A stretch of 64,000 nucleotides of DNA from an uncultured Prevotella sp. (GTDB lineage Bacteria > Bacteroidota > Bacteroidia > Bacteroidales > Bacteroidaceae). Location of the stretch: positions 1-64,000 of the forward strand of contig OMZM01000010.1 of assembly GCA_900315545.1 (NCBI GenBank), written 5' to 3'. The notes beneath the pieces were generated by a model, which saw only the letters and a program-made list of their open reading frames with translations, did no database searches and was not told where the DNA came from. Position numbers and translations under genes: made by a program. Below, in pieces: positions 1 through 64,000 of the stretch (the stretch's first letter is position 1; the number at the start of each line of letters is the position of its first letter).

Positions 1-241
1 GCGGAGTTAATTGTAAGACAGTGTTTTACGTGATTTGATTTAAGATTTATTTCGGTCTGTTTTGACCTAATTTAGTTGGTGAAGAATTCATGTGGAATGT
101 TCCATTTGCTGTTGTTATTAAACAATACATCCCTTTTTATTTATTATTAATGAAAAAATCGTTTCGTCATCCAACTCCTTATTGCCTTTAATATACTTAT
201 ATCACGTAAAATTTACGGCAATAGCCTTTAATATGTTAAAT

Positions 242-292
242 CATAGTAATTCCGTCGGCAATGCATACGCTTGGCTCGTCGGAATTACTATG
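242..292. terminator. Inverted repeat after EF-G paralogue
   Basis: A perfect 13-bp inverted repeat (CATAGTAATTCCG at 242-254, CGGAATTACTATG at 280-292) lies just past the stop of the minus-strand EF-G gene. On the plus strand it is followed by a T run, on the minus strand only by weakly T-rich sequence, so as terminator of the EF-G gene it is plausible rather than certain. In the rest of 1-301 I see no gene; a short hyphenated palindrome occurs around 205-217. Confidence 0.6.
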
Positions 293-301
293 TTTTTATA
301 T

Positions 302-2464
302 CTATTCGCCCTCAGCAGCAAGTTCAGCCTCATGCTCCTTGATGAGTTCTTGCTGTATGTCGTTAGGCACAAGTTCGTATCCAGAGAACTGTGTGCTGAA
401 CGATGCGCGTCCACCAGTAAGCGAACTGAGCGAGATAGAGTAGTTGGAGAGTTCCTTCAGAGGTATCTTTGCAGACAGTTTCTGGTATCCAGCCTCGCTG
501 TCCATACCCATTATGATGGCGCGGCGTCCCTGCAGGTCGCTCATAACGTCGCCCATGAAGTCTGCCGGAACGAGCACTTCGAGGTCGTAGATAGGTTCCA
601 GAATCTTTGGTCCTGCCTCTTTGAAGGCTGCCGAGAATGCGTTTCGTGCAGCCAGCATGAACGAAAGTTCGTTTGAGTCTACCGGGTGCATCTTACCGTC
701 GTATACAACTACGCGTACGTCGCGGGCATAGCTACCAGTCAGCGGTCCCTGCTCCATGCGTTCCATGACACCTTTCAGAATTGCCGGCATGAAGCGTGTA
801 TCAATAGCTCCACCAACTACAGAGTTGAGGAATACGAGCTTTCCGCCCCATTCGAGGTCTACTTCTTCGCGGCTCTTGATGTTCATCTTAAATTCCTGAC
901 CGTTGAATTTATATACCGTTGGGTCTGGCATTCCTTCTGTGTATGGCTCTACTATGAGGTGAACCTCACCGAACTGTCCTGCACCACCCGACTGCTTCTT
1001 GTGGCGATAGTCAGCGCGTGCGGTCTTAGTGATAGTCTCGCGGTAAGGTATCTTCGGCTCAAGATATTCCACCATTATCTTCTCATTGTTCTCCATACGC
1101 CATTTCAGTGTGCGCAGGTGGAATTCTCCCTGTCCGTGAACGATGGTCTGCTTCAGTTCCTTCGACAGTTCTACAACCCATGTCGGGTCTTCCTGGCGCA
1201 TGCGCTGCAGTGCAGCCATCATCTTTTCTGTGTCGCTTTCGTTCACTGCCTTGATAGCGCGTGAATACTTAGAGTTAGGATATTTGATGAAGTCGAACTT
1301 CCAGTCTATGTCTTTTCCGTTCAGCGTGTTGCCTGTCTTCACATCCTTCAGTTTCACCGTACAGCCTATATCGCCTGCATTGAGCTGGTCAACGGCTATG
1401 CGGTTTGCTCCTGCGCAGGCATAGAGCTGTCCGATGCGCTCCTTCGAGCCACGATCGGCATTAGTGAGGTCGTCGCCTGTCTTGAGACATCCGCTCATTA
1501 CTTTGAAGTATGATACTTCTCCGATGTGTGGCTCAAGACCAGTCTTGAAGAAGTAAACAGATGTCGGTCCGTTGGTGTCGACATTGATTTCTTCGCCTGC
1601 GACGTTCTTGAATTTTGGCATATCGTCTACGAACGGTACAACGTTGCCCAAGAATTCCATCAGTCGGCGCACACCCATGTCCTTGCCTGCACATACGCAG
1701 AATATTGGGTACATGCCTCTTGAGATAAGTCCCTTGCGGATACCTTCGCGCATTTCGTCTTCGCTCAGCTTGCCCTGCTCGAAGAACTTGTCCATCAGTC
1801 CCTCGTCGTTTTCTGCCGCAGCCTCGATGAGTGCGTTGTGCAGTTCGGTTGCCTTATCCATCTGGTCGGCAGGTATTTCTTCGATTATTGGTGCTCCGCC
1901 TTCCGGTTTCCATGAGTATTTCTTCATCAGCAGCACGTCAATCACTGCGTTGAAGTTTGCACCTGTAGCGATAGGATACTGTACCTGCACGCAGCGAGGT
2001 CCGAATATTTCCTTCAGGTTAGCTACTATTGAGTCGAAGTCGCAGTTGTCGCGGTCGAGCTGGTTAACGAGGAAGAGCACCGGTTTGTTCAGCTTTTCTG
2101 TATATCTGAACGCATTTTGTGTTCCCACTTCGGGTCCATACTGTCCGTTGATGAGCACAACAGCCTGGTCGGTTACGTTGAGTGCCGTGATGGCTCCGCC
2201 TACGAAGTCGTCGCTACCCGGACAGTCTATTATGTTCAGCTTCTTGTTATTCCACTCTGTATGGAAGACTGTTGGGAATACAGAGTATCCGTATTCCTGT
2301 TCCACTGGGAAATAGTCGCTTACTGTGTTCTTCTGTTCTACTGAGCCGCGACGCTTGATGACGCCGGCTTCAAACAACATACTTTCGGCAAGAGTTGTCT
2401 TGCCGCTACCCGCACTGCCGATGAGGGCAATGTTTTTGATTTCACTTGTCTGATAGACTTTCAT
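302..2464 (-). CDS. fusA2: EF-G paralogue (EF-G2 type) with altered GTPase motifs
   Basis: This 720-residue protein has the full EF-G architecture: a G domain, then domains II-V. The P-loop GSAGSGKT is at residues 16-23. The G domain departs from ordinary EF-G: switch II reads DCPGSDDF (residues 80-87), so Ser84 stands where translational GTPases carry the catalytic His of DTPGHVDF; the switch I RGITI motif is replaced by YGYSV; NKxD has become NQLD. Bacteroides encode a second EF-G, EF-G2, reported to support translocation without GTP hydrolysis and to be made during carbon limitation; the motif losses fit that group. The gene stands alone, divergent from hemW. Confidence is high for the family and good for the EF-G2 assignment. 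Confidence 0.88.
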   Translation of the reverse strand: MKVYQTSEIKNIALIGSAGSGKTTLAESMLFEAGVIKRRGSVEQKNTVSDYFPVEQEYGYSVFPTVFHTEWNNKKLNIIDCPGSDDFVGGAITALNVTDQAVVLINGQYGPEVGTQNAFRYTEKLNKPVLFLVNQLDRDNCDFDSIVANLKEIFGPRCVQVQYPIATGANFNAVIDVLLMKKYSWKPEGGAPIIEEIPADQMDKATELHNALIEAAAENDEGLMDKFFEQGKLSEDEMREGIRKGLISRGMYPIFCVCAGKDMGVRRLMEFLGNVVPFVDDMPKFKNVAGEEINVDTNGPTSVYFFKTGLEPHIGEVSYFKVMSGCLKTGDDLTNADRGSKERIGQLYACAGANRIAVDQLNAGDIGCTVKLKDVKTGNTLNGKDIDWKFDFIKYPNSKYSRAIKAVNESDTEKMMAALQRMRQEDPTWVVELSKELKQTIVHGQGEFHLRTLKWRMENNEKIMVEYLEPKIPYRETITKTARADYRHKKQSGGAGQFGEVHLIVEPYTEGMPDPTVYKFNGQEFKMNIKSREEVDLEWGGKLVFLNSVVGGAIDTRFMPAILKGVMERMEQGPLTGSYARDVRVVVYDGKMHPVDSNELSFMLAARNAFSAAFKEAGPKILEPIYDLEVLVPADFMGDVMSDLQGRRAIIMGMDSEAGYQKLSAKIPLKELSNYSISLSSLTGGRASFSTQFSGYELVPNDIQQELIKEHEAELAAEGE

Positions 2465-2515
2465 ATTTTGTTTGTTTTTTAATTGAATATTTTTGTTTTT
2501 CTACAATTACTGCCG

Positions 2516-2546
2516 TAAAGTTAGAGTTTTTTTATTAAACGACAAA
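2516..2546 (-). promoter_or_regulatory. Bacteroidetes-type promoter of EF-G paralogue
   Basis: Read on the minus strand, TTTG (complement of 2543-2546) is followed by exactly 19 bp and TAACTTTA (complement of 2516-2523), close to the Bacteroidetes housekeeping consensus TTTG-N19-TAnnTTTG. It lies about 50 bp upstream of the start codon. Confidence 0.6.
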
Positions 2547-2679
2547 AAAAAATAAACAAAAACTGCATTTCTTATGAAACATCTTTGTATTTTTGCTTTC
2601 TGAAACTACGATTTGCTTGTTTTTTGAGCAAAAATCGTGTTATTTGTTACTTTCAAGTTATAACTTTTAATATTCTCTT

Positions 2680-3849
2680 ATGGCTGGTTTATATGTTCAT
2701 GTTCCTTTCTGCAGGTCGCGATGTGTGTATTGCGGATTCTATTCCACTACCCTTAATTCGCTGCACGACCGATATATAGAGGCTCTCGGGCAGGAGATGT
2801 CGCTCAGGAGGAATTATCTTGGCGAGCCCATACAGACCATATATATTGGCGGCGGCACACCGTCGACATTGTCTGACGACGCGTTGCAGCGCCTGTTTGC
2901 ACTCATCAGGCAGTTCGTGGCGCGACAGAATGGCTACAAGGGCATGCTTGCGGGCGAGGAGGCTGATGTGTTCAGCGGCTTGGAGGTTACTGTGGAATGC
3001 AATCCCGACGACATTACGCCCGAAAAGGCAGCCTGTCTGAGACGGCTGGGAGTAAACCGCGTAAGCATGGGCATCCAGACTTTCGACGACGGGCGGCTGC
3101 GGTTCATTCGCCGACGGCATACAGCCAGGCAGGCTCGCGAGGCTTTCAGATGTTTGCGCGAACATGGATTCGGCAACATAAGCATCGACCTTATGTTTGG
3201 TTTTCCCAACGAAACGGCTGACGATTGGCAGCGCGACATAGAGGAGGCTCTGCTGCTCGAGCCCGAGCACATATCGGCTTACAGCCTTATGATAGAGGAA
3301 GGCACGCCGCTGAAGGCTATGGCTGACGAGGGAAAGATAGAGGAAACCGATGAGGAGACGAGCCGTGCGATGTTTGAAACACTATGCACGCTGATGACCA
3401 GCGCCGGCTACGAGCATTATGAGATAAGCAACTTTGCGCGGCAGGGCTTCCGCTCGCGGCACAACAGCAGCTACTGGAGAGCCGTGCCGTACATTGGTCT
3501 GGGGGCGGCGGCTCACTCGTATGACGGAACGTCGAGGCAGTGGAACGTGGACAATATAGATGACTATATTAATATAATAGGTATAGGTAAGGTTCCGTGC
3601 GAGCGCGAGCTACTGGACACGCCGACGCAGTATAACGACCTGATGACTACCGCCATGCGCACGAAGGAGGGCGTTTCGCTGGAATACATAGAGCAGAAAC
3701 TCGGCAAAAAGTATCTCGAATACATAATGAAAGAGGCTGAAAAGTTTATAGACAAAGGCTTGCTGACGCTGTCAGACAACCGACTGAGCCTGTCGCACGA
3801 GGGCATTTTCATAAGCGACAGCATCATCTCCGAACTGATTTATGCATGA
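2680..3849 (+). CDS. hemW: Radical SAM heme chaperone HemW
   Basis: This 389-residue radical SAM protein has the cluster motif CxxxCxxC at Cys11, Cys15 and Cys18 inside VHVPFCRSRCVYC, followed by Gly-Phe. It lacks the fourth nearby cysteine of true HemN (CxxxCxxCxC), which places it with HemW, a heme-binding chaperone often mis-annotated as coproporphyrinogen III oxidase. A GGGTPS motif follows at about residue 57, and the C-terminal HemN-type wing (about 300-389) is present. Length is normal for HemW. The start follows an AT-rich leader and gives the expected N-terminus. Confidence 0.9.
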   Translation: MAGLYVHVPFCRSRCVYCGFYSTTLNSLHDRYIEALGQEMSLRRNYLGEPIQTIYIGGGTPSTLSDDALQRLFALIRQFVARQNGYKGMLAGEEADVFSGLEVTVECNPDDITPEKAACLRRLGVNRVSMGIQTFDDGRLRFIRRRHTARQAREAFRCLREHGFGNISIDLMFGFPNETADDWQRDIEEALLLEPEHISAYSLMIEEGTPLKAMADEGKIEETDEETSRAMFETLCTLMTSAGYEHYEISNFARQGFRSRHNSSYWRAVPYIGLGAAAHSYDGTSRQWNVDNIDDYINIIGIGKVPCERELLDTPTQYNDLMTTAMRTKEGVSLEYIEQKLGKKYLEYIMKEAEKFIDKGLLTLSDNRLSLSHEGIFISDSIISELIYA

Positions 3850-3880
3850 CACAGGGAAACGCTTGGTTTCTAATCAGTTT

Positions 3881-3968
3881 TTACAGGTGCTCTGTAATCC
3901 TTTTACAGACTATCTGTAACAGTATTACAAGGTATCTGTAATATCATTACAACTTACTTGTAATTTTG
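3881..3968. repeat. 22-bp phased array A (TTACA-N7-TGTAA)
   Basis: Four units start exactly 22 bp apart at 3881, 3903, 3925 and 3947. Each is TTACA, 7 bp, TGTAA or a one-base variant, then a 5-bp linker. It sits between the convergent hemW and MBL genes. The same unit design recurs at 35303 and 54261 and, with other half-sites, at 9944 and 24463. Not a CRISPR: there are no long unique spacers. Confidence 0.85.
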
Positions 3969-3982
3969 GCACGCAAAAGGCT
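3967..3982 (+). promoter_or_regulatory. Possible degenerate sigma-54 site abutting array A
   Basis: TGGCACGC is followed by AAAAGGCT, keeping the invariant GG (3968-3969) and GC (3980-3981) ten bases apart, but the -12 region lacks TTGC. No plus-strand gene follows, and the site directly abuts the array instead of lying 100 bp or more away. It may be a decayed element or chance. Confidence 0.3.
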
Positions 3983-4067
3983 TCGCTCCACAAAGGCGCA
4001 GATATCAGTATTTAAAAGGGTTTCAAAAGATTTTTGGAACACGGCAGAATAGTCTGTCGGCGGTACG

Positions 4068-4874
4068 TCAGCAGTCTATTACAAGTCCGTCGTAAGCCAG
4101 CGACACGCCATCGGTAAGACGGTCGGCAGACTGTGCATGGAAGCCTATGTCGTGGCTCAGGTGGATGAGAAACGTGCGTCGGGCGTTGATGCTCTTGGCA
4201 AACGCGCAAGCCTCTTCGGCTGTCTGGTGGGAATGGTGGGTAGCCTTGAAGCGCAGTCCGTTGACTATCAGCGTGTCGGCATGACGTATATATGGCAGTT
4301 CGCTGTCGGCAATGGTCTTCATGTCGGTTATGTAGACCAGGCGCGGCGGACAGTCGTCGGCACAACGGTGGCTGTCGTCGGTAAGTTCAGCGAATGTGTA
4401 GCCGAGAATGGGCATCTTGCCGTGCATCACCTCAATGGGCGTAACAATCAGGTCGCCGATGACGATTTGCCTGTGCGGCGCTGCCGTATGCAACTGCAAC
4501 AGAGGCACGCCGGGATACAAATTCTGGGCAAAGCAGTAAGGCATGGTTTGCCGCAGACCGTCAGCCGTGGCACGGTTGGCATAGATATTTATTTCTCCGA
4601 AGATGCAGAAAGGGCGCAGGTCGTCTATGCCACCGACGTGGTCGTAGTGTATGTGTGTCAGCAGTACGGCGTCGAAAGGCTTGAACGGCAACGGCATCAG
4701 TTGCTGTCTGATGTCGGGACCGCAGTCTATGAGTATGCGCGTGGTTGATGTTTCGACGAGAGCAACACTGCGCAGGCGCTTGTCGCGGACATCGCTGCTG
4801 CGGCAAACCTTGCACTGGCACCCCAGCGAGGGGACGCCACCGGAAGTGCCTGTTCCTAAGAATGTTACCCTCAT
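4068..4874 (-). CDS. MBL-fold metallo-hydrolase (PhnP/RNase Z-like)
   Basis: A 268-residue beta-lactamase-fold hydrolase. The metal-binding HxHxDH motif is THIHYDHVGG (His74, His76, Asp78, His79); the N-terminal LGTGTSGGVPSLGC and its Cys pairs resemble PhnP-type phosphodiesterases. Further histidines of the fold occur near 153 and in the HLSHD region at the C-terminus. It starts 14 bp downstream of the murB stop, so the two are likely co-transcribed. The substrate cannot be named from sequence. Confidence 0.85.
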   Translation of the reverse strand: MRVTFLGTGTSGGVPSLGCQCKVCRSSDVRDKRLRSVALVETSTTRILIDCGPDIRQQLMPLPFKPFDAVLLTHIHYDHVGGIDDLRPFCIFGEINIYANRATADGLRQTMPYCFAQNLYPGVPLLQLHTAAPHRQIVIGDLIVTPIEVMHGKMPILGYTFAELTDDSHRCADDCPPRLVYITDMKTIADSELPYIRHADTLIVNGLRFKATHHSHQTAEEACAFAKSINARRTFLIHLSHDIGFHAQSADRLTDGVSLAYDGLVIDC

Positions 4875-4887
4875 ATCGCTAATGTGT

Positions 4888-5910
4888 TTATACGATGTTG
4901 ACTTCCGGCTTTATCGTAATGCCGAACTTGCGTTCGACGTCGGCACATATCATGTTGCACAGGCTAAGGATTTCGTTTCCCGTAGCCCCTCCCCGATTGA
5001 CGAGAACGAGAGCCTGACGGGCGTGAACTCCTGCCCTGCCGACGGTCTTGCCTTTCCATCCGCACTGCTCAATGAGCCATCCGGCTGGAATTTTTACGCT
5101 CTCCGGCGATATAATATAATAAGGTATGTCGCTCCATTGCTCCTGCAACTGACGGAACTTGTCGGCACTTACCACCGGATTGACAAAGAAACTGCCTGCA
5201 TTTCCCTCTACGGCAGTGTCGGGCAACTTGTCTTTCCTAATCCTTATAATTACGTCGCGCAACTGTCGGGCTGTAGGCTCGGCAATGCCGTCGGCATCCA
5301 GTTCTGCTCGAATCTGCCCGTAGTCAACCTTCGGGAGGAACTGCCTCGACAGCCTGTAAGTAACGTGCGTGATGAGGAAACGCCCGCGCCAGTCGTTCTT
5401 GAAACGGCTCTCGCGATAGCCATAGTTGCACTCCGATGCAGCTATGACAACACTCTTGCACGTCTGAAGGTCGACAGCCTCTATACTGTCGACAATATCT
5501 TTTATCTCCACTCCGTAGGCACCAATGTTCTGAACGGCAGATGCGCCGACGTCGCCGGGTATGAGCGACAGGTTTTCCGCACCGAAAAAGCCATTGGAAA
5601 CACAGTATTCCACTACGTCGTCCCACTTCTCGCCACTGCCGCAGCGCAGCAATACAGTGTCGTCAGACGACTTTTCTTCAATTGGATGCATGCCCTTGAC
5701 GGCAGAACGCACAACCGTCGACGGATAGTCGCGCGTCAGCAGAAGGTTGCTTCCGCCACCAATGATAAGCAGAGGGCGGTCTTCGTCGGTCAGGCTTACT
5801 GCTATCTGCATTGCCTCGTCGGCTGTCTCATATTCCAGAAAACGCCTGCACCGCGCATCAATGTTGAACGTATTATGCTTCAACAGGCTGTAGTTGCTGA
5901 TGGATTTCAT
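4888..5910 (-). CDS. murB: UDP-N-acetylenolpyruvoylglucosamine reductase MurB
   Basis: A 340-residue FAD enzyme of cytoplasmic peptidoglycan precursor synthesis that reduces UDP-GlcNAc-enolpyruvate to UDP-MurNAc. The N-terminus HNTFNIDA, the FAD-binding GGGSNLLLT (about 51-59), the YGYRESRFK loop typical of type I MurB (about 170-178) and the catalytic GNAGSFFVNP (about 240) are all present. Length fits the long E. coli-like class. It probably heads a two-gene unit with the MBL hydrolase. Confidence 0.93.
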   Translation of the reverse strand: MKSISNYSLLKHNTFNIDARCRRFLEYETADEAMQIAVSLTDEDRPLLIIGGGSNLLLTRDYPSTVVRSAVKGMHPIEEKSSDDTVLLRCGSGEKWDDVVEYCVSNGFFGAENLSLIPGDVGASAVQNIGAYGVEIKDIVDSIEAVDLQTCKSVVIAASECNYGYRESRFKNDWRGRFLITHVTYRLSRQFLPKVDYGQIRAELDADGIAEPTARQLRDVIIRIRKDKLPDTAVEGNAGSFFVNPVVSADKFRQLQEQWSDIPYYIISPESVKIPAGWLIEQCGWKGKTVGRAGVHARQALVLVNRGGATGNEILSLCNMICADVERKFGITIKPEVNIV

Positions 5911-5981
5911 ATATGTGAACTAAGATTTAACACTGTTTTCCTGCATCACCTGCCTTCGTTCGCACTGTCTGGAAATGCCGC

Positions 5982-6833
5982 TTAGTTTATAAACTGCACC
6001 AGTTTCCACCCGCCAGACATCTTCTTGAACGTCAGCTGAGTCTCCAGTCCGTTGGCAATACCGCGAATTACAAACACGCACTCATTGCCACCCTTGTGCC
6101 GCTGACCATAGTTGATGTTGTAGATAAATCCCTTCGGCAGTATCTGCGGCTTGTAGTCGACCCACTGTTCTGGATAAATGTCGCCCGTCATCATCTTGAA
6201 ATCGTCGTCGGGATCGGGCACTGTCATCTTCACAGGCTCGTGAAGGCTCTTCAACTGGTAAGCCTCGTCGCGCGAAAAACGATCGTAGAACTGCAGGAAA
6301 GAGGCATTATGGCTCTTCTGCAAGGCGATGGTTTCTATCTCAGTGAGCATCCACGCGCCGCGAATACGGTGGAACTTATACTGCTCTATCTTCTTCTTGC
6401 TCAAATAAATCTTCTCTACTGTGGCATCCTTGACCGATGTATCTTTCACCACGTCAAGCTGTTTTACATTGTCGAACAACAGCGTGTAGTATCCCTGACG
6501 CATGAAGAAATGGTCGTTTTTCCACTCGTTCTTCTGCATCTGGCTTACCTTTCCGTCTGTCACGACGCGCAACGGGAACTTCACTCGTTCAAGCTGCAAC
6601 TTGCGGTTAGCCACAAAATTGAAAAAGAAATCGTCGAAAAGGGCATCTGCTGCCTTAGGCATTGGGGTCTCAGATATTATCGAGTCGATGGAGTCGACGT
6701 CTGCACTGTCGCTGGCAAGACTGTCAACCGACAAGCTGTCGGGGGCTGCTTCGGGCTTGCTGTCGCTGCAACCACTACTTACGAAACCCATAAACACTAT
6801 GCAGAAAACTACTGCAAAGAAACTTTTTCTCAT
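5982..6833 (-). CDS. DUF4348-family lipoprotein
   Basis: A 283-residue predicted lipoprotein: basic N-terminus, hydrophobic stretch and lipobox ending in Cys22 (FVSSGC), then a Ser/Asp-rich linker to about residue 60. The globular part begins LFDDFFFNF and LQLERVKFP, as in Bacteroidales DUF4348 proteins. The function of the family is not known to me. The gene ends about 70 bp upstream of murB in the same direction. Confidence 0.75.
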   Translation of the reverse strand: MRKSFFAVVFCIVFMGFVSSGCSDSKPEAAPDSLSVDSLASDSADVDSIDSIISETPMPKAADALFDDFFFNFVANRKLQLERVKFPLRVVTDGKVSQMQKNEWKNDHFFMRQGYYTLLFDNVKQLDVVKDTSVKDATVEKIYLSKKKIEQYKFHRIRGAWMLTEIETIALQKSHNASFLQFYDRFSRDEAYQLKSLHEPVKMTVPDPDDDFKMMTGDIYPEQWVDYKPQILPKGFIYNINYGQRHKGGNECVFVIRGIANGLETQLTFKKMSGGWKLVQFIN

Positions 6834-6903
6834 TTATTTGAACACGTTTTACTTAATTATTACTCTCAAATTTGTGCAAAATTACAACTTTATTTCAATA
6901 TAA

Positions 6904-6934
6904 TTCGGTTTTTCATAATAAAATATTAACTTTG
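6904..6934 (+). promoter_or_regulatory. Bacteroidetes-type promoter of pheS
   Basis: TTCG at 6904-6907 is separated by 19 bp from TAACTTTG at 6927-6934, which matches the -7 consensus TAnnTTTG. The pheS start is 87 bp further on. Confidence 0.55.
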
Positions 6935-7021
6935 CAGAAAAATAATTATAAACATACTTCCCTGAGTGTCTGAAATCATGGCAAATATGCTCTGGGAACA
7001 ATATAAAACAACACTTAACAG

Positions 7022-8059
7022 ATGATACTCGAAAAAATAGAAAAACTTCTCAAAGAAGTGAGCCAGCTGACAGCTGAAAACGCGGAGGAAGTGGAAGCCC
7101 TGCGAATTAAATATCTCAGCAAGAAGGGCGAGATAGCCGACCTGATGAACGATTTCCGCAACGTCGCAGCCGACCAGAAAAAGGTTGTCGGCATGAAGGT
7201 AAACGAACTGAAACAGACGGCTATGGAGCACATCAACGCCTTGCGCGAGCAGTTGCAGACATGCGAGACAGCAGACGACGACATCGACCTGACGCGCACT
7301 GCATATCCAATAAAGCTGGGTACGCGTCATCCGCTGACTATCGTGAAGAACGAGATTATAGACATTTTCTCACGCATGGGCTTTGTCTTGGCTGACGGAC
7401 CGGAGGTGGAGGACGACATGCACGTGTTTACCAAGATGAACTTTGCTGCCGACCATCCGGCTCGCGACATGCAGGACACATTCTTCGTAAGCCAGCATCC
7501 GAACGACGGTACCAAGAATATTCTGCTGCGTTCGCATACGTCGAGCGTTCAGGCTCGCGTCATGGAGCACTCGCAGCCGCCAATACGCATCATCTGTCCT
7601 GGCCGCGTCTACCGCAACGAGGCGATAACGGCACGCGCACACTGTTTCTTCCATCAGGTGGAAGGTCTTTACATCGACAAGAACGTGTCGTTTACCGACC
7701 TGAAGCAGGTGCTGCTGACATTCTCTCGCGAGATGTTTGGTGCCGACACCAAGATACGCTTGCGCCCAAGCTACTTCCCGTTCACGGAGCCAAGTGCCGA
7801 GATGGACATTTCGTGCCATATCTGTGGTGGCGAAGGATGCGGTTTCTGCAAGCACACGGGATGGGTAGAGATACTCGGTTGCGGCATGGTAGACCCTAAC
7901 GTTCTCGAGCTTTGCGGCATCGACAGCAAGGTTTACAGCGGCTACGCATTCGGCATGGGCGTGGAGAGAATTACCAACCTGAAATATCAGGTGTCAGACC
8001 TGCGCCTGTTCTCAGAGAACGACGTGCGTTTCCTGCGCGAGTTTGAATCAGCAAACTAA
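7022..8059 (+). CDS. pheS: Phenylalanine-tRNA ligase alpha subunit
   Basis: A 345-residue class II aminoacyl-tRNA synthetase subunit. Residues about 1-90 form the N-terminal coiled coil that binds tRNA-Phe. The catalytic core has motif 2 (GRVYRNEAITARAHCFFHQV, about 197-216) and motif 3 near the C-terminus (GMGVERI). A Cys-rich CHICGGEGCGFCKHTGW segment precedes motif 3, as is common in the family. The beta subunit is not adjacent. Confidence 0.96.
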   Translation: MILEKIEKLLKEVSQLTAENAEEVEALRIKYLSKKGEIADLMNDFRNVAADQKKVVGMKVNELKQTAMEHINALREQLQTCETADDDIDLTRTAYPIKLGTRHPLTIVKNEIIDIFSRMGFVLADGPEVEDDMHVFTKMNFAADHPARDMQDTFFVSQHPNDGTKNILLRSHTSSVQARVMEHSQPPIRIICPGRVYRNEAITARAHCFFHQVEGLYIDKNVSFTDLKQVLLTFSREMFGADTKIRLRPSYFPFTEPSAEMDISCHICGGEGCGFCKHTGWVEILGCGMVDPNVLELCGIDSKVYSGYAFGMGVERITNLKYQVSDLRLFSENDVRFLREFESAN

Positions 8060-8095
8060 TACATTAATTAATAAACAGACTTAATATTCCACATC

Positions 8096-9409
8096 ATGAA
8101 ACGAATTGTTTGCGCTATAATGACAGTCTTACTGTGTGCCGCAACCATGAGCGCACAGGGCAGCTACAAGCCTACGCCTGAGATAATAAAAGCCCAGAAG
8201 GAATTTCAGGACAAGAAGTTCGGCATATTCATACACTGGGGCATATACTCCATGCTGGGGCAAGGCGAATGGGTAATGCAGAACCGCAACATCGACTATC
8301 GCGAGTATCAGAAACTTGCGTCGGGCTTCTATCCGTCGCTGTTCGATGCCGACGAATGGGTAGAGGCTATAAAGTCGTCTGGCGCAAAGTATATCACGAT
8401 AACCTCGCGACACCACGACGGATTCTCGATGTGGAACACCGGACAGTCAGACTATAACATCGTGAAAGCCACGCCGTTCAAGTGCGACGTGCTGCGTGAG
8501 CTTGCCGATGCGTGCGAACGTGCCGACTTGGGGCTGCATTTCTACTATTCGCACCTTGACTGGGGACGCCCTGACTATCCCATAGGCCGCACCGGACGAG
8601 GCACACACCGCCCTACCGACCAGATGAACTGGCAGCATTACCGCGCATTCATGGATGCTCAGCTGACCGAACTGCTGACAGGCTACGGCAAGATTGGCGC
8701 TATATGGTTTGACGGTGTATGGGACCACGAAGAGGATGCCACGCCTTTCGACTGGCAACTGTCGTCGCAATACGAACTGATACATAAGTTGCAGCCTTCG
8801 TGTCTTGTAGCCAACAACCACCACCTGCCTCCATTCGAGGGCGAGGACGTGCAGATTTTCGAGCGCGACCTGCCTGGCGAGAACAAGGCAGGCTATTCCG
8901 GCGAGAACGGCATAAGCTCTCTCCCACTCGAAACATGCGAGACCATGAGCCGTGCATGGGGCTACAACATCACCGACAGCGTGTTTAAGTCTACGCGCCA
9001 ACTCATACATTTGCTCGTCAGAGCTGCTGGACGCAATGCCAACCTTCTGCTTAACGTGGCGCCGCAACCTAACGGAAAACTGCCTGAAGTGGCTGTACAG
9101 AGACTGCATGAAATGGGTGAATGGTTGAAGACCTACGGCGAAACGATATACGAGACACGCGGCGGCTTCGTCGCGCCTCACGACTGGGGAGTAACTACGC
9201 AGAAGGGAAACCGCCTGTTTGTGCATGTTCTCAACTGTGCCGACCGCGCCCTGTTCGTTCCGACAGGCAACCGCGCGATAAAGTCAGCACGTCTGTTCAG
9301 CAACGGCAAGAGCGTGAAATTCACGAAGTCGGAGGCTGGAATAACGCTTCTGTTCGACACCGTTCCGACCGACATCGACTATGTCGTGGAACTAACAATG
9401 AAACAGTAG
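8096..9409 (+). CDS. GH29 alpha-L-fucosidase, secreted
   Basis: A 437-residue glycoside hydrolase with a signal peptide ending at about residue 20 (ATMSAQG). The N-terminal FGIFIHWGIYSMLGQGEWV and SRHHDGFSMW are typical of GH29. IGAIWFDGVWD (about residue 200) contains the Asp expected to be the nucleophile. The C-terminal part (about 350-437) looks like the beta-sandwich. It probably releases fucose from host or plant glycans in the periplasm or at the surface. It is 36 bp downstream of pheS, so some read-through transcription is likely, but a functional link is not. Confidence 0.9.
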   Translation: MKRIVCAIMTVLLCAATMSAQGSYKPTPEIIKAQKEFQDKKFGIFIHWGIYSMLGQGEWVMQNRNIDYREYQKLASGFYPSLFDADEWVEAIKSSGAKYITITSRHHDGFSMWNTGQSDYNIVKATPFKCDVLRELADACERADLGLHFYYSHLDWGRPDYPIGRTGRGTHRPTDQMNWQHYRAFMDAQLTELLTGYGKIGAIWFDGVWDHEEDATPFDWQLSSQYELIHKLQPSCLVANNHHLPPFEGEDVQIFERDLPGENKAGYSGENGISSLPLETCETMSRAWGYNITDSVFKSTRQLIHLLVRAAGRNANLLLNVAPQPNGKLPEVAVQRLHEMGEWLKTYGETIYETRGGFVAPHDWGVTTQKGNRLFVHVLNCADRALFVPTGNRAIKSARLFSNGKSVKFTKSEAGITLLFDTVPTDIDYVVELTMKQ

Positions 9410-9502
9410 AAAGCGCGGGCATGCCTACTGCGCTGCCACAATGTCAACTGAAATAATGGCAGTGTCGCGGGTTTTCGGAATATTTTAAATAGGAATAAAA
9501 AG

Positions 9503-9541
9503 AAAACGGAGGGAAAACAAATATTGTTTTCCCTCCGTTTT
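9503..9541. terminator. Bidirectional terminator, fucosidase / tRNA-Val
   Basis: An 18-bp perfect stem (AAAACGGAGGGAAAACAA and its complement) with a 3-nt loop. The flanking A and T tracts let it act in both directions, serving the plus-strand fucosidase and the minus-strand tRNA. Confidence 0.88.
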
Positions 9542-9544
9542 TAG

Positions 9545-9619
9545 TGGGCGTTGACGGATTCGAACCGCCGACCCTCTGCTTGTAAGGCAGATGCTCTAAA
9601 CCAGCTGAGCTAAACGCCC
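9545..9619 (-). tRNA. tRNA-Val (anticodon TAC)
   Basis: The reverse complement folds as a 75-nt tRNA: acceptor GGGCGTT/AACGCCC, D arm GCTC-GAGC, anticodon stem TCTGC/GCAGA around loop CTTACAA (anticodon TAC), T arm GGCGG-TTCGAAT-CCGTC and discriminator A. CCA is not encoded. Confidence 0.96.
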
Positions 9620-9639
9620 GTACTTTCTAAAAGCGGTTG

Positions 9640-9670
9640 CAAAGGTATGCAATAGTTTTTATTCTGCAAA
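9640..9670 (-). promoter_or_regulatory. Promoter of tRNA-Val
   Basis: On the minus strand TTTG (complement of 9667-9670), a 19-bp spacer and TACCTTTG (complement of 9640-9647) match the Bacteroidetes consensus exactly, about 20 bp before the mature tRNA 5' end. Confidence 0.75.
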
Positions 9671-9943
9671 ATTTTTATGCCTTAATTTATACTTTTTTAA
9701 GAATAAAGACTGTTTTGCTGCCTGCTGCCGCTATGTTTCTTCATGAAATTTGCAGCATGCCGCTGACGAAAATGCTAATCAATTTTCGCCTGTTTACTGT
9801 CGCGAGAATGCCCTCGAAAGCCGTTTCAGAAATCAGAGGGGCAAAATATGCCCGAAATTCGCACTCTGTTGTAATCTCCTGACAATCTGCTTGTTATCTG
9901 CAAATATAGCATTTGTATGCAGAAAACGCATGTGTTAAAATTG

Positions 9944-10075
9944 TCAAAGACTATGTTTGAGATTGTCAAACAGTGTGTTTGAGGATGTCAGACATAGTGT
10001 TTCGGGGTGTCGGGCACAATGTTTTGCAGGGCAAAATAGACGAAATAGATGCCTCAAAGGTAGTCTTTGACAATT
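9944..10075. repeat. 22-bp phased array in element copy 1 (TCAAA-N7-TTTGA)
   Basis: Six in-phase units start at 9944, 9966, 9988, 10010, 10032 and 10054. Those at 9944, 9966 and 10054 have perfect TCAAA-N7-TTTGA, 9988 and 10010 are diverged and 10032 is weak. A perfect 20-bp inverted repeat encloses the array: 9934-9953 pairs with 10061-10080. Confidence 0.82.
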
Positions 10076-10207
10076 TTAACAGTTATGTTTTGGTGAGAAA
10101 TTAACATATCTTTGCAATTTCAGGAGCTGTAAAATTTCTATTTGGAGAGTTTTTCTGTGTCAAAAATTTTCATAATTTTTCGTCCCAAAAGAAAAATCCG
10201 TTCAGTT

Positions 10208-10223
10208 TGGCACACTTTTTGCT
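10208..10223 (+). promoter_or_regulatory. Sigma-54 promoter upstream of the DUF4105/Lnb gene
   Basis: TGGCACAC-TTT-TTGCT matches the sigma-54 consensus, with invariant GG (10209-10210) and GC (10221-10222) separated by ten bases. The predicted start of transcription is near 10234, about 70 nt before the start codon at 10305. The phased array lies 130-265 bp upstream, the usual range for enhancer-binding protein sites. Confidence 0.65.
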
Positions 10224-10264
10224 ATATATATTTATTTGTGTTAGGTTGAAACAAAATAATTGTT

Positions 10265-10272
10265 TACCTTTG
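10265..10272 (+). promoter_or_regulatory. Second, housekeeping-type -7 element before the DUF4105/Lnb gene
   Basis: TACCTTTG followed by CAG matches the -7 consensus; the -33 element is weak (TTG at 10246-10248, short spacing). Transcription would start near 10280 and give a short leader. Confidence 0.45.
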
Positions 10273-10304
10273 CAGAGTCATTTCACTGATGTAACATTGA
10301 CTGT

Positions 10305-11531
10305 ATGAAGACATTGAGCAAGAACGTATACCTGTCAGTGATGACCACCCTCCTGGTCATCACTTCCTCTTCGGCGAGCGCGTCGAGGCAGGATACAGGC
10401 GGGCAGCCTAACCCTCTCGATTCGGTTGAGATAAGCCTGCTGACGTGCGAGCCGTACAATAAGGTGTACAGCCTCTACGGTCATACAGCCATCCGCATCA
10501 ACGACATGGTTTCTGGCGAAGACCTTGCCGTGAACTACGGCGTGTTCGACTCCAGTGCCAAGAACTTTACGCTGCGCTTCATCTTCGGACTGACCGACTA
10601 CGAAGTGGGCATCTACCCTTTCGACATCTTCTGCCACGAATATGAGCGCGCAGGGCGCTACGTCAAGGAGCAGGTGCTCGACCTTACGGCAAGCGAGAAG
10701 CAGAAAATCATTCAGGACATAGCCGTCAACTCGCTGCAGGAGAACAAAGTCTACCGCTACAACATATTCTACAACAACTGCACCACCCGCGCCCGCGACG
10801 TCATTCTCGACAACATCGACGGCGAAATAGTCTTTGCCGAAAGCGAGAACCATCCGTCGTTCCGCCAGATGGTGCACAAATATACCAAGGGACACCGCTG
10901 GTCGGCATTCGGCAACGACATACTGCTGGGACTGAAGGCAGACGCCGAGACGACCAACTTCGAGCAGCAATTCCTGCCCGAAAGACTGCTGGCAGCATTC
11001 AGCACCGCCATGCGCGCCCGCGACAGCAACACGCAGACCCCGCTGGTGAAGGTAACGAGAGTGATAGTACCGTCGGCAGAAAAGGAGGCAGACAACAGCT
11101 TTCCGCTCACGCCGACACACGTTGGACTGATAATACTTGCCGTCGTCATAGCGCTGACCATAGCCGAACAACGCAGGAAGACATATTTCGCGGCACTCGA
11201 CGCCACAATATACCTTGTCTGCGGAGCCATAGGAATACTGCTGACGATGATGATATTCTCGCAACACCCTACGGTACAGGTCAACCTTCAGCTGTTGCTG
11301 TTCAACCCGCTGCCGCTGCTGTTCGGCTGGCAAGCCATCAGACGCAGGCAGAAAGGAAAGAGCCACTGGATGACAACAGCATGGATTTACATGATTTTCC
11401 TGTTCTTCATAGGCAGATACCTCCAGACTTATGCCGAAGGAACAGAATATATCGCTTTCGCCGTAGCAATAAGACTGCTGACGAGCAGGCACGTCTTACG
11501 CAAAAATAAACTAAAAAACGCCGGCAAATAG
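10305..11531 (+). CDS. lnb: DUF4105/Lnb-like protein, probable lipoprotein N-acyltransferase
   Basis: A 408-residue membrane protein: signal peptide or anchor (1-27), a periplasmic DUF4105 domain (about 35-230) and a C-terminal membrane domain of four or five helices (about 265-400). The periplasmic domain has the thiol-hydrolase-like pair expected of the family: His in LYGHTAIRI (about residue 65) and Cys in YNNCTTRARD (about 161). This two-part layout matches Lnb, reported in Bacteroides to N-acylate lipoproteins where E. coli-type Lnt is absent. Several DUF4105 paralogues can occur in one genome, so the enzymatic assignment is inference. It has two candidate promoters, sigma-54 and housekeeping. 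Confidence 0.75.
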   Translation: MKTLSKNVYLSVMTTLLVITSSSASASRQDTGGQPNPLDSVEISLLTCEPYNKVYSLYGHTAIRINDMVSGEDLAVNYGVFDSSAKNFTLRFIFGLTDYEVGIYPFDIFCHEYERAGRYVKEQVLDLTASEKQKIIQDIAVNSLQENKVYRYNIFYNNCTTRARDVILDNIDGEIVFAESENHPSFRQMVHKYTKGHRWSAFGNDILLGLKADAETTNFEQQFLPERLLAAFSTAMRARDSNTQTPLVKVTRVIVPSAEKEADNSFPLTPTHVGLIILAVVIALTIAEQRRKTYFAALDATIYLVCGAIGILLTMMIFSQHPTVQVNLQLLLFNPLPLLFGWQAIRRRQKGKSHWMTTAWIYMIFLFFIGRYLQTYAEGTEYIAFAVAIRLLTSRHVLRKNKLKNAGK

Positions 11532-11552
11532 CAGTAATACAAATATATTTGC

Positions 11553-11560
11553 TATCTTTG
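11553..11560 (+). promoter_or_regulatory. -7 element of secA promoter
   Basis: TATCTTTG at 11553-11560, followed by CA, matches the Bacteroidetes -7 consensus and lies 47 bp before the secA start. The -33 region is poor. Confidence 0.45.
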
Positions 11561-11607
11561 CACGAATTACATAACACAACGAATAACAATAAAGACAAAA
11601 TACAACA

Positions 11608-14600
11608 ATGGGATTTACAAACTTTCTGACATCACTGTTCGGCAACAAATCGAGCCGCGACATGAAACTCATACAGCCGTTAGTCGACAAGGTGAAAGCC
11701 GCCTACCCCGAGATACAGGCTCTGGACAACGACGCGCTGAGAGCCAAGACTAAAGAGATACAGAAATACGTTCAGGACTCTGCCAAAGACCTGAAAGAAA
11801 AAATAGAAGAACTGAAAGCAACCATCGAAGACACACCCATCGACCAGCGTGAAAGCATTTTCCACCAGATAGACAAGCTGGAGAAAGAAGCCCTCGAGAA
11901 ATACGAGGTCGCACTGAACGACGTGATGCCCGTTGCATTCAGCATCGTGAAGGAAACGGCACGCCGATTTGCCGAAAACGAAGAAACAATCGTTACGGCT
12001 ACCGACTTCGACCGCGAACTCGCCGCCGACCCAAGCAAAGACTTTATCACCATAGAAGGCGACAAGGCATACTACCACAACCACTGGACAGCCGGCGGAA
12101 ACGACCTGAAATGGGAAATGATACACTACGACGTACAGCTCTTCGGAGGCGAAGTGCTGCATCAGGGCAAGATAGCCGAAATGGCAACGGGTGAAGGAAA
12201 AACCCTCGTGGCAACACTGCCCGTCTTCCTCAACGCACTGACAGGCAACGGCGTACACGTCGTAACCGTCAACGACTACCTCGCAAAGCGCGACTCAGAG
12301 TGGATGGGCCCGCTCTACGAATTCAACGGCTTGAGCGTCGACTGCATCGACAAGCACCGCCCTAACTCGCCGGAACGCCGCAAGGCATACCAAGCCGACA
12401 TCACATTCGGTACGAACAACGAATTCGGCTTCGACTACCTGCGCGACAACATGGCTATCTCGCCGTCCGACCTCGTACAGCGCGCACACAACTACGCCAT
12501 AGTCGACGAGGTAGACTCAGTGCTCATCGACGATGCACGAACACCGCTCATCATCTCAGGACCAGTGCCGAAAGGCGACGACCAGATGTTTGAGGAATAC
12601 CAGCCACTGGTGGAGAAACTCGTAAACGTACAGCGCAAACTGGCAACCGAACTTCTTGCCGAAGCAAAGACGAAAATCAGCAAAGGCATAGAGACAAAGG
12701 ACGACAAGCTGCGCGACGAAGGATTTCTCGCCCTGTTCCGCTCATACAAGGCTCTGCCTAAGAACAAACCACTGATAAAATACCTGTCGGAGGAAGGCAT
12801 AAAGACAGGCATGCTGAAGACTGAGGAATACTATATGGCTGGCAACAACCGCGAAATGCCGAAAGCCATACAGCCACTCTACTTCGTAGTAGAGGAGAAA
12901 CTCAACTCATGCGATCTTACCGACAAGGGTACGGAATGGCTCGCCAATCAGGTCAACGACCGCGAACTGTTTGTCCTGCCCGACATTGCAGCACAAATGT
13001 CGGCACTCGAAGCAGAGCAAGGACTAAGCGAAGAGGAAATAGTAGAAAAGAAAGACGAACTGATGGCAAAATACTCCGTACAGAGCGAACGTGTGCACAC
13101 GCTGCAGCAACTGCTGAAAGCATACACCATGTTCAATAAAGATGACGAATATGTCGTTATCGACGGAGAAGTGAAAATCGTAGACGAACAGACCGGACGT
13201 ATAATGGAAGGCCGCCGATGGAGCGACGGACTGCATCAGGCTGTAGAGGCAAAGGAACACGTAAAGGTGGAAGCCGCAACGCAGACATTTGCCACAATCA
13301 CCCTGCAGAACTACTTCCGCATGTACCACAAGCTGGCAGGTATGACCGGTACGGCTATCACTGAGGCAGGCGAATTCTGGGACATCTACAAGCTCGACGT
13401 AGTGGAAATACCGACCAACAAGCCAGTAATACGCCACGACCTCGACGACCGCGTCTACAAGACAGCACGCGAGAAATACAATGCCGTAATCGAAGAGATT
13501 GTCGAAATGCGCAACGCAGGACGTCCGGTGCTTGTAGGTACGACATCGGTGGAAATATCTGAACTCCTCTCGCGCATGCTCAACATGCGCAACATACCGC
13601 ACAATGTGCTTAACGCCAAGCTGCACCAGCGAGAGGCTGACATCGTGGCACAGGCAGGACGAAGCACGCTCGGCATGACAACCATAACCGACGAAGACGG
13701 CAACACGCATCAGGAAGAGCGCATGCTCGGAGCCGTAACGATAGCAACCAACATGGCTGGTCGTGGTACCGACATCAAGCTGACACCAGAAGTGAAAGAA
13801 GCCGGCGGTCTGGCTATCATCGGTACAGAGCGCCACGAGAGCCGTCGAGTAGACAGACAGCTGCGCGGACGTTCCGGACGACAGGGAGATCCGGGAAGCT
13901 CTGTATTCTATGTGTCGTTTGAAGACAAACTGATGCGACTGTTTGCAGCCGAGCGCATATCGTCGTTCATGGACAAGCTCGGATTTAAGGAAGGCGACCG
14001 CCTCGAACACCCATATATATCGAAGAGCGTTGAGAGAGCGCAGAAGAAAGTTGAGGAAAACAACTTCGGCATACGTAAGCGCCTGCTCGAATACGACGAT
14101 GTGATGAACAAGCAGCGTACCGTAATCTACGAGAAACGCCACCACGCCCTTATCGGTGAGAGAATAGGCATGGACATCACGAATACGATATGGGACCGCG
14201 TCATAAACATCATCAACAACTATGACTATCAGGACTGCCGGGAAAGATTTATAAAGGTGTTCGCTATGGAATGTCCGTTCAGCGAAGAAGAATTCAACAG
14301 CACACCAAAGGACGAACTGCAGGAAAAAGCATTCCAAAAAACTATAGAAACCTTCAAGCGCAAGATGGAACGCATACAAAGCGTGGCATGGCCTATAATA
14401 AAACAAGTATATGAAAATCAAGGGCAGATGTATGAGCGCATCATGGTTCCGATTACCGACGGCAAGAAGGTGTACAACATAGGATGCAACCTGAAAGAAG
14501 CATACGAAACTGAATGCAAGTCAGTTGTGAAAGAATTTGAGAAGGCTATCATACTTCACATCATAGACGACTGCTGGAAAGAGAACCTGCGCGAACTTGA

Positions 14601-14988
14601 CGAACTGAAGCACAGCGTGCAGAACGCAAGCTACGAACAGAAAGACCCACTACTCATCTTCAAACTGGAAAGCGTGAAGATTTGGGACAACATGATAGAC
14701 GAACTAAACAACCGCACGACAAGCATCCTGATGAGAGGACAAATTCCAGAGATGCAGCAACAGGATGTGAAGGAGGCAGCACCAGAACAACGCTCTCAAA
14801 GATATACTGAGCAGAAAGACGACTTGGTTGACCATAACCAGCAGGCTGCTGCAAACCAAGACACACGCGAAACGGCAAGACAGCAAAAAACACAGCCTAT
14901 CATAAAGGACAAGATGCCGGGACGCAACGACCCGTGCCCTTGCGGAAGCGGAAAGAAGTTCAAGAACTGTCACGGACGCGGACTGTAA
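11608..14988 (+). CDS. secA: Preprotein translocase ATPase SecA
   Basis: A 1126-residue motor ATPase of the Sec translocon. Walker A is [10 protein letters not shown] (about 192-201), Walker [17 protein letters not shown], the second motor domain has [10 protein letters not shown] and the [15 protein letters not shown] motif. The C-terminus carries the zinc/SecB-binding tail [17 protein letters not shown]. It is about 220 residues longer than E. coli SecA; the extra length lies mainly in insertions within the motor region (about 305-425 and 450-520) as in other Bacteroidetes. Confidence 0.97.
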
Positions 14989-15002
14989 CAATTTGAAAAC
15001 AT

Positions 15003-15039
15003 GACTTCATAAGGTGTGAATACTGCACCTTGTGAAGTC
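15003..15039 (+). terminator. Hairpin after secA
   Basis: A 14-bp stem with one wobble (15003-15016 with 15026-15039) and a 9-nt loop, followed by TTTACTTAC. It probably ends or attenuates secA transcription before the ABC gene, whose ATG lies just beyond. Confidence 0.6.
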
Positions 15040-15055
15040 TTTACTTACATACATT

Positions 15056-15796
15056 ATGCTGAAAATAAACAACCTGAAAAAGAATTTTGGCGAAAAAACT
15101 GCCGTTGACATTGACAACTTTACTGTCAACAATGGCGATATACTCGGACTCGTAGGCAACAACGGAGCAGGAAAGACAACACTGTTCAGGCTGATTCTCG
15201 ACCTGCTGAAAGCCGACGAAGGCGAAGTGCTGATAAGAAAAGTATCAGAGAACGAGACCGACGGAAGCGAAACTTACATCAATCCAGCCCAAACAGAGGA
15301 ATGGAAAGACTTTACGGGCGCTTTCATCAACGACGGATTTCTGATTGACTTCCTAACACCTGAGGAATATTTTGAGTTTATCGGCAAGGTGGCAGGTATC
15401 GATAAAACGGTTTGTCAGGAAAAACTGAAAGAATATGACGACTTTATGGCAGGCGAGATAATGGGACAAAAGAAACTTATCAGAGACCTTTCTGCCGGAA
15501 ACAAACAGAAGGTCGGCATCATAGCAGCCCTGCTCGGAAACCCGAGACTGGTGGTACTCGATGAGCCGTTCAACTTTCTCGACCCTTCATCGCAGAACAT
15601 TCTGAAGACGATACTGAAGGAATACAGCCACAAGACTGGTGCCACGATGCTTGTGTCAAGCCATAACCTTACACACACTGTTGACATAAGCACATGCATT
15701 GCACTGATGGAGCAAGGCAAGATTATAAGAAACATCAGAAACGAGAATACCGACACCGCTAAGGAACTGGAAGAATACTTCAACAAGCAGGCTTAG
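15056..15796 (+). CDS. ABC transporter ATP-binding protein
   Basis: About 246 residues from the ATG at 15056; an in-frame GTG at 15032 lies inside the preceding hairpin and is a less likely start. Walker A is GNNGAGKTT, the signature LSAGNKQKVG and Walker B LVVLDEPFNFLDP, followed by SSHNLTHT containing the H-loop. It resembles the CcmA/NatA class that pairs with a separate membrane subunit. No permease gene is next to it, so the partner is elsewhere and the substrate is unknown. Confidence 0.87.
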   Translation: MLKINNLKKNFGEKTAVDIDNFTVNNGDILGLVGNNGAGKTTLFRLILDLLKADEGEVLIRKVSENETDGSETYINPAQTEEWKDFTGAFINDGFLIDFLTPEEYFEFIGKVAGIDKTVCQEKLKEYDDFMAGEIMGQKKLIRDLSAGNKQKVGIIAALLGNPRLVVLDEPFNFLDPSSQNILKTILKEYSHKTGATMLVSSHNLTHTVDISTCIALMEQGKIIRNIRNENTDTAKELEEYFNKQA

Positions 15797-15846
15797 CCAG
15801 TAACTGGAAATATCAGGCAGGAAATAAGAAAGCGGTAAGTACAAGG

Positions 15847-16479
15847 TTACTTACCGCTATATTTTAGTGAGAGCTCTGTATTCATGAAATTCATGTAATG
15901 ACGATCCATGTTTATCATTACAGTGTCTGCTATTTCTTTCTCCGAGTTGATCTGCTTTTTAAGTACCAACTTATTCATACCTGTAAGTGAGGGCTGCTCG
16001 ACTATCGACCATTTGTTATAACCCTTCTGTTTCAGGTTGGTCCTTACATTACCATTTGTACTGAGTATTACGCTATCATTGTTCAGGCTGAGCCACTTAC
16101 CGGAAATGACCGTCAGGAACTTTGTATAGTTATAGTCATAATTCTCTATTGCATACACATCCTTCTTGTTGTTCTCACTTGAGAATGTTATCTTTACGAT
16201 GTTACCTTCAAAATACCCGTCATGCTGCGACAAATTATCGACAGCCGACATGTGTATCGTGTCTTGCATGTTTGTCATCAAGACAGCATCGAAAATCTTG
16301 TGGTCTGCTATCTTTATTATTTTATATGCTGGTATGTTTTCATCGATAACGGCACCATCTATGATGCTTGCACTGTCAGACTTAGGGTTAGTAGCCCCCA
16401 TAGATTTGTTATCATTATGTCCGCATCCAGCAAACATTATGATGGAAACAAGACTTGCGAATAATATAGTTTTTTTCAT
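15847..16479 (-). CDS. Hypothetical lipoprotein
   Basis: 210 residues with a lipoprotein signal (lipobox IMFAGC, Cys19) and a Ser/Asn-rich linker. I do not recognise the globular part, which is rich in alternating hydrophobic strands. An ATATTTGC-type -7 element lies upstream near 16500. It converges with the ABC gene and follows the helicase gene in the same direction, about 78 bp downstream. Confidence 0.65.
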   Translation of the reverse strand: MKKTILFASLVSIIMFAGCGHNDNKSMGATNPKSDSASIIDGAVIDENIPAYKIIKIADHKIFDAVLMTNMQDTIHMSAVDNLSQHDGYFEGNIVKITFSSENNKKDVYAIENYDYNYTKFLTVISGKWLSLNNDSVILSTNGNVRTNLKQKGYNKWSIVEQPSLTGMNKLVLKKQINSEKEIADTVMINMDRHYMNFMNTELSLKYSGK

Positions 16480-16557
16480 AATACATTATTATTTATATGC
16501 AAATATAGCAGATTATTTCCACAATGCCAAAATATTTACTTATTATTTTTTTTGTTT

Positions 16558-18480
16558 TTATTCTTTTTTTCTTCTAACTCTACTGTTAGACTGTTTTAAC
16601 TTTCTTGTTTTCACGATTGTACCTTCATTTAAAACCGACAGCCACGCCATCTGCTTGGCATGCAGATAATCCTCAACCGAGAACGTCTGATTTACCATTG
16701 CGGACAGAACTTTTATGTGCTGACCATATATTTGCGAGAGTTCTGCATAGGCATTATCTAATCTTTGCATTGCTGCCTTATTGCCACTGTCGAGCGATTT
16801 TGTCTTTTTGAAAATCACTTCCATTATCTCTGTCAGTGTGTCGCAGAAATAGACACAACTGTTTTTAACTCTATTGAGAAAACTCTCGGCTGTTACTTGA
16901 TTCATTTCCGAATTGGAAATTACGTTTCGCCACTGATAGGCTACCATCGTAACTTTGCGTTTCAGTTCTTCTGATGCCACCTTATACAAATGCGCAAGCG
17001 CAGGATGATTTCGTCCGAAGTATTCAATAACGAGTCGCATGGTCTGTTCAAACTTCATTCCTAAATCTGTGAAATCGAAAAGTTCGCAGAGCAGAAACTT
17101 GTAATATTCGTCTCTCAACATAGGCAGATTGGCTATACTTTTCTCCGCTTCTTTCTCCTGCATGCCTATGTAACTCTCCACGCGCTCGTCATTTATCACG
17201 GCGCGACGTTCTATTGGAGTTGACAAGACCAAACCCTCCAATGTACGACAACGGCTCAAAGCAACATAGACCTGTCCTGGTGCAAATGAGAAGGCTGCAT
17301 CAATAATGGCATGTTCGAATGTCAATCCCTGACTTTTATGGATAGTGATAGCCCATGCCAGTCGCAGCGGGTATTGGCAGAAAGTACCTTGCACATCAGT
17401 TTCAATCTCATTTGTTTCCTTATTTATGTGATATTTGGCATTTTCCCATGTTTCTTTTGCCACCTCTATCGGACTGTCATCATCTTTGCAAACAACCTTT
17501 ATGCTGCTATCCGACAACTCCACTACCCTACCTATCTTACCATTGTAATATCTCCGCTCATACGAAGTGTCATTTTTAAGGAACATAACCTGTGCTCCTA
17601 CTTTCAGTGTCAGCGTGTCTTGCGTAGGATAAAGATAGTCTGGAAATGTTCCTTCTATATCTGCATGATATGAGTACTGTTGCTTCTTAATGGACGACAA
17701 CATATCATCGTTATATCTGTCTGCCAGCGCATTGTGCGTTGTCAGGCGTATATAGTTGTCATTGTCGTCAGGAACGAAACCAGGCAGATGCCTTTCGTTT
17801 AGTTGCACGAGCTGTTCTTCAGTCGGATTGCCGTTGCGTATATTGTTGAGTATATTTACAAACTTGATATCCTGCTGTCTGTAAATATGTTCAAGTTGTA
17901 TGGTTACATAGTCGATTTGCTGCAAAGCATAGCTACTGAAGAAATAAGGTGTAGAATAGTACTGGCTTATCATCGGCTCCTCCTCGCTTGTAACGACAGG
18001 TGTCAACTGAGCCAAGTCGCCAATCATAACCAGCTGTACACCTCCAAAGGGCTTGTTCCTGTCCCTATACCTGCGTAGTGTGTCGTCTACAGCATCGAGC
18101 AAATCGCTCCTCACCATACTTATTTCGTCTATAACAAGCATATCGAGTGTACGGATGATGCGCCGCTTTTCCTTGCCAAATTCATAACGTCGCTGCGACT
18201 GGCGCACACCATTGCTGCCAGACATTCCCATGCCGACACCATAATGTTTTGGTATGAATGGCGACAGCGGCAACTGAAAAAACGAATGTATTGTTACTCC
18301 GCCAGCATTTATGGCTGCCACTCCTGTAGGAGCAACGACTATCAGTCGCTTGCTGCTTTCTGCTACAATCTTTCTAAGGAATGTTGTTTTTCCTGTTCCT
18401 GCCTTGCCTGTAAGAAAGATGCTTTTGCCCGTGTGTTCGACAAAGTCCCATGCTGTCTGCAGTTGCTTGTTGTCTTCCAT
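16558..18480 (-). CDS. Pif1-like superfamily 1B helicase
   Basis: A 640-residue AAA/UvrD-type ATPase. Walker A is GKAGTGKTTF (about residues 25-34), motif Ia APTGVAAINAGGVTIHSFF, Walker B VIDEISMVR, and near residue 375 comes AWAITIHKSQGLTF with the later VALSRCRT. These motifs fit Pif1/RecD2-type 5'-3' DNA helicases. Residues about 440-640 have no recognised motif and end in a basic tail. The gene begins 6 bp after the cyclo-ligase gene, so it is probably the last gene of that operon. Confidence 0.85.
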   Translation of the reverse strand: MEDNKQLQTAWDFVEHTGKSIFLTGKAGTGKTTFLRKIVAESSKRLIVVAPTGVAAINAGGVTIHSFFQLPLSPFIPKHYGVGMGMSGSNGVRQSQRRYEFGKEKRRIIRTLDMLVIDEISMVRSDLLDAVDDTLRRYRDRNKPFGGVQLVMIGDLAQLTPVVTSEEEPMISQYYSTPYFFSSYALQQIDYVTIQLEHIYRQQDIKFVNILNNIRNGNPTEEQLVQLNERHLPGFVPDDNDNYIRLTTHNALADRYNDDMLSSIKKQQYSYHADIEGTFPDYLYPTQDTLTLKVGAQVMFLKNDTSYERRYYNGKIGRVVELSDSSIKVVCKDDDSPIEVAKETWENAKYHINKETNEIETDVQGTFCQYPLRLAWAITIHKSQGLTFEHAIIDAAFSFAPGQVYVALSRCRTLEGLVLSTPIERRAVINDERVESYIGMQEKEAEKSIANLPMLRDEYYKFLLCELFDFTDLGMKFEQTMRLVIEYFGRNHPALAHLYKVASEELKRKVTMVAYQWRNVISNSEMNQVTAESFLNRVKNSCVYFCDTLTEIMEVIFKKTKSLDSGNKAAMQRLDNAYAELSQIYGQHIKVLSAMVNQTFSVEDYLHAKQMAWLSVLNEGTIVKTRKLKQSNSRVRRKKE

Positions 18481-18486
18481 TTCAGC

Positions 18487-19017
18487 CTAAATAACTTCGT
18501 CAACCTTCATGTCATGTCTGTCGGCAGGAATAGTGTCCATCTTTTGGAAATCAAAACATACACCTATCTTATATGCATCAGGCACTTTTGCCAAAAATCT
18601 GTCGTAATAGCCCTTTCCGCGTCCCAAACGATTATTCTGCAAATCGAAACTCATTCCGGGAACTACGCACAGCTCTATCTTGTCATAATCTGCAAACTCC
18701 TTTCCTATCGGCTCCATGATATGGTATGCACCTTCGCATAAGTCTGCTTCGCTCCGGTAATGACATATTATCATGTTCTCATCGTCAACAACCTTAGGCA
18801 ACAGTACATTCTTGCCCATAGAAATCAGTTTGTCTATATAGACATGTGTGTTTACTTCGTCAGGCAGCGAATAATACATCAGTATGGTTTGCGACTGTTT
18901 TAGCTTTGGATGACAGATAAGTCGCTCCATTATTGGCTCGGAAAGTGCTTTCAGTTCTTCATCCGTATGCTCATTCTTGCGTTTTCTTATGATTTTTCTC
19001 AGTTCTTTCTTCTCCAT
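18487..19017 (-). CDS. 5-formyltetrahydrofolate cyclo-ligase
   Basis: A 176-residue enzyme that converts 5-formyl-THF to methenyl-THF using ATP. Family motifs include the N-terminal basic helix KKELRKIIRKRK, the PGMSFD segment and the nucleotide-binding GRGKGYYDRFL near residue 132. Normal length. It starts 2 bp after the S41 protease stop, so the two are surely co-transcribed. Confidence 0.92.
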   Translation of the reverse strand: MEKKELRKIIRKRKNEHTDEELKALSEPIMERLICHPKLKQSQTILMYYSLPDEVNTHVYIDKLISMGKNVLLPKVVDDENMIICHYRSEADLCEGAYHIMEPIGKEFADYDKIELCVVPGMSFDLQNNRLGRGKGYYDRFLAKVPDAYKIGVCFDFQKMDTIPADRHDMKVDEVI

Positions 19018-19019
19018 GA

Positions 19020-20654
19020 CTATTTCTTTTGCGGTTTCTTTGGGAACGATTCATTGCGTTTAAAGACATCCAACGTTATCTTTATGGCTGCATCGTCTGA
19101 ATTGAGATACTGCAACCAAGCCTCTTCGTCAAGCATATTGTAGATAATTCTACTGTAAAGATAGTGTTCCAAGAGTCTGTGCGAACGTCTTATCAGCAAA
19201 TTGCGACGTTGCAGTCCCTTTTTCTCTGCAAACGAGGCGAAGTTGTCTACGATATTGCGTTGAGCTATAATTTTCAGCAAATCATTCATCGTATCGTACT
19301 TTTTCAGTTCCTGTCGATGTTCGTCTGTGTACTGGAAAGCATATTGCAACATCAGTCCGCTCATGGCAGCTTCCTTATAATAAGATGTCATGTTGGTTGT
19401 ATCTTCTGGCACAAAGATATCAGGCGTTATTCCACCTCCACCATAGACTGTTCTTCCAATAGACGTATGATATGCAGGACCAGTGTGCTTTATACTGTCT
19501 TCCGAGAAATATTCTCCATGTCTGTAGCGTGCCAGAAGGTCGTCGGCATAACTGTCACTATCTTCGCCGTAAGGTTTCTGTATACATCTGCCAGAAGGAG
19601 TATAGTATCTTGCTATTGTCAGTCGAATCATGCTGCCGTCTGAAAAAAGTATCGGCTGCTGCACGAGTCCTTTGCCGAAGGAGCGTCGTCCGATAATCGT
19701 TCCCCTGTCATTGTCCTGTATTGCACCCGCAAAGATTTCGGCAGCCGATGCTGTTCCTTCATTTATCAGGACGACAAGAGGTATATGCTGATATATGCCA
19801 CGTCCGTCGCTGACATAGTTCTCGCGCGAGAATTTCCTTCCCTGAGTATATACTATCATCTTGTTTGCGGGCAGAAATTCATTGGCTATGGCTACGGCTG
19901 CATCCATCAAGCCACCATTATTGTCGCGAAGGTCGACAACAAGATTGTTGAAACCTTCCTGTCCGAGTTTAGCCAATGCGACAAGCAGTTCCTGATATGT
20001 CGTGGCTCCGAAGTTCTTTATGCGCAGATAGCCCGTATTGTCATCGAGCATATATGTAGCTGTTATGCTTTTTGTCTGTATATCGGCACGCGTTACCGTG
20101 AAATGCATTACCTTCTGCTGTCCATATCGCTGCACTCCGAGTTTTACCTTTGTATCTTTTGGTCCCTTCAGTCTGCGTTTTGCCTCATCGTCGGTAACGA
20201 TTTTGCCTACGAATGGTTTTCCGTCTATAGATACGATTTTATCTCCGGCAACGATGCCGGCACGCTCTGCCGGACCATTTTTCACTACATTCTGAACATG
20301 TATGGTGTCCTGGCGTATGGTAAACTCAATTCCTACGCCTGAAAACGAGCCCTTGAGGTCGTCGTTTGCAGTAGCGACATCTTTTGCGCTGAAATAGACG
20401 GAATGTGGGTCCAACTCTGCAAGTATGCCTGGTATCGCCTTCTCGACAAGATCATTTAGGTTTACGGTATCTACATACTGGTCGTCTATTATTTGCAATA
20501 AGTTTTGCAGACGATTGCTTCCCGAACCTATAATGTTCAGGCGATTGCCGGATGCATGCTTTGCGTAGAAGTTTCCGACAATGATACCTATCACGACACA
20601 CAGTGCCATCAACAATGGCATGAAACGTCTTATTTTGTTGTTGTCCATTTGCAT
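19020..20654 (-). CDS. S41 family C-terminal processing protease
   Basis: A 544-residue periplasmic protease. Residues 12-28 form an N-terminal membrane anchor, a PDZ domain lies at about 90-175 (GVGIEF, GDKIVSIDGKP), and the S41 core carries the catalytic Ser in NEGTASAAEIF and Lys in GRRSFGKGLVQ. C-terminal residues about 420-544 are helical and family-specific. It sits between the dCMP deaminase and cyclo-ligase genes. Start M1 or M3 cannot be separated. Confidence 0.9.
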   Translation of the reverse strand: MQMDNNKIRRFMPLLMALCVVIGIIVGNFYAKHASGNRLNIIGSGSNRLQNLLQIIDDQYVDTVNLNDLVEKAIPGILAELDPHSVYFSAKDVATANDDLKGSFSGVGIEFTIRQDTIHVQNVVKNGPAERAGIVAGDKIVSIDGKPFVGKIVTDDEAKRRLKGPKDTKVKLGVQRYGQQKVMHFTVTRADIQTKSITATYMLDDNTGYLRIKNFGATTYQELLVALAKLGQEGFNNLVVDLRDNNGGLMDAAVAIANEFLPANKMIVYTQGRKFSRENYVSDGRGIYQHIPLVVLINEGTASAAEIFAGAIQDNDRGTIIGRRSFGKGLVQQPILFSDGSMIRLTIARYYTPSGRCIQKPYGEDSDSYADDLLARYRHGEYFSEDSIKHTGPAYHTSIGRTVYGGGGITPDIFVPEDTTNMTSYYKEAAMSGLMLQYAFQYTDEHRQELKKYDTMNDLLKIIAQRNIVDNFASFAEKKGLQRRNLLIRRSHRLLEHYLYSRIIYNMLDEEAWLQYLNSDDAAIKITLDVFKRNESFPKKPQKK

Positions 20655-20660
20655 TACCTG

Positions 20661-21092
20661 TTATTTATTCTCATCTACAGAAAGATATTCCACTTCGACG
20701 CCTGCTCGCTTCAGTAAGTTTATACCATCTTCGAGTCGATATTTTTCTCCATAAACAACTCGCTTTATGCCTGCCTGGATTATCAGCTTTGCACATTCTA
20801 TGCACGGCGCTGCCGTAACGTACAACGTCGAGCCATCACTATTGTTTGAGCTGCGTGCCAGCTTGGTAATGGCGTTTGCCTCTGCGTGCAGCACATAGGC
20901 TTTTGTTACATTGTTCTCGTCTTCGCAGATATTCTCGAAACCGCTTGGCGTGCCATTATAGCCATCGCTTATTATCATCTTGTCCTTGACAACGATTGCC
21001 CCGACTTGCCGACGCTGACAATAGCTGTTTTCCGACCATATTCGCGCCATTCGCAGATATCTGAGGTCGAGTTTCTTTTGTTTATCTGTCAT
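20661..21092 (-). CDS. Deoxycytidylate deaminase (ComEB-like)
   Basis: A 143-residue zinc deaminase: HAEANAI supplies the zinc His and catalytic Glu, and PCIECAK supplies two zinc Cys. The N-terminal NSYCQRRQVGAIVV and DGYNGTPSG are typical of dCMP deaminases/ComEB, which make dUMP for thymidylate synthesis. It lies 6 bp upstream of the S41 protease in the same direction. Confidence 0.9.
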   Translation of the reverse strand: MTDKQKKLDLRYLRMARIWSENSYCQRRQVGAIVVKDKMIISDGYNGTPSGFENICEDENNVTKAYVLHAEANAITKLARSSNNSDGSTLYVTAAPCIECAKLIIQAGIKRVVYGEKYRLEDGINLLKRAGVEVEYLSVDENK

Positions 21093-21128
21093 TTTAATAT
21101 ATCTGTCTGTTTGTATATTGCCTTGTTG

Positions 21129-23186
21129 CTATCTTCTCTTTATGCCGTTGCGTTTCAGCAGTGCGTCTATCGTTGGCTCGCTTCCCCTGAACTTCCTATA
21201 CAGAACCATCGGGTGCTCTGTTCCTCCTTTCGACAATATGTTTTCACGGAAACGCTGTGCTGTGTCTCTGTCGAATATACCTTTCTTCTTGAATACACTG
21301 AAGGCGTCTGCGTCGAGCACTTCTGCCCACTTGTAGCTGTAGTAGCCTGCGGCATATCCTCCAGCCATGATATGTGAGAACTGTACTGTCATGCATGTGT
21401 CTTTTGACTGTTCCAACACTACTGCACGTTTCCAGGCTTCTTTCTCAAACTCTACTATGTCGCCGGCAAACTCATCTCTCTTTGTGTAATATGCCATATC
21501 GAGCAAGCCAAAGCTAACCTGACGCATACATCCATAGGCAGCCATAAAGTTTCGGCTCCTGACGATGCGTTCTATCAGTTCGTCGGGCAAAGGCTCGCCG
21601 GTCTCGTAGTGGAATGCGAATGTGCGCAAAAATTCCTTTTCCACCGAATAGTTTTCCATAAACTGTGATGGCAGTTCTACGAAATCCCACCATACATTTG
21701 TGCCGCTGAGACTTTCAAAACGGGTGTTTGCAAACATTCCGTGCAAAGAATGACCAAATTCGTGCAGAAATGTCTCTACCTCGCCAAGCGTCAGCAATGC
21801 GGGCTTATCCTTTGTTGGCTTGGTCAGATTCATTACGACACTGACATGAGGACGTATGTTGTTGCCTTTCCGGTCGATGTACTGTCCCTGATATTCCGTC
21901 ATCCAGGCGCCGCCCTGTTTTCCCTTGCGAGGATGGAAATCTGCGTAGAAAACAGCCAGGTAGCTGCCGTCTTCATCGAAGACTTCGTATGCCTTTACGT
22001 CGGGATGGTATACTGGTATTGACTTATTCTCCTTAAATGTGATGCCATACAACTTGTTTGCCAGTCCGAATACGCCGTCTATAACTTTTGACAATTCAAA
22101 ATAAGGGCGCAGCATCTCGCTGTCTATGTTGTATTTCTCCATTTGCAGCTTGTGGGAATAGTAGGAGAAATCCCACGGTTTCATTTTGAAACTGCGTCCC
22201 TCCAGCTTCTTTGCCATCAGTTCTATCTTCCTGACTTCTTTCACGGCTGTAGGTCTGTATGCGTCTATAAGGTTGTCGAGCAGTTTATATACATTTTTGG
22301 CGTTCGATGCCATGCGGTGGGTCAGCACATAGTCTGCATAGCACTTATAGCCCAACAGCTGTGCTATCTCGCGGCGCAGGTTTATGAGCTGCTTGCATAT
22401 TTCTATGTTGTTTTCGCTGTTTTCATGCATGCAGACCGTATTCTTTGCCATGTACAACTGCTGGCGCAAGTCCCGCTGAGTGGAATAGGTCATAAACGGC
22501 GCATACAGAGGCTGGTCGAGTGTGATTGCCCAACCGTCCAAATTCCTTTCCTCTGCGGCTTTCCTTGCTGCCGCACGTGCCGACTCGGGCAGTCCGTCAA
22601 GCTGGTTTTCGTCTGTTATATGCAGGACAAATGCCTTGTTTTCCTTTAGCAGATTCTGCGAGAACTGCAACGACAGCATGCTTGCCTTTTCTGTCAGTGC
22701 ACGCAGTCGTTCCTTATCTTCGTCTGAGAGTAGCGCACCGCTGCGTACAAACCCTTCGTAGTCGGATTGCAGAAGGCGCTGCTCTTCGCGCGTCAGACGG
22801 CGGTGGTAGCGGTGTACGTACTTTATGCGTTCAAACAGTTTGACATTCATGCTTATGTCATTGGCATGCTTTGTCAATATAGGCTGCATCTTCTGTGCCA
22901 GGCTGTCGAGCTCGTCGTTTGTTTCGGCTGACAGCAGATTGTAGAACACAGTAGACACGCGGTCCAACAGACCGTAGTAGTAACTTTTCTCCTCGTCTTC
23001 TTCAAGAATGGTATTATCAAACGTAGGACGAGCCGGATTGTTTATAGTTTTTTCTATTTGTTCGTTCTCACGGCGTATGCCTTCCATAAATGCCTCTTCA
23101 AAATCTGACAGTCTGATCTTGTCGAAGGGGGCTGTGCCGTGAGGGGTTTCATATTTCACGAAAAAAGGATTTATGCGCTTTGCCAT
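21129..23186 (-). CDS. M3 family metallopeptidase (dipeptidyl carboxypeptidase / oligopeptidase A type)
   Basis: A 685-residue zinc peptidase with HEFGHSLHGMF (the HExxH-type zinc motif; His, Glu, His) and downstream Glu ligands. The N-terminal PHGTAPFDKI and length match Dcp/PrlC, which degrade short peptides. No signal peptide is evident. It is the first gene of the minus-strand run that continues with the deaminase, protease, cyclo-ligase and helicase. Confidence 0.92.
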   Translation of the reverse strand: MAKRINPFFVKYETPHGTAPFDKIRLSDFEEAFMEGIRRENEQIEKTINNPARPTFDNTILEEDEEKSYYYGLLDRVSTVFYNLLSAETNDELDSLAQKMQPILTKHANDISMNVKLFERIKYVHRYHRRLTREEQRLLQSDYEGFVRSGALLSDEDKERLRALTEKASMLSLQFSQNLLKENKAFVLHITDENQLDGLPESARAAARKAAEERNLDGWAITLDQPLYAPFMTYSTQRDLRQQLYMAKNTVCMHENSENNIEICKQLINLRREIAQLLGYKCYADYVLTHRMASNAKNVYKLLDNLIDAYRPTAVKEVRKIELMAKKLEGRSFKMKPWDFSYYSHKLQMEKYNIDSEMLRPYFELSKVIDGVFGLANKLYGITFKENKSIPVYHPDVKAYEVFDEDGSYLAVFYADFHPRKGKQGGAWMTEYQGQYIDRKGNNIRPHVSVVMNLTKPTKDKPALLTLGEVETFLHEFGHSLHGMFANTRFESLSGTNVWWDFVELPSQFMENYSVEKEFLRTFAFHYETGEPLPDELIERIVRSRNFMAAYGCMRQVSFGLLDMAYYTKRDEFAGDIVEFEKEAWKRAVVLEQSKDTCMTVQFSHIMAGGYAAGYYSYKWAEVLDADAFSVFKKKGIFDRDTAQRFRENILSKGGTEHPMVLYRKFRGSEPTIDALLKRNGIKRR

Positions 23187-23349
23187 TTCTATTTTATTTA
23201 TTTTTGTTTTTGAATTGCAAATTTACAAAATTATTAAGACAATCATTTATTTGAACGTTTTTTTAATTCTTATTTTACATCTTTTTCATCTGCATGGGCT
23301 GTGTTACATACTTTTTTACTACTTTTGTCTCGAAAATACGCACAGATTT

Positions 23350-24252
23350 ATGCCACAACGCAACTTTTTCTACTTGCCACGCAGCGACAGACGCATACTT
23401 CTTGGATGCATTGTCGTGTTTATTGCTGCTGTTGCCATAAGGAGTGTTTTCAGCAACGACGGCAAAACAGCACGCCAAGAAAGCAAGGCTACGACAAACA
23501 GCATGGCAGAACAAACGCTCAGAAGCAGGAGCAACAATATAAACTACCGATATGACGAGGGCAATGAGCGTGTCGTGGAATTGTTTCCTTTCGACCCGAA
23601 TACGGCTGACAGCACGCAGCTTTTAAGACTCGGACTGGCACCCTATCAAGTGAGAAACATATACAGATACCGGCAGAAAGGTGGCACGTTCAGGCATAAG
23701 GAGGACTTCTCGCGCATTTATGGCATTACCGAAAAGCAATACAGGGAGATTGAGCCTTACATCTGCATATCTGCCGACTATCGGCAGGCTACGCCAAGAT
23801 ATGCAGAAGAGACTCAGACTGCATCTGTCAGAGACACTGTGATGTATCCGATAAAACTGAAAGACGGACAAACCATTTCGCTAAACCTCTCCGACACAGC
23901 ACAGCTGAAGAAAGTTCCGGGTATTGGCAGCGGATATGCAAGAGCCATTGTCAGCTACCGCGAACGGCTCGGCGGATTTGTTTCTGTCAATCAGCTCGTC
24001 GAGATAAAAGGGCTGCCGGAAAGTGCATTAGACTATTTTCGGGAGGAGCACGCAAAGGTTAAGAAGATTGCCGTTAACAATCTGAACGTAAACCAGTTAC
24101 GCAAGCATCCCTACATATCGTTCTATCAGGCTAAAGCCATTGTGGACTATCGTCGGCTGAAGGGCAAAATCAACAGCATTGACGACCTGAAACTGCTGAA
24201 AGAGTTTACGTCCGACGACATAGAACGCCTGCGACCATACCTTGCATATTGA
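23350..24252 (+). CDS. Helix-hairpin-helix (ComEA-like) membrane-anchored protein
   Basis: About 300 residues from the ATG at 23350; the open frame extends further upstream but only through AT-rich non-coding sequence. One membrane segment lies at about residues 15-33. Three helix-hairpin-helix regions follow: about 80-140 (DPNTADSTQLLRLGL), about 175-235 (KKVPGIGSGYARAIVSYR) and about 240-300 (NNLNVNQLRKHPYISFYQAK). Repeated ComEA-type HhH units bind DNA non-specifically, so a role in DNA handling at the envelope is plausible but unproven. Confidence 0.82.
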   Translation: MPQRNFFYLPRSDRRILLGCIVVFIAAVAIRSVFSNDGKTARQESKATTNSMAEQTLRSRSNNINYRYDEGNERVVELFPFDPNTADSTQLLRLGLAPYQVRNIYRYRQKGGTFRHKEDFSRIYGITEKQYREIEPYICISADYRQATPRYAEETQTASVRDTVMYPIKLKDGQTISLNLSDTAQLKKVPGIGSGYARAIVSYRERLGGFVSVNQLVEIKGLPESALDYFREEHAKVKKIAVNNLNVNQLRKHPYISFYQAKAIVDYRRLKGKINSIDDLKLLKEFTSDDIERLRPYLAY

Positions 24253-24462
24253 CCGGAAATAAATATTTAGGGAGTCTTTCTGCATAAAAAACACTAATCA
24301 ATTTTCGCCCGTTTACTGTCGCGAGAATGCCCGCGAAAGTCGTTTCCGAAATCTGAGGGGCAAAATATGCCCGTATTTCGCGTGCATCTGCAATCGTCTG
24401 ACAATCAGTTTGTTATCGTAAAACATACGACTTTTGTGCACGAAACACAAGTGTTAAAATTG

Positions 24463-24593
24463 TCAAAGAGCATGTTTGACATTGTCAAACACACTGTTTG
24501 AGGATGCCAAACATAGTGTTTGGGGCTCTCAGATGCTATGTTTTGCAAGCCAAAATACACAAATAAGCGCCTCAAAGATACTCTTTGACATTT
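24463..24593. repeat. 22-bp phased array in element copy 2 (TCAAA-N7-TTTGA)
   Basis: Units start at 24463, 24485, 24507 and 24529, exactly 22 bp apart, then a weak unit at 24551 and a perfect TCAAA-N7-TTTGA at 24572 (one base short of phase). An enclosing inverted repeat (24453-24470 with 24581-24598) has one mismatch. It differs from copy 1 by a paired C-to-G / G-to-C change that preserves pairing. Confidence 0.82.
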
Positions 24594-24725
24594 TTAACAC
24601 TTATCGCCGACCCGATTTTTTACAATTATTCACACTTTTAGCGACTGTTCCGCATCTATTTTGCAACTTTTTCCCTGTCAAAATTTTTCATCATTTTTCG
24701 ACCCGAAACAAAATTCTGACAAGTT

Positions 24726-24741
24726 TGGCACGGTTTTTGCA
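24726..24741 (+). promoter_or_regulatory. Sigma-54 promoter in element copy 2
   Basis: TGGCACGG-TTT-TTGCA fits the sigma-54 consensus at every defined position, GG at 24727-24728 and GC at 24739-24740. Predicted transcription start is near 24752, which would give the PA-domain gene a leader of about 300 nt, or produce a separate RNA. Confidence 0.68.
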
Positions 24742-24915
24742 GGGAGGGCAATAACGGAAAGAAACAAACCTAACCTAAACCTTAACGTCAGTACGACGTA
24801 AGAATTAAACTTCCGCATGTGTTATTTTTATGTAAAGAGTAACTACCAACCGTCAAAGAACACATATATTTAACAAACTTTAATACATGGGGGGAGAATT
24901 TACACATTAAATCCA

Positions 24916-24923
24916 TATCTTTG
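24916..24923 (+). promoter_or_regulatory. Housekeeping -7 element before PA-domain gene
   Basis: TATCTTTG followed by CAAA matches the -7 consensus; the -33 element is not clear. Transcription from here would leave a leader of about 120 nt. Between 24746 and 24915 I see only a small bulged hairpin around 24781-24802. Confidence 0.45.
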
Positions 24924-25048
24924 CAAAATATATGATAGGATGCCCCGAAACAGACACTCATCCGTACAACCTGCTTCTGCCGGAAAGTCTAAAAAATGCA
25001 TACTTATATTATTTATCTTTTATTATTTATCTTTAAAACATTACAAAT

Positions 25049-26281
25049 ATGAAAAAAACTTTACTTCTTATGTTGCTCACGGCATTCACAGCCGTAGCAA
25101 GTTTCGCTCAGCCAGCAAAGCGCACCGAACTGCGCCACATCAGTTCTGAGCAACTCTCAAAGATGTTGGCAGCCAAGCCCAAAGACGTCAAGAACACCAG
25201 TGTTCCGTGCAAGGCATTTCAATCGCCTGCATCCGAACTCACCTTCACACCGTGGCCTGACTTCGAACTGACCTACGGCAACACCGATGGCGACGTTGCT
25301 GGCAACAAAAACGCACTGCTCAGCGGAATTACGGAACAGGGAGATGATGAGTACAACTATGCGAGCTTAGAGATTAACAACACCAACCTCGTCAATGTGG
25401 CAAACCCCGACGACCAACTGGTCATGGCGCTGCAATTCTTATGGGAGCCTACATATGAAAACCTGGAATACTACATCCCACTCTTGGTTGGCGGACAGGA
25501 ATTTGGATACACAGAGTCGAACTACAAAAACGAGAGCATTAAAACCCTCGCCGGTCAACGCCTGGAATACCTCTACATCGACAACTATGGCACGGACGAA
25601 GATTTCGCAAAAGTCAAGGATGCGCTCGCTGGAAAGATTGCTGTCTGCAACCGTGGCGAAGGTTCCTTCTCCATCAAAGCGAACGCCGCTATGGCAAACG
25701 GAGCCATCGGCATCATCGTCGTGAACAACACAGTAGGAGATGTCAGTATGGGTCTGGAGAATTACGAATACACTAACCCCGCCATTTCTGTCACAATGGA
25801 GACTGGTGCTCTGCTAAAAGACAATGCCGAATACGTTACCGACGGAGAAGCCCCCTACTATATCGGAACGCTTGAAATGGGTGAAGTGATGGCTAGACAG
25901 TTACCTGTACTTTTAGAATTCGGGAAATTCCGTTATAGTTTTGGTGAATTTGATAACTATATTAAAGACTATTCGATTAAGGCATTGGTTCCCGACTGGA
26001 CGAATGCAACGCCCGGAGCCACCTACAAAGCCACGATTACCTATTCCAATTGCAGATATCATTTATGGGATACTGATATAAATGGATATGATGTGCATTC
26101 AGTAGAGATTGGTACACCATCGACCACGGTGACCGTCGTCATCCCCGGAGGTGAGAATAGCATCTACGAGGTGAACGCCGACCGCAACGCAAACAGCCCG
26201 ACATACAACCTCATGGGCATCAGCGTAGGCAAGGAATACAAGGGCATCGTCATACAGAACGGAAAGAAAATCCTGCGATAA
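25049..26281 (+). CDS. Secreted PA-domain protein
   Basis: 410 residues with a signal peptide ending near residue 20 (ASFAQ). A protease-associated (PA) domain spans about 180-265 (GKIAVCNRGEGSF, NGAIGIIVVNN). No protease motif is present, so it is not itself an evident peptidase. The C-terminus YKGIVIQNGKKILR resembles the short C-terminal tag of other secreted Prevotella proteins, including two more in this window (49879, 63274). Segments near 25890-25985 and 26045-26110 are visibly more AT-rich than the rest, which may reflect recombination. Function is unknown; surface binding or T9SS-type sorting is inference. Confidence 0.7.
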   Translation: MKKTLLLMLLTAFTAVASFAQPAKRTELRHISSEQLSKMLAAKPKDVKNTSVPCKAFQSPASELTFTPWPDFELTYGNTDGDVAGNKNALLSGITEQGDDEYNYASLEINNTNLVNVANPDDQLVMALQFLWEPTYENLEYYIPLLVGGQEFGYTESNYKNESIKTLAGQRLEYLYIDNYGTDEDFAKVKDALAGKIAVCNRGEGSFSIKANAAMANGAIGIIVVNNTVGDVSMGLENYEYTNPAISVTMETGALLKDNAEYVTDGEAPYYIGTLEMGEVMARQLPVLLEFGKFRYSFGEFDNYIKDYSIKALVPDWTNATPGATYKATITYSNCRYHLWDTDINGYDVHSVEIGTPSTTVTVVIPGGENSIYEVNADRNANSPTYNLMGISVGKEYKGIVIQNGKKILR

Positions 26282-26307
26282 CACCGCCCTGAGCAATCAT
26301 GCAAATA

Positions 26308-26344
26308 ATAATCCCGAAAGTGAGCGAATCACTTTCGGGATTAT
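26308..26344. terminator. Bidirectional terminator, PA-domain gene / bipA
   Basis: A perfect 15-bp stem (ATAATCCCGAAAGTG and its complement) with a 7-nt loop lies between the convergent genes, flanked by AT-rich tracts. Confidence 0.85.
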
Positions 26345-26433
26345 TTATCTTAACCTGTTTTTGTCAATGATTTAGATTTCCATCTGCGTTTTTTCGGCAT
26401 GAGGTTGCACGCAATGATGGCAGCAACTGCGCA

Positions 26434-28236
26434 CTATTCCTTATTGGCTCTCTTTCGCTCAAGATGGTCGAGAATGATTTTTCTCATTCTGATGGCATTA
26501 GGCGTACATTCCACATACTCGTCTGCCTTTATATATTCGAGCTCCTCTTCCAGCGACAATACTACCTTTGGAATGATGCGCGCCTTCTCGTCGCTGCCGG
26601 ATGCACGCACGTTAGTCAGCTGCTTCGCCTTTGTAACGTTGACCACGAGGTCGTTGTCGTGTACATGTTCGCCAACCACCTGACCTGCATACACTTCTTC
26701 GCCCGGGTCTATGAAGAACTTGCCGCGGTCCTGCAACTTGTCAATAGAATAGGCAAAGGCTGTTCCTGTTTCCATTGCCACCATCGAGCCGTTGACCCTG
26801 CGTTCAATATCTCCTTTGTATGGCTGATATTCCTTGTAGCGGTGAGCCATGATAGCCTCGCCCTGCGATGCAGTAAGGACATTGGTTCTGAGTCCGATAA
26901 TTCCTCGTGAAGGTATGTCAAACTCTATGTTCACACGGTCGCCCTGCGCCTCCATAGATGTCATTTCGCCCTTTCGGCGCGTAACCATGTCAATCATCTT
27001 CGACGAGAACGTCTCTGGTACGTTTATCGTTAGTTCCTCTATCGGCTCGCAACGCTGACCGTCTATTTTCTTGAATATGACCTGTGGCTGTCCCACCTGC
27101 AGTTCATATCCCTCGCGTCGCATGGTCTCAATCAGCACCGACAGGTGCAGCACGCCTCTTCCGCTTACTATCCACTTGTCTGTACTGTCCTCGAACGGCG
27201 TTACCCTCAGCGCAAGATTCTTCTCAAGTTCTTTCTGCAAACGGTCGTTAATGTGCCTTGACGTACAGTATTTTCCTTCTTTTCCAAAGAAAGGAGAATC
27301 GTTTATCGTGAACAGCATCGACATTGTCGGCTCGTCTATAGCTATCGGCTGCAATGCCTCAGGATTATCAAAATCACAGATAGTATCGCCTATTTCAAAG
27401 TTCTCCAGTCCCACGACAGCGCAAATATCTCCACACTCCACAGCATCGGTATGTACATGTCCCATGCCCTCAAACGTATGCAGCTCCTTTATCTTTGTCT
27501 TCTCGAATGTTCCGTCTCGATGCGCTATCTGTATGCGCATGCCGTCTTGCAGCGTTCCTCGATGCACACGGCCTACGGCTATACGACCGAGATAGCTGCT
27601 GTAGTCGAGCGACGTTATCAGCAACTGTGGCGTTCCTTCGTTCTTTTGTGGAGCGGGAATAACCTCTACTATCTTGTCCAGCAGATACGTAATATCGTTT
27701 GTCGGTGTCTTGTAGTCTTCTCCCATCCATCCTTGCTTGGCACTTCCGTAGACAACAGGGAAGTCGAGCTGGTCTTCTGTTGCATTAAGCGAGAACATAA
27801 GGTCGAAAACCATCTCATAAACCTCCTCCGGTCGGCAGTTGGGCTTGTCCACCTTGTTGACGACGACTATCGGTTTCAGTCCTATCTGCAATGCTTTCTG
27901 CAAGACAAATCGTGTCTGTGGCATTGGTCCCTCAAACGCATCGACAAGCAACAGACATCCGTCTGCCATGTTAAGCACACGTTCCACCTCGCCGCCGAAG
28001 TCTGCGTGTCCCGGAGTGTCGATGATGTTTATCTTTGTGTTCTTATAGGTTATTGATACGTTTTTTGAAAGGATTGTGATGCCTCGTTCACGTTCCAGGT
28101 CATTATTGTCCAACACCTGACTGCTTAGGTTCTGACCGTCGCGAAACAAATGGCCAGCCAGCATCATCTTGTCTACGAGAGTCGTCTTTCCGTGATCGAC
28201 GTGAGCTATTATGGCAATATTACGAATATCTTGCAT
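26434..28236 (-). CDS. typA: Ribosome-associated GTPase BipA/TypA
   Basis: A 600-residue translational GTPase. All G motifs are intact: [10 protein letters not shown], switch [23 protein letters not shown] with the catalytic His, and NKVDKPNC. The C-terminal BipA-specific domain (about 490-600, including [15 protein letters not shown] slightly upstream) is present. It is a useful contrast to the EF-G paralogue at 302, which has lost these residues. BipA assists ribosome assembly under stress and cold. Confidence 0.96.
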
Positions 28237-28264
28237 GATAGTTATGTTTTTCTATGTTTTTAAA

Positions 28265-28297
28265 TAATAAGGTGTATCGCAATGATACACCTTATTA
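28265..28297 (-). terminator. Terminator after PpiD-like gene
   Basis: A perfect 14-bp stem (TAATAAGGTGTATC with its complement) and 5-nt loop lie between the PpiD-like stop and the bipA start, both on the minus strand. T-rich sequence follows on the minus strand. Confidence 0.8.
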
Positions 28298-28356
28298 TTA
28301 TATAATACTATGTATTTTGGTCTGATATGATAAATCCGACCGGTAATGTATTCTTC

Positions 28357-30513
28357 TTACATGAACAGATAGCGGTTGTCTTCGACATCGGCTTTACGCT
28401 GCATGTCTGACTGTATAGTCTGGAACATTGTGCGCATGTTCTGCATTGCAACCTGCTCTGCATACTGCTTGGCGTCAAACTTGCCTGGAAGCTGCTTCTT
28501 GTCTGTTACCTGGAAGAGATAAACACCGGCATTTCCCTTAACAGGATGAGTAGAGAACTTGCCCTTAGGTGTTGCAAATACAGCACCGCTAAGTGTTGGC
28601 TCTGAAGCCTGAAGTTCTGCTATCATGGCTGGTGCAGCAAATGTTATCTGCTCTACGGTTGTAACCTTGCATCCCTTCTGCTTTGCTGCTGCGATGCTGT
28701 TTACACCCTTCATCTTCGCCATTATCATTTCTGCCTTCTTGTCGTTCATAGCTTCAGCCTTTACATACTCCTTAACCTGCTCGTGTTCGAGTGTGAGATA
28801 GCCCTTTGGATGTACTTTTGTGAGTACGCAAACCAGCAGTTCGTCGGTATTGGCACCACAGCTGTAAACCGGAGATATTTCTCCTTCCTTAGCCTCAAAC
28901 ACCCATTTCAGAGCATCGCGCGTACCCTGTATGCCGGCAATAACTCCAGACGATGTTGTTACGTTCTGCATATCTTTGATTTCATATCCACTCTTCTTTG
29001 CGTTCTTTTCCATATCTGCAAGTGTGCGGTTAGCTGCAACGAAAGAGTTGAACTTGTTGTAGATATTGTTAGATGTTTCGTCTGAGAAGTCTATTGTCTT
29101 CTTAATAACGGCTACATTGTACTTCGGTGTAACACTGCGACGGTCCGTAACCTGAATAATCATGTTGCCCTGTGTCAGTGCCACGTTCTGATATTCGTTC
29201 ACAGCACCGTTGTTCCATGCGTTGATAACAGGCATATTTTCCTTTGACTGCATAGCAGCGCCATACATCTGAGTAGCTGTTATCCACTGTTTTTCGCCAG
29301 TCTGATTGTATTTCTTAGCCATAGCCTCGAAGTCAGCTCCACCCTTCAGTGCTGTATAAACGCTGTCTGCTTTCTTCTTTGCTTCATCAGGAGTGTTGCC
29401 GCCTATAGCGATAAGGCGATACTGTATAGAGTCTGCCTGGTTTGTCTTTGCTATCAGACGAATGACATTGAGAGTGTTGTCAGCCTTGTTTTCTACAGGT
29501 CCGACTGTTGTGCCCACTGCTATAGAGTCGAGTTTGTTTGCAATGTCAGACGGGAAGATTGTCTTTGGCGCAGCTATGTCAGCATACTGTACGCGCGACT
29601 GGCTCTTTCTGATGACCTGCTCCACATTCTCTGCCGTACGCAGCTCTTCTGTAAAGGCATTCATCTGCTTCTGCAGTTTAGCACGGTCGGTAGCAGATGC
29701 CACTTTCTTTACTTCTATATACTTTATCTCACGCATTTCCTGAGGAATGTAGAAACGCTCCTTCAGTTCGTCGTACTTAGCTTTCAGGTCTGCGTCTGTC
29801 AGTTTCACGTCGTTGTCGTTGATAGACTTATAGTCAATGTAAGCAAGTTCTATGTTGCTTTCTGTCTTTTCTGCGTCGAATGCAAACTTAGCTTCAACAG
29901 GGTTAGAGAGCACACCTGCCTGTATCATAGACTGATATTTTTCCATCAGCAGTGCCTGCTTCAGCTGCTTTTCCTTGAACACCCAGTATCTGTAAGTCTC
30001 TGCCAGCTGCTCAGCTACCTGTGGATTGTTCTTGCGGGCATTGTTGTATTCCGACAGGAACTTGTTGAGTGCATTAACATCGAATAGTCCCGTCTTTTCA
30101 TTATGGAACTGTGGCACTGCAACGCTCATGAGGAACTGGTGTGTACCTTCCTTAATGACGTTCTGTATTTCATCGTCTGTAACTGTCAGACCAAGTTCTT
30201 TAGCTTCTGCCTCGATAATTTTCGAGTTAACATAGTTCTGCCATGCCATTTCGCGGATCTGCTCATCAGATGGAGCCTGTTGCTGCTGCATAGCATACTC
30301 ATTTGTAGTAGCTTCCTTAAACTCTTCTACATACTTCTGATAATCCTGTGCGTTTACTTTCTCGCCCAGTATCGATGCCAACTGGTTTCTTTTCTGCGCC
30401 GTGAACGATTCGCATGATTTGAAACCGTCACCGGCAATAAAGGCAAAAAGACCCAATGCAATGACTGCAACCAACAATGGTCCCTTACTTCTAATTTTTC
30501 CTAATGCTGCCAT
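28357..30513 (-). CDS. PpiD/SurA-like peptidyl-prolyl isomerase, membrane-anchored
   Basis: 718 residues: one N-terminal membrane helix (about 13-30), SurA_N-like helical region (about 40-240), parvulin-like domain around 340-440 (IQYRLIAIGGNTPDEAKKKA) and a second PPIase-like C-terminal region. The layout fits PpiD, a periplasmic foldase acting on proteins leaving the Sec translocon. It is the fourth gene of the minus-strand envelope cluster (barrel protein, lptC, CBS protein, this). Confidence 0.85.
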   Translation of the reverse strand: MAALGKIRSKGPLLVAVIALGLFAFIAGDGFKSCESFTAQKRNQLASILGEKVNAQDYQKYVEEFKEATTNEYAMQQQQAPSDEQIREMAWQNYVNSKIIEAEAKELGLTVTDDEIQNVIKEGTHQFLMSVAVPQFHNEKTGLFDVNALNKFLSEYNNARKNNPQVAEQLAETYRYWVFKEKQLKQALLMEKYQSMIQAGVLSNPVEAKFAFDAEKTESNIELAYIDYKSINDNDVKLTDADLKAKYDELKERFYIPQEMREIKYIEVKKVASATDRAKLQKQMNAFTEELRTAENVEQVIRKSQSRVQYADIAAPKTIFPSDIANKLDSIAVGTTVGPVENKADNTLNVIRLIAKTNQADSIQYRLIAIGGNTPDEAKKKADSVYTALKGGADFEAMAKKYNQTGEKQWITATQMYGAAMQSKENMPVINAWNNGAVNEYQNVALTQGNMIIQVTDRRSVTPKYNVAVIKKTIDFSDETSNNIYNKFNSFVAANRTLADMEKNAKKSGYEIKDMQNVTTSSGVIAGIQGTRDALKWVFEAKEGEISPVYSCGANTDELLVCVLTKVHPKGYLTLEHEQVKEYVKAEAMNDKKAEMIMAKMKGVNSIAAAKQKGCKVTTVEQITFAAPAMIAELQASEPTLSGAVFATPKGKFSTHPVKGNAGVYLFQVTDKKQLPGKFDAKQYAEQVAMQNMRTMFQTIQSDMQRKADVEDNRYLFM

Positions 30514-30741
30514 TTCTTTATTATTTTAATTATTATTTTTCGTTTTGCTTTAAGTTTGTACTTATGCTTTTTCGTGCAGTGTTTTTTGTCTGCCTTGCAT
30601 TCCTGCAATTATCATAAAAGCGTACAAAATTACAAATAAAAACACAAACAACGTAATTTTTCACTTGAAAATTAGCAAAAACGTCATACTTTTCGCTTTT
30701 TGTCCGTCTTGCTGCGGATATTTTACGTCTTTTTCGACGTG

Positions 30742-32004
30742 TTACTGTATGACCGTCAGGCGTACAAGTTCTATTTTCGTCATCGTATTTTTAATTATCT
30801 TGAACTCATATTTTTCCGTTTTCACCACCTCGTTTATTTTCGGGAAACTCTCATATTCGTGCAATATCAGTCCGCCTATCGTCATATATTCGTCGCTTTC
30901 CGGCAGTTCCAGGTCGAACATGTCGTTTACCTTGTCTATCTCCAGTCGAGCCGACAGCAGATACTCGTTTTCGCCCACCTGCTTTGCCACATACTTGGTG
31001 TTGTCGTGTTCATCTTCTATATCGCCGAATATTTCCTCTACGATGTCTTCCAACGACACTATTCCGCTCGTGCCTCCGAACTCGTCGACTACTACGCCGA
31101 GCGACTTTTTCTGTTGCAGGAATATCTGCATCAGCTTCTTGGCTGCCATCGTTTCCGGTACGAACGGCATCTTGCGTATGTGTTCAGTCCAGTTGCCAGT
31201 GTAGTTTCTGAACATTTCCGACGAATGGATATATCCCACGATATGGTCTATATCGTCGTGATAGACAATGATTTTCGAGTTTCCGCTTTCTATGAACATC
31301 TGCTTCAGTTTTTCTATGCTGCAGTTGTCTTCTACGGCATTCACTTCCGTGCGCGGTATCATGCAGTCGCGCACTTTTGTATCGACAAAGTCGAGAGCGT
31401 TCTGGAATATCTTTACTTCTTCCTCTATTTCCTCATTGCTGCGGGCGTTGTCGATGCTCGACTGCACAAGATGGTCGAGGTCTATCTTTGTGAATACTTC
31501 GTCAGTCTTCGACTTTTCCACCTTGACGCCCACTATGCGCAGCAGTATTCTCGACAGCCACGTTGCGAAGCGCGATATAGGCCAGAGGACTATATAGCAT
31601 ATATATGCCGGTATGGCGAACAGCGACATCATCCTGTTCGGGTTGCTCTTGAAGAGTGTCTTTGGCAGAAACTCGCCTGTGAACAGCACTATTATCGTCG
31701 AGAGTATTGTGTTTGCCGGCACCTGCACTTCCTCTGTAAAGCCGCTGAAGATTGTCGCGTTGAACAGTCGCGATATCAGTATTCCGTAGATAACCAGTGC
31801 GATGTTGTTTCCGACGAGCATCGTACTGACGAAATTGTTTGGGTGGCTGAGGAATACCGAGAGGCACCGTTGCGTTATGCTGTTGCGTTCCTTGTCCATC
31901 TCGGCAAGCATACGGTTTATTGAAACGAAGGCTATTTCCATGCCGGAGAAGAAGGCAGAGAACACCATTGTTACCAATATACCTAATATTAATGGAAGTT
32001 CCAT
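30742..32004 (-). CDS. CNNM/CorC-HlyC family membrane protein with CBS domains
   Basis: 420 residues: N-terminal DUF21 domain with about four membrane helices (1-180), a CBS pair (about 205-330, DCMIPRTEVNAV and GVVDEFGGTSGIVSLEDI) and the C-terminal CorC_HlyC domain (about 340-420). Members are called hemolysins for historical reasons; evidence favours magnesium or other cation transport. It follows lptC by 22 bp. Confidence 0.88.
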   Translation of the reverse strand: MELPLILGILVTMVFSAFFSGMEIAFVSINRMLAEMDKERNSITQRCLSVFLSHPNNFVSTMLVGNNIALVIYGILISRLFNATIFSGFTEEVQVPANTILSTIIVLFTGEFLPKTLFKSNPNRMMSLFAIPAYICYIVLWPISRFATWLSRILLRIVGVKVEKSKTDEVFTKIDLDHLVQSSIDNARSNEEIEEEVKIFQNALDFVDTKVRDCMIPRTEVNAVEDNCSIEKLKQMFIESGNSKIIVYHDDIDHIVGYIHSSEMFRNYTGNWTEHIRKMPFVPETMAAKKLMQIFLQQKKSLGVVVDEFGGTSGIVSLEDIVEEIFGDIEDEHDNTKYVAKQVGENEYLLSARLEIDKVNDMFDLELPESDEYMTIGGLILHEYESFPKINEVVKTEKYEFKIIKNTMTKIELVRLTVIQ

Positions 32005-32026
32005 ATATCTATCTATAGTCTTTGTT

Positions 32027-32692
32027 TTATCTGATTAGTGGAATTGTTGTTGTCTTTCTCACAGGTGTTGCCGGCTTTCTGCCCATTGTCAGAGCCGTGT
32101 CTGCCGCGTTTGCCGGCGGCATGTTTTCTTCCGACGAGTCGAAATCTCCCTTCTCGAATGAGCCTTTGCTGTTCGATATGTAGTATTTCGTCATCATGTC
32201 GTCGCTTCTGAAGTATGCTCCTTGCAGGCTGCGCTCAGGCGTTACGAGTCGCGAGAAACGGTTTGAGTAAAGTTCATGCTTCTGCTCGTTCCAGTATAGT
32301 TCCTCGCTGGTGAAGTGCAGTCCTTGCTTTGTCAGTATGCTTACCCTTCCTTTCAGTTCCCAGAGGCGTTTTTCGTCGTAATAGTATGCCGTGTCGCACT
32401 GTATGTACGACTGTATGTTGAAGTTCTCATCAAACTGTTCGAGGAATACTCCTTTGTCGAAAATCCATCTTGATGGTCGTTTGTTCTGGTTTATTTCCCA
32501 CCGCTCGGCTACTATTCTGTACTTTATCGTGCCCGAGTCTGATATTAGCGTGTTCACTCCGTAGGTAGTCATCATGGCTACGGAGTCGCGCGCGTAGATT
32601 GCGGGGGCTGTGTGTTCCTGCTTTTCCTCGCACGAGGTCAGCAGCAGAGCCAGTGTCGTTATGGTGCTGAGGACTGTTATTCGAACTTCCAT
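32027..32692 (-). CDS. lptC: LPS export protein LptC
   Basis: 221 residues from the ATG at 32692; the frame is open further upstream, but this start gives a clean lipoprotein signal (LALLLTSC, Cys21). The OstA/LptC-like region has YRIVAERWEIN, KGVFLEQFD, and WELKGRVSILTKQG. LptC is the periplasmic link between the LptBFG transporter and LptA. Its start overlaps the end of the upstream barrel gene by 16 bp, so translation is probably coupled. Confidence 0.82.
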   Translation of the reverse strand: MEVRITVLSTITTLALLLTSCEEKQEHTAPAIYARDSVAMMTTYGVNTLISDSGTIKYRIVAERWEINQNKRPSRWIFDKGVFLEQFDENFNIQSYIQCDTAYYYDEKRLWELKGRVSILTKQGLHFTSEELYWNEQKHELYSNRFSRLVTPERSLQGAYFRSDDMMTKYYISNSKGSFEKGDFDSSEENMPPANAADTALTMGRKPATPVRKTTTIPLIR

Positions 32693-33972
32693 TTTTGGAA
32701 CCATCGCTCGTTGAATGTTAGTCCTACGCATATACGGAATGTGTTTTCCTTCAGCATTCCCGCAGCCTGCTGCCTTACCCACTGTCCCGAAATGTTGAGT
32801 ATAGAACGGTTGTTGTATCCGTTGGCGATAGGTATTCCGAAGCCGGCGCTTACGCTGTATTCCTTAGGTCCGTCGTTGCTGCCCACCTTATAGTATGGTG
32901 TGGCATATCCTGCGCCTGCCCTGTAGCGTATGCGCTGGAAGAAGTTGCGCGACTGCCTGTTTCTGCAATATTCGCCGCCGAGCACTATGCGGTGGCGGTT
33001 CATGAAGTAGTTGTCGTTCATGACAAACTGCTGCGAGTTGTCGGTTGATATGAGTATTGGAAATCCGGTGTCTGCCCATTGCTGCTGTGTGTAGTCTACT
33101 CCCACTTTCCACATGTTTCCGTGCTGCCACATCAGTCCGGCTCCGAACATGTGAGGCAGCTTCAGTCCGCCGTCGATGTTGTAGTTGTCAACATTGGTGG
33201 TGTTCGTACTGTTGTTCACCGACGACAGTACGCATGTCGGGTCGTTGCCTATCTTGTGTCCCAGCCCGTAGGTCAGACCTATCGTTACGTTGTCTTTCTT
33301 CGTTATCTGTGCCTTGTATTGCAGTCCGAAGTCTATCTTGTATGTGTTTATGTCAGCCGAGTTTGTCATGGTGATGGCGTTCACGGTGTTGTCGCTGTAT
33401 GTGTTTGCCAGTATGTGCGAGTATTCTCCCCATACGTATGCGGCATTGACGCCTATCGACAGGTTCTTTATCGGCTCGTAGCCCAGTCCCAGATACACCT
33501 GTCGCAGTCCGCCTGAGCCCTGATAGGTCTTGGCATATTCCAGTTTCGACTGCGACGTGCCTATCGTGCTGAGCGTAGAGAAGTTGTAGCCTATCTGCGT
33601 GAACGGCACGAGACCGAACGACAGTCCGAGTTTCTTTGCCAGTCGGAGTCCGGCTACAGCATAGTCGAACTTGGCGTTGTTGGCATTCCTTCGCTTGCCG
33701 TTTTCCTCGAAGTTGGTCATCTGCAGCGACATGCCCATGTCGAAGATGAACGTCAGAGAGTCAAGACTTGAATACGAAGCAGGGTTGAGATAGTTCACCT
33801 GATTGCCTTCGCTGAAACCTATTCCGACACCGTTCATGGCATTGTTGAAACCGCTGACCTCGCCTGTCAGTTCTCCAAATCCAAACTGACTGTAGGGCGA
33901 GTTGGTGCCTGTCTGTGCCACAGACACTATTGACGTCAGAATTGCAGCTATTGATATTATGATTTTTTTCAT
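32677..33972 (-). CDS. Outer-membrane beta-barrel protein, hypothetical
   Basis: 431 residues with a signal peptide ending VSVAQ (residue 20). The mature part has alternating strands, NSPYSQFGFGEL and a MNGVGIGF segment, like Bacteroidales FadL-type barrels. The C-terminus ends in Phe-Glu after several aromatic strands. It lies directly upstream of lptC and overlaps it. The substrate is unknown. Confidence 0.72.
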   Translation of the reverse strand: MKKIIISIAAILTSIVSVAQTGTNSPYSQFGFGELTGEVSGFNNAMNGVGIGFSEGNQVNYLNPASYSSLDSLTFIFDMGMSLQMTNFEENGKRRNANNAKFDYAVAGLRLAKKLGLSFGLVPFTQIGYNFSTLSTIGTSQSKLEYAKTYQGSGGLRQVYLGLGYEPIKNLSIGVNAAYVWGEYSHILANTYSDNTVNAITMTNSADINTYKIDFGLQYKAQITKKDNVTIGLTYGLGHKIGNDPTCVLSSVNNSTNTTNVDNYNIDGGLKLPHMFGAGLMWQHGNMWKVGVDYTQQQWADTGFPILISTDNSQQFVMNDNYFMNRHRIVLGGEYCRNRQSRNFFQRIRYRAGAGYATPYYKVGSNDGPKEYSVSAGFGIPIANGYNNRSILNISGQWVRQQAAGMLKENTFRICVGLTFNERWFQKWKFE

Positions 33973-34021
33973 TGTTTCTGGGTGTGTGTGTTTATTATTT
34001 ACCTTGCCTACACCTTGTTGT

Positions 34022-35110
34022 TTATCTCTTCAGCGAGAGATTGTAGTTGTAATATTTCTCGTTTCCGGTAACGTCTTCTACTACTTTCAGGAACGGCGGG
34101 AACTTTATTTCGTCGTGTTCCCTAACGCCTTCTATTTCGAGTATGCTCAGTCCCAGTGCGGGCTGCATGTATGTGTCGAGCTCGAAATACTGCTTTTCCC
34201 ACACGAAGTTCTTTCTTATCTTCTTGATAGTCATGTGTTCAGGGTCTGCCTGTTCCAGCAGCGTAACATATCGGTTGGGGCTTATCTGTCGCTCCGTCTC
34301 TATGCATTCAGAGTCTGAAACGCGCTTCTTCGTGGTCTGGAAGTAGACGTAGCTGCCCTCCCTGCCGCGCTTGCGCAGCCTCACCTCCTGGTCGGCGTCG
34401 GTCTTCAGGTATGTCTGCGTGATTTCGCTCTCTATGGCTTTCGGTATGTCGCCCGTAACCTCGACGACATACTTGCGTTCTGTCTCTATCGGCTCCGGCG
34501 TGCCTATGAGCCTCGATATCTCCGACAGCACGTGGCGTATCTTCTGCTCGAAGTCCTCGCTGTTGTCCACTATGCGCAGGTGCGGGTGTCCCGTCCATGC
34601 GGCAGCCACCTTCTTGTCGAGTTCGCGAGCCAGCTCTATGCCCTCCGAGCGGTACATGTTGTTGGCATTGGTGAAATATTTTTCGGCGCCGCGGGCAGCC
34701 GTAACGAGGTGCAGCACGGCATCATAGCGCGAGTCGCGCAGCTTTATCGTGTCAGTGCCTATCTCTATAAGTATAGCCTGCCACATCTCTTCCGACATGT
34801 AGGCTGAAATGTCCATCGTTCCCCTGTCGCAGATAAGCAGCGCAGGCTTGCCGCACGAAGAGGCTATCTCCATGAACCGGTCTTCCAGATAGAGCTGAGT
34901 CTGAAGCGTAGCTTTCTCCTCCTGATAGAAATATGACTTGTCTTCTGTCAGATAGTTGATGCCGGCAGCGCTGAACATAGTAGGCACTTCGGGCAACGTA
35001 TATACCTGAAAGCCACGCGTAGAGAAGTATTCTATTATGCGCACCATAGCCGTCGTCTTGCCGGCACACGGACCGCCTGTAAGCACAATTTTTGTGACGT
35101 TGTTCATCAT
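34022..35110 (-). CDS. P-loop ATPase fused to CYTH (triphosphate tunnel) domain
   Basis: 362 residues. N-terminal half (about 1-190): AAA_28/NadR-like kinase fold with Walker A GGPCAGKTT and ICDRGTMDISAY. C-terminal half (about 205-362): begins ETERKYVVEV, which contains the ExExK signature of CYTH/triphosphate-tunnel enzymes, followed by alternating basic and acidic strands (VRLRKRGREGS, LEIEGVREHDE). This two-domain order resembles Ttd14-type proteins known from animals. No substrate is known to me; a nucleotide or polyphosphate-type ligand is inference. Confidence 0.78.
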   Translation of the reverse strand: MMNNVTKIVLTGGPCAGKTTAMVRIIEYFSTRGFQVYTLPEVPTMFSAAGINYLTEDKSYFYQEEKATLQTQLYLEDRFMEIASSCGKPALLICDRGTMDISAYMSEEMWQAILIEIGTDTIKLRDSRYDAVLHLVTAARGAEKYFTNANNMYRSEGIELARELDKKVAAAWTGHPHLRIVDNSEDFEQKIRHVLSEISRLIGTPEPIETERKYVVEVTGDIPKAIESEITQTYLKTDADQEVRLRKRGREGSYVYFQTTKKRVSDSECIETERQISPNRYVTLLEQADPEHMTIKKIRKNFVWEKQYFELDTYMQPALGLSILEIEGVREHDEIKFPPFLKVVEDVTGNEKYYNYNLSLKR

Positions 35111-35302
35111 CGATAGTTTTAAAACCGCACAAAATTACGCTTTATTTCCAAATCTACAAAAAAAATACAACCTTATTATAAACATTTAGCGTTTCTTTAT
35201 TGAACGAAAATCATAATAAACACTCCCCGCAGGCACCTGAAACAGGTTTACAGGACAAGCCAAAAGGCTTTTTTGCACACTGAAAAACAAATTACAGGAT
35301 TT

Positions 35303-35412
35303 TTCCGGCAAAGCTGTAATCCTGTTACAGACCGTCTGTAAAAGCATTACAAGCACTCCGTCACACTGTTACAAATACTCCGTCACACTATTACAAGATT
35401 TCTGTAATCCTG
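35303..35412. repeat. 22-bp phased array B (TTACA-N7-TGTAA)
   Basis: Five units start at 35303, 35325, 35347, 35369 and 35391. The first has a degenerate left half (TTCCG) and two middle units have CGTCA in place of TGTAA. A TTACAGGATTT half-unit precedes the array 11 bp out of phase, as in the array at 54261. No sigma-54 site is evident nearby. Between 35111 and 35302 I see nothing else except a small AAGCC-AAAA-GGCTT hairpin near 35263. Confidence 0.82.
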
Positions 35413-35430
35413 CATTCTACGACACGCCAC

Positions 35431-35471
35431 AAAAAAGTGCGGCTCCCGCAACATCGTCGCGGAAGCCGCAC
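35431..35471 (-). terminator. Terminator of the DUF6078-like gene
   Basis: On the minus strand a 13-bp GC-rich stem (35437-35449 with 35459-35471, one wobble) is followed by a run of six T (complement of 35431-35436). Confidence 0.88.
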
Positions 35472-35492
35472 CAAAGGGCTAAAGGCACTGCC

Positions 35493-35912
35493 CTACCAGC
35501 TCAGCTCATCGGAATATCTGTCGAAAACCGCCCCGTCATATCCATAACGGCGGAAAGTCTCCGATATGAACGCCTGCTCCGCAGGCTTGATAGCCCGCAG
35601 CCCGTTGCGCATCAGATAGTATGTCCCGTTGCCGAAACTGCGCGTTATCTCACCACGCAAGTCTGCTATGTGGCGCGCAAGGACATCATCATACATGTGC
35701 AGCATGCCGTACGCCATGCGCACATACTGCTTGGGCTTGTAGAGACGACAGTCCTCGCCGTCGGCAAACCTGTTGTTCACGGCTTTCACGATGCGTCCCT
35801 CCGGACTGCCGTACTTGGCTGCAAGATGACGAAGACACTCTCCTGCCCGACAGCAAGAGCCGCTGAAGCAAAGCACATAGTGTCTGGGCATGTTCTGAAA
35901 TTCTTTTTCCAT
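35493..35912 (-). CDS. Small Cys-rich protein, DUF6078-like
   Basis: 139 residues. The N-terminal half has Cys in HYVLCFSGSCCRAGECLRHL and later EDCRLYK, a spacing that suggests metal binding. The C-terminal half has KPAEQAFISETFRRYGYDG and ends FDRYSDELSW. This pattern resembles the Bacteroidales DUF6078 family from memory; no function is known. It is a single-gene unit with its own terminator. Confidence 0.6.
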   Translation of the reverse strand: MEKEFQNMPRHYVLCFSGSCCRAGECLRHLAAKYGSPEGRIVKAVNNRFADGEDCRLYKPKQYVRMAYGMLHMYDDVLARHIADLRGEITRSFGNGTYYLMRNGLRAIKPAEQAFISETFRRYGYDGAVFDRYSDELSW

Positions 35913-36167
35913 AAAATAAAAACAGTTTAAAAGGTTAATAAAAACATTAGTAATACTATCTGGAAACAGTCATTCTGCTGACTGCAGCAATATGGTTCCA
36001 CCTGCAAAGATACGAAATAAAACACCCTTTTGCAAGCAATCCGCCGTTTTTCGGCAACGGCACATTAACGCCCGACGACATCGTACAGAGCCACAAACAG
36101 CAGCACTTTTCATCTGCACAAACACAAATCTCCGCACTCTCGGCATATAAATTATCTTGGCTTTTCC

Positions 36168-36198
36168 TTTGCTATTTGAAATAGAATTACTACTTTTG
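36168..36198 (+). promoter_or_regulatory. Promoter of thiamine uptake operon
   Basis: TTTG (36168-36171), a 19-bp spacer and TACTTTTG (36191-36198) match the Bacteroidetes consensus; the riboswitch follows about 20 nt downstream. In 35913-36160 I see nothing recognisable. Confidence 0.75.
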
Positions 36199-36220
36199 CA
36201 CCCGACTGAGCACGATGCTT

Positions 36221-36303
36221 TGTTAAGGGGTGCCTGCTGTTGCAGGCTGAGATTAAACCCTCTGACCTGACCCAGATAATGCTGGCGTAGGGATAACGAT
36301 TAT
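36221..36303 (+). promoter_or_regulatory. TPP riboswitch (THI element)
   Basis: The conserved blocks are in order: GGGGTGCC, GCTGAGAT, AAACCCT, GACCTGACCCAGATAATGC and TGGCGTAGGGA. The P3-type stem is formed by CCTGCTGTTGCAGG. It lies about 50 nt upstream of the TonB receptor start and should lower expression of the receptor and PnuT when thiamine diphosphate is plentiful. A clear terminator is not visible, so control may be translational. Confidence 0.96.
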
Positions 36304-36352
36304 CTTATTTCCCCCCTTTTTTATGTTTTTTAAATATTAAATAAGGTAAAAG

Positions 36353-38665
36353 ATGAAAAGAAAACTTATTGTTGCAGCTGCACTGTCGCTATGCGTGACG
36401 GCTGCAAGTGCTTCAGACGGCATTGCCGTATCTGGCAAGACTGTTGACAACGGAACTGACACGCTGAAGACGTACGAACTGCAAGACGTGCAGGTGGTGT
36501 CTACGCGTGCATCGAAGAAAACGCCTGTAGCGTTCAGCAACATGACAAAGGAAGAACTGAAACAACTGAACTTCGGCAAGGACATACCGGCGCTGCTCAG
36601 CATGATGCCGTCGGTAACGATGTCGAGCGACGCCGGTGCAGGCGTAGGATACACGGGCATACACGTCAGGGGCACAGACCCTACGCGCATAAACATTACA
36701 GCCAACGGCATACCTATGAACGATGCTGAGAGTTCGCAGCTGTACTGGGTTAATATAGGCGACTTTGCCTCGAGCGTACAAAGCATACAGATGCAGCGCG
36801 GCGTAGGTACGTCGACCAACGGCGCAGGTGCCTTCGGCGCTACGATAAACATGCAGACGGAGAACGTGGGCAACACGCCTTATGCCAGCCTCGACCTGTC
36901 TGCCGGCTCATACGGCACGCACAAGGAGACGTTCCGATTCTCTTCGGGACTGCTCGGCAAACACTGGGGATTTCAGGGCAGACTGTCGAACATCGGCAGC
37001 GACGGATATATTGACCGTGCATCGTCGCGACTGAACTCCTACTTCCTGCAAGGTGGATACTTCAGCGACAAGACGGTGGTGAAGCTCATCACGTTCAACG
37101 GTAAGGAAAAGACCTACATGGCGTGGGACTATGCTTCGCGCGAACAACTCGAAACGCTCGGCAGGACATATAACCCGAGCGGCATGTACACCGACGACAA
37201 AGGCAACACGGCATACTACAAGAACCAGACCGACAACTATCATCAGCAGCACTATCAGCTGCTCTGGAACCAGTATGTCAGCAAGGACTGGACTCTGAAC
37301 GCGGCACTGCACTACACTCGCGGAGACGGATACTATGAACAGTATAAGGAAAGCCAGAAACTCTACAAGTATCTGCTTATGTCGGAACTCGACTCAAAGA
37401 GCGACCTCATACGCCAGAAACGCATGGAAAACGATTTCTACGGCTTCGTGGCATCCATGAACTATGACAACCGCAGGGGACTGTCGGCTAACATCGGAGG
37501 CGGATGGAACAAGTATGACGGCGACCACTACGGCAGAGTGATTTGGATAAGACAGTTCTCAGGGGCGCTGAATCCTGACCACAAATACTACGACAACAAT
37601 GCAAAGAAGTCTGACGGCAACATTTATGCAAAGGTAAACTATGAGTTCGTGCCCGGACTGAATGCTTTTGCCGACCTGCAATACAGGCATGTGAACTACA
37701 AGATGACGGGCAGCTCGCAGGAATTTGACGACAACAAGCAGCAGCGTATGTTCGACCTGAACGAGTCGTTCGACTTCTTCAACCCTAAATTCGGACTGAC
37801 ATACAACTTCCTGAAAGAGCATACAGTCTACGCATCGTATGCCATTGCGCACAAGGAACCTACACGCAACGACTATGAAGACATGATGGCTGAGGCTGAG
37901 GAGGTAAGCCCTAAGGCTGAAAGACTGAACGACATTGAGATTGGCTACAAGTATGAGAGCAAGATTTTCTCAGCCGGACTGAACTTCTACTACATGGACT
38001 ACGACAACCAGTTTGTGCTGACCGGAGCGCAAGACTCAAACGGAGAAATGGTGGCAAGAAACATAAAGGATTCTTATCGCATGGGTATCGAGCTGCAAAC
38101 GGCACTACGCCCGTTCGACGGCTTTGAGTGGGACATGAACGCAACATGGAGCATCAACCGCGCAAAGAACATGAGCCTGACAATAATTGACACCGAGACA
38201 TGGGAAATGTCGAAGGAAAATGTAGGCACGACACACCTTGCCTTCTCGCCAGACTTCATACTGGCTAACCGCATAAGCTACGAATGGAAAGGACTGAGGG
38301 CATCGCTGATGACGAAGTACATAAGTGAGCAGTATATGACTAACTCAAACTTCAAGTCGTTTATAGACGAGGACAACGGCGGAAAGGAAGTGAGCGCCAT
38401 GATTGACGACTATCTGACGACAGACCTCGACCTGTCTTACACATTCAAGATGCGCGGAGTTAAGAGCATAACCATTGGCGCAACAATATACAATCTCTTC
38501 AGCAAGAAATATGAATCGAATGGTGCCTGCGGACTGAACTTCAAGCGCGACAACAACGGAAACATACAGGCTTTCAACAATCATGTACTTGGATTCTGGA
38601 CATACAGTGTCTACTCGGCACAGGCACCGATACATTTCATGGCTCACTTGTCGCTTAACTTCTAA
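36353..38665 (+). CDS. TonB-dependent receptor, predicted thiamine receptor
   Basis: 770 residues: signal peptide ending ASASDG (about residue 21), a plug domain (about 45-170; GYTGIHVRGTDPTRINITANG) and a beta barrel to the C-terminus ending in Phe. There is no CarboxypepD_reg domain. The TPP riboswitch in front and PnuT behind make it the outer-membrane thiamine receptor predicted for Bacteroidetes (called omr1 in comparative work). The specificity comes from context, not from binding residues. Confidence 0.9.
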   Translation: MKRKLIVAAALSLCVTAASASDGIAVSGKTVDNGTDTLKTYELQDVQVVSTRASKKTPVAFSNMTKEELKQLNFGKDIPALLSMMPSVTMSSDAGAGVGYTGIHVRGTDPTRINITANGIPMNDAESSQLYWVNIGDFASSVQSIQMQRGVGTSTNGAGAFGATINMQTENVGNTPYASLDLSAGSYGTHKETFRFSSGLLGKHWGFQGRLSNIGSDGYIDRASSRLNSYFLQGGYFSDKTVVKLITFNGKEKTYMAWDYASREQLETLGRTYNPSGMYTDDKGNTAYYKNQTDNYHQQHYQLLWNQYVSKDWTLNAALHYTRGDGYYEQYKESQKLYKYLLMSELDSKSDLIRQKRMENDFYGFVASMNYDNRRGLSANIGGGWNKYDGDHYGRVIWIRQFSGALNPDHKYYDNNAKKSDGNIYAKVNYEFVPGLNAFADLQYRHVNYKMTGSSQEFDDNKQQRMFDLNESFDFFNPKFGLTYNFLKEHTVYASYAIAHKEPTRNDYEDMMAEAEEVSPKAERLNDIEIGYKYESKIFSAGLNFYYMDYDNQFVLTGAQDSNGEMVARNIKDSYRMGIELQTALRPFDGFEWDMNATWSINRAKNMSLTIIDTETWEMSKENVGTTHLAFSPDFILANRISYEWKGLRASLMTKYISEQYMTNSNFKSFIDEDNGGKEVSAMIDDYLTTDLDLSYTFKMRGVKSITIGATIYNLFSKKYESNGACGLNFKRDNNGNIQAFNNHVLGFWTYSVYSAQAPIHFMAHLSLNF

Positions 38666-38668
38666 ACA

Positions 38669-39271
38669 ATGGCTGATTTTCTATCACGCTACTGGCTCGA
38701 CATAACAACCACAGTGCTGGGACTTGCATATATCATTCTTGAATATCGTGCAAGTCTCTGGCTGTGGGTTGTGGGCTTCCTGATGCAGTCGCTCGGCATA
38801 GTCCTTTACTATCAGAAAGGACTGTACGCCGACTGCGGAATGGAATTCTACTACCTTGCCGTAACCATTTATGGTTTCTTTGCATGGCAGTTTGGCAAGA
38901 AAGGAGGCAGACAGCACGACCGACAGCTGCCTATAACACACTTTCCACGCCGAGCAGTAGCAATTTGGGGTGTGGCAACCGTCGTAATATGGGCAGCCAT
39001 ATACTATATCCTTGCTTACCATACAGACTCGCGCGTGCCGATAGCCGACAGCTTTACTACGGCACTGAGCATCGTCGGAATATGGGCTTTGGCACGTAAA
39101 TATGTGGAACAGTGGCTGATATGGATAGCCGTAGACGTGGTAACATGCTGCCTGTACTACTATAAGGACATACCGTTCAAGGCATCACTCTACGCCCTAT
39201 ACGTCATTATAGCAATAATGGGCTACCGCAAATGGAGAAAAATGGCAGCAAATGCAGTTTCTGACAAGTAG
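38669..39271 (+). CDS. pnuT: PnuC-family transporter, predicted thiamine transporter PnuT
   Basis: 200 residues with about six or seven membrane helices and the PnuC-family motifs near WLWVVGFLMQSLG and FYYLAVTIYGFFAWQFG. PnuC transporters move unphosphorylated vitamins by facilitated diffusion; the riboswitch-controlled copy next to a TonB receptor is the PnuT type for thiamine. It starts 3 bp after the receptor stop. A thiamine pyrophosphokinase gene, often third in this operon, is not present. Confidence 0.88.
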   Translation: MADFLSRYWLDITTTVLGLAYIILEYRASLWLWVVGFLMQSLGIVLYYQKGLYADCGMEFYYLAVTIYGFFAWQFGKKGGRQHDRQLPITHFPRRAVAIWGVATVVIWAAIYYILAYHTDSRVPIADSFTTALSIVGIWALARKYVEQWLIWIAVDVVTCCLYYYKDIPFKASLYALYVIIAIMGYRKWRKMAANAVSDK

Positions 39272-39337
39272 TGGAACAAACATTGTAGTCTTTACAGAAA
39301 AGGATTGATGTCTTGCCCGTATTTTTATTTGAAATAA

Positions 39338-40626
39338 TTATACCATTAACTCGTGGAATTTAGCATAACTTACAAAATTGCATAATACGTCTTTGGCTTT
39401 TTGTTCAATCATTTGCATATATTGGTCCATATAGTCCCAATCAGGACTATTATCTTGTGTAACAGGTAGTAAAATACTAAAATCTGTTTTCATATGACGA
39501 TTAAGTTCATCTATAAACGCCTTATAACGAAGTCTACCCTCTCGAAAAATCATTGTAGCAATAAAGCGTTTACTATTATCAGACATCTCATGTTTCGGGA
39601 TTAAGACATTTACATTCTGACTTGTATAGAAAGGTTTTTCTTGTATAAAGCAAGAGCCAAGATACTCTCCACCAAGAGAGACTGTTAAACATCCTGCTTC
39701 ATAAGGTTTAATACCTTCTATTTCATCTATATAATCGGTAACTCCATTGTTGGTATTTGCTCTTCCTACAAAATTAATAGATGGTTTGTTATTTGTCATT
39801 TTAACTTTGTCAAGCTTTGTTCCACTATCAATTGTAAATAATTCATTATCATACAGATGAAATCTTTTCCAGCTTGCAACATCTGCCAACTTACGTATTC
39901 TCCCCCCTAAACTCCTGATTATCAATGATATATCATTAGTTACTTTGTTCTCTATTCGCTGCATATATTGCTCCATATATTTCCAATCGGGTTTATGATC
40001 GGTAGTTGAAGGAAGCATTATATATAGGTTGGGAAGAACTGTACTTGAAATTTGATCAGCATATGAATAGTATCGTAAAGATGATTTAATTGCGGAAACA
40101 AGAAATTGCCCTATATATTCATTTAGTTCTATATCAACAGGTTTTAAACAATGAACTTTCATATCCAAACTTGCTTCATCACGCTGATAAAATACAGTCC
40201 CAAGAAATTATACGTTGTTTGTCAATTTGTTGTTGATTGTACAAACCTTTGTAATAATGCTTATGTGTAGTGTTGATGCGATGCCCGTTATCTCTTCTTC
40301 GTTCTTAAAAACACGAATGTCCGAGCCATTGTATAAAAGTCCTATAATTTTGTTATACTTAGAACGTACAATTTTGATATTCTTTTGAAGTTCATCAACA
40401 TATTTTTGCTTTGTTAAATCCGATTTTTCAGATTTTGCTTCAAGGATTATTGCAACCTCTTCTTTTCCTTTAGGAAGATACCAACGTCAGGTTTATTACT
40501 ATCTCCCTTGAAACCAAGCTGGTTAAAAGTGGTGATTTGTCCTGTGCCTTGTTTGACATTGGATTCATCGTCATCGAAACCAAGAATTATTTTGGCTTCA
40601 TCTCTAACTTGATCTTCCGTTCTCAT
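39338..40626 (-). pseudogene. Remnant of a type IIG-like restriction-modification enzyme
   Basis: Three pieces of one protein remain. From 40626 a frame begins MRTEDQVRDEAKIILGF and includes KPDVG; it shifts near 40480 into a second frame continuing YLPKGKEEVAIILEAKSE, so P-D and E-A-K of a PD-(D/E)XK nuclease lie on opposite sides of the frameshift. That frame stops at 40208-40210. A third frame briefly reads NQQQIDKQRII. The open frame 39338-40168 (276 residues) is the specificity end: a target-recognition domain (LFTIDSGTKLDKVKM, FVGRANTNNGVTDYI) and repeated PDWxYMxQYMQ segments. The methyltransferase domain is missing. The AT-rich sequence suggests acquired DNA. Confidence 0.75.
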
Positions 40627-40640
40627 ATGTATTTATCTGA

Positions 40641-40733
40641 TTATAAATTTACAGGCGCAAGCCCTAATTTGTATAAACTTTCATTTGCTTTATACAAAGC
40701 CTTATGGGCTTCAGGTACTTGGGAACATCCCAT
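40641..40733 (-). pseudogene. 30-codon ORF, probable gene tail duplicated beside ORF6N gene
   Basis: A 30-codon frame ends KANESLYKLGLAPVNL just before the restriction remnant. A second copy of the same sequence (about 41357-41412, where it would read KAYESINKLRLVPEI) lies just before the ORF6N start. It looks like the C-terminal end of a protein copied twice, so each gene sits behind the same about 55-bp repeat. Confidence 0.4.
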
Positions 40734-40742
40734 ATAAACTAA

Positions 40743-41351
40743 TTACTTGCCCTTCTCGTTTTTCTTAATTCGTTTGACCGTATGCTTTATCTTTCCTATC
40801 AGAAAATTCAATTCCAATGTTGATTCTGTTTCTGATGTCTCTAAATCAGGCATCACTATGTCTGAAAGCATTTCACCGAAATGCCTCATTTTGTCTTTTT
40901 GTTTGTGGGTATCTTGTTCTTGGTGAAGTTCTACAAGTTCACGTTTCAAGCTACGAACCTTTGCAAACGTTTCAATGATGGCAAACGTAACAGCTGTTGC
41001 CCGCTGGCTTTTTAGAATAGTCGCAAGCATGTACAAACCTTTCTCAGTAAAAACCTTAGGCAGTGAGCGGCTCTTTACTGATAAGTTTGTGGTCGAAATT
41101 TTCGACCGCAAATCCTTTAATTCGCCTGGTGTTAACACAAACATATAATCTTCAGGAAACTTGTCCGGGTTGTTCTTTACAGCTTCATTTACCCTCTTTG
41201 TTTCCACTCCGTATAAAGCTGCAACATCTGCGTCTGCGACAACAGGTCTTTGTCTAATTTCCACTATATAACTCTTGACAAGTGAATGCATTATTGGGAA
41301 ATGCTTATCACTCATGAGAGAATTCTTTTGTTCTGCTTTCTTTATAGCCAT
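40743..41351 (-). CDS. ORF6N-domain DNA-binding protein
   Basis: About 202 residues from the ATG at 41351 (MAIKKAEQKN); an in-frame ATG 24 bp upstream lies inside the duplicated leader. The ORF6N domain covers about 18-125: IRQRPVVADADVAALYGVETKRVNEAVKNNPDKFPEDYMF. The C-terminal part is a charged coiled coil with a basic end. ORF6N proteins occur in phages and often beside restriction systems in Bacteroidetes; the role there is unknown. Here it accompanies the restriction remnant. Confidence 0.85.
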   Translation of the reverse strand: MAIKKAEQKNSLMSDKHFPIMHSLVKSYIVEIRQRPVVADADVAALYGVETKRVNEAVKNNPDKFPEDYMFVLTPGELKDLRSKISTTNLSVKSRSLPKVFTEKGLYMLATILKSQRATAVTFAIIETFAKVRSLKRELVELHQEQDTHKQKDKMRHFGEMLSDIVMPDLETSETESTLELNFLIGKIKHTVKRIKKNEKGK

Positions 41352-41356
41352 GTTCT

Positions 41357-41412
41357 CTATAAATTTCAGGCACAAGCCTTAATTTGTTTATACTTTCGTA
41401 TGCTTTCTGTAA
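41357..41412 (-). repeat. About 55-bp direct repeat, second copy at 40642-40699
   Basis: TATAAATTT-CAGGC-CAAGCC-TAATTTGT and following bases match between the two sites with roughly 80% identity by eye. Each copy ends 7-17 bp upstream of a minus-strand start codon (ORF6N gene and nuclease fragment). Confidence 0.6.
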
Positions 41413-41599
41413 AGTTTTACTGTTGCTACAAAATTACTCTTTTTTTCTGAAAGGACACACAAAACGTTCGTATTTTTTATAAATAATCACATATTTATAT
41501 TCTTTCCAAACTTTTATGTTTGTATTCTGTGTCATATCCATATAAGTCATTATACTCGTAAAAGAAGGACAACGTTACTGCCTGACAGAGAATATAAAA

Positions 41600-41649
41600 A
41601 GAAAAAACACTTCGTATATTACTTTTTAACGTAATCTTACGAAGTGTTT
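41600..41649 (-). terminator. Terminator of dnaA
   Basis: On the minus strand a 12-bp stem (AAACACTTCGTA at 41605-41616 with TACGAAGTGTTT at 41638-41649) overlaps the dnaA stop and is followed by a T-rich run. An inner ATTAC/GTAAT stem extends it. Confidence 0.88.
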
Positions 41650-43054
41650 ATTTTTTCAGTCTGAATGAATTTTCTATGCTCGATATCTCGTTCGAGAAAG
41701 ACTTGTCTATTTTCAAGCGCTCGGAAACTTGCGTGCAGCTGTGAAGAACGGTTGAATGGTCGCGTCCTCCTATCAACTTTCCGATGCGCGACGTTGGCAT
41801 CTTTGTGTATTTCTGGGCAAGATACATAGACACCTGACGCGCCACAACGAGCTCACGCTTACGACTCTTGCTGTTAACTTCATTTGCCGTAACATTGTAA
41901 TGATTGCATACCTTCTCTATAATGTCATCTATCGTAAGCGGATGATTGTCAACCTTGACAGCACGCTTGATAACCCTTTCTGCCAGACGCATGTCTATGT
42001 TGCTGTTGTAGACAACTGAATAAGCCAACAGCGAGTTTACCACTCCCTGCAAGTCGCGCACGCTTCCGTTAGCCGTGCAGGCAATAAACTGTATGACATC
42101 TTCTGGTATATCCAATCCCTCGCGGTGTACAAGGCTTCTCAAGACGTCAACACGCAGCTGCTCGTCCGGACTCTCCAACTCTGCTATCAATCCACAGGCA
42201 AAGCGAGTGATAAGGCGCTCGTTCATGCCTTTCAAGTCGACTGGCGGACGGTCTGACGCAAGAACGATGCGCTTTCCGTTACGGAAAAGATGATTGAAGA
42301 TATGGAAGAATGTGTCCTGAGTGCTCTTTGCCGTCATCCATTCCTGTACGTCATCAATGATAAGAACATCTATGCTCTGGTAGAAATTTATGAAATCATT
42401 GACCGTATTCTGTCGTACGGCATTTGTGTATTGAACCTGGAATAGTCGAGCCGATATATACAGCACTCTTTTCTGCGGGTAAAGTTGCTTTATCTTCACG
42501 CCTATAGCGTTTATGAGGTGTGTCTTACCACATCCTGACGGACCGAAGATAAACATCGGGTTGAACTGTGTTGTATTCGGATTTTCTGCTATTGACAATC
42601 CCAAGGCACGCGGCAGCTTGTTGCTTTCGCCTTCAATGAAAGAAGCGAAAGTCTGCTGTGGATTGAGCTGAGGGTCCAAATCTGGTTTCACACTGTCAAG
42701 TATTGTCGGCGACTGGTTGACATTGTTGCGTGAAACCTTTGGCATTACGCCATCTTCTTTTTCAGACTCAAAATCCTGTGTCAGATTATTTGTTTTGTCA
42801 ATAACTACTCTATAAGAAAGAAGCACACCATTGCCGAAAACACGAACAAGCACCTTCTTCAGCAAGTCAACATAGTGTTCCTCAAGGTACTCGTACACAA
42901 GCGCACTCGGTACCTGTACCAGCAGTGTTTTTGTCGACGGGTTGTACGTCTCAAACACCAATGGCTTGAACCATGTTTTATATTGCTGCTCGGAAACGTT
43001 TTCCTTTATCAGGAAAAGACATTGTTCCCAAAGTGTTTGCGGCTTGATTTTCAT
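41648..43054 (-). CDS. dnaA: Chromosomal replication initiator DnaA
   Basis: 468 residues. Domain I at about 1-80 (LWEQCLFLIKENVSEQQYKTW), linker to about 135, AAA+ domain with Walker A GPSGCGKTHL and Walker B VLIIDDVQEW, and the DNA-binding domain IV with the signature GGRDHSTVLHS near residue 445. It initiates replication by binding DnaA boxes. No clear cluster of DnaA boxes is seen on either side. Confidence 0.96.
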   Translation of the reverse strand: MKIKPQTLWEQCLFLIKENVSEQQYKTWFKPLVFETYNPSTKTLLVQVPSALVYEYLEEHYVDLLKKVLVRVFGNGVLLSYRVVIDKTNNLTQDFESEKEDGVMPKVSRNNVNQSPTILDSVKPDLDPQLNPQQTFASFIEGESNKLPRALGLSIAENPNTTQFNPMFIFGPSGCGKTHLINAIGVKIKQLYPQKRVLYISARLFQVQYTNAVRQNTVNDFINFYQSIDVLIIDDVQEWMTAKSTQDTFFHIFNHLFRNGKRIVLASDRPPVDLKGMNERLITRFACGLIAELESPDEQLRVDVLRSLVHREGLDIPEDVIQFIACTANGSVRDLQGVVNSLLAYSVVYNSNIDMRLAERVIKRAVKVDNHPLTIDDIIEKVCNHYNVTANEVNSKSRKRELVVARQVSMYLAQKYTKMPTSRIGKLIGGRDHSTVLHSCTQVSERLKIDKSFSNEISSIENSFRLKK

Positions 43055-43453
43055 TATTAACTTCTTATTCCCCTATCGCGTATATTAATATGTATATATG
43101 CGTTTCGAGACTGTAATTATTTCTTGGTGCAAAATTCGCATTTTTTTTTTAATTACACAAATAATATTATTCTTTGCAAAATAGTTAATTCTGACAAATG
43201 TCTTTATTTTAAGCACTTTACATCGTATATGAAATTTCGGTTAGCATATCATTATTTGGATAATTCGAATATCTTGAAATACAACAAGTTAGCATCAATC
43301 GACACACAAAACAAAGAGTGTGCAACAAAAGAATTGCACATCTCCGTAATTCTCTCATTTAATGATGTTTCGATAACATCTGCATATTTGCAGAAATACC
43401 GACCTTATATTTAGACTAATTTTAAATAAGGGACGTAAACGATATTATTTTCA
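43055..43453. other. AT-rich intergenic region upstream of dnaA
   Basis: About 400 AT-rich bases between the dnaA start and the MCE gene stop. On the minus strand TTTG-N19/20-AATTTTGC near 43130-43165 could be the dnaA promoter. Two perfect small palindromes occur: TGTGCAA (43319-43325) with TTGCACA (43334-43340), and TCTGCATATTTGCAGA (43379-43394). They are candidate operators. A 96-codon plus-strand frame here looks non-coding. Confidence 0.5.
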
Positions 43454-44347
43454 TTATTTATCCTTTTTGCCGAAAACTGAAAAGTGCACATATCGTTTTG
43501 GATGCTTTCTCAAGTCAAGCATCAGGGAGTCAGCATGCGCCATTGTTGCGTTCAGGTTGTCGAACAGAGAACGGTCGTTCATCAACAGTCCGAGCGAGCC
43601 TTTGTTGTCATTAAGCTGTTCTGAAAAACGCTCCACATTTGCCAATGTCTTGTCTATGCGGCTCATTGTCGACTCTACGTCAACTGCCGCCAGCGATGCA
43701 GTAAGTTTATTTGTATTATCAAGCACGTTGTCTACCTTCCCCATGAGCGTGGGCACCTTATTGTTCATAGATGCCATCAGCGTATTCAGTTGCTGTGTGG
43801 TTGTTGTCAGGTCTGATGTGATTTGCCTTACGTTGTGCAAAGACTGGGCAATAGCGGGGTCGGCAAACAGAACGTTGAGCGATGTCAGTATCGAGTCTAA
43901 CTTAGGCAAAAGTTTCTCCACCTGCGGTATCATCTGTGCAGCCTGTCCCATTGCTCCGCTATTCTTTCTGCCGTCGATTTGTCCACCAACAGGCAGGAGT
44001 CCGGCTGTCCTGTCTCCCAAAATCAGGTTTACCTGAACATTGCCCAGCAAGTCGCTGACAATCTCCGCACGACTGCCTTGCGGCACTTTCAGAGCCTTGT
44101 CCAGTCCGACAGTAGCCTTTATCTCGCCATCTTTATCATAATCGTATGTTATGTTTTTCACTGTTCCCACCTTGTATCCATTGGCATAGATAGGACTTGA
44201 CGGAGACAATCCACTGATGTCATCGAACGATATGTAATAAGAATTGTCGCTCGCAAACAAGTGTAATCCTTTCAGAAAATTCATTCCGAAAAACAATATC
44301 ACTATTCCAACTATTGCAACAAGTGCTATTTTTATTTCGTTTCTCAT
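43454..44347 (-). CDS. MlaD/MCE-domain protein
   Basis: 297 residues: one N-terminal membrane helix (about 7-24), an MCE domain at about 36-120 (ISGLSPSSPIYANGYKVGTVKNI) and a long helical C-terminal part (about 150-280) with coiled-coil character. MlaD-type proteins form hexameric rings carrying phospholipids between membranes. It follows the amidase gene by 41 bp; partner ATPase and permease genes are not adjacent. Confidence 0.9.
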   Translation of the reverse strand: MRNEIKIALVAIVGIVILFFGMNFLKGLHLFASDNSYYISFDDISGLSPSSPIYANGYKVGTVKNITYDYDKDGEIKATVGLDKALKVPQGSRAEIVSDLLGNVQVNLILGDRTAGLLPVGGQIDGRKNSGAMGQAAQMIPQVEKLLPKLDSILTSLNVLFADPAIAQSLHNVRQITSDLTTTTQQLNTLMASMNNKVPTLMGKVDNVLDNTNKLTASLAAVDVESTMSRIDKTLANVERFSEQLNDNKGSLGLLMNDRSLFDNLNATMAHADSLMLDLRKHPKRYVHFSVFGKKDK

Positions 44348-44388
44348 TGTTTTCTAAATATATTTTATAATTAAATACACTCACTATC

Positions 44389-45594
44389 TTATTTATTTCG
44401 ATTAGCCTTATATATTCTTATGGCTTCGTTTGTGTCAATGCGTTTTCCGTCTCTGAAAGCGATTACAAATGCCTGCGGGAAACGTTCCAAAAGATTTTTG
44501 CGCAGCATTGCAATCTTGTTGAAGTCGGTTGAAGCTCCAACCGTATACTTTATGAAGTTGCCATCCATATAACTGTCTACATCGTCTAGTCCTTTCAGCA
44601 CGTCTGAGTTCTTGCTCAGTGGTTTCGACGTGGCGACAATCTGCACCTTAAACACAGGCTCGCTTGTTTGCGGCTTAACAGTTTGCTGTTGCTGCTGTTT
44701 GTCGTCCTGACTTTCCTTTGCTTTTATTTCTTCTGCCTTTGGTTGCGTTTTTGGTTCTTCTTTCACGGCAGGCTGCTTGACAGGTAATATTTCTATCATT
44801 GGTGCCCTGCGGCCCACCAAATCATATTTGTTCTTGTATTGTACAAAAGCATTATATATTCCGCGTGCATATCTCTCTACTGCCTCGTCCGTAGCGAGGA
44901 AAGCCTCTTCATCGGGAGTTGATATAAATCCGAGTTCGAGCAGGCATGCCGGCATTGATGTCAGTCGCAGCACAGCAAGGTTGTCCTGATGCACGCCCAT
45001 GTCCTGTCTGCCTGTTGATGCACACACTTGCTTCTGCATCATCTTGGCAAGTTCGACACTGCGTTCCATGTTCTTGTCCTGTATGATTTCAAACATGATA
45101 TTGCTCTCAGCCGAATTTGGATCAAAGCCGTGATACGTCTGCTTATAATCTTTTTCGAGAAGTATCACCGAGTTTTCTCTCTTTGCCACTTCGAGGTTTT
45201 TCAGTAAGCCTTTCGTTCCTGAATTTCTGCCACTTCCGAGCGTGTAAGTCTGAAATCCGCGTGCTATGCGTCCCGCAGGCAGCGAGTTTATGTGTACGGA
45301 TATAAACAGGTCTGCCTTGTTTTTGTTTGCTATCTCTGCCCTTTGCCACAGCTCAATGAAACGGTCGGTCGTCCTCGTATATATAACCTTCACGTCTGGA
45401 CAGTTTCTTTCCACGAGCTTACCAAAAGCAAGTGCATGTCTCAGCGTAAGGTTTTTCTCTTTCTGAGTTGCTCCCACTGCACCAGAGTCATGTCCTCCAT
45501 GTCCTGCGTCTATTACCAATGTGAACTTGTCGCCTGCACACAGTGTGAGCACAGGGAGACAAATCAACATAAAAGTAATTATTCGTTTCAGCAT
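44389..45594 (-). CDS. N-acetylmuramoyl-L-alanine amidase with SPOR-like C-terminus
   Basis: About 401 residues from the ATG at 45594; an upstream in-frame ATG would overlap folB and spoil the signal peptide (ending LTLCAGD). The Amidase_3 domain covers about 25-255: VIDAGHGGHDSGAVG (zinc His), VHINSLP and LLELGFIS (catalytic Glu). A Pro/Lys/Gln-rich linker (about 265-310) leads to a SPOR-like domain (FKVQIVATSKPL) that would bind denuded glycan at division sites. Confidence 0.9.
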   Translation of the reverse strand: MLKRIITFMLICLPVLTLCAGDKFTLVIDAGHGGHDSGAVGATQKEKNLTLRHALAFGKLVERNCPDVKVIYTRTTDRFIELWQRAEIANKNKADLFISVHINSLPAGRIARGFQTYTLGSGRNSGTKGLLKNLEVAKRENSVILLEKDYKQTYHGFDPNSAESNIMFEIIQDKNMERSVELAKMMQKQVCASTGRQDMGVHQDNLAVLRLTSMPACLLELGFISTPDEEAFLATDEAVERYARGIYNAFVQYKNKYDLVGRRAPMIEILPVKQPAVKEEPKTQPKAEEIKAKESQDDKQQQQQTVKPQTSEPVFKVQIVATSKPLSKNSDVLKGLDDVDSYMDGNFIKYTVGASTDFNKIAMLRKNLLERFPQAFVIAFRDGKRIDTNEAIRIYKANRNK

Positions 45595-45622
45595 CAAATA
45601 ATATATATTATAGTTATCCTTT

Positions 45623-45991
45623 TTACCTATTAATATTAATAACGACGCTTGCTCCGCCACAGTCTGCGCCCATGGGTGGATTGCTTTTTACCACTTCCAC
45701 GTCTACGCTTTCCACCAGACTATTGCTGTCGAGTATCGCCTGCCCTATTCTGTAAGCAACATTCTCTATCAGCCGCGACGGTTTCATCATCTCAGTCTTG
45801 ACTATCTCATACAGCTCTGCATAGTTCACTGTATCGTCTACACTGTCTGTCCGGCAGGCTTTTGCGAAGTCGCCGGCAACGCGCAGGTTCACGATGAACT
45901 CGTCGCCCGTCAGCCTCTCCTGCTCCAAAACTCCGTGTTGCGCATGCAAACGTATGTTTCTGAGAATTATTGCTGTTGATGATATCTGCAT
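45623..45991 (-). CDS. folB: Dihydroneopterin aldolase
   Basis: 122 residues of the FolB fold: ILRNIRLHAQHGVLEQER at the N-terminus, the VNYAELYEIV segment, LIENVAYRI with the substrate-binding Glu, and a C-terminal VVKSNPPMGADCGGASV. It acts in folate synthesis. It lies between the RNR and amidase genes in the same direction. Confidence 0.92.
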   Translation of the reverse strand: MQISSTAIILRNIRLHAQHGVLEQERLTGDEFIVNLRVAGDFAKACRTDSVDDTVNYAELYEIVKTEMMKPSRLIENVAYRIGQAILDSNSLVESVDVEVVKSNPPMGADCGGASVVININR

Positions 45992-46009
45992 CGTTGCACA
46001 ACTTTGTTA

Positions 46010-48586
46010 TTATCCGCAGCGCGATGCACCGCAACTCTTACATATCAGGCATCCCTCCTGATATACCAGCGACTCATTTCCGCATGCAGGGCATTTCTGT
46101 CCTTTGGCTTCCGTTCCGTCAGTTACATACTTCTTCAGTGCGCGTTCAACACCGTTTTTCCATGTGTTGATGCTTTCGCTCTGCAGTTGCAGCGAGCTGA
46201 CAAGTTTTATCACGTGGTCTATCGGCATGCGATAGCGTAGCACGCCTGATATGAGTTTGGCATAGTTCCAGTATTCCGGATTAAACTTCTCGCTCAGTCC
46301 TTCCACTGTAGTCTTGTATCCTCGTTTGTTCTCAAACTGGAAGTCATAGCGCTTTGTTCCGTCCTCATTAGTTTGCTTTATAATCTTGCCTTTCGTTACC
46401 GTTTTCGGCAAAACGATACCTTCGTCATCGTCCTGCAAACCAGTAAATATCTCGTATGGATATCCGTCGAGCAGTCCAACGAAAGCCACCCATTTCTCTT
46501 TATTGTTCTGGAAGCGTACTACATCGCACTCGAGCACACTAGGGCGTGTTTCCGTTACGGTAGGATGCTTGCACGGCTTGTCCTCGTTTTCTGCTATATC
46601 GTTGTCGTTTTGCGTTCCTTCTTTCTTCTTGTCGTCTTTCTTCACAGCCACCATTACACCTGCGCGGCTTCCGTCGCGGTAGATAGTACAGCCCTTGCAT
46701 CCCGACCTCCATGCTTCCACATACAGACGGTTGACAAGTTCCTCGTTGACGTCGTTAGGCAGGTTTACCGTTACGCTTATCGAGTGGTCAACCCAGCGCT
46801 GTATTGCGCCCTGCATCTTCACCTTCATCAGCCAGTCTACATCGTTTGCCGTTGCCTTATAGTAAGGTGAGCGTTCCACCAGTTCGTCTATTTCTTCCTG
46901 ACTATAGCGCTTGTCGGTGTCTATGTTGTTTGTCTTCATCCATTGCAGGAACTTCGGATGATATACAATATATTCTTCAAACGAGTCGCCTACTTCGTCT
47001 ACGAAGTCCACATGCACGTTTGTATCATTCGGGTTAACCTTTCTGCGACGTTTATATACAGGCATGAACACTGGTTCTATTCCGCTTGTTGTCTGCGTCA
47101 TCAGCGACGTTGTTCCTGTCGGTGCTATTGTCAGACATGCTATGTTGCGGCGTCCATACTTCACCATATCCTTATACATATCTTCGTCTGCCTCCTTCAG
47201 TCTCAGTATGAAAGGATTGTTTTTCTCGCGTTTGGCATCGAAGACGCTGAATGCTCCGCGCTCTTTCGCCATGACTACCGACGAGCCGTAGGCTGCGAGA
47301 GCCAGTGTGCGGTGCACCTCTACAGAGAAGTCTGTTGCTTCCTGTGTGCCATAGCGCAGTCCCATAGCAGCTATCATGTCGCCCTCTGCGGTTATGCCGA
47401 CACCTGTACGGCGTCCCTTGCCGCTCTTAGAGTAGATTTTCTCCCACAGATGATACTCTGAGTTCTTCACTTCATCCGACTGCGGGTCTTTCTTTATCTT
47501 GTCCATGATGCACTCTATCTTCTCCAGTTCGAGGTCTACAATATCATCCATGATGCGCTGTGCTTTGGCAACATGTTCCTTAAACAGGTAGAAATCGAAG
47601 TAAGCATCCTTAGTGAATGGGTTTACGACGTATGAATATAAGTTTATCGACAGCAGTCGGCATGAGTCGTACGGACAGAGTGGAATCTCTCCGCATGGGT
47701 TTGTAGATATAGTACGGAAGCCCAAGTCGGCATAGCAGTCTGGTATGCTTTCGCGTATTATCGTGTCCCAGAACAGCACTCCCGGCTCTGCGCTCTGCCA
47801 TGCGTTGTGTACAATCTTCTGCCAAAGGTTTCTTGCCTTGATAGTTTTCTCAAAGTCAGGCTTATTGCTGTCTATCGGGAACTGCTGCTTGTAGTCCTTG
47901 TTGTCTATTGCAGCATTCATAAACTCATCGTCTATGCGCACCGATACATTTGCTCCCGTAACCTTTCCTTCGGTCATCTTTGCATCTATGAATGCCTCCG
48001 AGTCCGGATGCTTTATGCTTACCGAGAGCATCAGCGCACCGCGTCTGCCGTCCTGTGCCACTTCGCGCGTACTGTTGCTATAACGTTCCATGAACGGCAC
48101 AAGACCTGTCGATGTCAGTGCCGAGTTGTTCACGGGCGAGCCTTTCGGTCTGATGTGCGACAGGTCGTGTCCCACACCTCCGCGACGTTTCATCAGCTGC
48201 ACCTGCTCCTCGTCTATGCGCATTATCGCGCCGTAAGAGTCGGCATCGCCGTCAAGACCAATTACGAAACAGTTGCTCAGCGAAGCAACCTGGAAGTCGT
48301 TGCCTATTCCTGTCATAGGGCTTCCTGCCGGAACGATATATCTGAAATGGTCAAGCAGCTGGAATATCTCACTTGTTGACATCGGGTTTGGATATTTCTG
48401 CTCTATGCGTGATATTTCGTTTGCCAGACGGTTGTGCATGTCTTCAGGCGACTGTTCGTATATATTTCCGAAACTGTCCTTCATTGCATACTTGTTCACC
48501 CACACGCGGGCAGCAAGTTCGTCGCCGTCAAAATATTTCAGAGAGGCATCAAACGCTTCATCGTAACTGTAAGTCTTGTTTTTCAT
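46010..48586 (-). CDS. nrdJ: Class II (adenosylcobalamin-dependent) ribonucleotide reductase
   Basis: 858 residues in one chain. Class features: VASLSNCFVIG with an active-site Cys, NPCGEIPLCPYDSC with the thiyl-radical Cys, and TIAPTGTTSLM in the barrel. Residues about 825-858 form a zinc-ribbon-like C-terminus (CPACGNESLV, CLICKSCGASRCG). It makes deoxyribonucleotides using B12 and does not need oxygen. No cobalamin riboswitch is visible upstream. Confidence 0.93.
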   Translation of the reverse strand: MKNKTYSYDEAFDASLKYFDGDELAARVWVNKYAMKDSFGNIYEQSPEDMHNRLANEISRIEQKYPNPMSTSEIFQLLDHFRYIVPAGSPMTGIGNDFQVASLSNCFVIGLDGDADSYGAIMRIDEEQVQLMKRRGGVGHDLSHIRPKGSPVNNSALTSTGLVPFMERYSNSTREVAQDGRRGALMLSVSIKHPDSEAFIDAKMTEGKVTGANVSVRIDDEFMNAAIDNKDYKQQFPIDSNKPDFEKTIKARNLWQKIVHNAWQSAEPGVLFWDTIIRESIPDCYADLGFRTISTNPCGEIPLCPYDSCRLLSINLYSYVVNPFTKDAYFDFYLFKEHVAKAQRIMDDIVDLELEKIECIMDKIKKDPQSDEVKNSEYHLWEKIYSKSGKGRRTGVGITAEGDMIAAMGLRYGTQEATDFSVEVHRTLALAAYGSSVVMAKERGAFSVFDAKREKNNPFILRLKEADEDMYKDMVKYGRRNIACLTIAPTGTTSLMTQTTSGIEPVFMPVYKRRRKVNPNDTNVHVDFVDEVGDSFEEYIVYHPKFLQWMKTNNIDTDKRYSQEEIDELVERSPYYKATANDVDWLMKVKMQGAIQRWVDHSISVTVNLPNDVNEELVNRLYVEAWRSGCKGCTIYRDGSRAGVMVAVKKDDKKKEGTQNDNDIAENEDKPCKHPTVTETRPSVLECDVVRFQNNKEKWVAFVGLLDGYPYEIFTGLQDDDEGIVLPKTVTKGKIIKQTNEDGTKRYDFQFENKRGYKTTVEGLSEKFNPEYWNYAKLISGVLRYRMPIDHVIKLVSSLQLQSESINTWKNGVERALKKYVTDGTEAKGQKCPACGNESLVYQEGCLICKSCGASRCG

Positions 48587-48719
48587 TGGTATAATATAAT
48601 ATGTTATAGCTTTAATATGTTTATTTATTTGTAAATCCCTTCATTAAGTACAAGAATAAAAAACCTTCTTTTTAGCAAATACAGGGTCCGTATATAAGCA
48701 TATCGGAATATATTTTTTG

Positions 48720-48750
48720 CAAAGATACAACAATATGTTGATATAGAAAA
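48720..48750 (-). promoter_or_regulatory. Promoter of class II RNR gene
   Basis: On the minus strand TTTT, 19 bp and TATCTTTG (complement of 48720-48727), followed by CAAA. The leader to the start codon would be about 125 nt and AT-rich. Confidence 0.55.
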
Positions 48751-48850
48751 ATCTTTTTTAGGAAACTTGTAAACATTTTTTCGCGAGAAAGTTTCCCAAA
48801 TCGTTCAACTTCGTTATCTGTCAGCGTGTTAGCAATATATCATTAATTAT

Positions 48851-48922
48851 AACCTTAACGGGAACGGGGACGGGAACATTAAAGTTAGCGTTCCAGTTAA
48901 GATTCCCGTTCCCGTTAAGGTT
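48851..48922 (-). terminator. Long hairpin with GGGAAC-type repeats after truncated MFS gene
   Basis: A perfect 18-bp inverted repeat (AACCTTAACGGGAACGGG, 48851-48868, with 48905-48922) flanks a 36-nt loop that itself contains shuffled copies of GTTCC and GTTAA blocks. It lies 30 bp beyond the truncated MFS stop. It may act as terminator or be a small dispersed repeat; no clear T run follows. Confidence 0.5.
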
Positions 48923-48951
48923 AGCGTTTCCGCCCGTGCTCCATAATTCCC

Positions 48952-49488
48952 CTACTCTGGCGGCAGACTTTGGAAATGTCTGGTAGAATATACCTGTAGC
49001 AGATACGCCACGCAAAGCATTACACCTATCTTGTATGCGGCAGCTACGTCGTCGGTAAACAATGTCTTCGACAGCGGTAGTACGACTATCGGCGACAGGA
49101 ATTGTCCGAGATACAACGCAGCCGACAACAGTGGCATTATCAGCCCGACGCTTATACCGAGCACGGCACGCAAAAAGAGCAGCACATATATATTGTCTGC
49201 AAAGAAGCATCCTGCCCCAGACACGACATAGAGCATCAGTCCCGTCGCGGCTATCGTGCGTGTTCGCAGCCGTCGGCTTATCGACATGAAGAAAAGATTG
49301 GTAACTATTATCAGTAAGGCTGGTATGCTTACTATCAGTTGCACCATCATCTCAGGTGCATCAGCAAAATGAGCTTTAATGATTCCCAGTGCCGGGGCTA
49401 TGGCTGCTCCTGCCATAACGGTGAGCAGCGACATCGACAGAATGGTAGCCGTCACCCGATTTGTAACTTCATTTTTATTCATTATCAT
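48952..49488 (-). pseudogene. MFS transporter with internal deletion
   Basis: 178 residues where the family has about 400. Residues 1-120 are the first four helices of an MFS drug-efflux-like carrier (ALGIIKAHF, ISRRLRTRTIAATGLML, GLIMP). They join in frame directly to LLSAALYLGQFLSPIVVLPLS, which corresponds to the last two helices. About 220 residues are missing, so transport activity is unlikely. Confidence 0.75.
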
Positions 49489-49673
49489 TGTGGAGTTATT
49501 TCAGGGAGACGTCCCGCAGCTCTGCCAAGCTGGTTTTACATTATTAATATATTATATTGTGCGTGCAAAGGTACGAAAAACATCCGTAATGCAGAAATGA
49601 AAACAAAAAAAGGATACGTCTGTCATCACGACAGTAGTATCCTCAAAAGAATTAAATTCATTGAAGGTTATAT

Positions 49674-49865
49674 TTATTCAGGCCATGAAAAGTCTTCGTT
49701 ATATGATTCTTCAAAGTATTCGTCGTCTTCTTCGTTCTTTTCCTCATCATCGAATGTATGCTCGTTGGCATCCATCCAGTTATAAGGATTACTTCTTGCA
49801 ATGAAATCCTCAGTAGGAACACTGATTACATCTGTTTGTGGTATTATATATTTATTCTTCTTCAT
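49674..49865 (-). CDS. Small acidic protein of the MKKxYIxP type
   Basis: 63 residues: MKKNKYIIPQTDVISVPTED followed by a very acidic second half (FDDEEKNEEDDEYFEE). It starts 13 bp after the stop of the 1251-residue secreted protein and is presumably in the same operon. Short proteins beginning MKKxYIxP are frequent in Bacteroidales beside secreted or surface proteins; no function is known to me. No signal peptide. Confidence 0.65.
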   Translation of the reverse strand: MKKNKYIIPQTDVISVPTEDFIARSNPYNWMDANEHTFDDEEKNEEDDEYFEESYNEDFSWPE

Positions 49866-49878
49866 CGTTTCGTCAAAT

Positions 49879-52800
49879 TTATTTAATTACAACTTTCTTA
49901 CCGTTTACAATATAGATTCCCTTAGTCAGTGTCCTGCCCATTTCCTCAAGGTTGAGCATGCCAACAGGACGGCCGTCGATGGTATAGACCATGTCGGTCT
50001 CGTATGTTCGTGCCTCTGGAGCGTCTATGCCTGTCGTGTCGCTGTTGGTACCGAACATGATGCTGAACGTGAGTGCAGGGTGTGCGCCGCCGCTTGTCTT
50101 GCAGTCATACCATGAACGGAACGGCAGACCGTTCAGGACTGTGTATTCGTCGTTAAGGCTCAGCGTGTTGAGGAACTTGCCCTGTGCCATGTAGAACGCG
50201 CCTTCTGACTTCGGAACTACTACTCCGCCGAATGTTCCGCAGTGTGTGAACTGATAGTCTACTCCGCTAATCTTGCCCCATGCCTGCTCGCCGGTGAGTA
50301 TTTCCTTAGCCACTGCCTCGTCTGCTGCGTGCGATGCCTTGCGCGGGGTTGCCTTTACAGTGGCGCCAGTCTGCTCTGCCACGAGAGTGATGTTGTCAAG
50401 ACCCGTGTCGTTGTACACCTCAAACAGGTAAGGCACGTTGGCTTCGGACTGCATTATTACCTTGTCCGACTTCAGTGCGCCGAAATATCCTACGGCACCC
50501 GTTTCCAGGTCAGACTTATTAATGCTAAGACAGTTTGTAGTGTTCATGGTGAAGAGCTTGAACTCGCCGCGTCCCTGCTGGTCTTTGTGTATGCCGTCGG
50601 CATCCACAGCAAGGTTGAACGGCAGCATCAGAGTGCCACACTTGGTCTTTTCGTACTTGCCTATGGTTATCTCGCGCTCGTAAGTTACTTTGTTCATTGC
50701 TCCCACACTTATGTCGTATGGTGCGAAGAACGGCGTGCGGTCTCTGAGAACGATATCTTCAGTAGCCATATATCCACCTCCTTCGGCTTTGTAGGCATAG
50801 TTGTCGCCCTCGTGCATCATTTCCAGTGGCAGGTAGAATATCACGTTTCTCCTGTCATTAGGCACATCTTCATTGCTCATCTGTCTTCTGAATGTCTCCA
50901 GACCGTCGTAGCTACCTGTGTTTGTAGAGAATATGAGTGTAGACATGTCGCTGGCATCCATGTAGAGTATGTCTTTGAGGCTTTCGGGTGTCTTTATGCT
51001 GCCGTCGGCTATTTCCTCGAGCATCTTGTCGCGTATCACGCTTACGGGCAGGTAGCCTGCTTCCGGCTCTTCTGTTTTCACCTTCACGCCCCACTTGCTG
51101 TTTACGTGCATGTTTGGAGCCTGATAGTCTATTGCCTCATACAGTTTCTCCCATGTCAGTATCGGCGTGAAGTCCTTAGTTACGAGGGTCAGCTCTATGT
51201 CGTAGTAAGCATACATGCGGTGTTCCGTTGCCCTTGTCGGAGCGATGTTGTAGCGTGGCTCGTCTGCCACGAACAGGTATGCGTGCTTCGACTCGTCTTC
51301 ATACATTTGCAGGCGGTGGAAGTTACCTGCAGGATATCCTATAAGGTAGCCATCCACGCTTGTCTGTGTCTGGTTGTGATAAGTGTCGAGCGTGAAAGGA
51401 TACTTGTGCAGCGTTCTGATCTTCACTCGTTCCGACTCAGAAGTATAGTCGTGGTCGAGCTCGTCGGCGTTGGTGAAGTAGAATGGCTGCGTTCCGCAGA
51501 GCAGAGAGTTAACCTTTTCGGTATAGTCGGCAGGAACTGCCACCGTAGGCTCTGTTATGTCGTACACATTCTTATATATTGCCCTGTCCTTGCTGTCGCT
51601 CAGTCCGTAGTATTCCGAGCCTACTATCATCTGGCGTGCTTCTTTGTTGTATTTGCCGTTGTAGTATGTGTTGTCGAGATACTTAGAGCGTACATTCTTG
51701 AACGAGAACGTGCATGGCATGAAGTCAGACCAGTTCTCCGGCACATAGAATCTGAAGTCGGAGCCGCTCATCGTGAAGTCGGAGATGACGAACGAGTGTG
51801 TCAGTCTCTTCAGCTTGTCTTCTGTTATCTGGCTTTCCGGCAGCGAGTTCTCACATTCTATTTCCACGCTGTTGATGTATGGGTCGAGCGGCTGTATGTC
51901 TAAGTCGAACGTCATCAGCGCACGGTAGGCGTCGCCTTCAGGCAGACCGCTGATTTCAAACTTCACTGCGTCGTTGTTGAAGTCGTTGAACGAGAAGGTT
52001 CCCTTGTTGTTGCTGCTGCTGACTGTGATAGGTGCGAGTGCGTTGCCTTCCTTGTCGTAGGGAGTCAGCGTCCAGTCGCTTGCCGTATATGCAGGCTGAC
52101 TGTTGGTGCGGGTTTTCTGCTCTGAATTCCATGTAGAGCCATTGCCTGATGTACCTGTCTGGGCAACCTTATAGGCATGGAGCTCGTCGTTCCACTCAGG
52201 ATAGACATAATATCTATTGTTTCCTAATCTTATGTGCTTATCTTTGGGGAATGCAAAAATCGTGTATCCGGCTCCAGACACATAGTCTGTATTTCCTGTC
52301 AGTTTTGAGTTTGGTCGATATACGCCAACTGAATAACTAAAAATACCACTTCTATTATACACAAGATACGTATATTCTCCGTCCTGCTCGTGGAAGATTC
52401 TTCCCTTATCGTCTTTTTGCCACAGCTTAGTCATTGTTTCTCCTGGCTGCCGGCGTACGTATCTGCCTGACGGGTGCAGGTAGTAGACTGACGTACCCTG
52501 GCTTGCGTCGTTGTCTATGTTCAGCGTGCTTTGTATGCTGAACATTCCTTCGTTTTCTATAATATTTTCGTTTATTGCGGCACGGTCAGTACCACGATAG
52601 TAGTTCAGTTCGCCGCCCATGATGCGGTAGCCTAAAGGGTCGTGGTTACCGTGAGTGGTTACCACTTCTACAGGTGTCTCTATATAATATGTACCGTTTT
52701 TCAGTGCATAGAATCTCTTGTCTGTTCCGTCGCGGTGGGTTTCCTTTGTTATGGTTGCAGCCGCAGCCACGTCCTCCACCTTGCCGCCGACAACGGAGCC

Positions 52801-53634
52801 CTCGTTGTAGAGCGTCATATCGGCATTGAGTTCCTCTACTTCATGATACTCGTAGGCGTTGTGGTATGCTCCTCCCTGTGTTCTCAGGCGCACGTCGCCT
52901 AATGCCAACATACCGGTCTCGAACGGAACCTCCACATGGCTCTTTGCCGTTGCATCGTTAGTTTCTGGCGTCATATTGACAGGAATGTCGCCGTCGGCAG
53001 AGAAATATACGACGAAGTTTACTATTCTCAGATGTCGTTCTTTCGAACGACCAATTCTTTCAAGTTTGAAATTAAGTACGTTAGTAGCATCTGAAGGGTT
53101 GAGCACTGTTCTGCTAATGTTATATTCCTTGCTATCTTCCCTGCTTGAGCCTACTGTTATACTTGTCAGCTCTGTACTGAAACCGCTTGTTGTCTCGCTG
53201 AATTTACATCCATAGCCAACACTTGCTTCTTCAAAGGTTGAAGGTATATCGTTTTTCAGCGTCATTGTGTATCCGAGAATTCTAAATCCGTCACTCATTG
53301 CAAGCTGATAGAATGCGTCATCACCTGCAACCGCGATTACGAGATTTCCCGAGTCGTCGAAAATCATGTTGCATGCATGCGAGCGCAAATATCCATGAGA
53401 ATTCAATTCAGGATGGTCGCTGACAAAAAATTTCACCGGCGCCTGGTTGTGCCACCACATGGATTTCCAACCCTTTCCCTGATAGAAACCAAATTCCTCC
53501 TCAAGTCCCAAACCTGCAATTAGTCGGCCTGTCTCAGCCGACACCTTTACGTTCTGTGCCGAAATGGTCGACACTGCGAAAGCAAAGAGTAATAATGATA
53601 CTATTGTCCTTAACCTGTTTGTAGTAACTTTCAT
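49879..53634 (-). CDS. Large secreted protein with C-terminal GIYIVNGKK tag
   Basis: 1251 residues with a signal peptide ending TISAQN (about residue 27). No known enzymatic motif is recognised; the sequence is beta-rich with many aromatic residues. Near the C-terminus, VTYEREITIGKYEKTKCG and TLMLPFNLAVD resemble a segment of the protein at 63274, and the end TIDGRPVGMLN to KGIYIVNGKKVVIK is a tag shared with it. A surface or T9SS-sorted protein is likely; function unknown. A TACTTTTGC -7 element lies about 50 bp upstream. Confidence 0.7.
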   Translation of the reverse strand: MKVTTNRLRTIVSLLLFAFAVSTISAQNVKVSAETGRLIAGLGLEEEFGFYQGKGWKSMWWHNQAPVKFFVSDHPELNSHGYLRSHACNMIFDDSGNLVIAVAGDDAFYQLAMSDGFRILGYTMTLKNDIPSTFEEASVGYGCKFSETTSGFSTELTSITVGSSREDSKEYNISRTVLNPSDATNVLNFKLERIGRSKERHLRIVNFVVYFSADGDIPVNMTPETNDATAKSHVEVPFETGMLALGDVRLRTQGGAYHNAYEYHEVEELNADMTLYNEGSVVGGKVEDVAAAATITKETHRDGTDKRFYALKNGTYYIETPVEVVTTHGNHDPLGYRIMGGELNYYRGTDRAAINENIIENEGMFSIQSTLNIDNDASQGTSVYYLHPSGRYVRRQPGETMTKLWQKDDKGRIFHEQDGEYTYLVYNRSGIFSYSVGVYRPNSKLTGNTDYVSGAGYTIFAFPKDKHIRLGNNRYYVYPEWNDELHAYKVAQTGTSGNGSTWNSEQKTRTNSQPAYTASDWTLTPYDKEGNALAPITVSSSNNKGTFSFNDFNNDAVKFEISGLPEGDAYRALMTFDLDIQPLDPYINSVEIECENSLPESQITEDKLKRLTHSFVISDFTMSGSDFRFYVPENWSDFMPCTFSFKNVRSKYLDNTYYNGKYNKEARQMIVGSEYYGLSDSKDRAIYKNVYDITEPTVAVPADYTEKVNSLLCGTQPFYFTNADELDHDYTSESERVKIRTLHKYPFTLDTYHNQTQTSVDGYLIGYPAGNFHRLQMYEDESKHAYLFVADEPRYNIAPTRATEHRMYAYYDIELTLVTKDFTPILTWEKLYEAIDYQAPNMHVNSKWGVKVKTEEPEAGYLPVSVIRDKMLEEIADGSIKTPESLKDILYMDASDMSTLIFSTNTGSYDGLETFRRQMSNEDVPNDRRNVIFYLPLEMMHEGDNYAYKAEGGGYMATEDIVLRDRTPFFAPYDISVGAMNKVTYEREITIGKYEKTKCGTLMLPFNLAVDADGIHKDQQGRGEFKLFTMNTTNCLSINKSDLETGAVGYFGALKSDKVIMQSEANVPYLFEVYNDTGLDNITLVAEQTGATVKATPRKASHAADEAVAKEILTGEQAWGKISGVDYQFTHCGTFGGVVVPKSEGAFYMAQGKFLNTLSLNDEYTVLNGLPFRSWYDCKTSGGAHPALTFSIMFGTNSDTTGIDAPEARTYETDMVYTIDGRPVGMLNLEEMGRTLTKGIYIVNGKKVVIK

Positions 53635-53817
53635 AATCGCTTCACAATGTGTTTAATTCTATATTATTTTTCAATTCGCACGGCAAAAGTATAAAAAATC
53701 CTTAACAACCACCCCCCGACCTGTTAATTATAGTTAACGAACCTTTCTTTTAACAAAAGTAAGATTTATTTAACGCTGCATTTAAACTTCGCCAGCGTCT
53801 GTATTGCTGTCGTCAGG

Positions 53818-53961
53818 ACAAAGAAAAACAGCAGCGATTCTCATCGCGGCTGTTGTCATATTATCAATATGGGTAGATTGTTTTTTAATAATTTGAAAAT
53901 TTGGAAATCAGTCTTACTATCAACTAATGTACAATTAAGAAATTATTTACTACTAATCATC
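53818..53961 (-). ncRNA. Candidate small RNA or attenuated leader
   Basis: A minus-strand promoter (TTTG, complement of 53996-53999; 20 bp; TATCTTTG, complement of 53968-53975) is followed about 120 bp later by a 12-bp stem with one mismatch (53827-53838 with 53843-53854) and a T-rich tract. There is no ORF between. This fits an independent RNA of roughly 140 nt, or an attenuated leader for the 1251-residue protein gene, which also has its own promoter. Confidence 0.4.
53827..53854 (-). terminator. Intrinsic terminator of candidate small RNA
   Basis: Read on the minus strand: AACAGCCGCGAT, loop GAGA, ATCGCTGCTGTT, then TTTCTTTG. The stem has a single A-G mismatch. Confidence 0.7.
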
Positions 53962-54260
53962 ACATGGCAAAGATAATGCATTATTATCAGAAATGCAAAT
54001 TTTCTGCGACTTTTCTTTCGATTTATTTTATTTTTCCGTCAGAAAGCTACATTTTAACACACAAAACAGTGCGTTGCCGAACTTTCGCCAGCAGCATGCC
54101 GGAGAATGAAAGTATAATCAATTTTCGACTGTTTACTGTCGCGAGAGTGCCCGCGAAAGTCGTTACGAAATATTTTTCGGCAAATACGCGAGTATTTCGG
54201 CTTATCGGCTAAGTCGTTGGATATCAGTATTTTGACACCAAAACACGGATTACAGGATTT

Positions 54261-54414
54261 TTACAAGCATCTTGTAATCCTATTACAGATACTCCGTCAC
54301 ACCCTTACAAACACTCTGTAACGATATGACAGCCAACCCGTAATCGTGCAAAAACGTGCAGTTTCCTGCCTCAAACATGCTCTTTGACATTTTTAGCACG
54401 CATGTTTGAGGTCG
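54261..54414. repeat. 22-bp phased array switching half-site type
   Basis: Units start at 54261, 54283, 54305, 54327, 54349, 54371 and 54393, all 22 bp apart. The first four are TTACA/TGTAA type (54283 and 54327 diverged), 54349 is weak, 54371 is a perfect TCAAA-N7-TTTGA and 54393 keeps TTTGA. CCTCAAACATGC (54369-54380) pairs perfectly with 54400-54411. Confidence 0.82.
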
Positions 54415-54524
54415 ATTTTTGCATATTTTCACAGTTTCATGGGCTGTTCCGCATCTATTTGGAGAGTTTTCCCGTGTCAAAATTTTTCATCGTTTTTCGC
54501 CCCGAAAGAAAATCCTGACGAGTT

Positions 54525-54540
54525 TGGCACGGTTTTTGCA
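54525..54540 (+). promoter_or_regulatory. Sigma-54 promoter in element copy 3
   Basis: TGGCACGG-TTT-TTGCA, identical to copy 2, GG at 54526-54527 and GC at 54538-54539. Predicted start near 54551, giving hflX a leader of about 160 nt. Confidence 0.68.
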
Positions 54541-54643
54541 GGGGAAGAAAACATCAGCCATAAAGTCAACCATAACAGCTATGCAGAAACTGCTGAGTAT
54601 AACGTGTTAATTCTTACACTTTACTAAAATTTCTGTGTTTTAT

Positions 54644-54674
54644 TTTGCATTTCAATCTATTTTGCTTACCTTTG
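54644..54674 (+). promoter_or_regulatory. Housekeeping promoter of hflX
   Basis: TTTG (54644-54647), exactly 19 bp, and TACCTTTG (54667-54674) match the Bacteroidetes consensus fully; transcription would start about 30 bp before the start codon. Confidence 0.78.
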
Positions 54675-54711
54675 CGCCTTATTATATATATAATTACTAC
54701 AGAACGACTTA

Positions 54712-55968
54712 ATGAAAGAATTTGTAATAAGTGAAGTTAAAGCCGAAACAGCGGTGCTTGTCGGCCTCATCACTGCGCAGCAGAATGAGGCTAAGACGAC
54801 AGAATACTTAGACGAACTGGAGTTTCTTGCCGATACTGCCGGCGCCATCACCGTGAAGCGTTTTACGCAGCGCGTGGGCGGTCCGAGCCAGACGACGTAC
54901 GTAGGCAAGGGCAAGCTCGAGGAGATACGCCGGTATATCGCCGACGAGGATGATGCCGACCGACCGGTGGGCATGGTAATCTTCGACGATGAGCTGTCGG
55001 CTAAGCAGATACGCAACATTGAGTCGGTGCTGAAAGTGAAGATACTGGACCGCACGTCGCTCATACTCGACATCTTTGCCATGCGCGCACAGACTGCCGC
55101 AGCCAAGACACAGGTGGAACTGGCGCAGTACAGATACATGCTGCCACGACTGCAACGCCTGTGGACTCACCTTGAGCGACAGGGCGGCGGCTCGGGCAGC
55201 GGCGGCGGAAAGGGAAGCGTTGGACTGCGCGGACCGGGCGAGACACAGCTCGAGATGGACCGACGCATAATCCTGAACCGCATGAGCCTGCTGAAGCAGA
55301 GGCTTGCCGAGATAGACAGGCAGAAGACGACGCAACGCAAGAACAGGGGCAGGCTGATAAGGGCTGCTCTCGTGGGATATACCAACGTGGGCAAGTCGAC
55401 GATAATGAACCTGCTGTCGAAGAGCGAGGTGTTTGCCGAGAACAAACTGTTTGCCACGCTCGACACTACGGTGAGAAAGGTGGTGGTGGAGAACCTGCCG
55501 TTCCTGCTTGCCGATACCGTAGGCTTCATACGCAAGCTGCCCACCGACCTTGTGGACTCCTTCAAGTCGACACTCGACGAGGTGCGCGAGGCAGACATGC
55601 TGATACACGTCGTAGACCTCTCCCACCCCGACTTTGAGGAGCAGATAAACGTCGTTGAGAAGACTCTGGGCGACTTGGGCTGTGCCGACAAGCCGTCGAT
55701 GATAGTGTTCAACAAGATAGATGCCTACACATGGGTGGAGAAAGAGCCCGACGACCTGACACCGCCGACAAAGCAGAACATATCGCTCGACGAGCTGCGA
55801 CGCACATGGATGGCACGACTGCAAGACAACTGCATATTCATATCGGCAACGGAACGCATGAACATAGAGGAACTGCGCACGGTGGTATATCAGAGAGTGA
55901 AGCAGCTGCACGTACAGAAATATCCGTACCACGACTTCCTCTACGACATAGACACTGAAGAAAACTAA
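54712..55968 (+). CDS. hflX: Ribosome-associated GTPase HflX
   Basis: 418 residues. N-terminal HflX domain (about 1-190) with GGPSQTTYVGKGK and RTSLILDIFAMRA, a glycine-rich stretch near 160 (GGGSGSGGGKGSVG), then GPGETQLEMDRR and the G domain: P-loop GYTNVGKST, DTVGFIRKLP and NKID. HflX splits stalled ribosomes during stress such as heat. It has both a sigma-54-like and a housekeeping promoter upstream. Confidence 0.95.
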   Translation: MKEFVISEVKAETAVLVGLITAQQNEAKTTEYLDELEFLADTAGAITVKRFTQRVGGPSQTTYVGKGKLEEIRRYIADEDDADRPVGMVIFDDELSAKQIRNIESVLKVKILDRTSLILDIFAMRAQTAAAKTQVELAQYRYMLPRLQRLWTHLERQGGGSGSGGGKGSVGLRGPGETQLEMDRRIILNRMSLLKQRLAEIDRQKTTQRKNRGRLIRAALVGYTNVGKSTIMNLLSKSEVFAENKLFATLDTTVRKVVVENLPFLLADTVGFIRKLPTDLVDSFKSTLDEVREADMLIHVVDLSHPDFEEQINVVEKTLGDLGCADKPSMIVFNKIDAYTWVEKEPDDLTPPTKQNISLDELRRTWMARLQDNCIFISATERMNIEELRTVVYQRVKQLHVQKYPYHDFLYDIDTEEN

Positions 55969-55991
55969 TATATCATAACATAGAATTAACC

Positions 55992-57839
55992 ATGAGAAAC
56001 TACAGATTATTAACCGACCACGAAATCAACAAACTGGAGGAGCAGGGCTGCACGGCGGAGGACTGGACAGCCATAAAGGTGGCTGACGACTTCATGACAA
56101 CGTATGTCCACAACGTAGCCTTCTACGGCGACATCACGCTCGGCGTGTTTGAGAAAAACGTGGAAGTGAGCCAGGACTTCCTGAAACACTCCGGCATACG
56201 CAACGCCACGCTGCGCAACGTGAGCATAGGCGACAACTGCCTGATAGAAAACATCGGCACATACATAAACAACTACAGCATAGGCGACGAGTGCTACATA
56301 ACAAACGTGAACACGATGGAGACTACCGAAGGGGCTACCTTCGGCGAGGGACACCTGATAAGCGTGCTCAACGAGATAGGCGACGGCAACGTGATGCTGT
56401 TTGACGGACTGACATCGCAGCTGGCAGCACTGATGGTGAAGCACTTCGGCGACAGGGAACTGATGGCTGCGCTGAAAACGATGATACGCGAGGACATAAG
56501 CCAGACCGTGCCCGATAGAGGCACGATAGGCAACAACGTGAGAATAACAAGCACGGGCGAGATAACCAACACCCACATCAACGACAACTGCCAGGTGGTG
56601 GGCGCGACACGACTGTCGGACTGCTCGGTAAAGAGCATACCGACGGCAAACGTGTATATCGGCAGCGGCGTGATATGCGAGAACTCCATAATATACGACG
56701 GCTCGACGATACTCAACTCCGTAAAACTGGAAAACTGCTTCGTAGGCGAAGCTTGCCACATAACCAACGGCTTCACTGCCGACAGCAGCATATTCTTTGC
56801 CAACTCATACATGGCTAACGGCGAGGCTTGCGCCGCCTTCTGCGGACCGTTCTCGGCTTCGCACCACAAGAGCTCGCTGCTCATCGGAGGACAGTTCTCT
56901 TTCTACAACGCCGGCTCGGCAACAAACTTCTCTAACCATGCCTACAAGATGGGACCGATGCACTACGGAGAGATGGAACGCGGCTCGAAGACAGCCAGCG
57001 GCGCTTACCTGCTGATGCCGGCACAGATAGGTGCGTTCTCGGTATGCTTCGGCAAGCTGATGTATCATCCAGACACGAGAAACGTGCCGTTCTCATATCT
57101 CATAGCCTACAGCGACACCATGTATCTCGTGCCGGGCAGAAACCTGACGACGGTGGGACTGTACCGCGACATAAGGAAATGGCCTACGCGCGACAAGCGA
57201 CCGAAAGCCGGACAGAAAAGCATCGTCAACTTCGACTGGCTCAGCCCGTTTACCGTAGGCGAGATAGTGGAAGGCAAGAAAATACTGGAAGACCTGCGGG
57301 CTGCATCGGGCGACAAGGTCTCTACATACAACTATCACGAATACGTGATAAAGAATACCGCCCTGAAAGTGGGCATCAAGAACTACGACATGGCTCTGCG
57401 CATCTTCATGGGGGCAGTGCTGAAACGCCACAAGCTGTGCGAGCCCTCAACCGATACCGGCACGGGCAAATGGACAGACCTGTCGGGAATGCTCATGCCC
57501 GAAAGCGAGGAGAAAAGACTCATAGACGACGTGAAGAACGGCAGACTCGAGACAATAAGACAAGTATTGCAGCGATTCAGCGAAATACACGGCAACTACG
57601 AGGAATACCGCTGGACATGGGCTTACCAGCTGATGTGCAACTATTACGGGCTGGACATCATAACTGCCGACGATGCCGAACGCATACGACAGGACTACGT
57701 TACGGCACGCCGCGCATGGATAGCCGAGATACGCAAGGATGCCGAAAAGGAATACCAGCTCGGCGACGTGGAGGAAAAGACACTCAACAACTTCCTCGCG
57801 CAACTCGACAAGGAAACGGAATATGAACAGTGGGACTAA
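55992..57839 (+). CDS. DUF4954 family protein (left-handed beta-helix)
   Basis: 615 residues. From about 70 to 300 there are hexapeptide-like repeats (VSIGDNCLIENIG, YSIGDECYITNV, GTIGNNVRITSTG), indicating a left-handed beta-helix as in sugar-nucleotide acyl- and nucleotidyl-transferases. The remainder (about 330-615) is mainly helical. The family is common in Bacteroidetes and called DUF4954; no reaction is established to my knowledge. It starts 23 bp after hflX. Confidence 0.82.
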   Translation: MRNYRLLTDHEINKLEEQGCTAEDWTAIKVADDFMTTYVHNVAFYGDITLGVFEKNVEVSQDFLKHSGIRNATLRNVSIGDNCLIENIGTYINNYSIGDECYITNVNTMETTEGATFGEGHLISVLNEIGDGNVMLFDGLTSQLAALMVKHFGDRELMAALKTMIREDISQTVPDRGTIGNNVRITSTGEITNTHINDNCQVVGATRLSDCSVKSIPTANVYIGSGVICENSIIYDGSTILNSVKLENCFVGEACHITNGFTADSSIFFANSYMANGEACAAFCGPFSASHHKSSLLIGGQFSFYNAGSATNFSNHAYKMGPMHYGEMERGSKTASGAYLLMPAQIGAFSVCFGKLMYHPDTRNVPFSYLIAYSDTMYLVPGRNLTTVGLYRDIRKWPTRDKRPKAGQKSIVNFDWLSPFTVGEIVEGKKILEDLRAASGDKVSTYNYHEYVIKNTALKVGIKNYDMALRIFMGAVLKRHKLCEPSTDTGTGKWTDLSGMLMPESEEKRLIDDVKNGRLETIRQVLQRFSEIHGNYEEYRWTWAYQLMCNYYGLDIITADDAERIRQDYVTARRAWIAEIRKDAEKEYQLGDVEEKTLNNFLAQLDKETEYEQWD

Positions 57840-57889
57840 GAACACTGAACGGAAAACAGAATCATAAAAACTCACATATTATAATATTT

Positions 57890-60793
57890 ATGAAAACAAA
57901 GTTATTATTAGCAACCTGCCTTCTGGCACTTGGCATGAGTGTCGGGGCAAAAGACTACAAGTACAGGACCGTTCCCAACGACCCGATGCAGACACGCATC
58001 TATACGCTCGACAACGGTCTGACAGTGTATCTTTCTGTAAACAAGGAACGTCCGCGCATCCAGGCAAACATAGCCGTGCGCACCGGAAGCCGTAACGACC
58101 CAGCAGAGACAACAGGCTTGGCTCACTATCTGGAGCACCTGATGTTTAAGGGAACAAAGCAGTTTGGCGTTACCGACCCAGTGGCAGAGGCTCCACTGCT
58201 CGATGAGATAGAGGCACGCTACGAGGTTTACAGAACGCTGACCGACCCTGCTGCACGCAAGAAGGCTTATCACGAGATAGACAGCGTGTCGCAGCTGGCA
58301 GCAAAATACTTTATCCCTAACGAGTACGACAAACTGATGTCGGCAATAGGCAGTCAGGGCACCAACGCCTACACCAGCACCGACGTAACCTGCTACGTAG
58401 AGAACATTCCGTCGAACGAAGTAGAGAACTGGGCTCGCGTACAGGGCGACCGATTCCAGAACATGGTGATTCGCGGTTTCCACACGGAGCTGGAAGCAGT
58501 CTACGAGGAAAAGAACATCGGCATGGCTCAGGACAACCGCAAGGTGTGGGAAGCACTCTATGGAAAACTCTTCCCTACCCACCCATACGGAACACAGACA
58601 ACCATCGGTACGCAGGAACACCTGAAGAATCCGTCGATAACAAACATCAAGAACTACTTTAAGCGCTATTATGTGCCTAACAACACTGCGATCTGCATGG
58701 CAGGCGACTTCGACCCAGACGAGGTGATAGCAATAATAGACAAGTATTTCGGCAGCTGGAAGAAGTCGGCTAAGCTCGACATTCCACAGTTCCCTGCACA
58801 GCCGGCAATAACAGCACCTGTAGACACTATTGTCGTTGGCAAGGAAGCAGAGATGCTCATGATGGGCTGGAGATTTGACAAGGGCAACAGCCTGCAGAAC
58901 GACACACTCGAAATCATTGCCGACATGCTGACAAACGGCAAGGCAGGTATGATGGAGATAGACCTCGAACACACTATGAGGGTGCAGGGCGTAAGCGCTT
59001 TCTGCGACCCGATGACCGACTACTCGATGTTCATACTCTACGGTATACCTAACGCCGGACAGTCGCTCGAAGACCTGCGTGGACTGCTGACCGACGAGAT
59101 GAAGAAGTTCCAGCGTGGCGAATTTGACGACGACCTGCTCGAATCAGTTATAAACAACAAGAAACTGAATTTCTACCGCTCGCTCGACAACAACGACAGC
59201 CGAGTGTCGGAGATGGTAAACTCATACATCAACCACGTGGAATGGGACGCTGTTGTGGCTAAGCTCGACCGCCAGAGCCGCCTGACAAAGGACGATATCG
59301 TAGGTTTCGCAAAACGTCATCTGAACGACAACTATGTATGCGTATTCAAGAAAGTGGGCACCGACGAGACTCAAGTGAAGATAGAAAAGCCGGAAATAAC
59401 ACCTATACCTACAAACCGCGACCTCTCAAGCGAGTTCCTCAACAGCGTAAAGAACTCGTATGTGAAGCCTATCGAGGCACGTTTCGTAGACTTCAAGAAC
59501 GACCTGACTGAGACAAAGACAAAGAAGGGACTGCCTCTGCTGTACAAGCAGAACACTAACGACGGGCTCTTCAACCTTGCTTTCTACTACGACTTCGGCG
59601 AAGAGGCAGACCTCGAAACCAACTACGCAGCAATGTATCTGAACTACATCGGCACAGACAAGAAGACTCTGACAGAGATAAATCAGGAGTTCTATAAGCT
59701 GGCTTGCAACTACCGCATATCTTACGGCACTGACGTAGTGGGCATAAGTCTGTCTGGTCTGAGCGAGAACATGCCACAGGCACTGGCTCTCCTCGAAGAC
59801 ATACTGCACAACGCAAAGGCTGACGCAGAGTCGTACGCAAGCTGTCTCGACCTGATGGAGAAGCAGATGGAAGATGCAAAGAAAAACCAGCAGGCAAACT
59901 TCAGCGCACTGCGCAACTACGTAACATACGGTCAGTATAACCCTACACGCAACATCATCCCTATGGAAAAACTGCGCCAGATGGATCCGCAGAAACTCGT
60001 AGACAGACTGAAAAACTTCAGCAAATATGAGCATACTGTGCTGTACTACGGACCGCTGAGCATTAAGGAACTCGACAAACTGCTTGCAAAGACACACAAG
60101 ACGGATAAGAAACTGCAGCCAGTGCCTGTGAACAAGGAGTTTACCGAAATTACAACGCCTATAAACGAAGTGTATATAGCACCATACGAGGCAAAGAACA
60201 TCTACATGATTCAATATCACAACGAGAACAAGCCATTCGACATTAGCAATGTTCCGACTATCTCACTCTTCAACGAATATTTCGGCGGAGGCATGAACTC
60301 TATCGTATTCCAGGAACTCCGCGAGAGTCGCGGACTGGCTTACAGTTCATTCGCAGACTACTCTGTGCCATCGCGCAACAACCATCCTGAGAGCTACTTC
60401 ACATACATCGTTTCTCAGAACGACAAGATGATGGACTGCATCAAGGTGTTCAACGAAATCATTACAGACATTCCTCAGAGCGAGGCAGCCTTCGACATTG
60501 CAAAGCAGAGCCTGACAAAGAGCATAGAAAGTAGCCGCACGACGAAGTTCAACATTCTCAACAGCTACTACAATGCCAAGAAACGCGGCTTCACCGAGCC
60601 ACTGCAGGCAACTATCTACCGTGCACTGCCTTCGCTGACACTGCAAGATATTCTGCGCTTTGAGAAAGAAAACATGGTAAACAAGACTTACAAATATGTC
60701 ATTCTTGGCGACGAAAAAGAACTCGACATGGAAGGACTTGAGAAGATTGGACCTGTTCACAGACTGACAACAGATGAAATTTTTGGATACTAA
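57890..60793 (+). CDS. M16 family zinc protease, periplasmic
   Basis: About 967 residues from the ATG at 57890, which gives a signal peptide ending SVGAKD; the frame is open 60 bp upstream into DUF4954. The inverted zinc motif HxxEH is HYLEH in TTGLAHYLEHLMFKGT (about residue 85), with the downstream Glu in AVYEEKNI. Two M16 halves plus M16_C domains give pitrilysin-like length. It degrades peptides in the periplasm. Its end overlaps the next gene by 20 bp. Confidence 0.92.
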   Translation: MKTKLLLATCLLALGMSVGAKDYKYRTVPNDPMQTRIYTLDNGLTVYLSVNKERPRIQANIAVRTGSRNDPAETTGLAHYLEHLMFKGTKQFGVTDPVAEAPLLDEIEARYEVYRTLTDPAARKKAYHEIDSVSQLAAKYFIPNEYDKLMSAIGSQGTNAYTSTDVTCYVENIPSNEVENWARVQGDRFQNMVIRGFHTELEAVYEEKNIGMAQDNRKVWEALYGKLFPTHPYGTQTTIGTQEHLKNPSITNIKNYFKRYYVPNNTAICMAGDFDPDEVIAIIDKYFGSWKKSAKLDIPQFPAQPAITAPVDTIVVGKEAEMLMMGWRFDKGNSLQNDTLEIIADMLTNGKAGMMEIDLEHTMRVQGVSAFCDPMTDYSMFILYGIPNAGQSLEDLRGLLTDEMKKFQRGEFDDDLLESVINNKKLNFYRSLDNNDSRVSEMVNSYINHVEWDAVVAKLDRQSRLTKDDIVGFAKRHLNDNYVCVFKKVGTDETQVKIEKPEITPIPTNRDLSSEFLNSVKNSYVKPIEARFVDFKNDLTETKTKKGLPLLYKQNTNDGLFNLAFYYDFGEEADLETNYAAMYLNYIGTDKKTLTEINQEFYKLACNYRISYGTDVVGISLSGLSENMPQALALLEDILHNAKADAESYASCLDLMEKQMEDAKKNQQANFSALRNYVTYGQYNPTRNIIPMEKLRQMDPQKLVDRLKNFSKYEHTVLYYGPLSIKELDKLLAKTHKTDKKLQPVPVNKEFTEITTPINEVYIAPYEAKNIYMIQYHNENKPFDISNVPTISLFNEYFGGGMNSIVFQELRESRGLAYSSFADYSVPSRNNHPESYFTYIVSQNDKMMDCIKVFNEIITDIPQSEAAFDIAKQSLTKSIESSRTTKFNILNSYYNAKKRGFTEPLQATIYRALPSLTLQDILRFEKENMVNKTYKYVILGDEKELDMEGLEKIGPVHRLTTDEIFGY

Positions 60794-62828
60794 AGACATA
60801 ATAACAACTCTCTTTCTGTGCATGACTGCCACTGTAGGCAGCCATGCACAGAACAACGACGGTGACACTCTCGGCATGAAAGAAAAACAGCTGGAGGGTG
60901 TTACCGTTGTTAAACAACGTCAGGGCACTACGCGAATAAACAGTGCCATGAATGCTTTTCAGATAAACAAAAGCGAACTTTTCAAGGCTGCATGCTGCAA
61001 TCTGGGAGAGAGCTTCACTACAAACCCGTCTGTCGACGTCAGCTACAGCGATGCTGCTACGGGGGCTCGACAGATAAAACTGCTCGGACTGGCAGGCACT
61101 TACGTGCAGATGCTGACCGAAACCATGCCCAACTTCCGAAACTCGGCAGCACCATACTCGCTGTCGTATGTGCCTGGCTCATGGATGAAGAGCATACAGG
61201 TGTCGAAAGGCGCGGCATCGGTAAAGAACGGATATGAGTCGATAACGGGACAGATAAACGTGCAATATCTTCAGCCGGAAGATGAGAAAGGCATTACAGT
61301 AAACCTATATGGCTCGACAATGGCGCGATTTGAAGCCAACGCAGACGGCAACATACACCTGAACGAGCGACTGAGCACGGAACTGCTACTACATCACGAA
61401 AACGAATACCGAGACCATGACGGCAACGACGACGGCTTCGCAGACATGCCGAAGGTTAGACAATGGAACATGCAGAACCGCTGGGCATATCTCGGCAATA
61501 CATATATCTTTCACGGAGGAGTGGCTCTGCTGAAAGAAAAACGCTGTGGCGGACAAAGCGAGAAACATGTACACGACACGCAACAACCACTATATAGAAT
61601 AGGTATAGAGACTGACCGATATGAACTATACATGAAACACGCGTTTATTCTGAACAAGGAACATGGAACAAACATTGCGCTCATGGCATCCGGTACATTG
61701 CAGGAAATGTCATCGGTATACGGTCTGAAGCATCTCAATATCAACGACAAAAACCTATACGCATCGCTGATGTATGAGACAAACATCACTCCTCAGCACA
61801 ATATCTCGGCAGGACTGAGCCTCAACAGCGACAACATAAAGGAAACGCCAGACACCGATGCAGGCACGCAGAACTGGACACTGGCTACATACAAGAACAG
61901 AAACAACGAAACCACTATTGGTGGATACACGCAATATACTTATACTCTGGGAACGAAACTGACTGCTATGGCTGGCTTGAGATTAGACCACTCTAACCGT
62001 TTCGGCACATTCCTGACACCACGAATGCACATAAAATATGCACCGAACAAAGTGCTTAGCCTGCGCCTTTCGGCAGGAAAAGGATACCGCACAGTGCACG
62101 CTATGAGCGAATATGGATATCTGCTGGCAAGCGGAAGACAATTGAACGTGGAACAAAACCTGAAACAGGAAGAGGCATGGAACTATGGACTGTCGGCTGC
62201 ACTGAACATTCCGATAGCAGAAAAATTACTGAAACTGAATGCGGAATACTATTACACCGACTTTCAGAATCAAGCCATCGTTGACTACGACAGCGACTTC
62301 AACAAGATTACGATAGGCAACTTGCATGGTCGCAGCTACTCACACACAATGCAGATAGATGCAACTTACGAAGTGTTGCGTGGCCTGACGATGACAGCAG
62401 CATACCGAAGAAACATTGTGAAGGCAACCTACAATGGCGTGAGAATGGACAAACCGCTGACAAGCCGATACAAAGCACTGCTGACAGCATCATACAAGAC
62501 ACCGCTGGGATTGTGGCAATTTGATGCAACACTGCAACTGAACGGCGGTGGAAGAATGCCAACACCGTATGCAACTGACAACTACGGAACACTCAGCTGG
62601 GCGCGCTCATTCCACTCATACGAACAACTGAACGTGCAGATAACACGCTGGTTCAGGCACTTCTCTATATACATAGGAGGAGAAAACCTGACTAACTTCC
62701 GACAAAAGAACCCAATTCTGCATGCACACCACCCCTACTCTGCACAGTTTGAGCCAACAATGATATGGGGACCGACACTCGGAGCAATGGGGTATGTCGG
62801 AATACGAATCAACATAGGGCGAATGTAA
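60774..62828 (+). CDS. TonB-dependent receptor, probable metal-related
   Basis: 684 residues: signal peptide ending GSHAQN (about residue 26), plug domain (about 40-165, ARQIKLLGLAGTYVQMLTE), barrel to the C-terminus. The extracellular loop region near 205-270 is rich in His and Asp (EYRDHDGNDDGF, SEKHVHDTQQ). Directly downstream is an HMA-domain protein, a pairing suggestive of copper or another soft metal. It overlaps the M16 gene by 20 bp, so translation may be coupled. Confidence 0.82.
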   Translation: MKFLDTKDIITTLFLCMTATVGSHAQNNDGDTLGMKEKQLEGVTVVKQRQGTTRINSAMNAFQINKSELFKAACCNLGESFTTNPSVDVSYSDAATGARQIKLLGLAGTYVQMLTETMPNFRNSAAPYSLSYVPGSWMKSIQVSKGAASVKNGYESITGQINVQYLQPEDEKGITVNLYGSTMARFEANADGNIHLNERLSTELLLHHENEYRDHDGNDDGFADMPKVRQWNMQNRWAYLGNTYIFHGGVALLKEKRCGGQSEKHVHDTQQPLYRIGIETDRYELYMKHAFILNKEHGTNIALMASGTLQEMSSVYGLKHLNINDKNLYASLMYETNITPQHNISAGLSLNSDNIKETPDTDAGTQNWTLATYKNRNNETTIGGYTQYTYTLGTKLTAMAGLRLDHSNRFGTFLTPRMHIKYAPNKVLSLRLSAGKGYRTVHAMSEYGYLLASGRQLNVEQNLKQEEAWNYGLSAALNIPIAEKLLKLNAEYYYTDFQNQAIVDYDSDFNKITIGNLHGRSYSHTMQIDATYEVLRGLTMTAAYRRNIVKATYNGVRMDKPLTSRYKALLTASYKTPLGLWQFDATLQLNGGGRMPTPYATDNYGTLSWARSFHSYEQLNVQITRWFRHFSIYIGGENLTNFRQKNPILHAHHPYSAQFEPTMIWGPTLGAMGYVGIRINIGRM

Positions 62829-62863
62829 CATTAAAAAATAAAAACTCTAAAACAACAATAAAC

Positions 62864-63163
62864 ATGAAAAAGAAAACTCTTGCAACGCTGCTGGCTGCAG
62901 CAATGGCAACAATAGTCATCGCCAAAGACATAAAGACTGTGGTTTTCACAACTACTCCGCAGATGCATTGCGAAAACTGTGAAAACAAAATCAAGGGCAA
63001 CATGAGATTTGAAAAGGGAGTGAATAAAATAGAAACTGACATTCCGAAACAGCATGTTACCATCACTTACGATGCCGACAAGACTACTGTGGAGAAACTA
63101 AAAGCCGGTTTTGAGAAGTTCGGTTATGAGGCTGAAACCGTAGAAACGGACTCTATAAAATAA
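62864..63163 (+). CDS. Periplasmic HMA-domain metal-binding protein
   Basis: 99 residues from the ATG at 62864; the frame is open upstream into the receptor gene, but this start gives a signal peptide ending IVIAKD. The heavy-metal-associated domain has the metal-binding pair MHCENC (Cys at about 36 and 39) and the usual beta-alpha-beta order. It probably binds Cu(I) in the periplasm in partnership with the receptor. Confidence 0.88.
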   Translation: MKKKTLATLLAAAMATIVIAKDIKTVVFTTTPQMHCENCENKIKGNMRFEKGVNKIETDIPKQHVTITYDADKTTVEKLKAGFEKFGYEAETVETDSIK

Positions 63164-63184
63164 AGAACATATAGCAAACAATAG

Positions 63185-63215
63185 AGCCTGTAATTGCATT
63201 GAGCAGTTACAGGCT
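63185..63215. terminator. Bidirectional terminator
   Basis: AGCCTGTAA (63185-63193) pairs with TTACAGGCT (63207-63215) between the convergent HMA and secreted-protein genes; T-rich sequence follows on the plus strand. Confidence 0.75.
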
Positions 63216-63273
63216 TTATCGTTTTCAGTCTTTGCCTGACGTTTTCAGTTCAGAAAGACAGCGTTGCAGAACA

Positions 63274-64000
63274 TTATTTCACTACAACTTTCTTGCCATT
63301 GACAATGTAGATACCTTTCTTCATCTGTCCGTCAGCAACCTTTCTGCCGTCGATAGTATAAATACCGACATGATTTCCATCATTCACGGCTGACTGACTG
63401 CCGTTCGCGTCGCTGCCTATCTCTGATATACCAGTAGCTATTATGTCAGGGAAAGCTATCTCTACAGCATATCCGTCAGAAGGCATAGTTCCATTATTGA
63501 CCTTCATATACGCACGGAAAGCTTTGACCTCAACTTCAGCCTGACGATATATCATCGTGCCGTTTGTTTCCAGTGTCCACACGTTTTCAGGCATGACAGT
63601 TGAATTTGTACCATACATGGACACCACACCACTGCCGTTCCTTACATGCTCTATCGGTTGACCGGCAAGCAGTTTAATATTCTTTGTCCTGAAAACAATG
63701 GTCTTTCCGTCATACTGCGGCAGCAGAGCCATTAAGATCGGCATGTTGATGACAAATCCATTAGAACTGAACAGCGACACAGTGCCTGCTTCAGTAATAC
63801 GGTTAGGCACGGCAAGAAAGCATTCACCGTCAATATCTGTGAATGTCGCAGCGATGCGCAAAGGTGTCTCATTCTCAGCCAGCAACACCTCATCAGGCTC
63901 AAACGGCAGTGCAATAGTCTGCCATCTGCCTTCGGTCTGCGGGCTGTATGTTCGCTCGTAGGTAACCTCCTGCTGCACTGTTATGTTCTCAGGAATATAA
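63274..64000 (-). CDS. C-terminal part of secreted protein with GIYIVNGKK tag (partial)
   Basis: The frame is open through the right edge of the window, so the N-terminus is missing; about 242 residues are visible. It begins in a beta-rich domain with VTYERTYSPQTEGRWQTIALPF, similar to a segment of the 1251-residue protein, and ends VGIYTIDGRKVADG to KGIYIVNGKKVVVK. These shared parts suggest the same surface sorting route. Function unknown. Confidence 0.7.
   Translation of the reverse strand, partial: YIPENITVQQEVTYERTYSPQTEGRWQTIALPFEPDEVLLAENETPLRIAATFTDIDGECFLAVPNRITEAGTVSLFSSNGFVINMPILMALLPQYDGKTIVFRTKNIKLLAGQPIEHVRNGSGVVSMYGTNSTVMPENVWTLETNGTMIYRQAEVEVKAFRAYMKVNNGTMPSDGYAVEIAFPDIIATGISEIGSDANGSQSAVNDGNHVGIYTIDGRKVADGQMKKGIYIVNGKKVVVK

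Follow-up and report, generated by a model that had tools for sequence, protein, structure and literature searches.

Three elements and two free arrays in the window

The window is a 64,000-nucleotide stretch of a contig from an uncultured Prevotella sp. and contains three elements, each built from a left flank, an array of short palindromes, an AT-rich stretch and a sigma-54-type box (Table 1). An earlier note on this DNA had described these elements, and re-reading the sequence confirmed that they are real and that the order and orientation of their parts are as described, with GG and GC separated by ten bases in each box. Pfam matches bore out the Lnb-like, PA-domain and HflX-type genes reported downstream. 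Palindrome arrays are present in all three elements, but the half-site of element 3 differs from that of the other two (TTACA..TGTAA versus TCAAA..TTTGA), which had gone unmentioned. The picture of three elements was also incomplete, as the family is now known from more than 140 places in the genome and the window holds two further arrays that stand free. The one at 3881 is without a full box, and TTTTGGCACG comes after the array. A scan for palindromes with a period of 22 bp recovered five arrays in the window at a threshold of 50 and none in three shuffled sequences, while an earlier scan at a threshold of 20 had recovered only one of the five. A TAnnTTTG motif was seen by eye in all three intergenic regions (at 10265, 24916 and 54667); the first of these is probably the Lnb-like gene's own promoter.

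Table 1. Positions of elements, arrays, boxes and neighbouring genes in the window.
Feature	Position	Strand	Evidence
Free type-B array lying some 30 bp past a stop codon; all four units perfect	3881..3963	.	
Element 1, complete type-A copy (from the TAATCA end to the box end)	9776..10222	+	profile, 442.8 bits
39-bp inverted repeat in element 1, including the extra unit of array 1	9923-9961 / 10053-10091		
Array 1: TCAAA-N7-TTTGA palindromes of 17 bp at period 22, four units (starting at 9944, 9966, 9988, 10010; the last two degenerate)	9944..10026	.	
Array 1 extra unit, 110 bp (5 x 22) on	10054..10070	.	
Element 1 sigma-54-type box TTTGGCACACTTTTTGC	10206..10222	+	
TAnnTTTG motif (TACCTTTG) upstream of Lnb-like gene	10265..10272	+	sequence; class statistics
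Gene 3' of element 1: Lnb_N and Lnb transmembrane domain	10305..11531	+	Pfam
Element 2, type A, whole	24295..24740	+	profile, 464.1 bits
Array 2: four palindromes (24463, 24485, 24507, 24529)	24463..24545	.	
Array 2 extra unit, 109 bp on	24572-24588		
Element 2 sigma-54-type box TTTGGCACGGTTTTTGC	24724..24740	+	
Gene 3' of element 2: PA domain	25049..26281	+	Pfam
Free type-B array, five units (first degenerate), no box	35303..35407	.	
Element 3: A-type flanks around a type-B array	54115..54539	+	profile, 301.2 bits
Array 3: TTACA-N7-TGTAA palindromes, period 22 (54261, 54283, 54305, 54327)	54261..54343	.	
A-type unit in element 3, 110 bp after array 3 start	54371-54387		
Element 3 sigma-54-type box TTTGGCACGGTTTTTGC	54523..54539	+	
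Gene 3' of element 3: HflX-type GTPase (GTP-bdg_N/M and MMR_HSR1)	54712..55968	+	Pfam

A dispersed element family with two kinds of array

The exact box TTTGGCACNNTTTTTGC occurs 93 times in the 2.29 Mb draft genome (56 contigs, 92% complete), with no match to a reversed-pattern control, and 91 of the 93 copies come with at least part of an element of about 450 bp. A further 31 boxes have GT at -12 (31 of 124 exact boxes, the rest having GC). Elements number more than 100 and lie mostly between predicted ORFs. By eye, two boxes have no element body: C45:17155, the grpE box, and C7:1056, where there is a right end and nothing else. They were kept in the 93-row table of downstream genes and among the copies compared for length, and C7:1056 is also among the 141 places. 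Upstream sequence was sufficient for alignment at 84 of the 93 boxes (62 of which are in alignment A1, from which most B-type and odd copies were excluded). Element length is exactly 452 bp in 45 of these 84 copies, despite a pairwise identity of only 70% on average (median 74%).

A search with the element arms allowing up to two mismatches gave 276 matches (69 for the reversed-pattern control). The 100 matches listed were all exact and all on contigs C2 to C20, so copies with altered arms and box may be missing. The arms led to 26 loci beyond the exact boxes: at eight the box is missing, at 15 it is altered, and three run off the end of a contig. Among the genomes searched, elements were seen in this genome and on one RUG753 contig only, and the left-flank pattern had no matches in viral contigs.

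The arrays share a period of 22 bp and are of two kinds: type A (TCAAA-N7-TTTGA) is found inside elements and type B (TTACA-N7-TGTAA) mostly in free arrays, at least 11 of which are without a box. Within the same kind of flanks, B arrays can stand in place of A arrays, as in element 3. Half-sites recur about once every helical turn, so that they all lie on one side of the helix, and their orientation alternates. Pairing in the first two units of A elements is almost perfect (749 of 750 base pairs). Of 73 copies measured, 61 have 123 bp between unit 1 and the right arm, and 10 have 122 bp.

Arrays of both kinds are jointly evenly spaced

Taken together, the A and B arrays form 64 sites on nine contigs, separated by 55 gaps with a median of 11.3 kb. 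None of these gaps is shorter than 4 kb (15.8 expected) and their coefficient of variation (CV) is 0.38 (0.92 expected), an evenness that was not matched in 4000 random sets under each of three null models. Seven of the nine contigs had exact arms among the matches listed; the other two are C35 (read whole) and C29 (read from 16 to 75 kb, adding four extra arrays). A pair on C17 near 146.6 and 146.8 kb, a full element and an adjoining partial one, was counted as one site. Across all 21 usable contigs, with places taken from the matches listed, one of 99 gaps is shorter than 4 kb (27.1 expected) and the CV is 0.58 (0.92 expected); on most contigs the counted copies are those with an exact arm or box among the matches listed. 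The only close pair kept is on C38, outside the nine-contig set, with its members 1.4 kb apart.

The two kinds of array also keep away from each other. Of at least 24 B arrays (those among the matches listed, plus the one at C35:35.35 kb found by reading the window), 20 lie on contigs of known length with A elements. The nearest A element is at least 6 kb away from 19 of these and 5.9 kb from the remaining one, where 11.2 of 20 would be expected within 6 kb. When the two largest apparent gaps were subsequently read, six previously unseen arrays were found inside them. Array-free stretches of 22 to 30 kb persist on C17, C18 and C26 (the gap on C26 was read except for 104 to 110.6 kb).

Relatives of the same genus

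Period-22 palindrome arrays with other half-sites were found in three of the four same-genus genomes sampled. G056 has 24 peaks at this period (0 to 8 at other periods), G033 has eight (0 to 1) and G005 has nine (0 to 3; a weak signal); no period-22 array was seen in the 40 kb sampled from G075. Spacing in the relatives is less even. In G056 the smallest gap is larger than expected (p = 0.003) but the CV is not low (p = 0.79), in G033 both depart from expectation (smallest gap p = 0.02, CV p = 0.035), and in G005 spacing is not significant. Only peaks of more than 93% AT were dropped in this test, so that one or more AT-rich peaks of doubtful standing, including the one at 132.2 kb in G033, were retained. 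Array positions are not kept across species, with one of 27 shared against one of 27 in the control (the array list was edited by eye).

Arrays as proposed chromosome-organising sites, and transposition as the main rival

An even or regional layout along the genome is a mark of chromosome-organising sites, and the arrays have an even one; seen this way they resemble a marking system by which the chromosome is organised more than a set of three regulated promoters. We propose that the arrays are protein-bound, chromosome-organising sites of two interchangeable kinds, placed about every 11 kb. We give this reading a probability of roughly 0.5. The even spacing, the distance kept between A and B arrays, the gap-filling arrays, the kept element length and unit-to-arm distance, the near-perfect pairing of the first two units and the period-22 arrays in relatives speak for it. 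The weaker evenness in relatives, the array-free sample of G075, the lack of shared positions between species, the array-free stretches that persist and the draft state of the assembly speak against it. A dimeric DNA-binding protein would load on each array, and the loaded array would organise or mark several kb on each side, for example as a loop anchor, as a site where a nucleoid protein nucleates or by recruiting a topoisomerase. A second array close to an existing one would add nothing and would not be kept by selection, whereas an empty stretch would be filled. If so, evenly spaced binding arrays would offer a ready map of domain borders. Chromosome organisation in the Prevotella group seems little known (a literature search on Prevotella nucleoid, segregation and binding sites gave one unrelated paper). 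More tentatively, the period-22 arrays in relatives suggest a genus-wide lattice of phased arrays, spaced at about 11 kb here and read by fast-evolving proteins of several coexisting specificities, with arrays that are interchangeable and turn over between species; this could be a folding or domain-marking system not previously known.

SlmA, Noc, MatP and parS sites are likewise palindromic protein-binding sites spread over the chromosome. They share one conserved motif and occur singly or clustered in a region, and are not known as phased arrays of interchangeable motifs set evenly apart.

The main rival is transposition with target immunity, in which arrays and elements would be non-autonomous mobile DNA, insertion machinery bound at an array would repel new copies over several kb, and evenness would be a by-product. 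We consider this unlikely, though it is the strongest of the alternatives. It would account for the many dispersed copies, seen only in this genome and one RUG753 contig, for array positions that differ between species and for the likeness of some copy pairs for 57 to 74 bp past the box. However, terminal inverted repeats were not found in 81 copies (7.5 of 20 versus 7.1 when shuffled), nor was a target site duplication (the best excess was 4.8 of 81 copies, for one dinucleotide with many offsets tried). Diverged copies (70% mean identity) hold their length, and the mutual exclusion of A and B arrays, whose half-sites are unlike, counts against immunity tied to one binding site. The earlier suggestion of a mobile regulatory cassette is borne out as to dispersal (93 + 31 boxes), its mobility being conjectural. 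A miniature inverted-repeat transposable element (MITE) with terminal repeats and target duplication was rejected on the same two absences, even though the elements are short, numerous and mostly intergenic. A REP/RAYT system was also rejected: Y1 transposase, whose absence speaks against the transposition rival too, had no matches in the genome (92% complete; the Y1 family was searched alone, and 5 of 14 control genomes were positive).

The box as a sigma-54-type promoter sequence

The sigma-54 promoter consensus is TGGCAC-N5-TTGC. The box fits this type, as the earlier note had proposed, with a GG-N10-GC core that matches the native box upstream of grpE, and on sequence grounds it is a genuine sigma-54-type promoter sequence in this lineage. 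In this genome an identical box without any element lies 33 bp upstream of grpE, which is followed by dnaJ, and the identical box also precedes grpE in a relative. Nine genomes of the family have one or two boxes each, ten in total; six of the eight downstream proteins considered (those of L109 and L110 left out) were recognised, as GrpE, a Clp-type AAA protein, SecA, RsfS and two OEP efflux proteins. The genome encodes rpoN (on C29, E = 7.6e-47) and an AAA+/Fis-HTH activator, the sole full-length sigma-54 activator domain found alongside three partial AAA matches in a genome that is 92% complete. Moreover, 59 of 90 downstream genes are co-oriented with the box (two-sided binomial p = 0.004). 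These observations would suit a sigma-54 regulon or mobile promoter, in which the array would be bound by an enhancer-binding protein that switches on RpoN polymerase at the box, so that the next gene is transcribed.

Several results nevertheless make this reading improbable. An opposite-strand gene is faced by 31 of 90 boxes, 31 of 124 boxes have GT instead of GC at -12, and of the 26 arm-fetched loci eight are boxless and 15 have an altered box. Of 52 co-oriented genes 40 to 500 bp downstream, 41 have a TAnnTTTG motif of their own in the stretch that separates them from the element, where shuffling gives 4.6 and the opposite strand eight. Nor does such a regulon predict even spacing. A regulon of three members was therefore rejected, given 93 boxes, opposite-strand genes and these motifs. 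The next gene's main promoter is probably not the element box, which may be a source of conditional outward transcription.

The description of the arrays as phased enhancers was not supported either. In the 400 bp upstream of 11 element-free boxes, no palindrome of type A or B was found at one mismatch in ten or fewer, the best having two. Free arrays occur without a box (at least 11), and B replaces A inside the same flanks. The recognition helix of the activator is nearly unchanged in relatives whose arrays are quite different (three of which encode additional, less similar activators), so that this indirect comparison of sequences does not point to the array as the activator's site.

Elements and known sigma-54 promoters are alike in box sequence and spacing, GG being present in 124 of 124 exact boxes by construction of the search pattern. 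They differ in that a quarter of boxes here have GT at -12, the box ends a dispersed 450-bp body and another promoter motif mostly lies downstream. A perfect sigma-54 box next to an array need not signify a regulon. Prevotella was not mentioned among the matches listed by a literature search on sigma-54. A candidate second RpoN-like protein near the window was set aside: the weak Sigma54_DBD match at C35:70004 has HTH_38 and rve domains, and we read it from these as an IS30-like transposase.

Structured RNA as an improbable reading

That the plus strand is transcribed and its palindromes form RNA hairpins is very improbable: mismatched pairs in units 3 and 4 of A elements are 260 G.T and 22 A.C, as if plus-strand wobble were tolerated, and RNAalifold gives a long outer stem with two-sided change kept in at least one copy at 10 of 56 pairs, but the 282 mismatches are not independent because copies are related, G.T equals A.C (73 versus 78) in 41 B arrays and relatives' arrays (49 taken, eight without a run excluded), the covariation term is just -1.28 kcal/mol and Rfam has no match at the elements.

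Comparison with known repeat families

Literature searches on palindromic arrays of 22 bp in Prevotella, on palindromes at even spacing and on dispersed repeats gave only the BrickBuilt MITE as relevant among the matches listed. REP/BIME sequences, intergenic palindromes tied to RAYT (Y1-type) transposases, resemble the elements in their alternating intergenic palindromes, more than 100 copies, species specificity and suggested role in chromosome organisation (PMC2817692). They differ in that no Y1 match, a period of 22 and several half-site types are found here; the REP abstract is silent on even spacing (PMC2817692).

BrickBuilt, described from Porphyromonas gingivalis and P. gulae and proposed as a mobile promoter, has 19 copies of a structure with 1 to 22.8 repeats of the 23-nt unit AGAYCATARTATCCTCTCRTRTG and IS5-like terminal repeats (PMC4596501). 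Like the present elements it is a dispersed intergenic sequence of Bacteroidales with a leader, tandem repeats of about 22 to 23 nt and a tail; unlike them it has terminal repeats and a variable number of repeats that, by reading, are not palindromic, and the words sigma and rpoN are absent from the paper's text (PMC4596501). Its 23-nt repeat and GAGACC..-type ends were not found in the elements when compared by reading. In P. gingivalis strain W83, tandem repeats of 41, 23 and 22 nt had been noted earlier (PMC4596501).

The family of elements

Three intergenic elements were described in an earlier note, and our analysis bore them out: they share flanks and order and carry period-22 palindrome arrays upstream of sigma-54-type boxes (Table), with Lnb-like, PA-domain and HflX-type genes downstream as claimed. 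Arrays 1 and 2, in A elements, have half-sites TCAAA..TTTGA; array 3 has TTACA..TGTAA, unlike them, and is a B array between A-type flanks. A search of the genome and its relatives for flank and box, which the note had proposed, returned 93 exact matches to the box pattern in the 2.29-Mb genome (0 for the reversed pattern) and few in relatives. TTTTTGTNG was found at 31 further places in the genome. The box was present in 9 of 120 other, evenly drawn family genomes in one or two copies each, with none of the 120 having more than two; of the six same-genus genomes, one had it, in a single copy.

The conserved body runs from TAATCA to the box in an alignment of 84 copies (mean identity 70%, median 74%) and is exactly 452 bp long in 45 of them; the sequence past it is mostly unrelated, although some pairs are related. 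The conserved arms of the element led to 26 more loci, at which the box is changed (15, GT in 12), missing (8) or cut by a contig end (3). An element lies within about 500 bases of an end in contigs C2, C5, C8, C12, C16, C17, C18, C21, C22, C23, C25, C26, C30, C36, C50, C51 and C56, and the assembly therefore often breaks at elements. The left-flank 20-mer matched one record in a collection of about 85,000 species (which may omit this genome), a contig of uncultured Prevotella RUG753 that is 97% identical to this genome over 1.8 kb, flanks included. As the RUG753 genome has no exact box (two places at one mismatch), this contig may be misbinned. Its copy is orthologous to that of L073, with similarity ending inside the array at about 6657; Rfam found nothing past this point at gathering score.

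Coordinates of boxes and other features
Feature	Location	Strand	Remarks
Box, element 1	window 10206-10222	plus	sequence
Box, element 2	window 24724-24740	plus	sequence
Box, element 3	window 54523-54539	plus	sequence
Element-free box	C45 (L090)		33 bp upstream of grpE start, then dnaJ; sequence
TPP riboswitch	window 36216-36310		74.2 bits
18-bp repeat	window 48879-48932		stands alone; make-up similar to AACGNN-type runs
Weak Sigma54_DBD match	C35:69377-70351 (L158:5377-6351)		just beyond window; probably false
RUG753 copy	L127:6399-6751		

A subclass of elements (L012, L023, L044, L054, L069, L071, L074, L081, L089 and others), several at contig ends, has AACGNN-type runs (AACGGGAACGATAACC...) after the box.

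Even spacing of the arrays

A elements are overdispersed. Among the matches listed, no gap was below 4 kb (0/37, 10.1 expected) on seven contigs with exact arms, and 1/78 was (19.2 expected) on 18 contigs. Free B arrays sit in the long A gaps: among the matches listed on shared contigs, all 20 were at least 5.9 kb from any A element, and chance would place 11.2 of 20 within 6 kb. The largest remaining gaps were then read. Four A arrays came to light in the 60-kb gap of C29 (29.0, 38.9, 54.0 and 66.1 kb) and two arrays in the 47-kb gap of C26, which was followed as far as 104 kb (86.5 and 100.8 kb); none was found in C26 64-84 kb or in the stretches of C17 and C18 read. Pooling nine contigs, including C29 with the arrays discovered in its gap, gave 64 sites and 55 gaps (minimum 4.1, median 11.3, maximum 29.6 kb), of which 46 measured 6-16 kb. 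The CV was 0.38, compared to 0.92 for uniform placement, 0.88 for a slot per gene boundary and 0.76 for a slot per three-gene operon (lowest in 4000 sets 0.64, 0.53 and 0.53, respectively).

Even spacing holds across two unlike array types, which argues that the array itself is spaced and not its vehicle. We favour the interpretation that the arrays are sites for a putative DNA-organising protein, which would occupy them with a reach of several kb. The best rival is transposition with target immunity, which would make spacing even, but no terminal repeats, target duplications or Y1 transposase were found, and the exclusion between A and B arrays also speaks against it.

In units 1 and 2 of A arrays, 749/750 base pairs are paired. 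In 61/73 copies, 123 bp separate the right-arm motif from the point where TGTCAAA of unit 1 begins, placing the right-arm palindrome in the 22-bp register, and palindromes in this register present half-sites about every 11 bp in alternating orientation. The asymmetric 7-bp core between the half-sites of A unit 2 occurs both ways (CACACTG in 49 and CAGTGTG in 21 of 75), as do B cores, which fits a dimer that ignores the core. Mismatches in A units 3-4 are mainly G.T (260 versus 22 A.C), and the two kinds are balanced in 41 other arrays (73 G.T versus 78 A.C).

BrickBuilt, a P. gingivalis MITE put forward as a mobile promoter, is likewise built of a leader, short repeats and a tail, but its repeat, its ends and its number of copies are different; the paper on it also notes 22-nt repeats for strain W83, giving no places (PMC4596501). 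Alternating palindromes are shared with BIMEs (PMC2817692). The literature searched, in which subscription papers were mostly lacking, yielded no account of period-22 arrays at even distances.

Arrays in related genomes

A detector blind to sequence (periods 18-26, threshold 50, three shuffles per genome) found period 22 leading in three same-genus genomes: clearly in G056 (24 peaks versus 0-8 at other periods) and G033 (8 versus 0-1) and weakly in G005 (9 versus 0-3), with 0 peaks in their shuffled sequences. No array was seen in 40 kb of G075 (threshold 20; half of the stretch was covered by a second check). Even spacing in relatives is suggestive only: the smallest gap is significant in G056 (p 0.003) but the CV is unremarkable (p 0.79), G033 gave p 0.02 (smallest gap) and 0.035 (CV), and G005 was not significant. 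Relatives do not share array positions with this genome (1/27 cases, versus 1/27 at the other gene end). One A element whose two neighbours are adjacent in G005 lies between divergent genes, 241 bp apart in G005.

The sigma-54 box and the genome's activator

The genome contains rpoN, whose presence the earlier note had asked to confirm, and one full-length sigma-54 activator domain, in a protein whose Pfam matches include AAA+ and a Fis-type HTH but no receiver domain. The weak, probably false Sigma54_DBD match just beyond the window (Table) belongs to a protein that carries HTH_38 and rve domains and is, by our own reading, an IS30-like transposase. Among proteins downstream of family-genome boxes, 6/8 tested were recognised (RsfS, a Clp-type AAA protein, two OEP, SecA and GrpE); the other two had no Pfam match at E 1e-8. 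With rpoN, the activator and the grpE box here, these genes indicate that sigma-54 boxes of this sequence are native to the lineage.

The idea that the arrays are phased enhancers for the box was not supported. No A or B unit with fewer than two mismatches lies within 400 bp upstream of any of the 11 element-free boxes (best unit at two mismatches in 4/11, three in the rest). The activator is 65-76% identical over the aligned part in four same-genus genomes, with the helix S(D/A)RTLYR(K/R) kept, while three of these genomes carry arrays that, judged by eye, consist of other half-sites: GCACC..GGTGC and TTTTCATGAAAA in G056, TGAAY..RTTCA and GTATG..CATAC in G033, and CGACC..GGTCG and CAAA..TTTG in G005. 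The arrays are therefore probably bound by something other than the sigma-54 activator. Additional activators of lower similarity occur in G005, G033 and G075; G056 resembles this genome in having one match.

Downstream genes are co-oriented with the box in 59/90 cases (p 0.004), a mild bias. With genes called as longest ORFs in place of a trained gene finder, divergent genes flank 27/80 elements that have both neighbours, versus 7/29 intergenic gaps of at least 300 bp, which is no clear excess. TAnnTTTG, the Bacteroidetes -7 element, occurs between box and gene for 41/52 co-oriented genes 40-500 bp downstream (4.6 after shuffling, 8 on the other strand). The box fits best as a component of the A element; at some sites it may contribute conditional transcription. 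Boxes also precede grpE-dnaJ here and grpE, Clp-type AAA, secA, rsfS and efflux OEP genes in family genomes (L105-L114), and a sigma-54 stress and envelope regulon in this family is possible.
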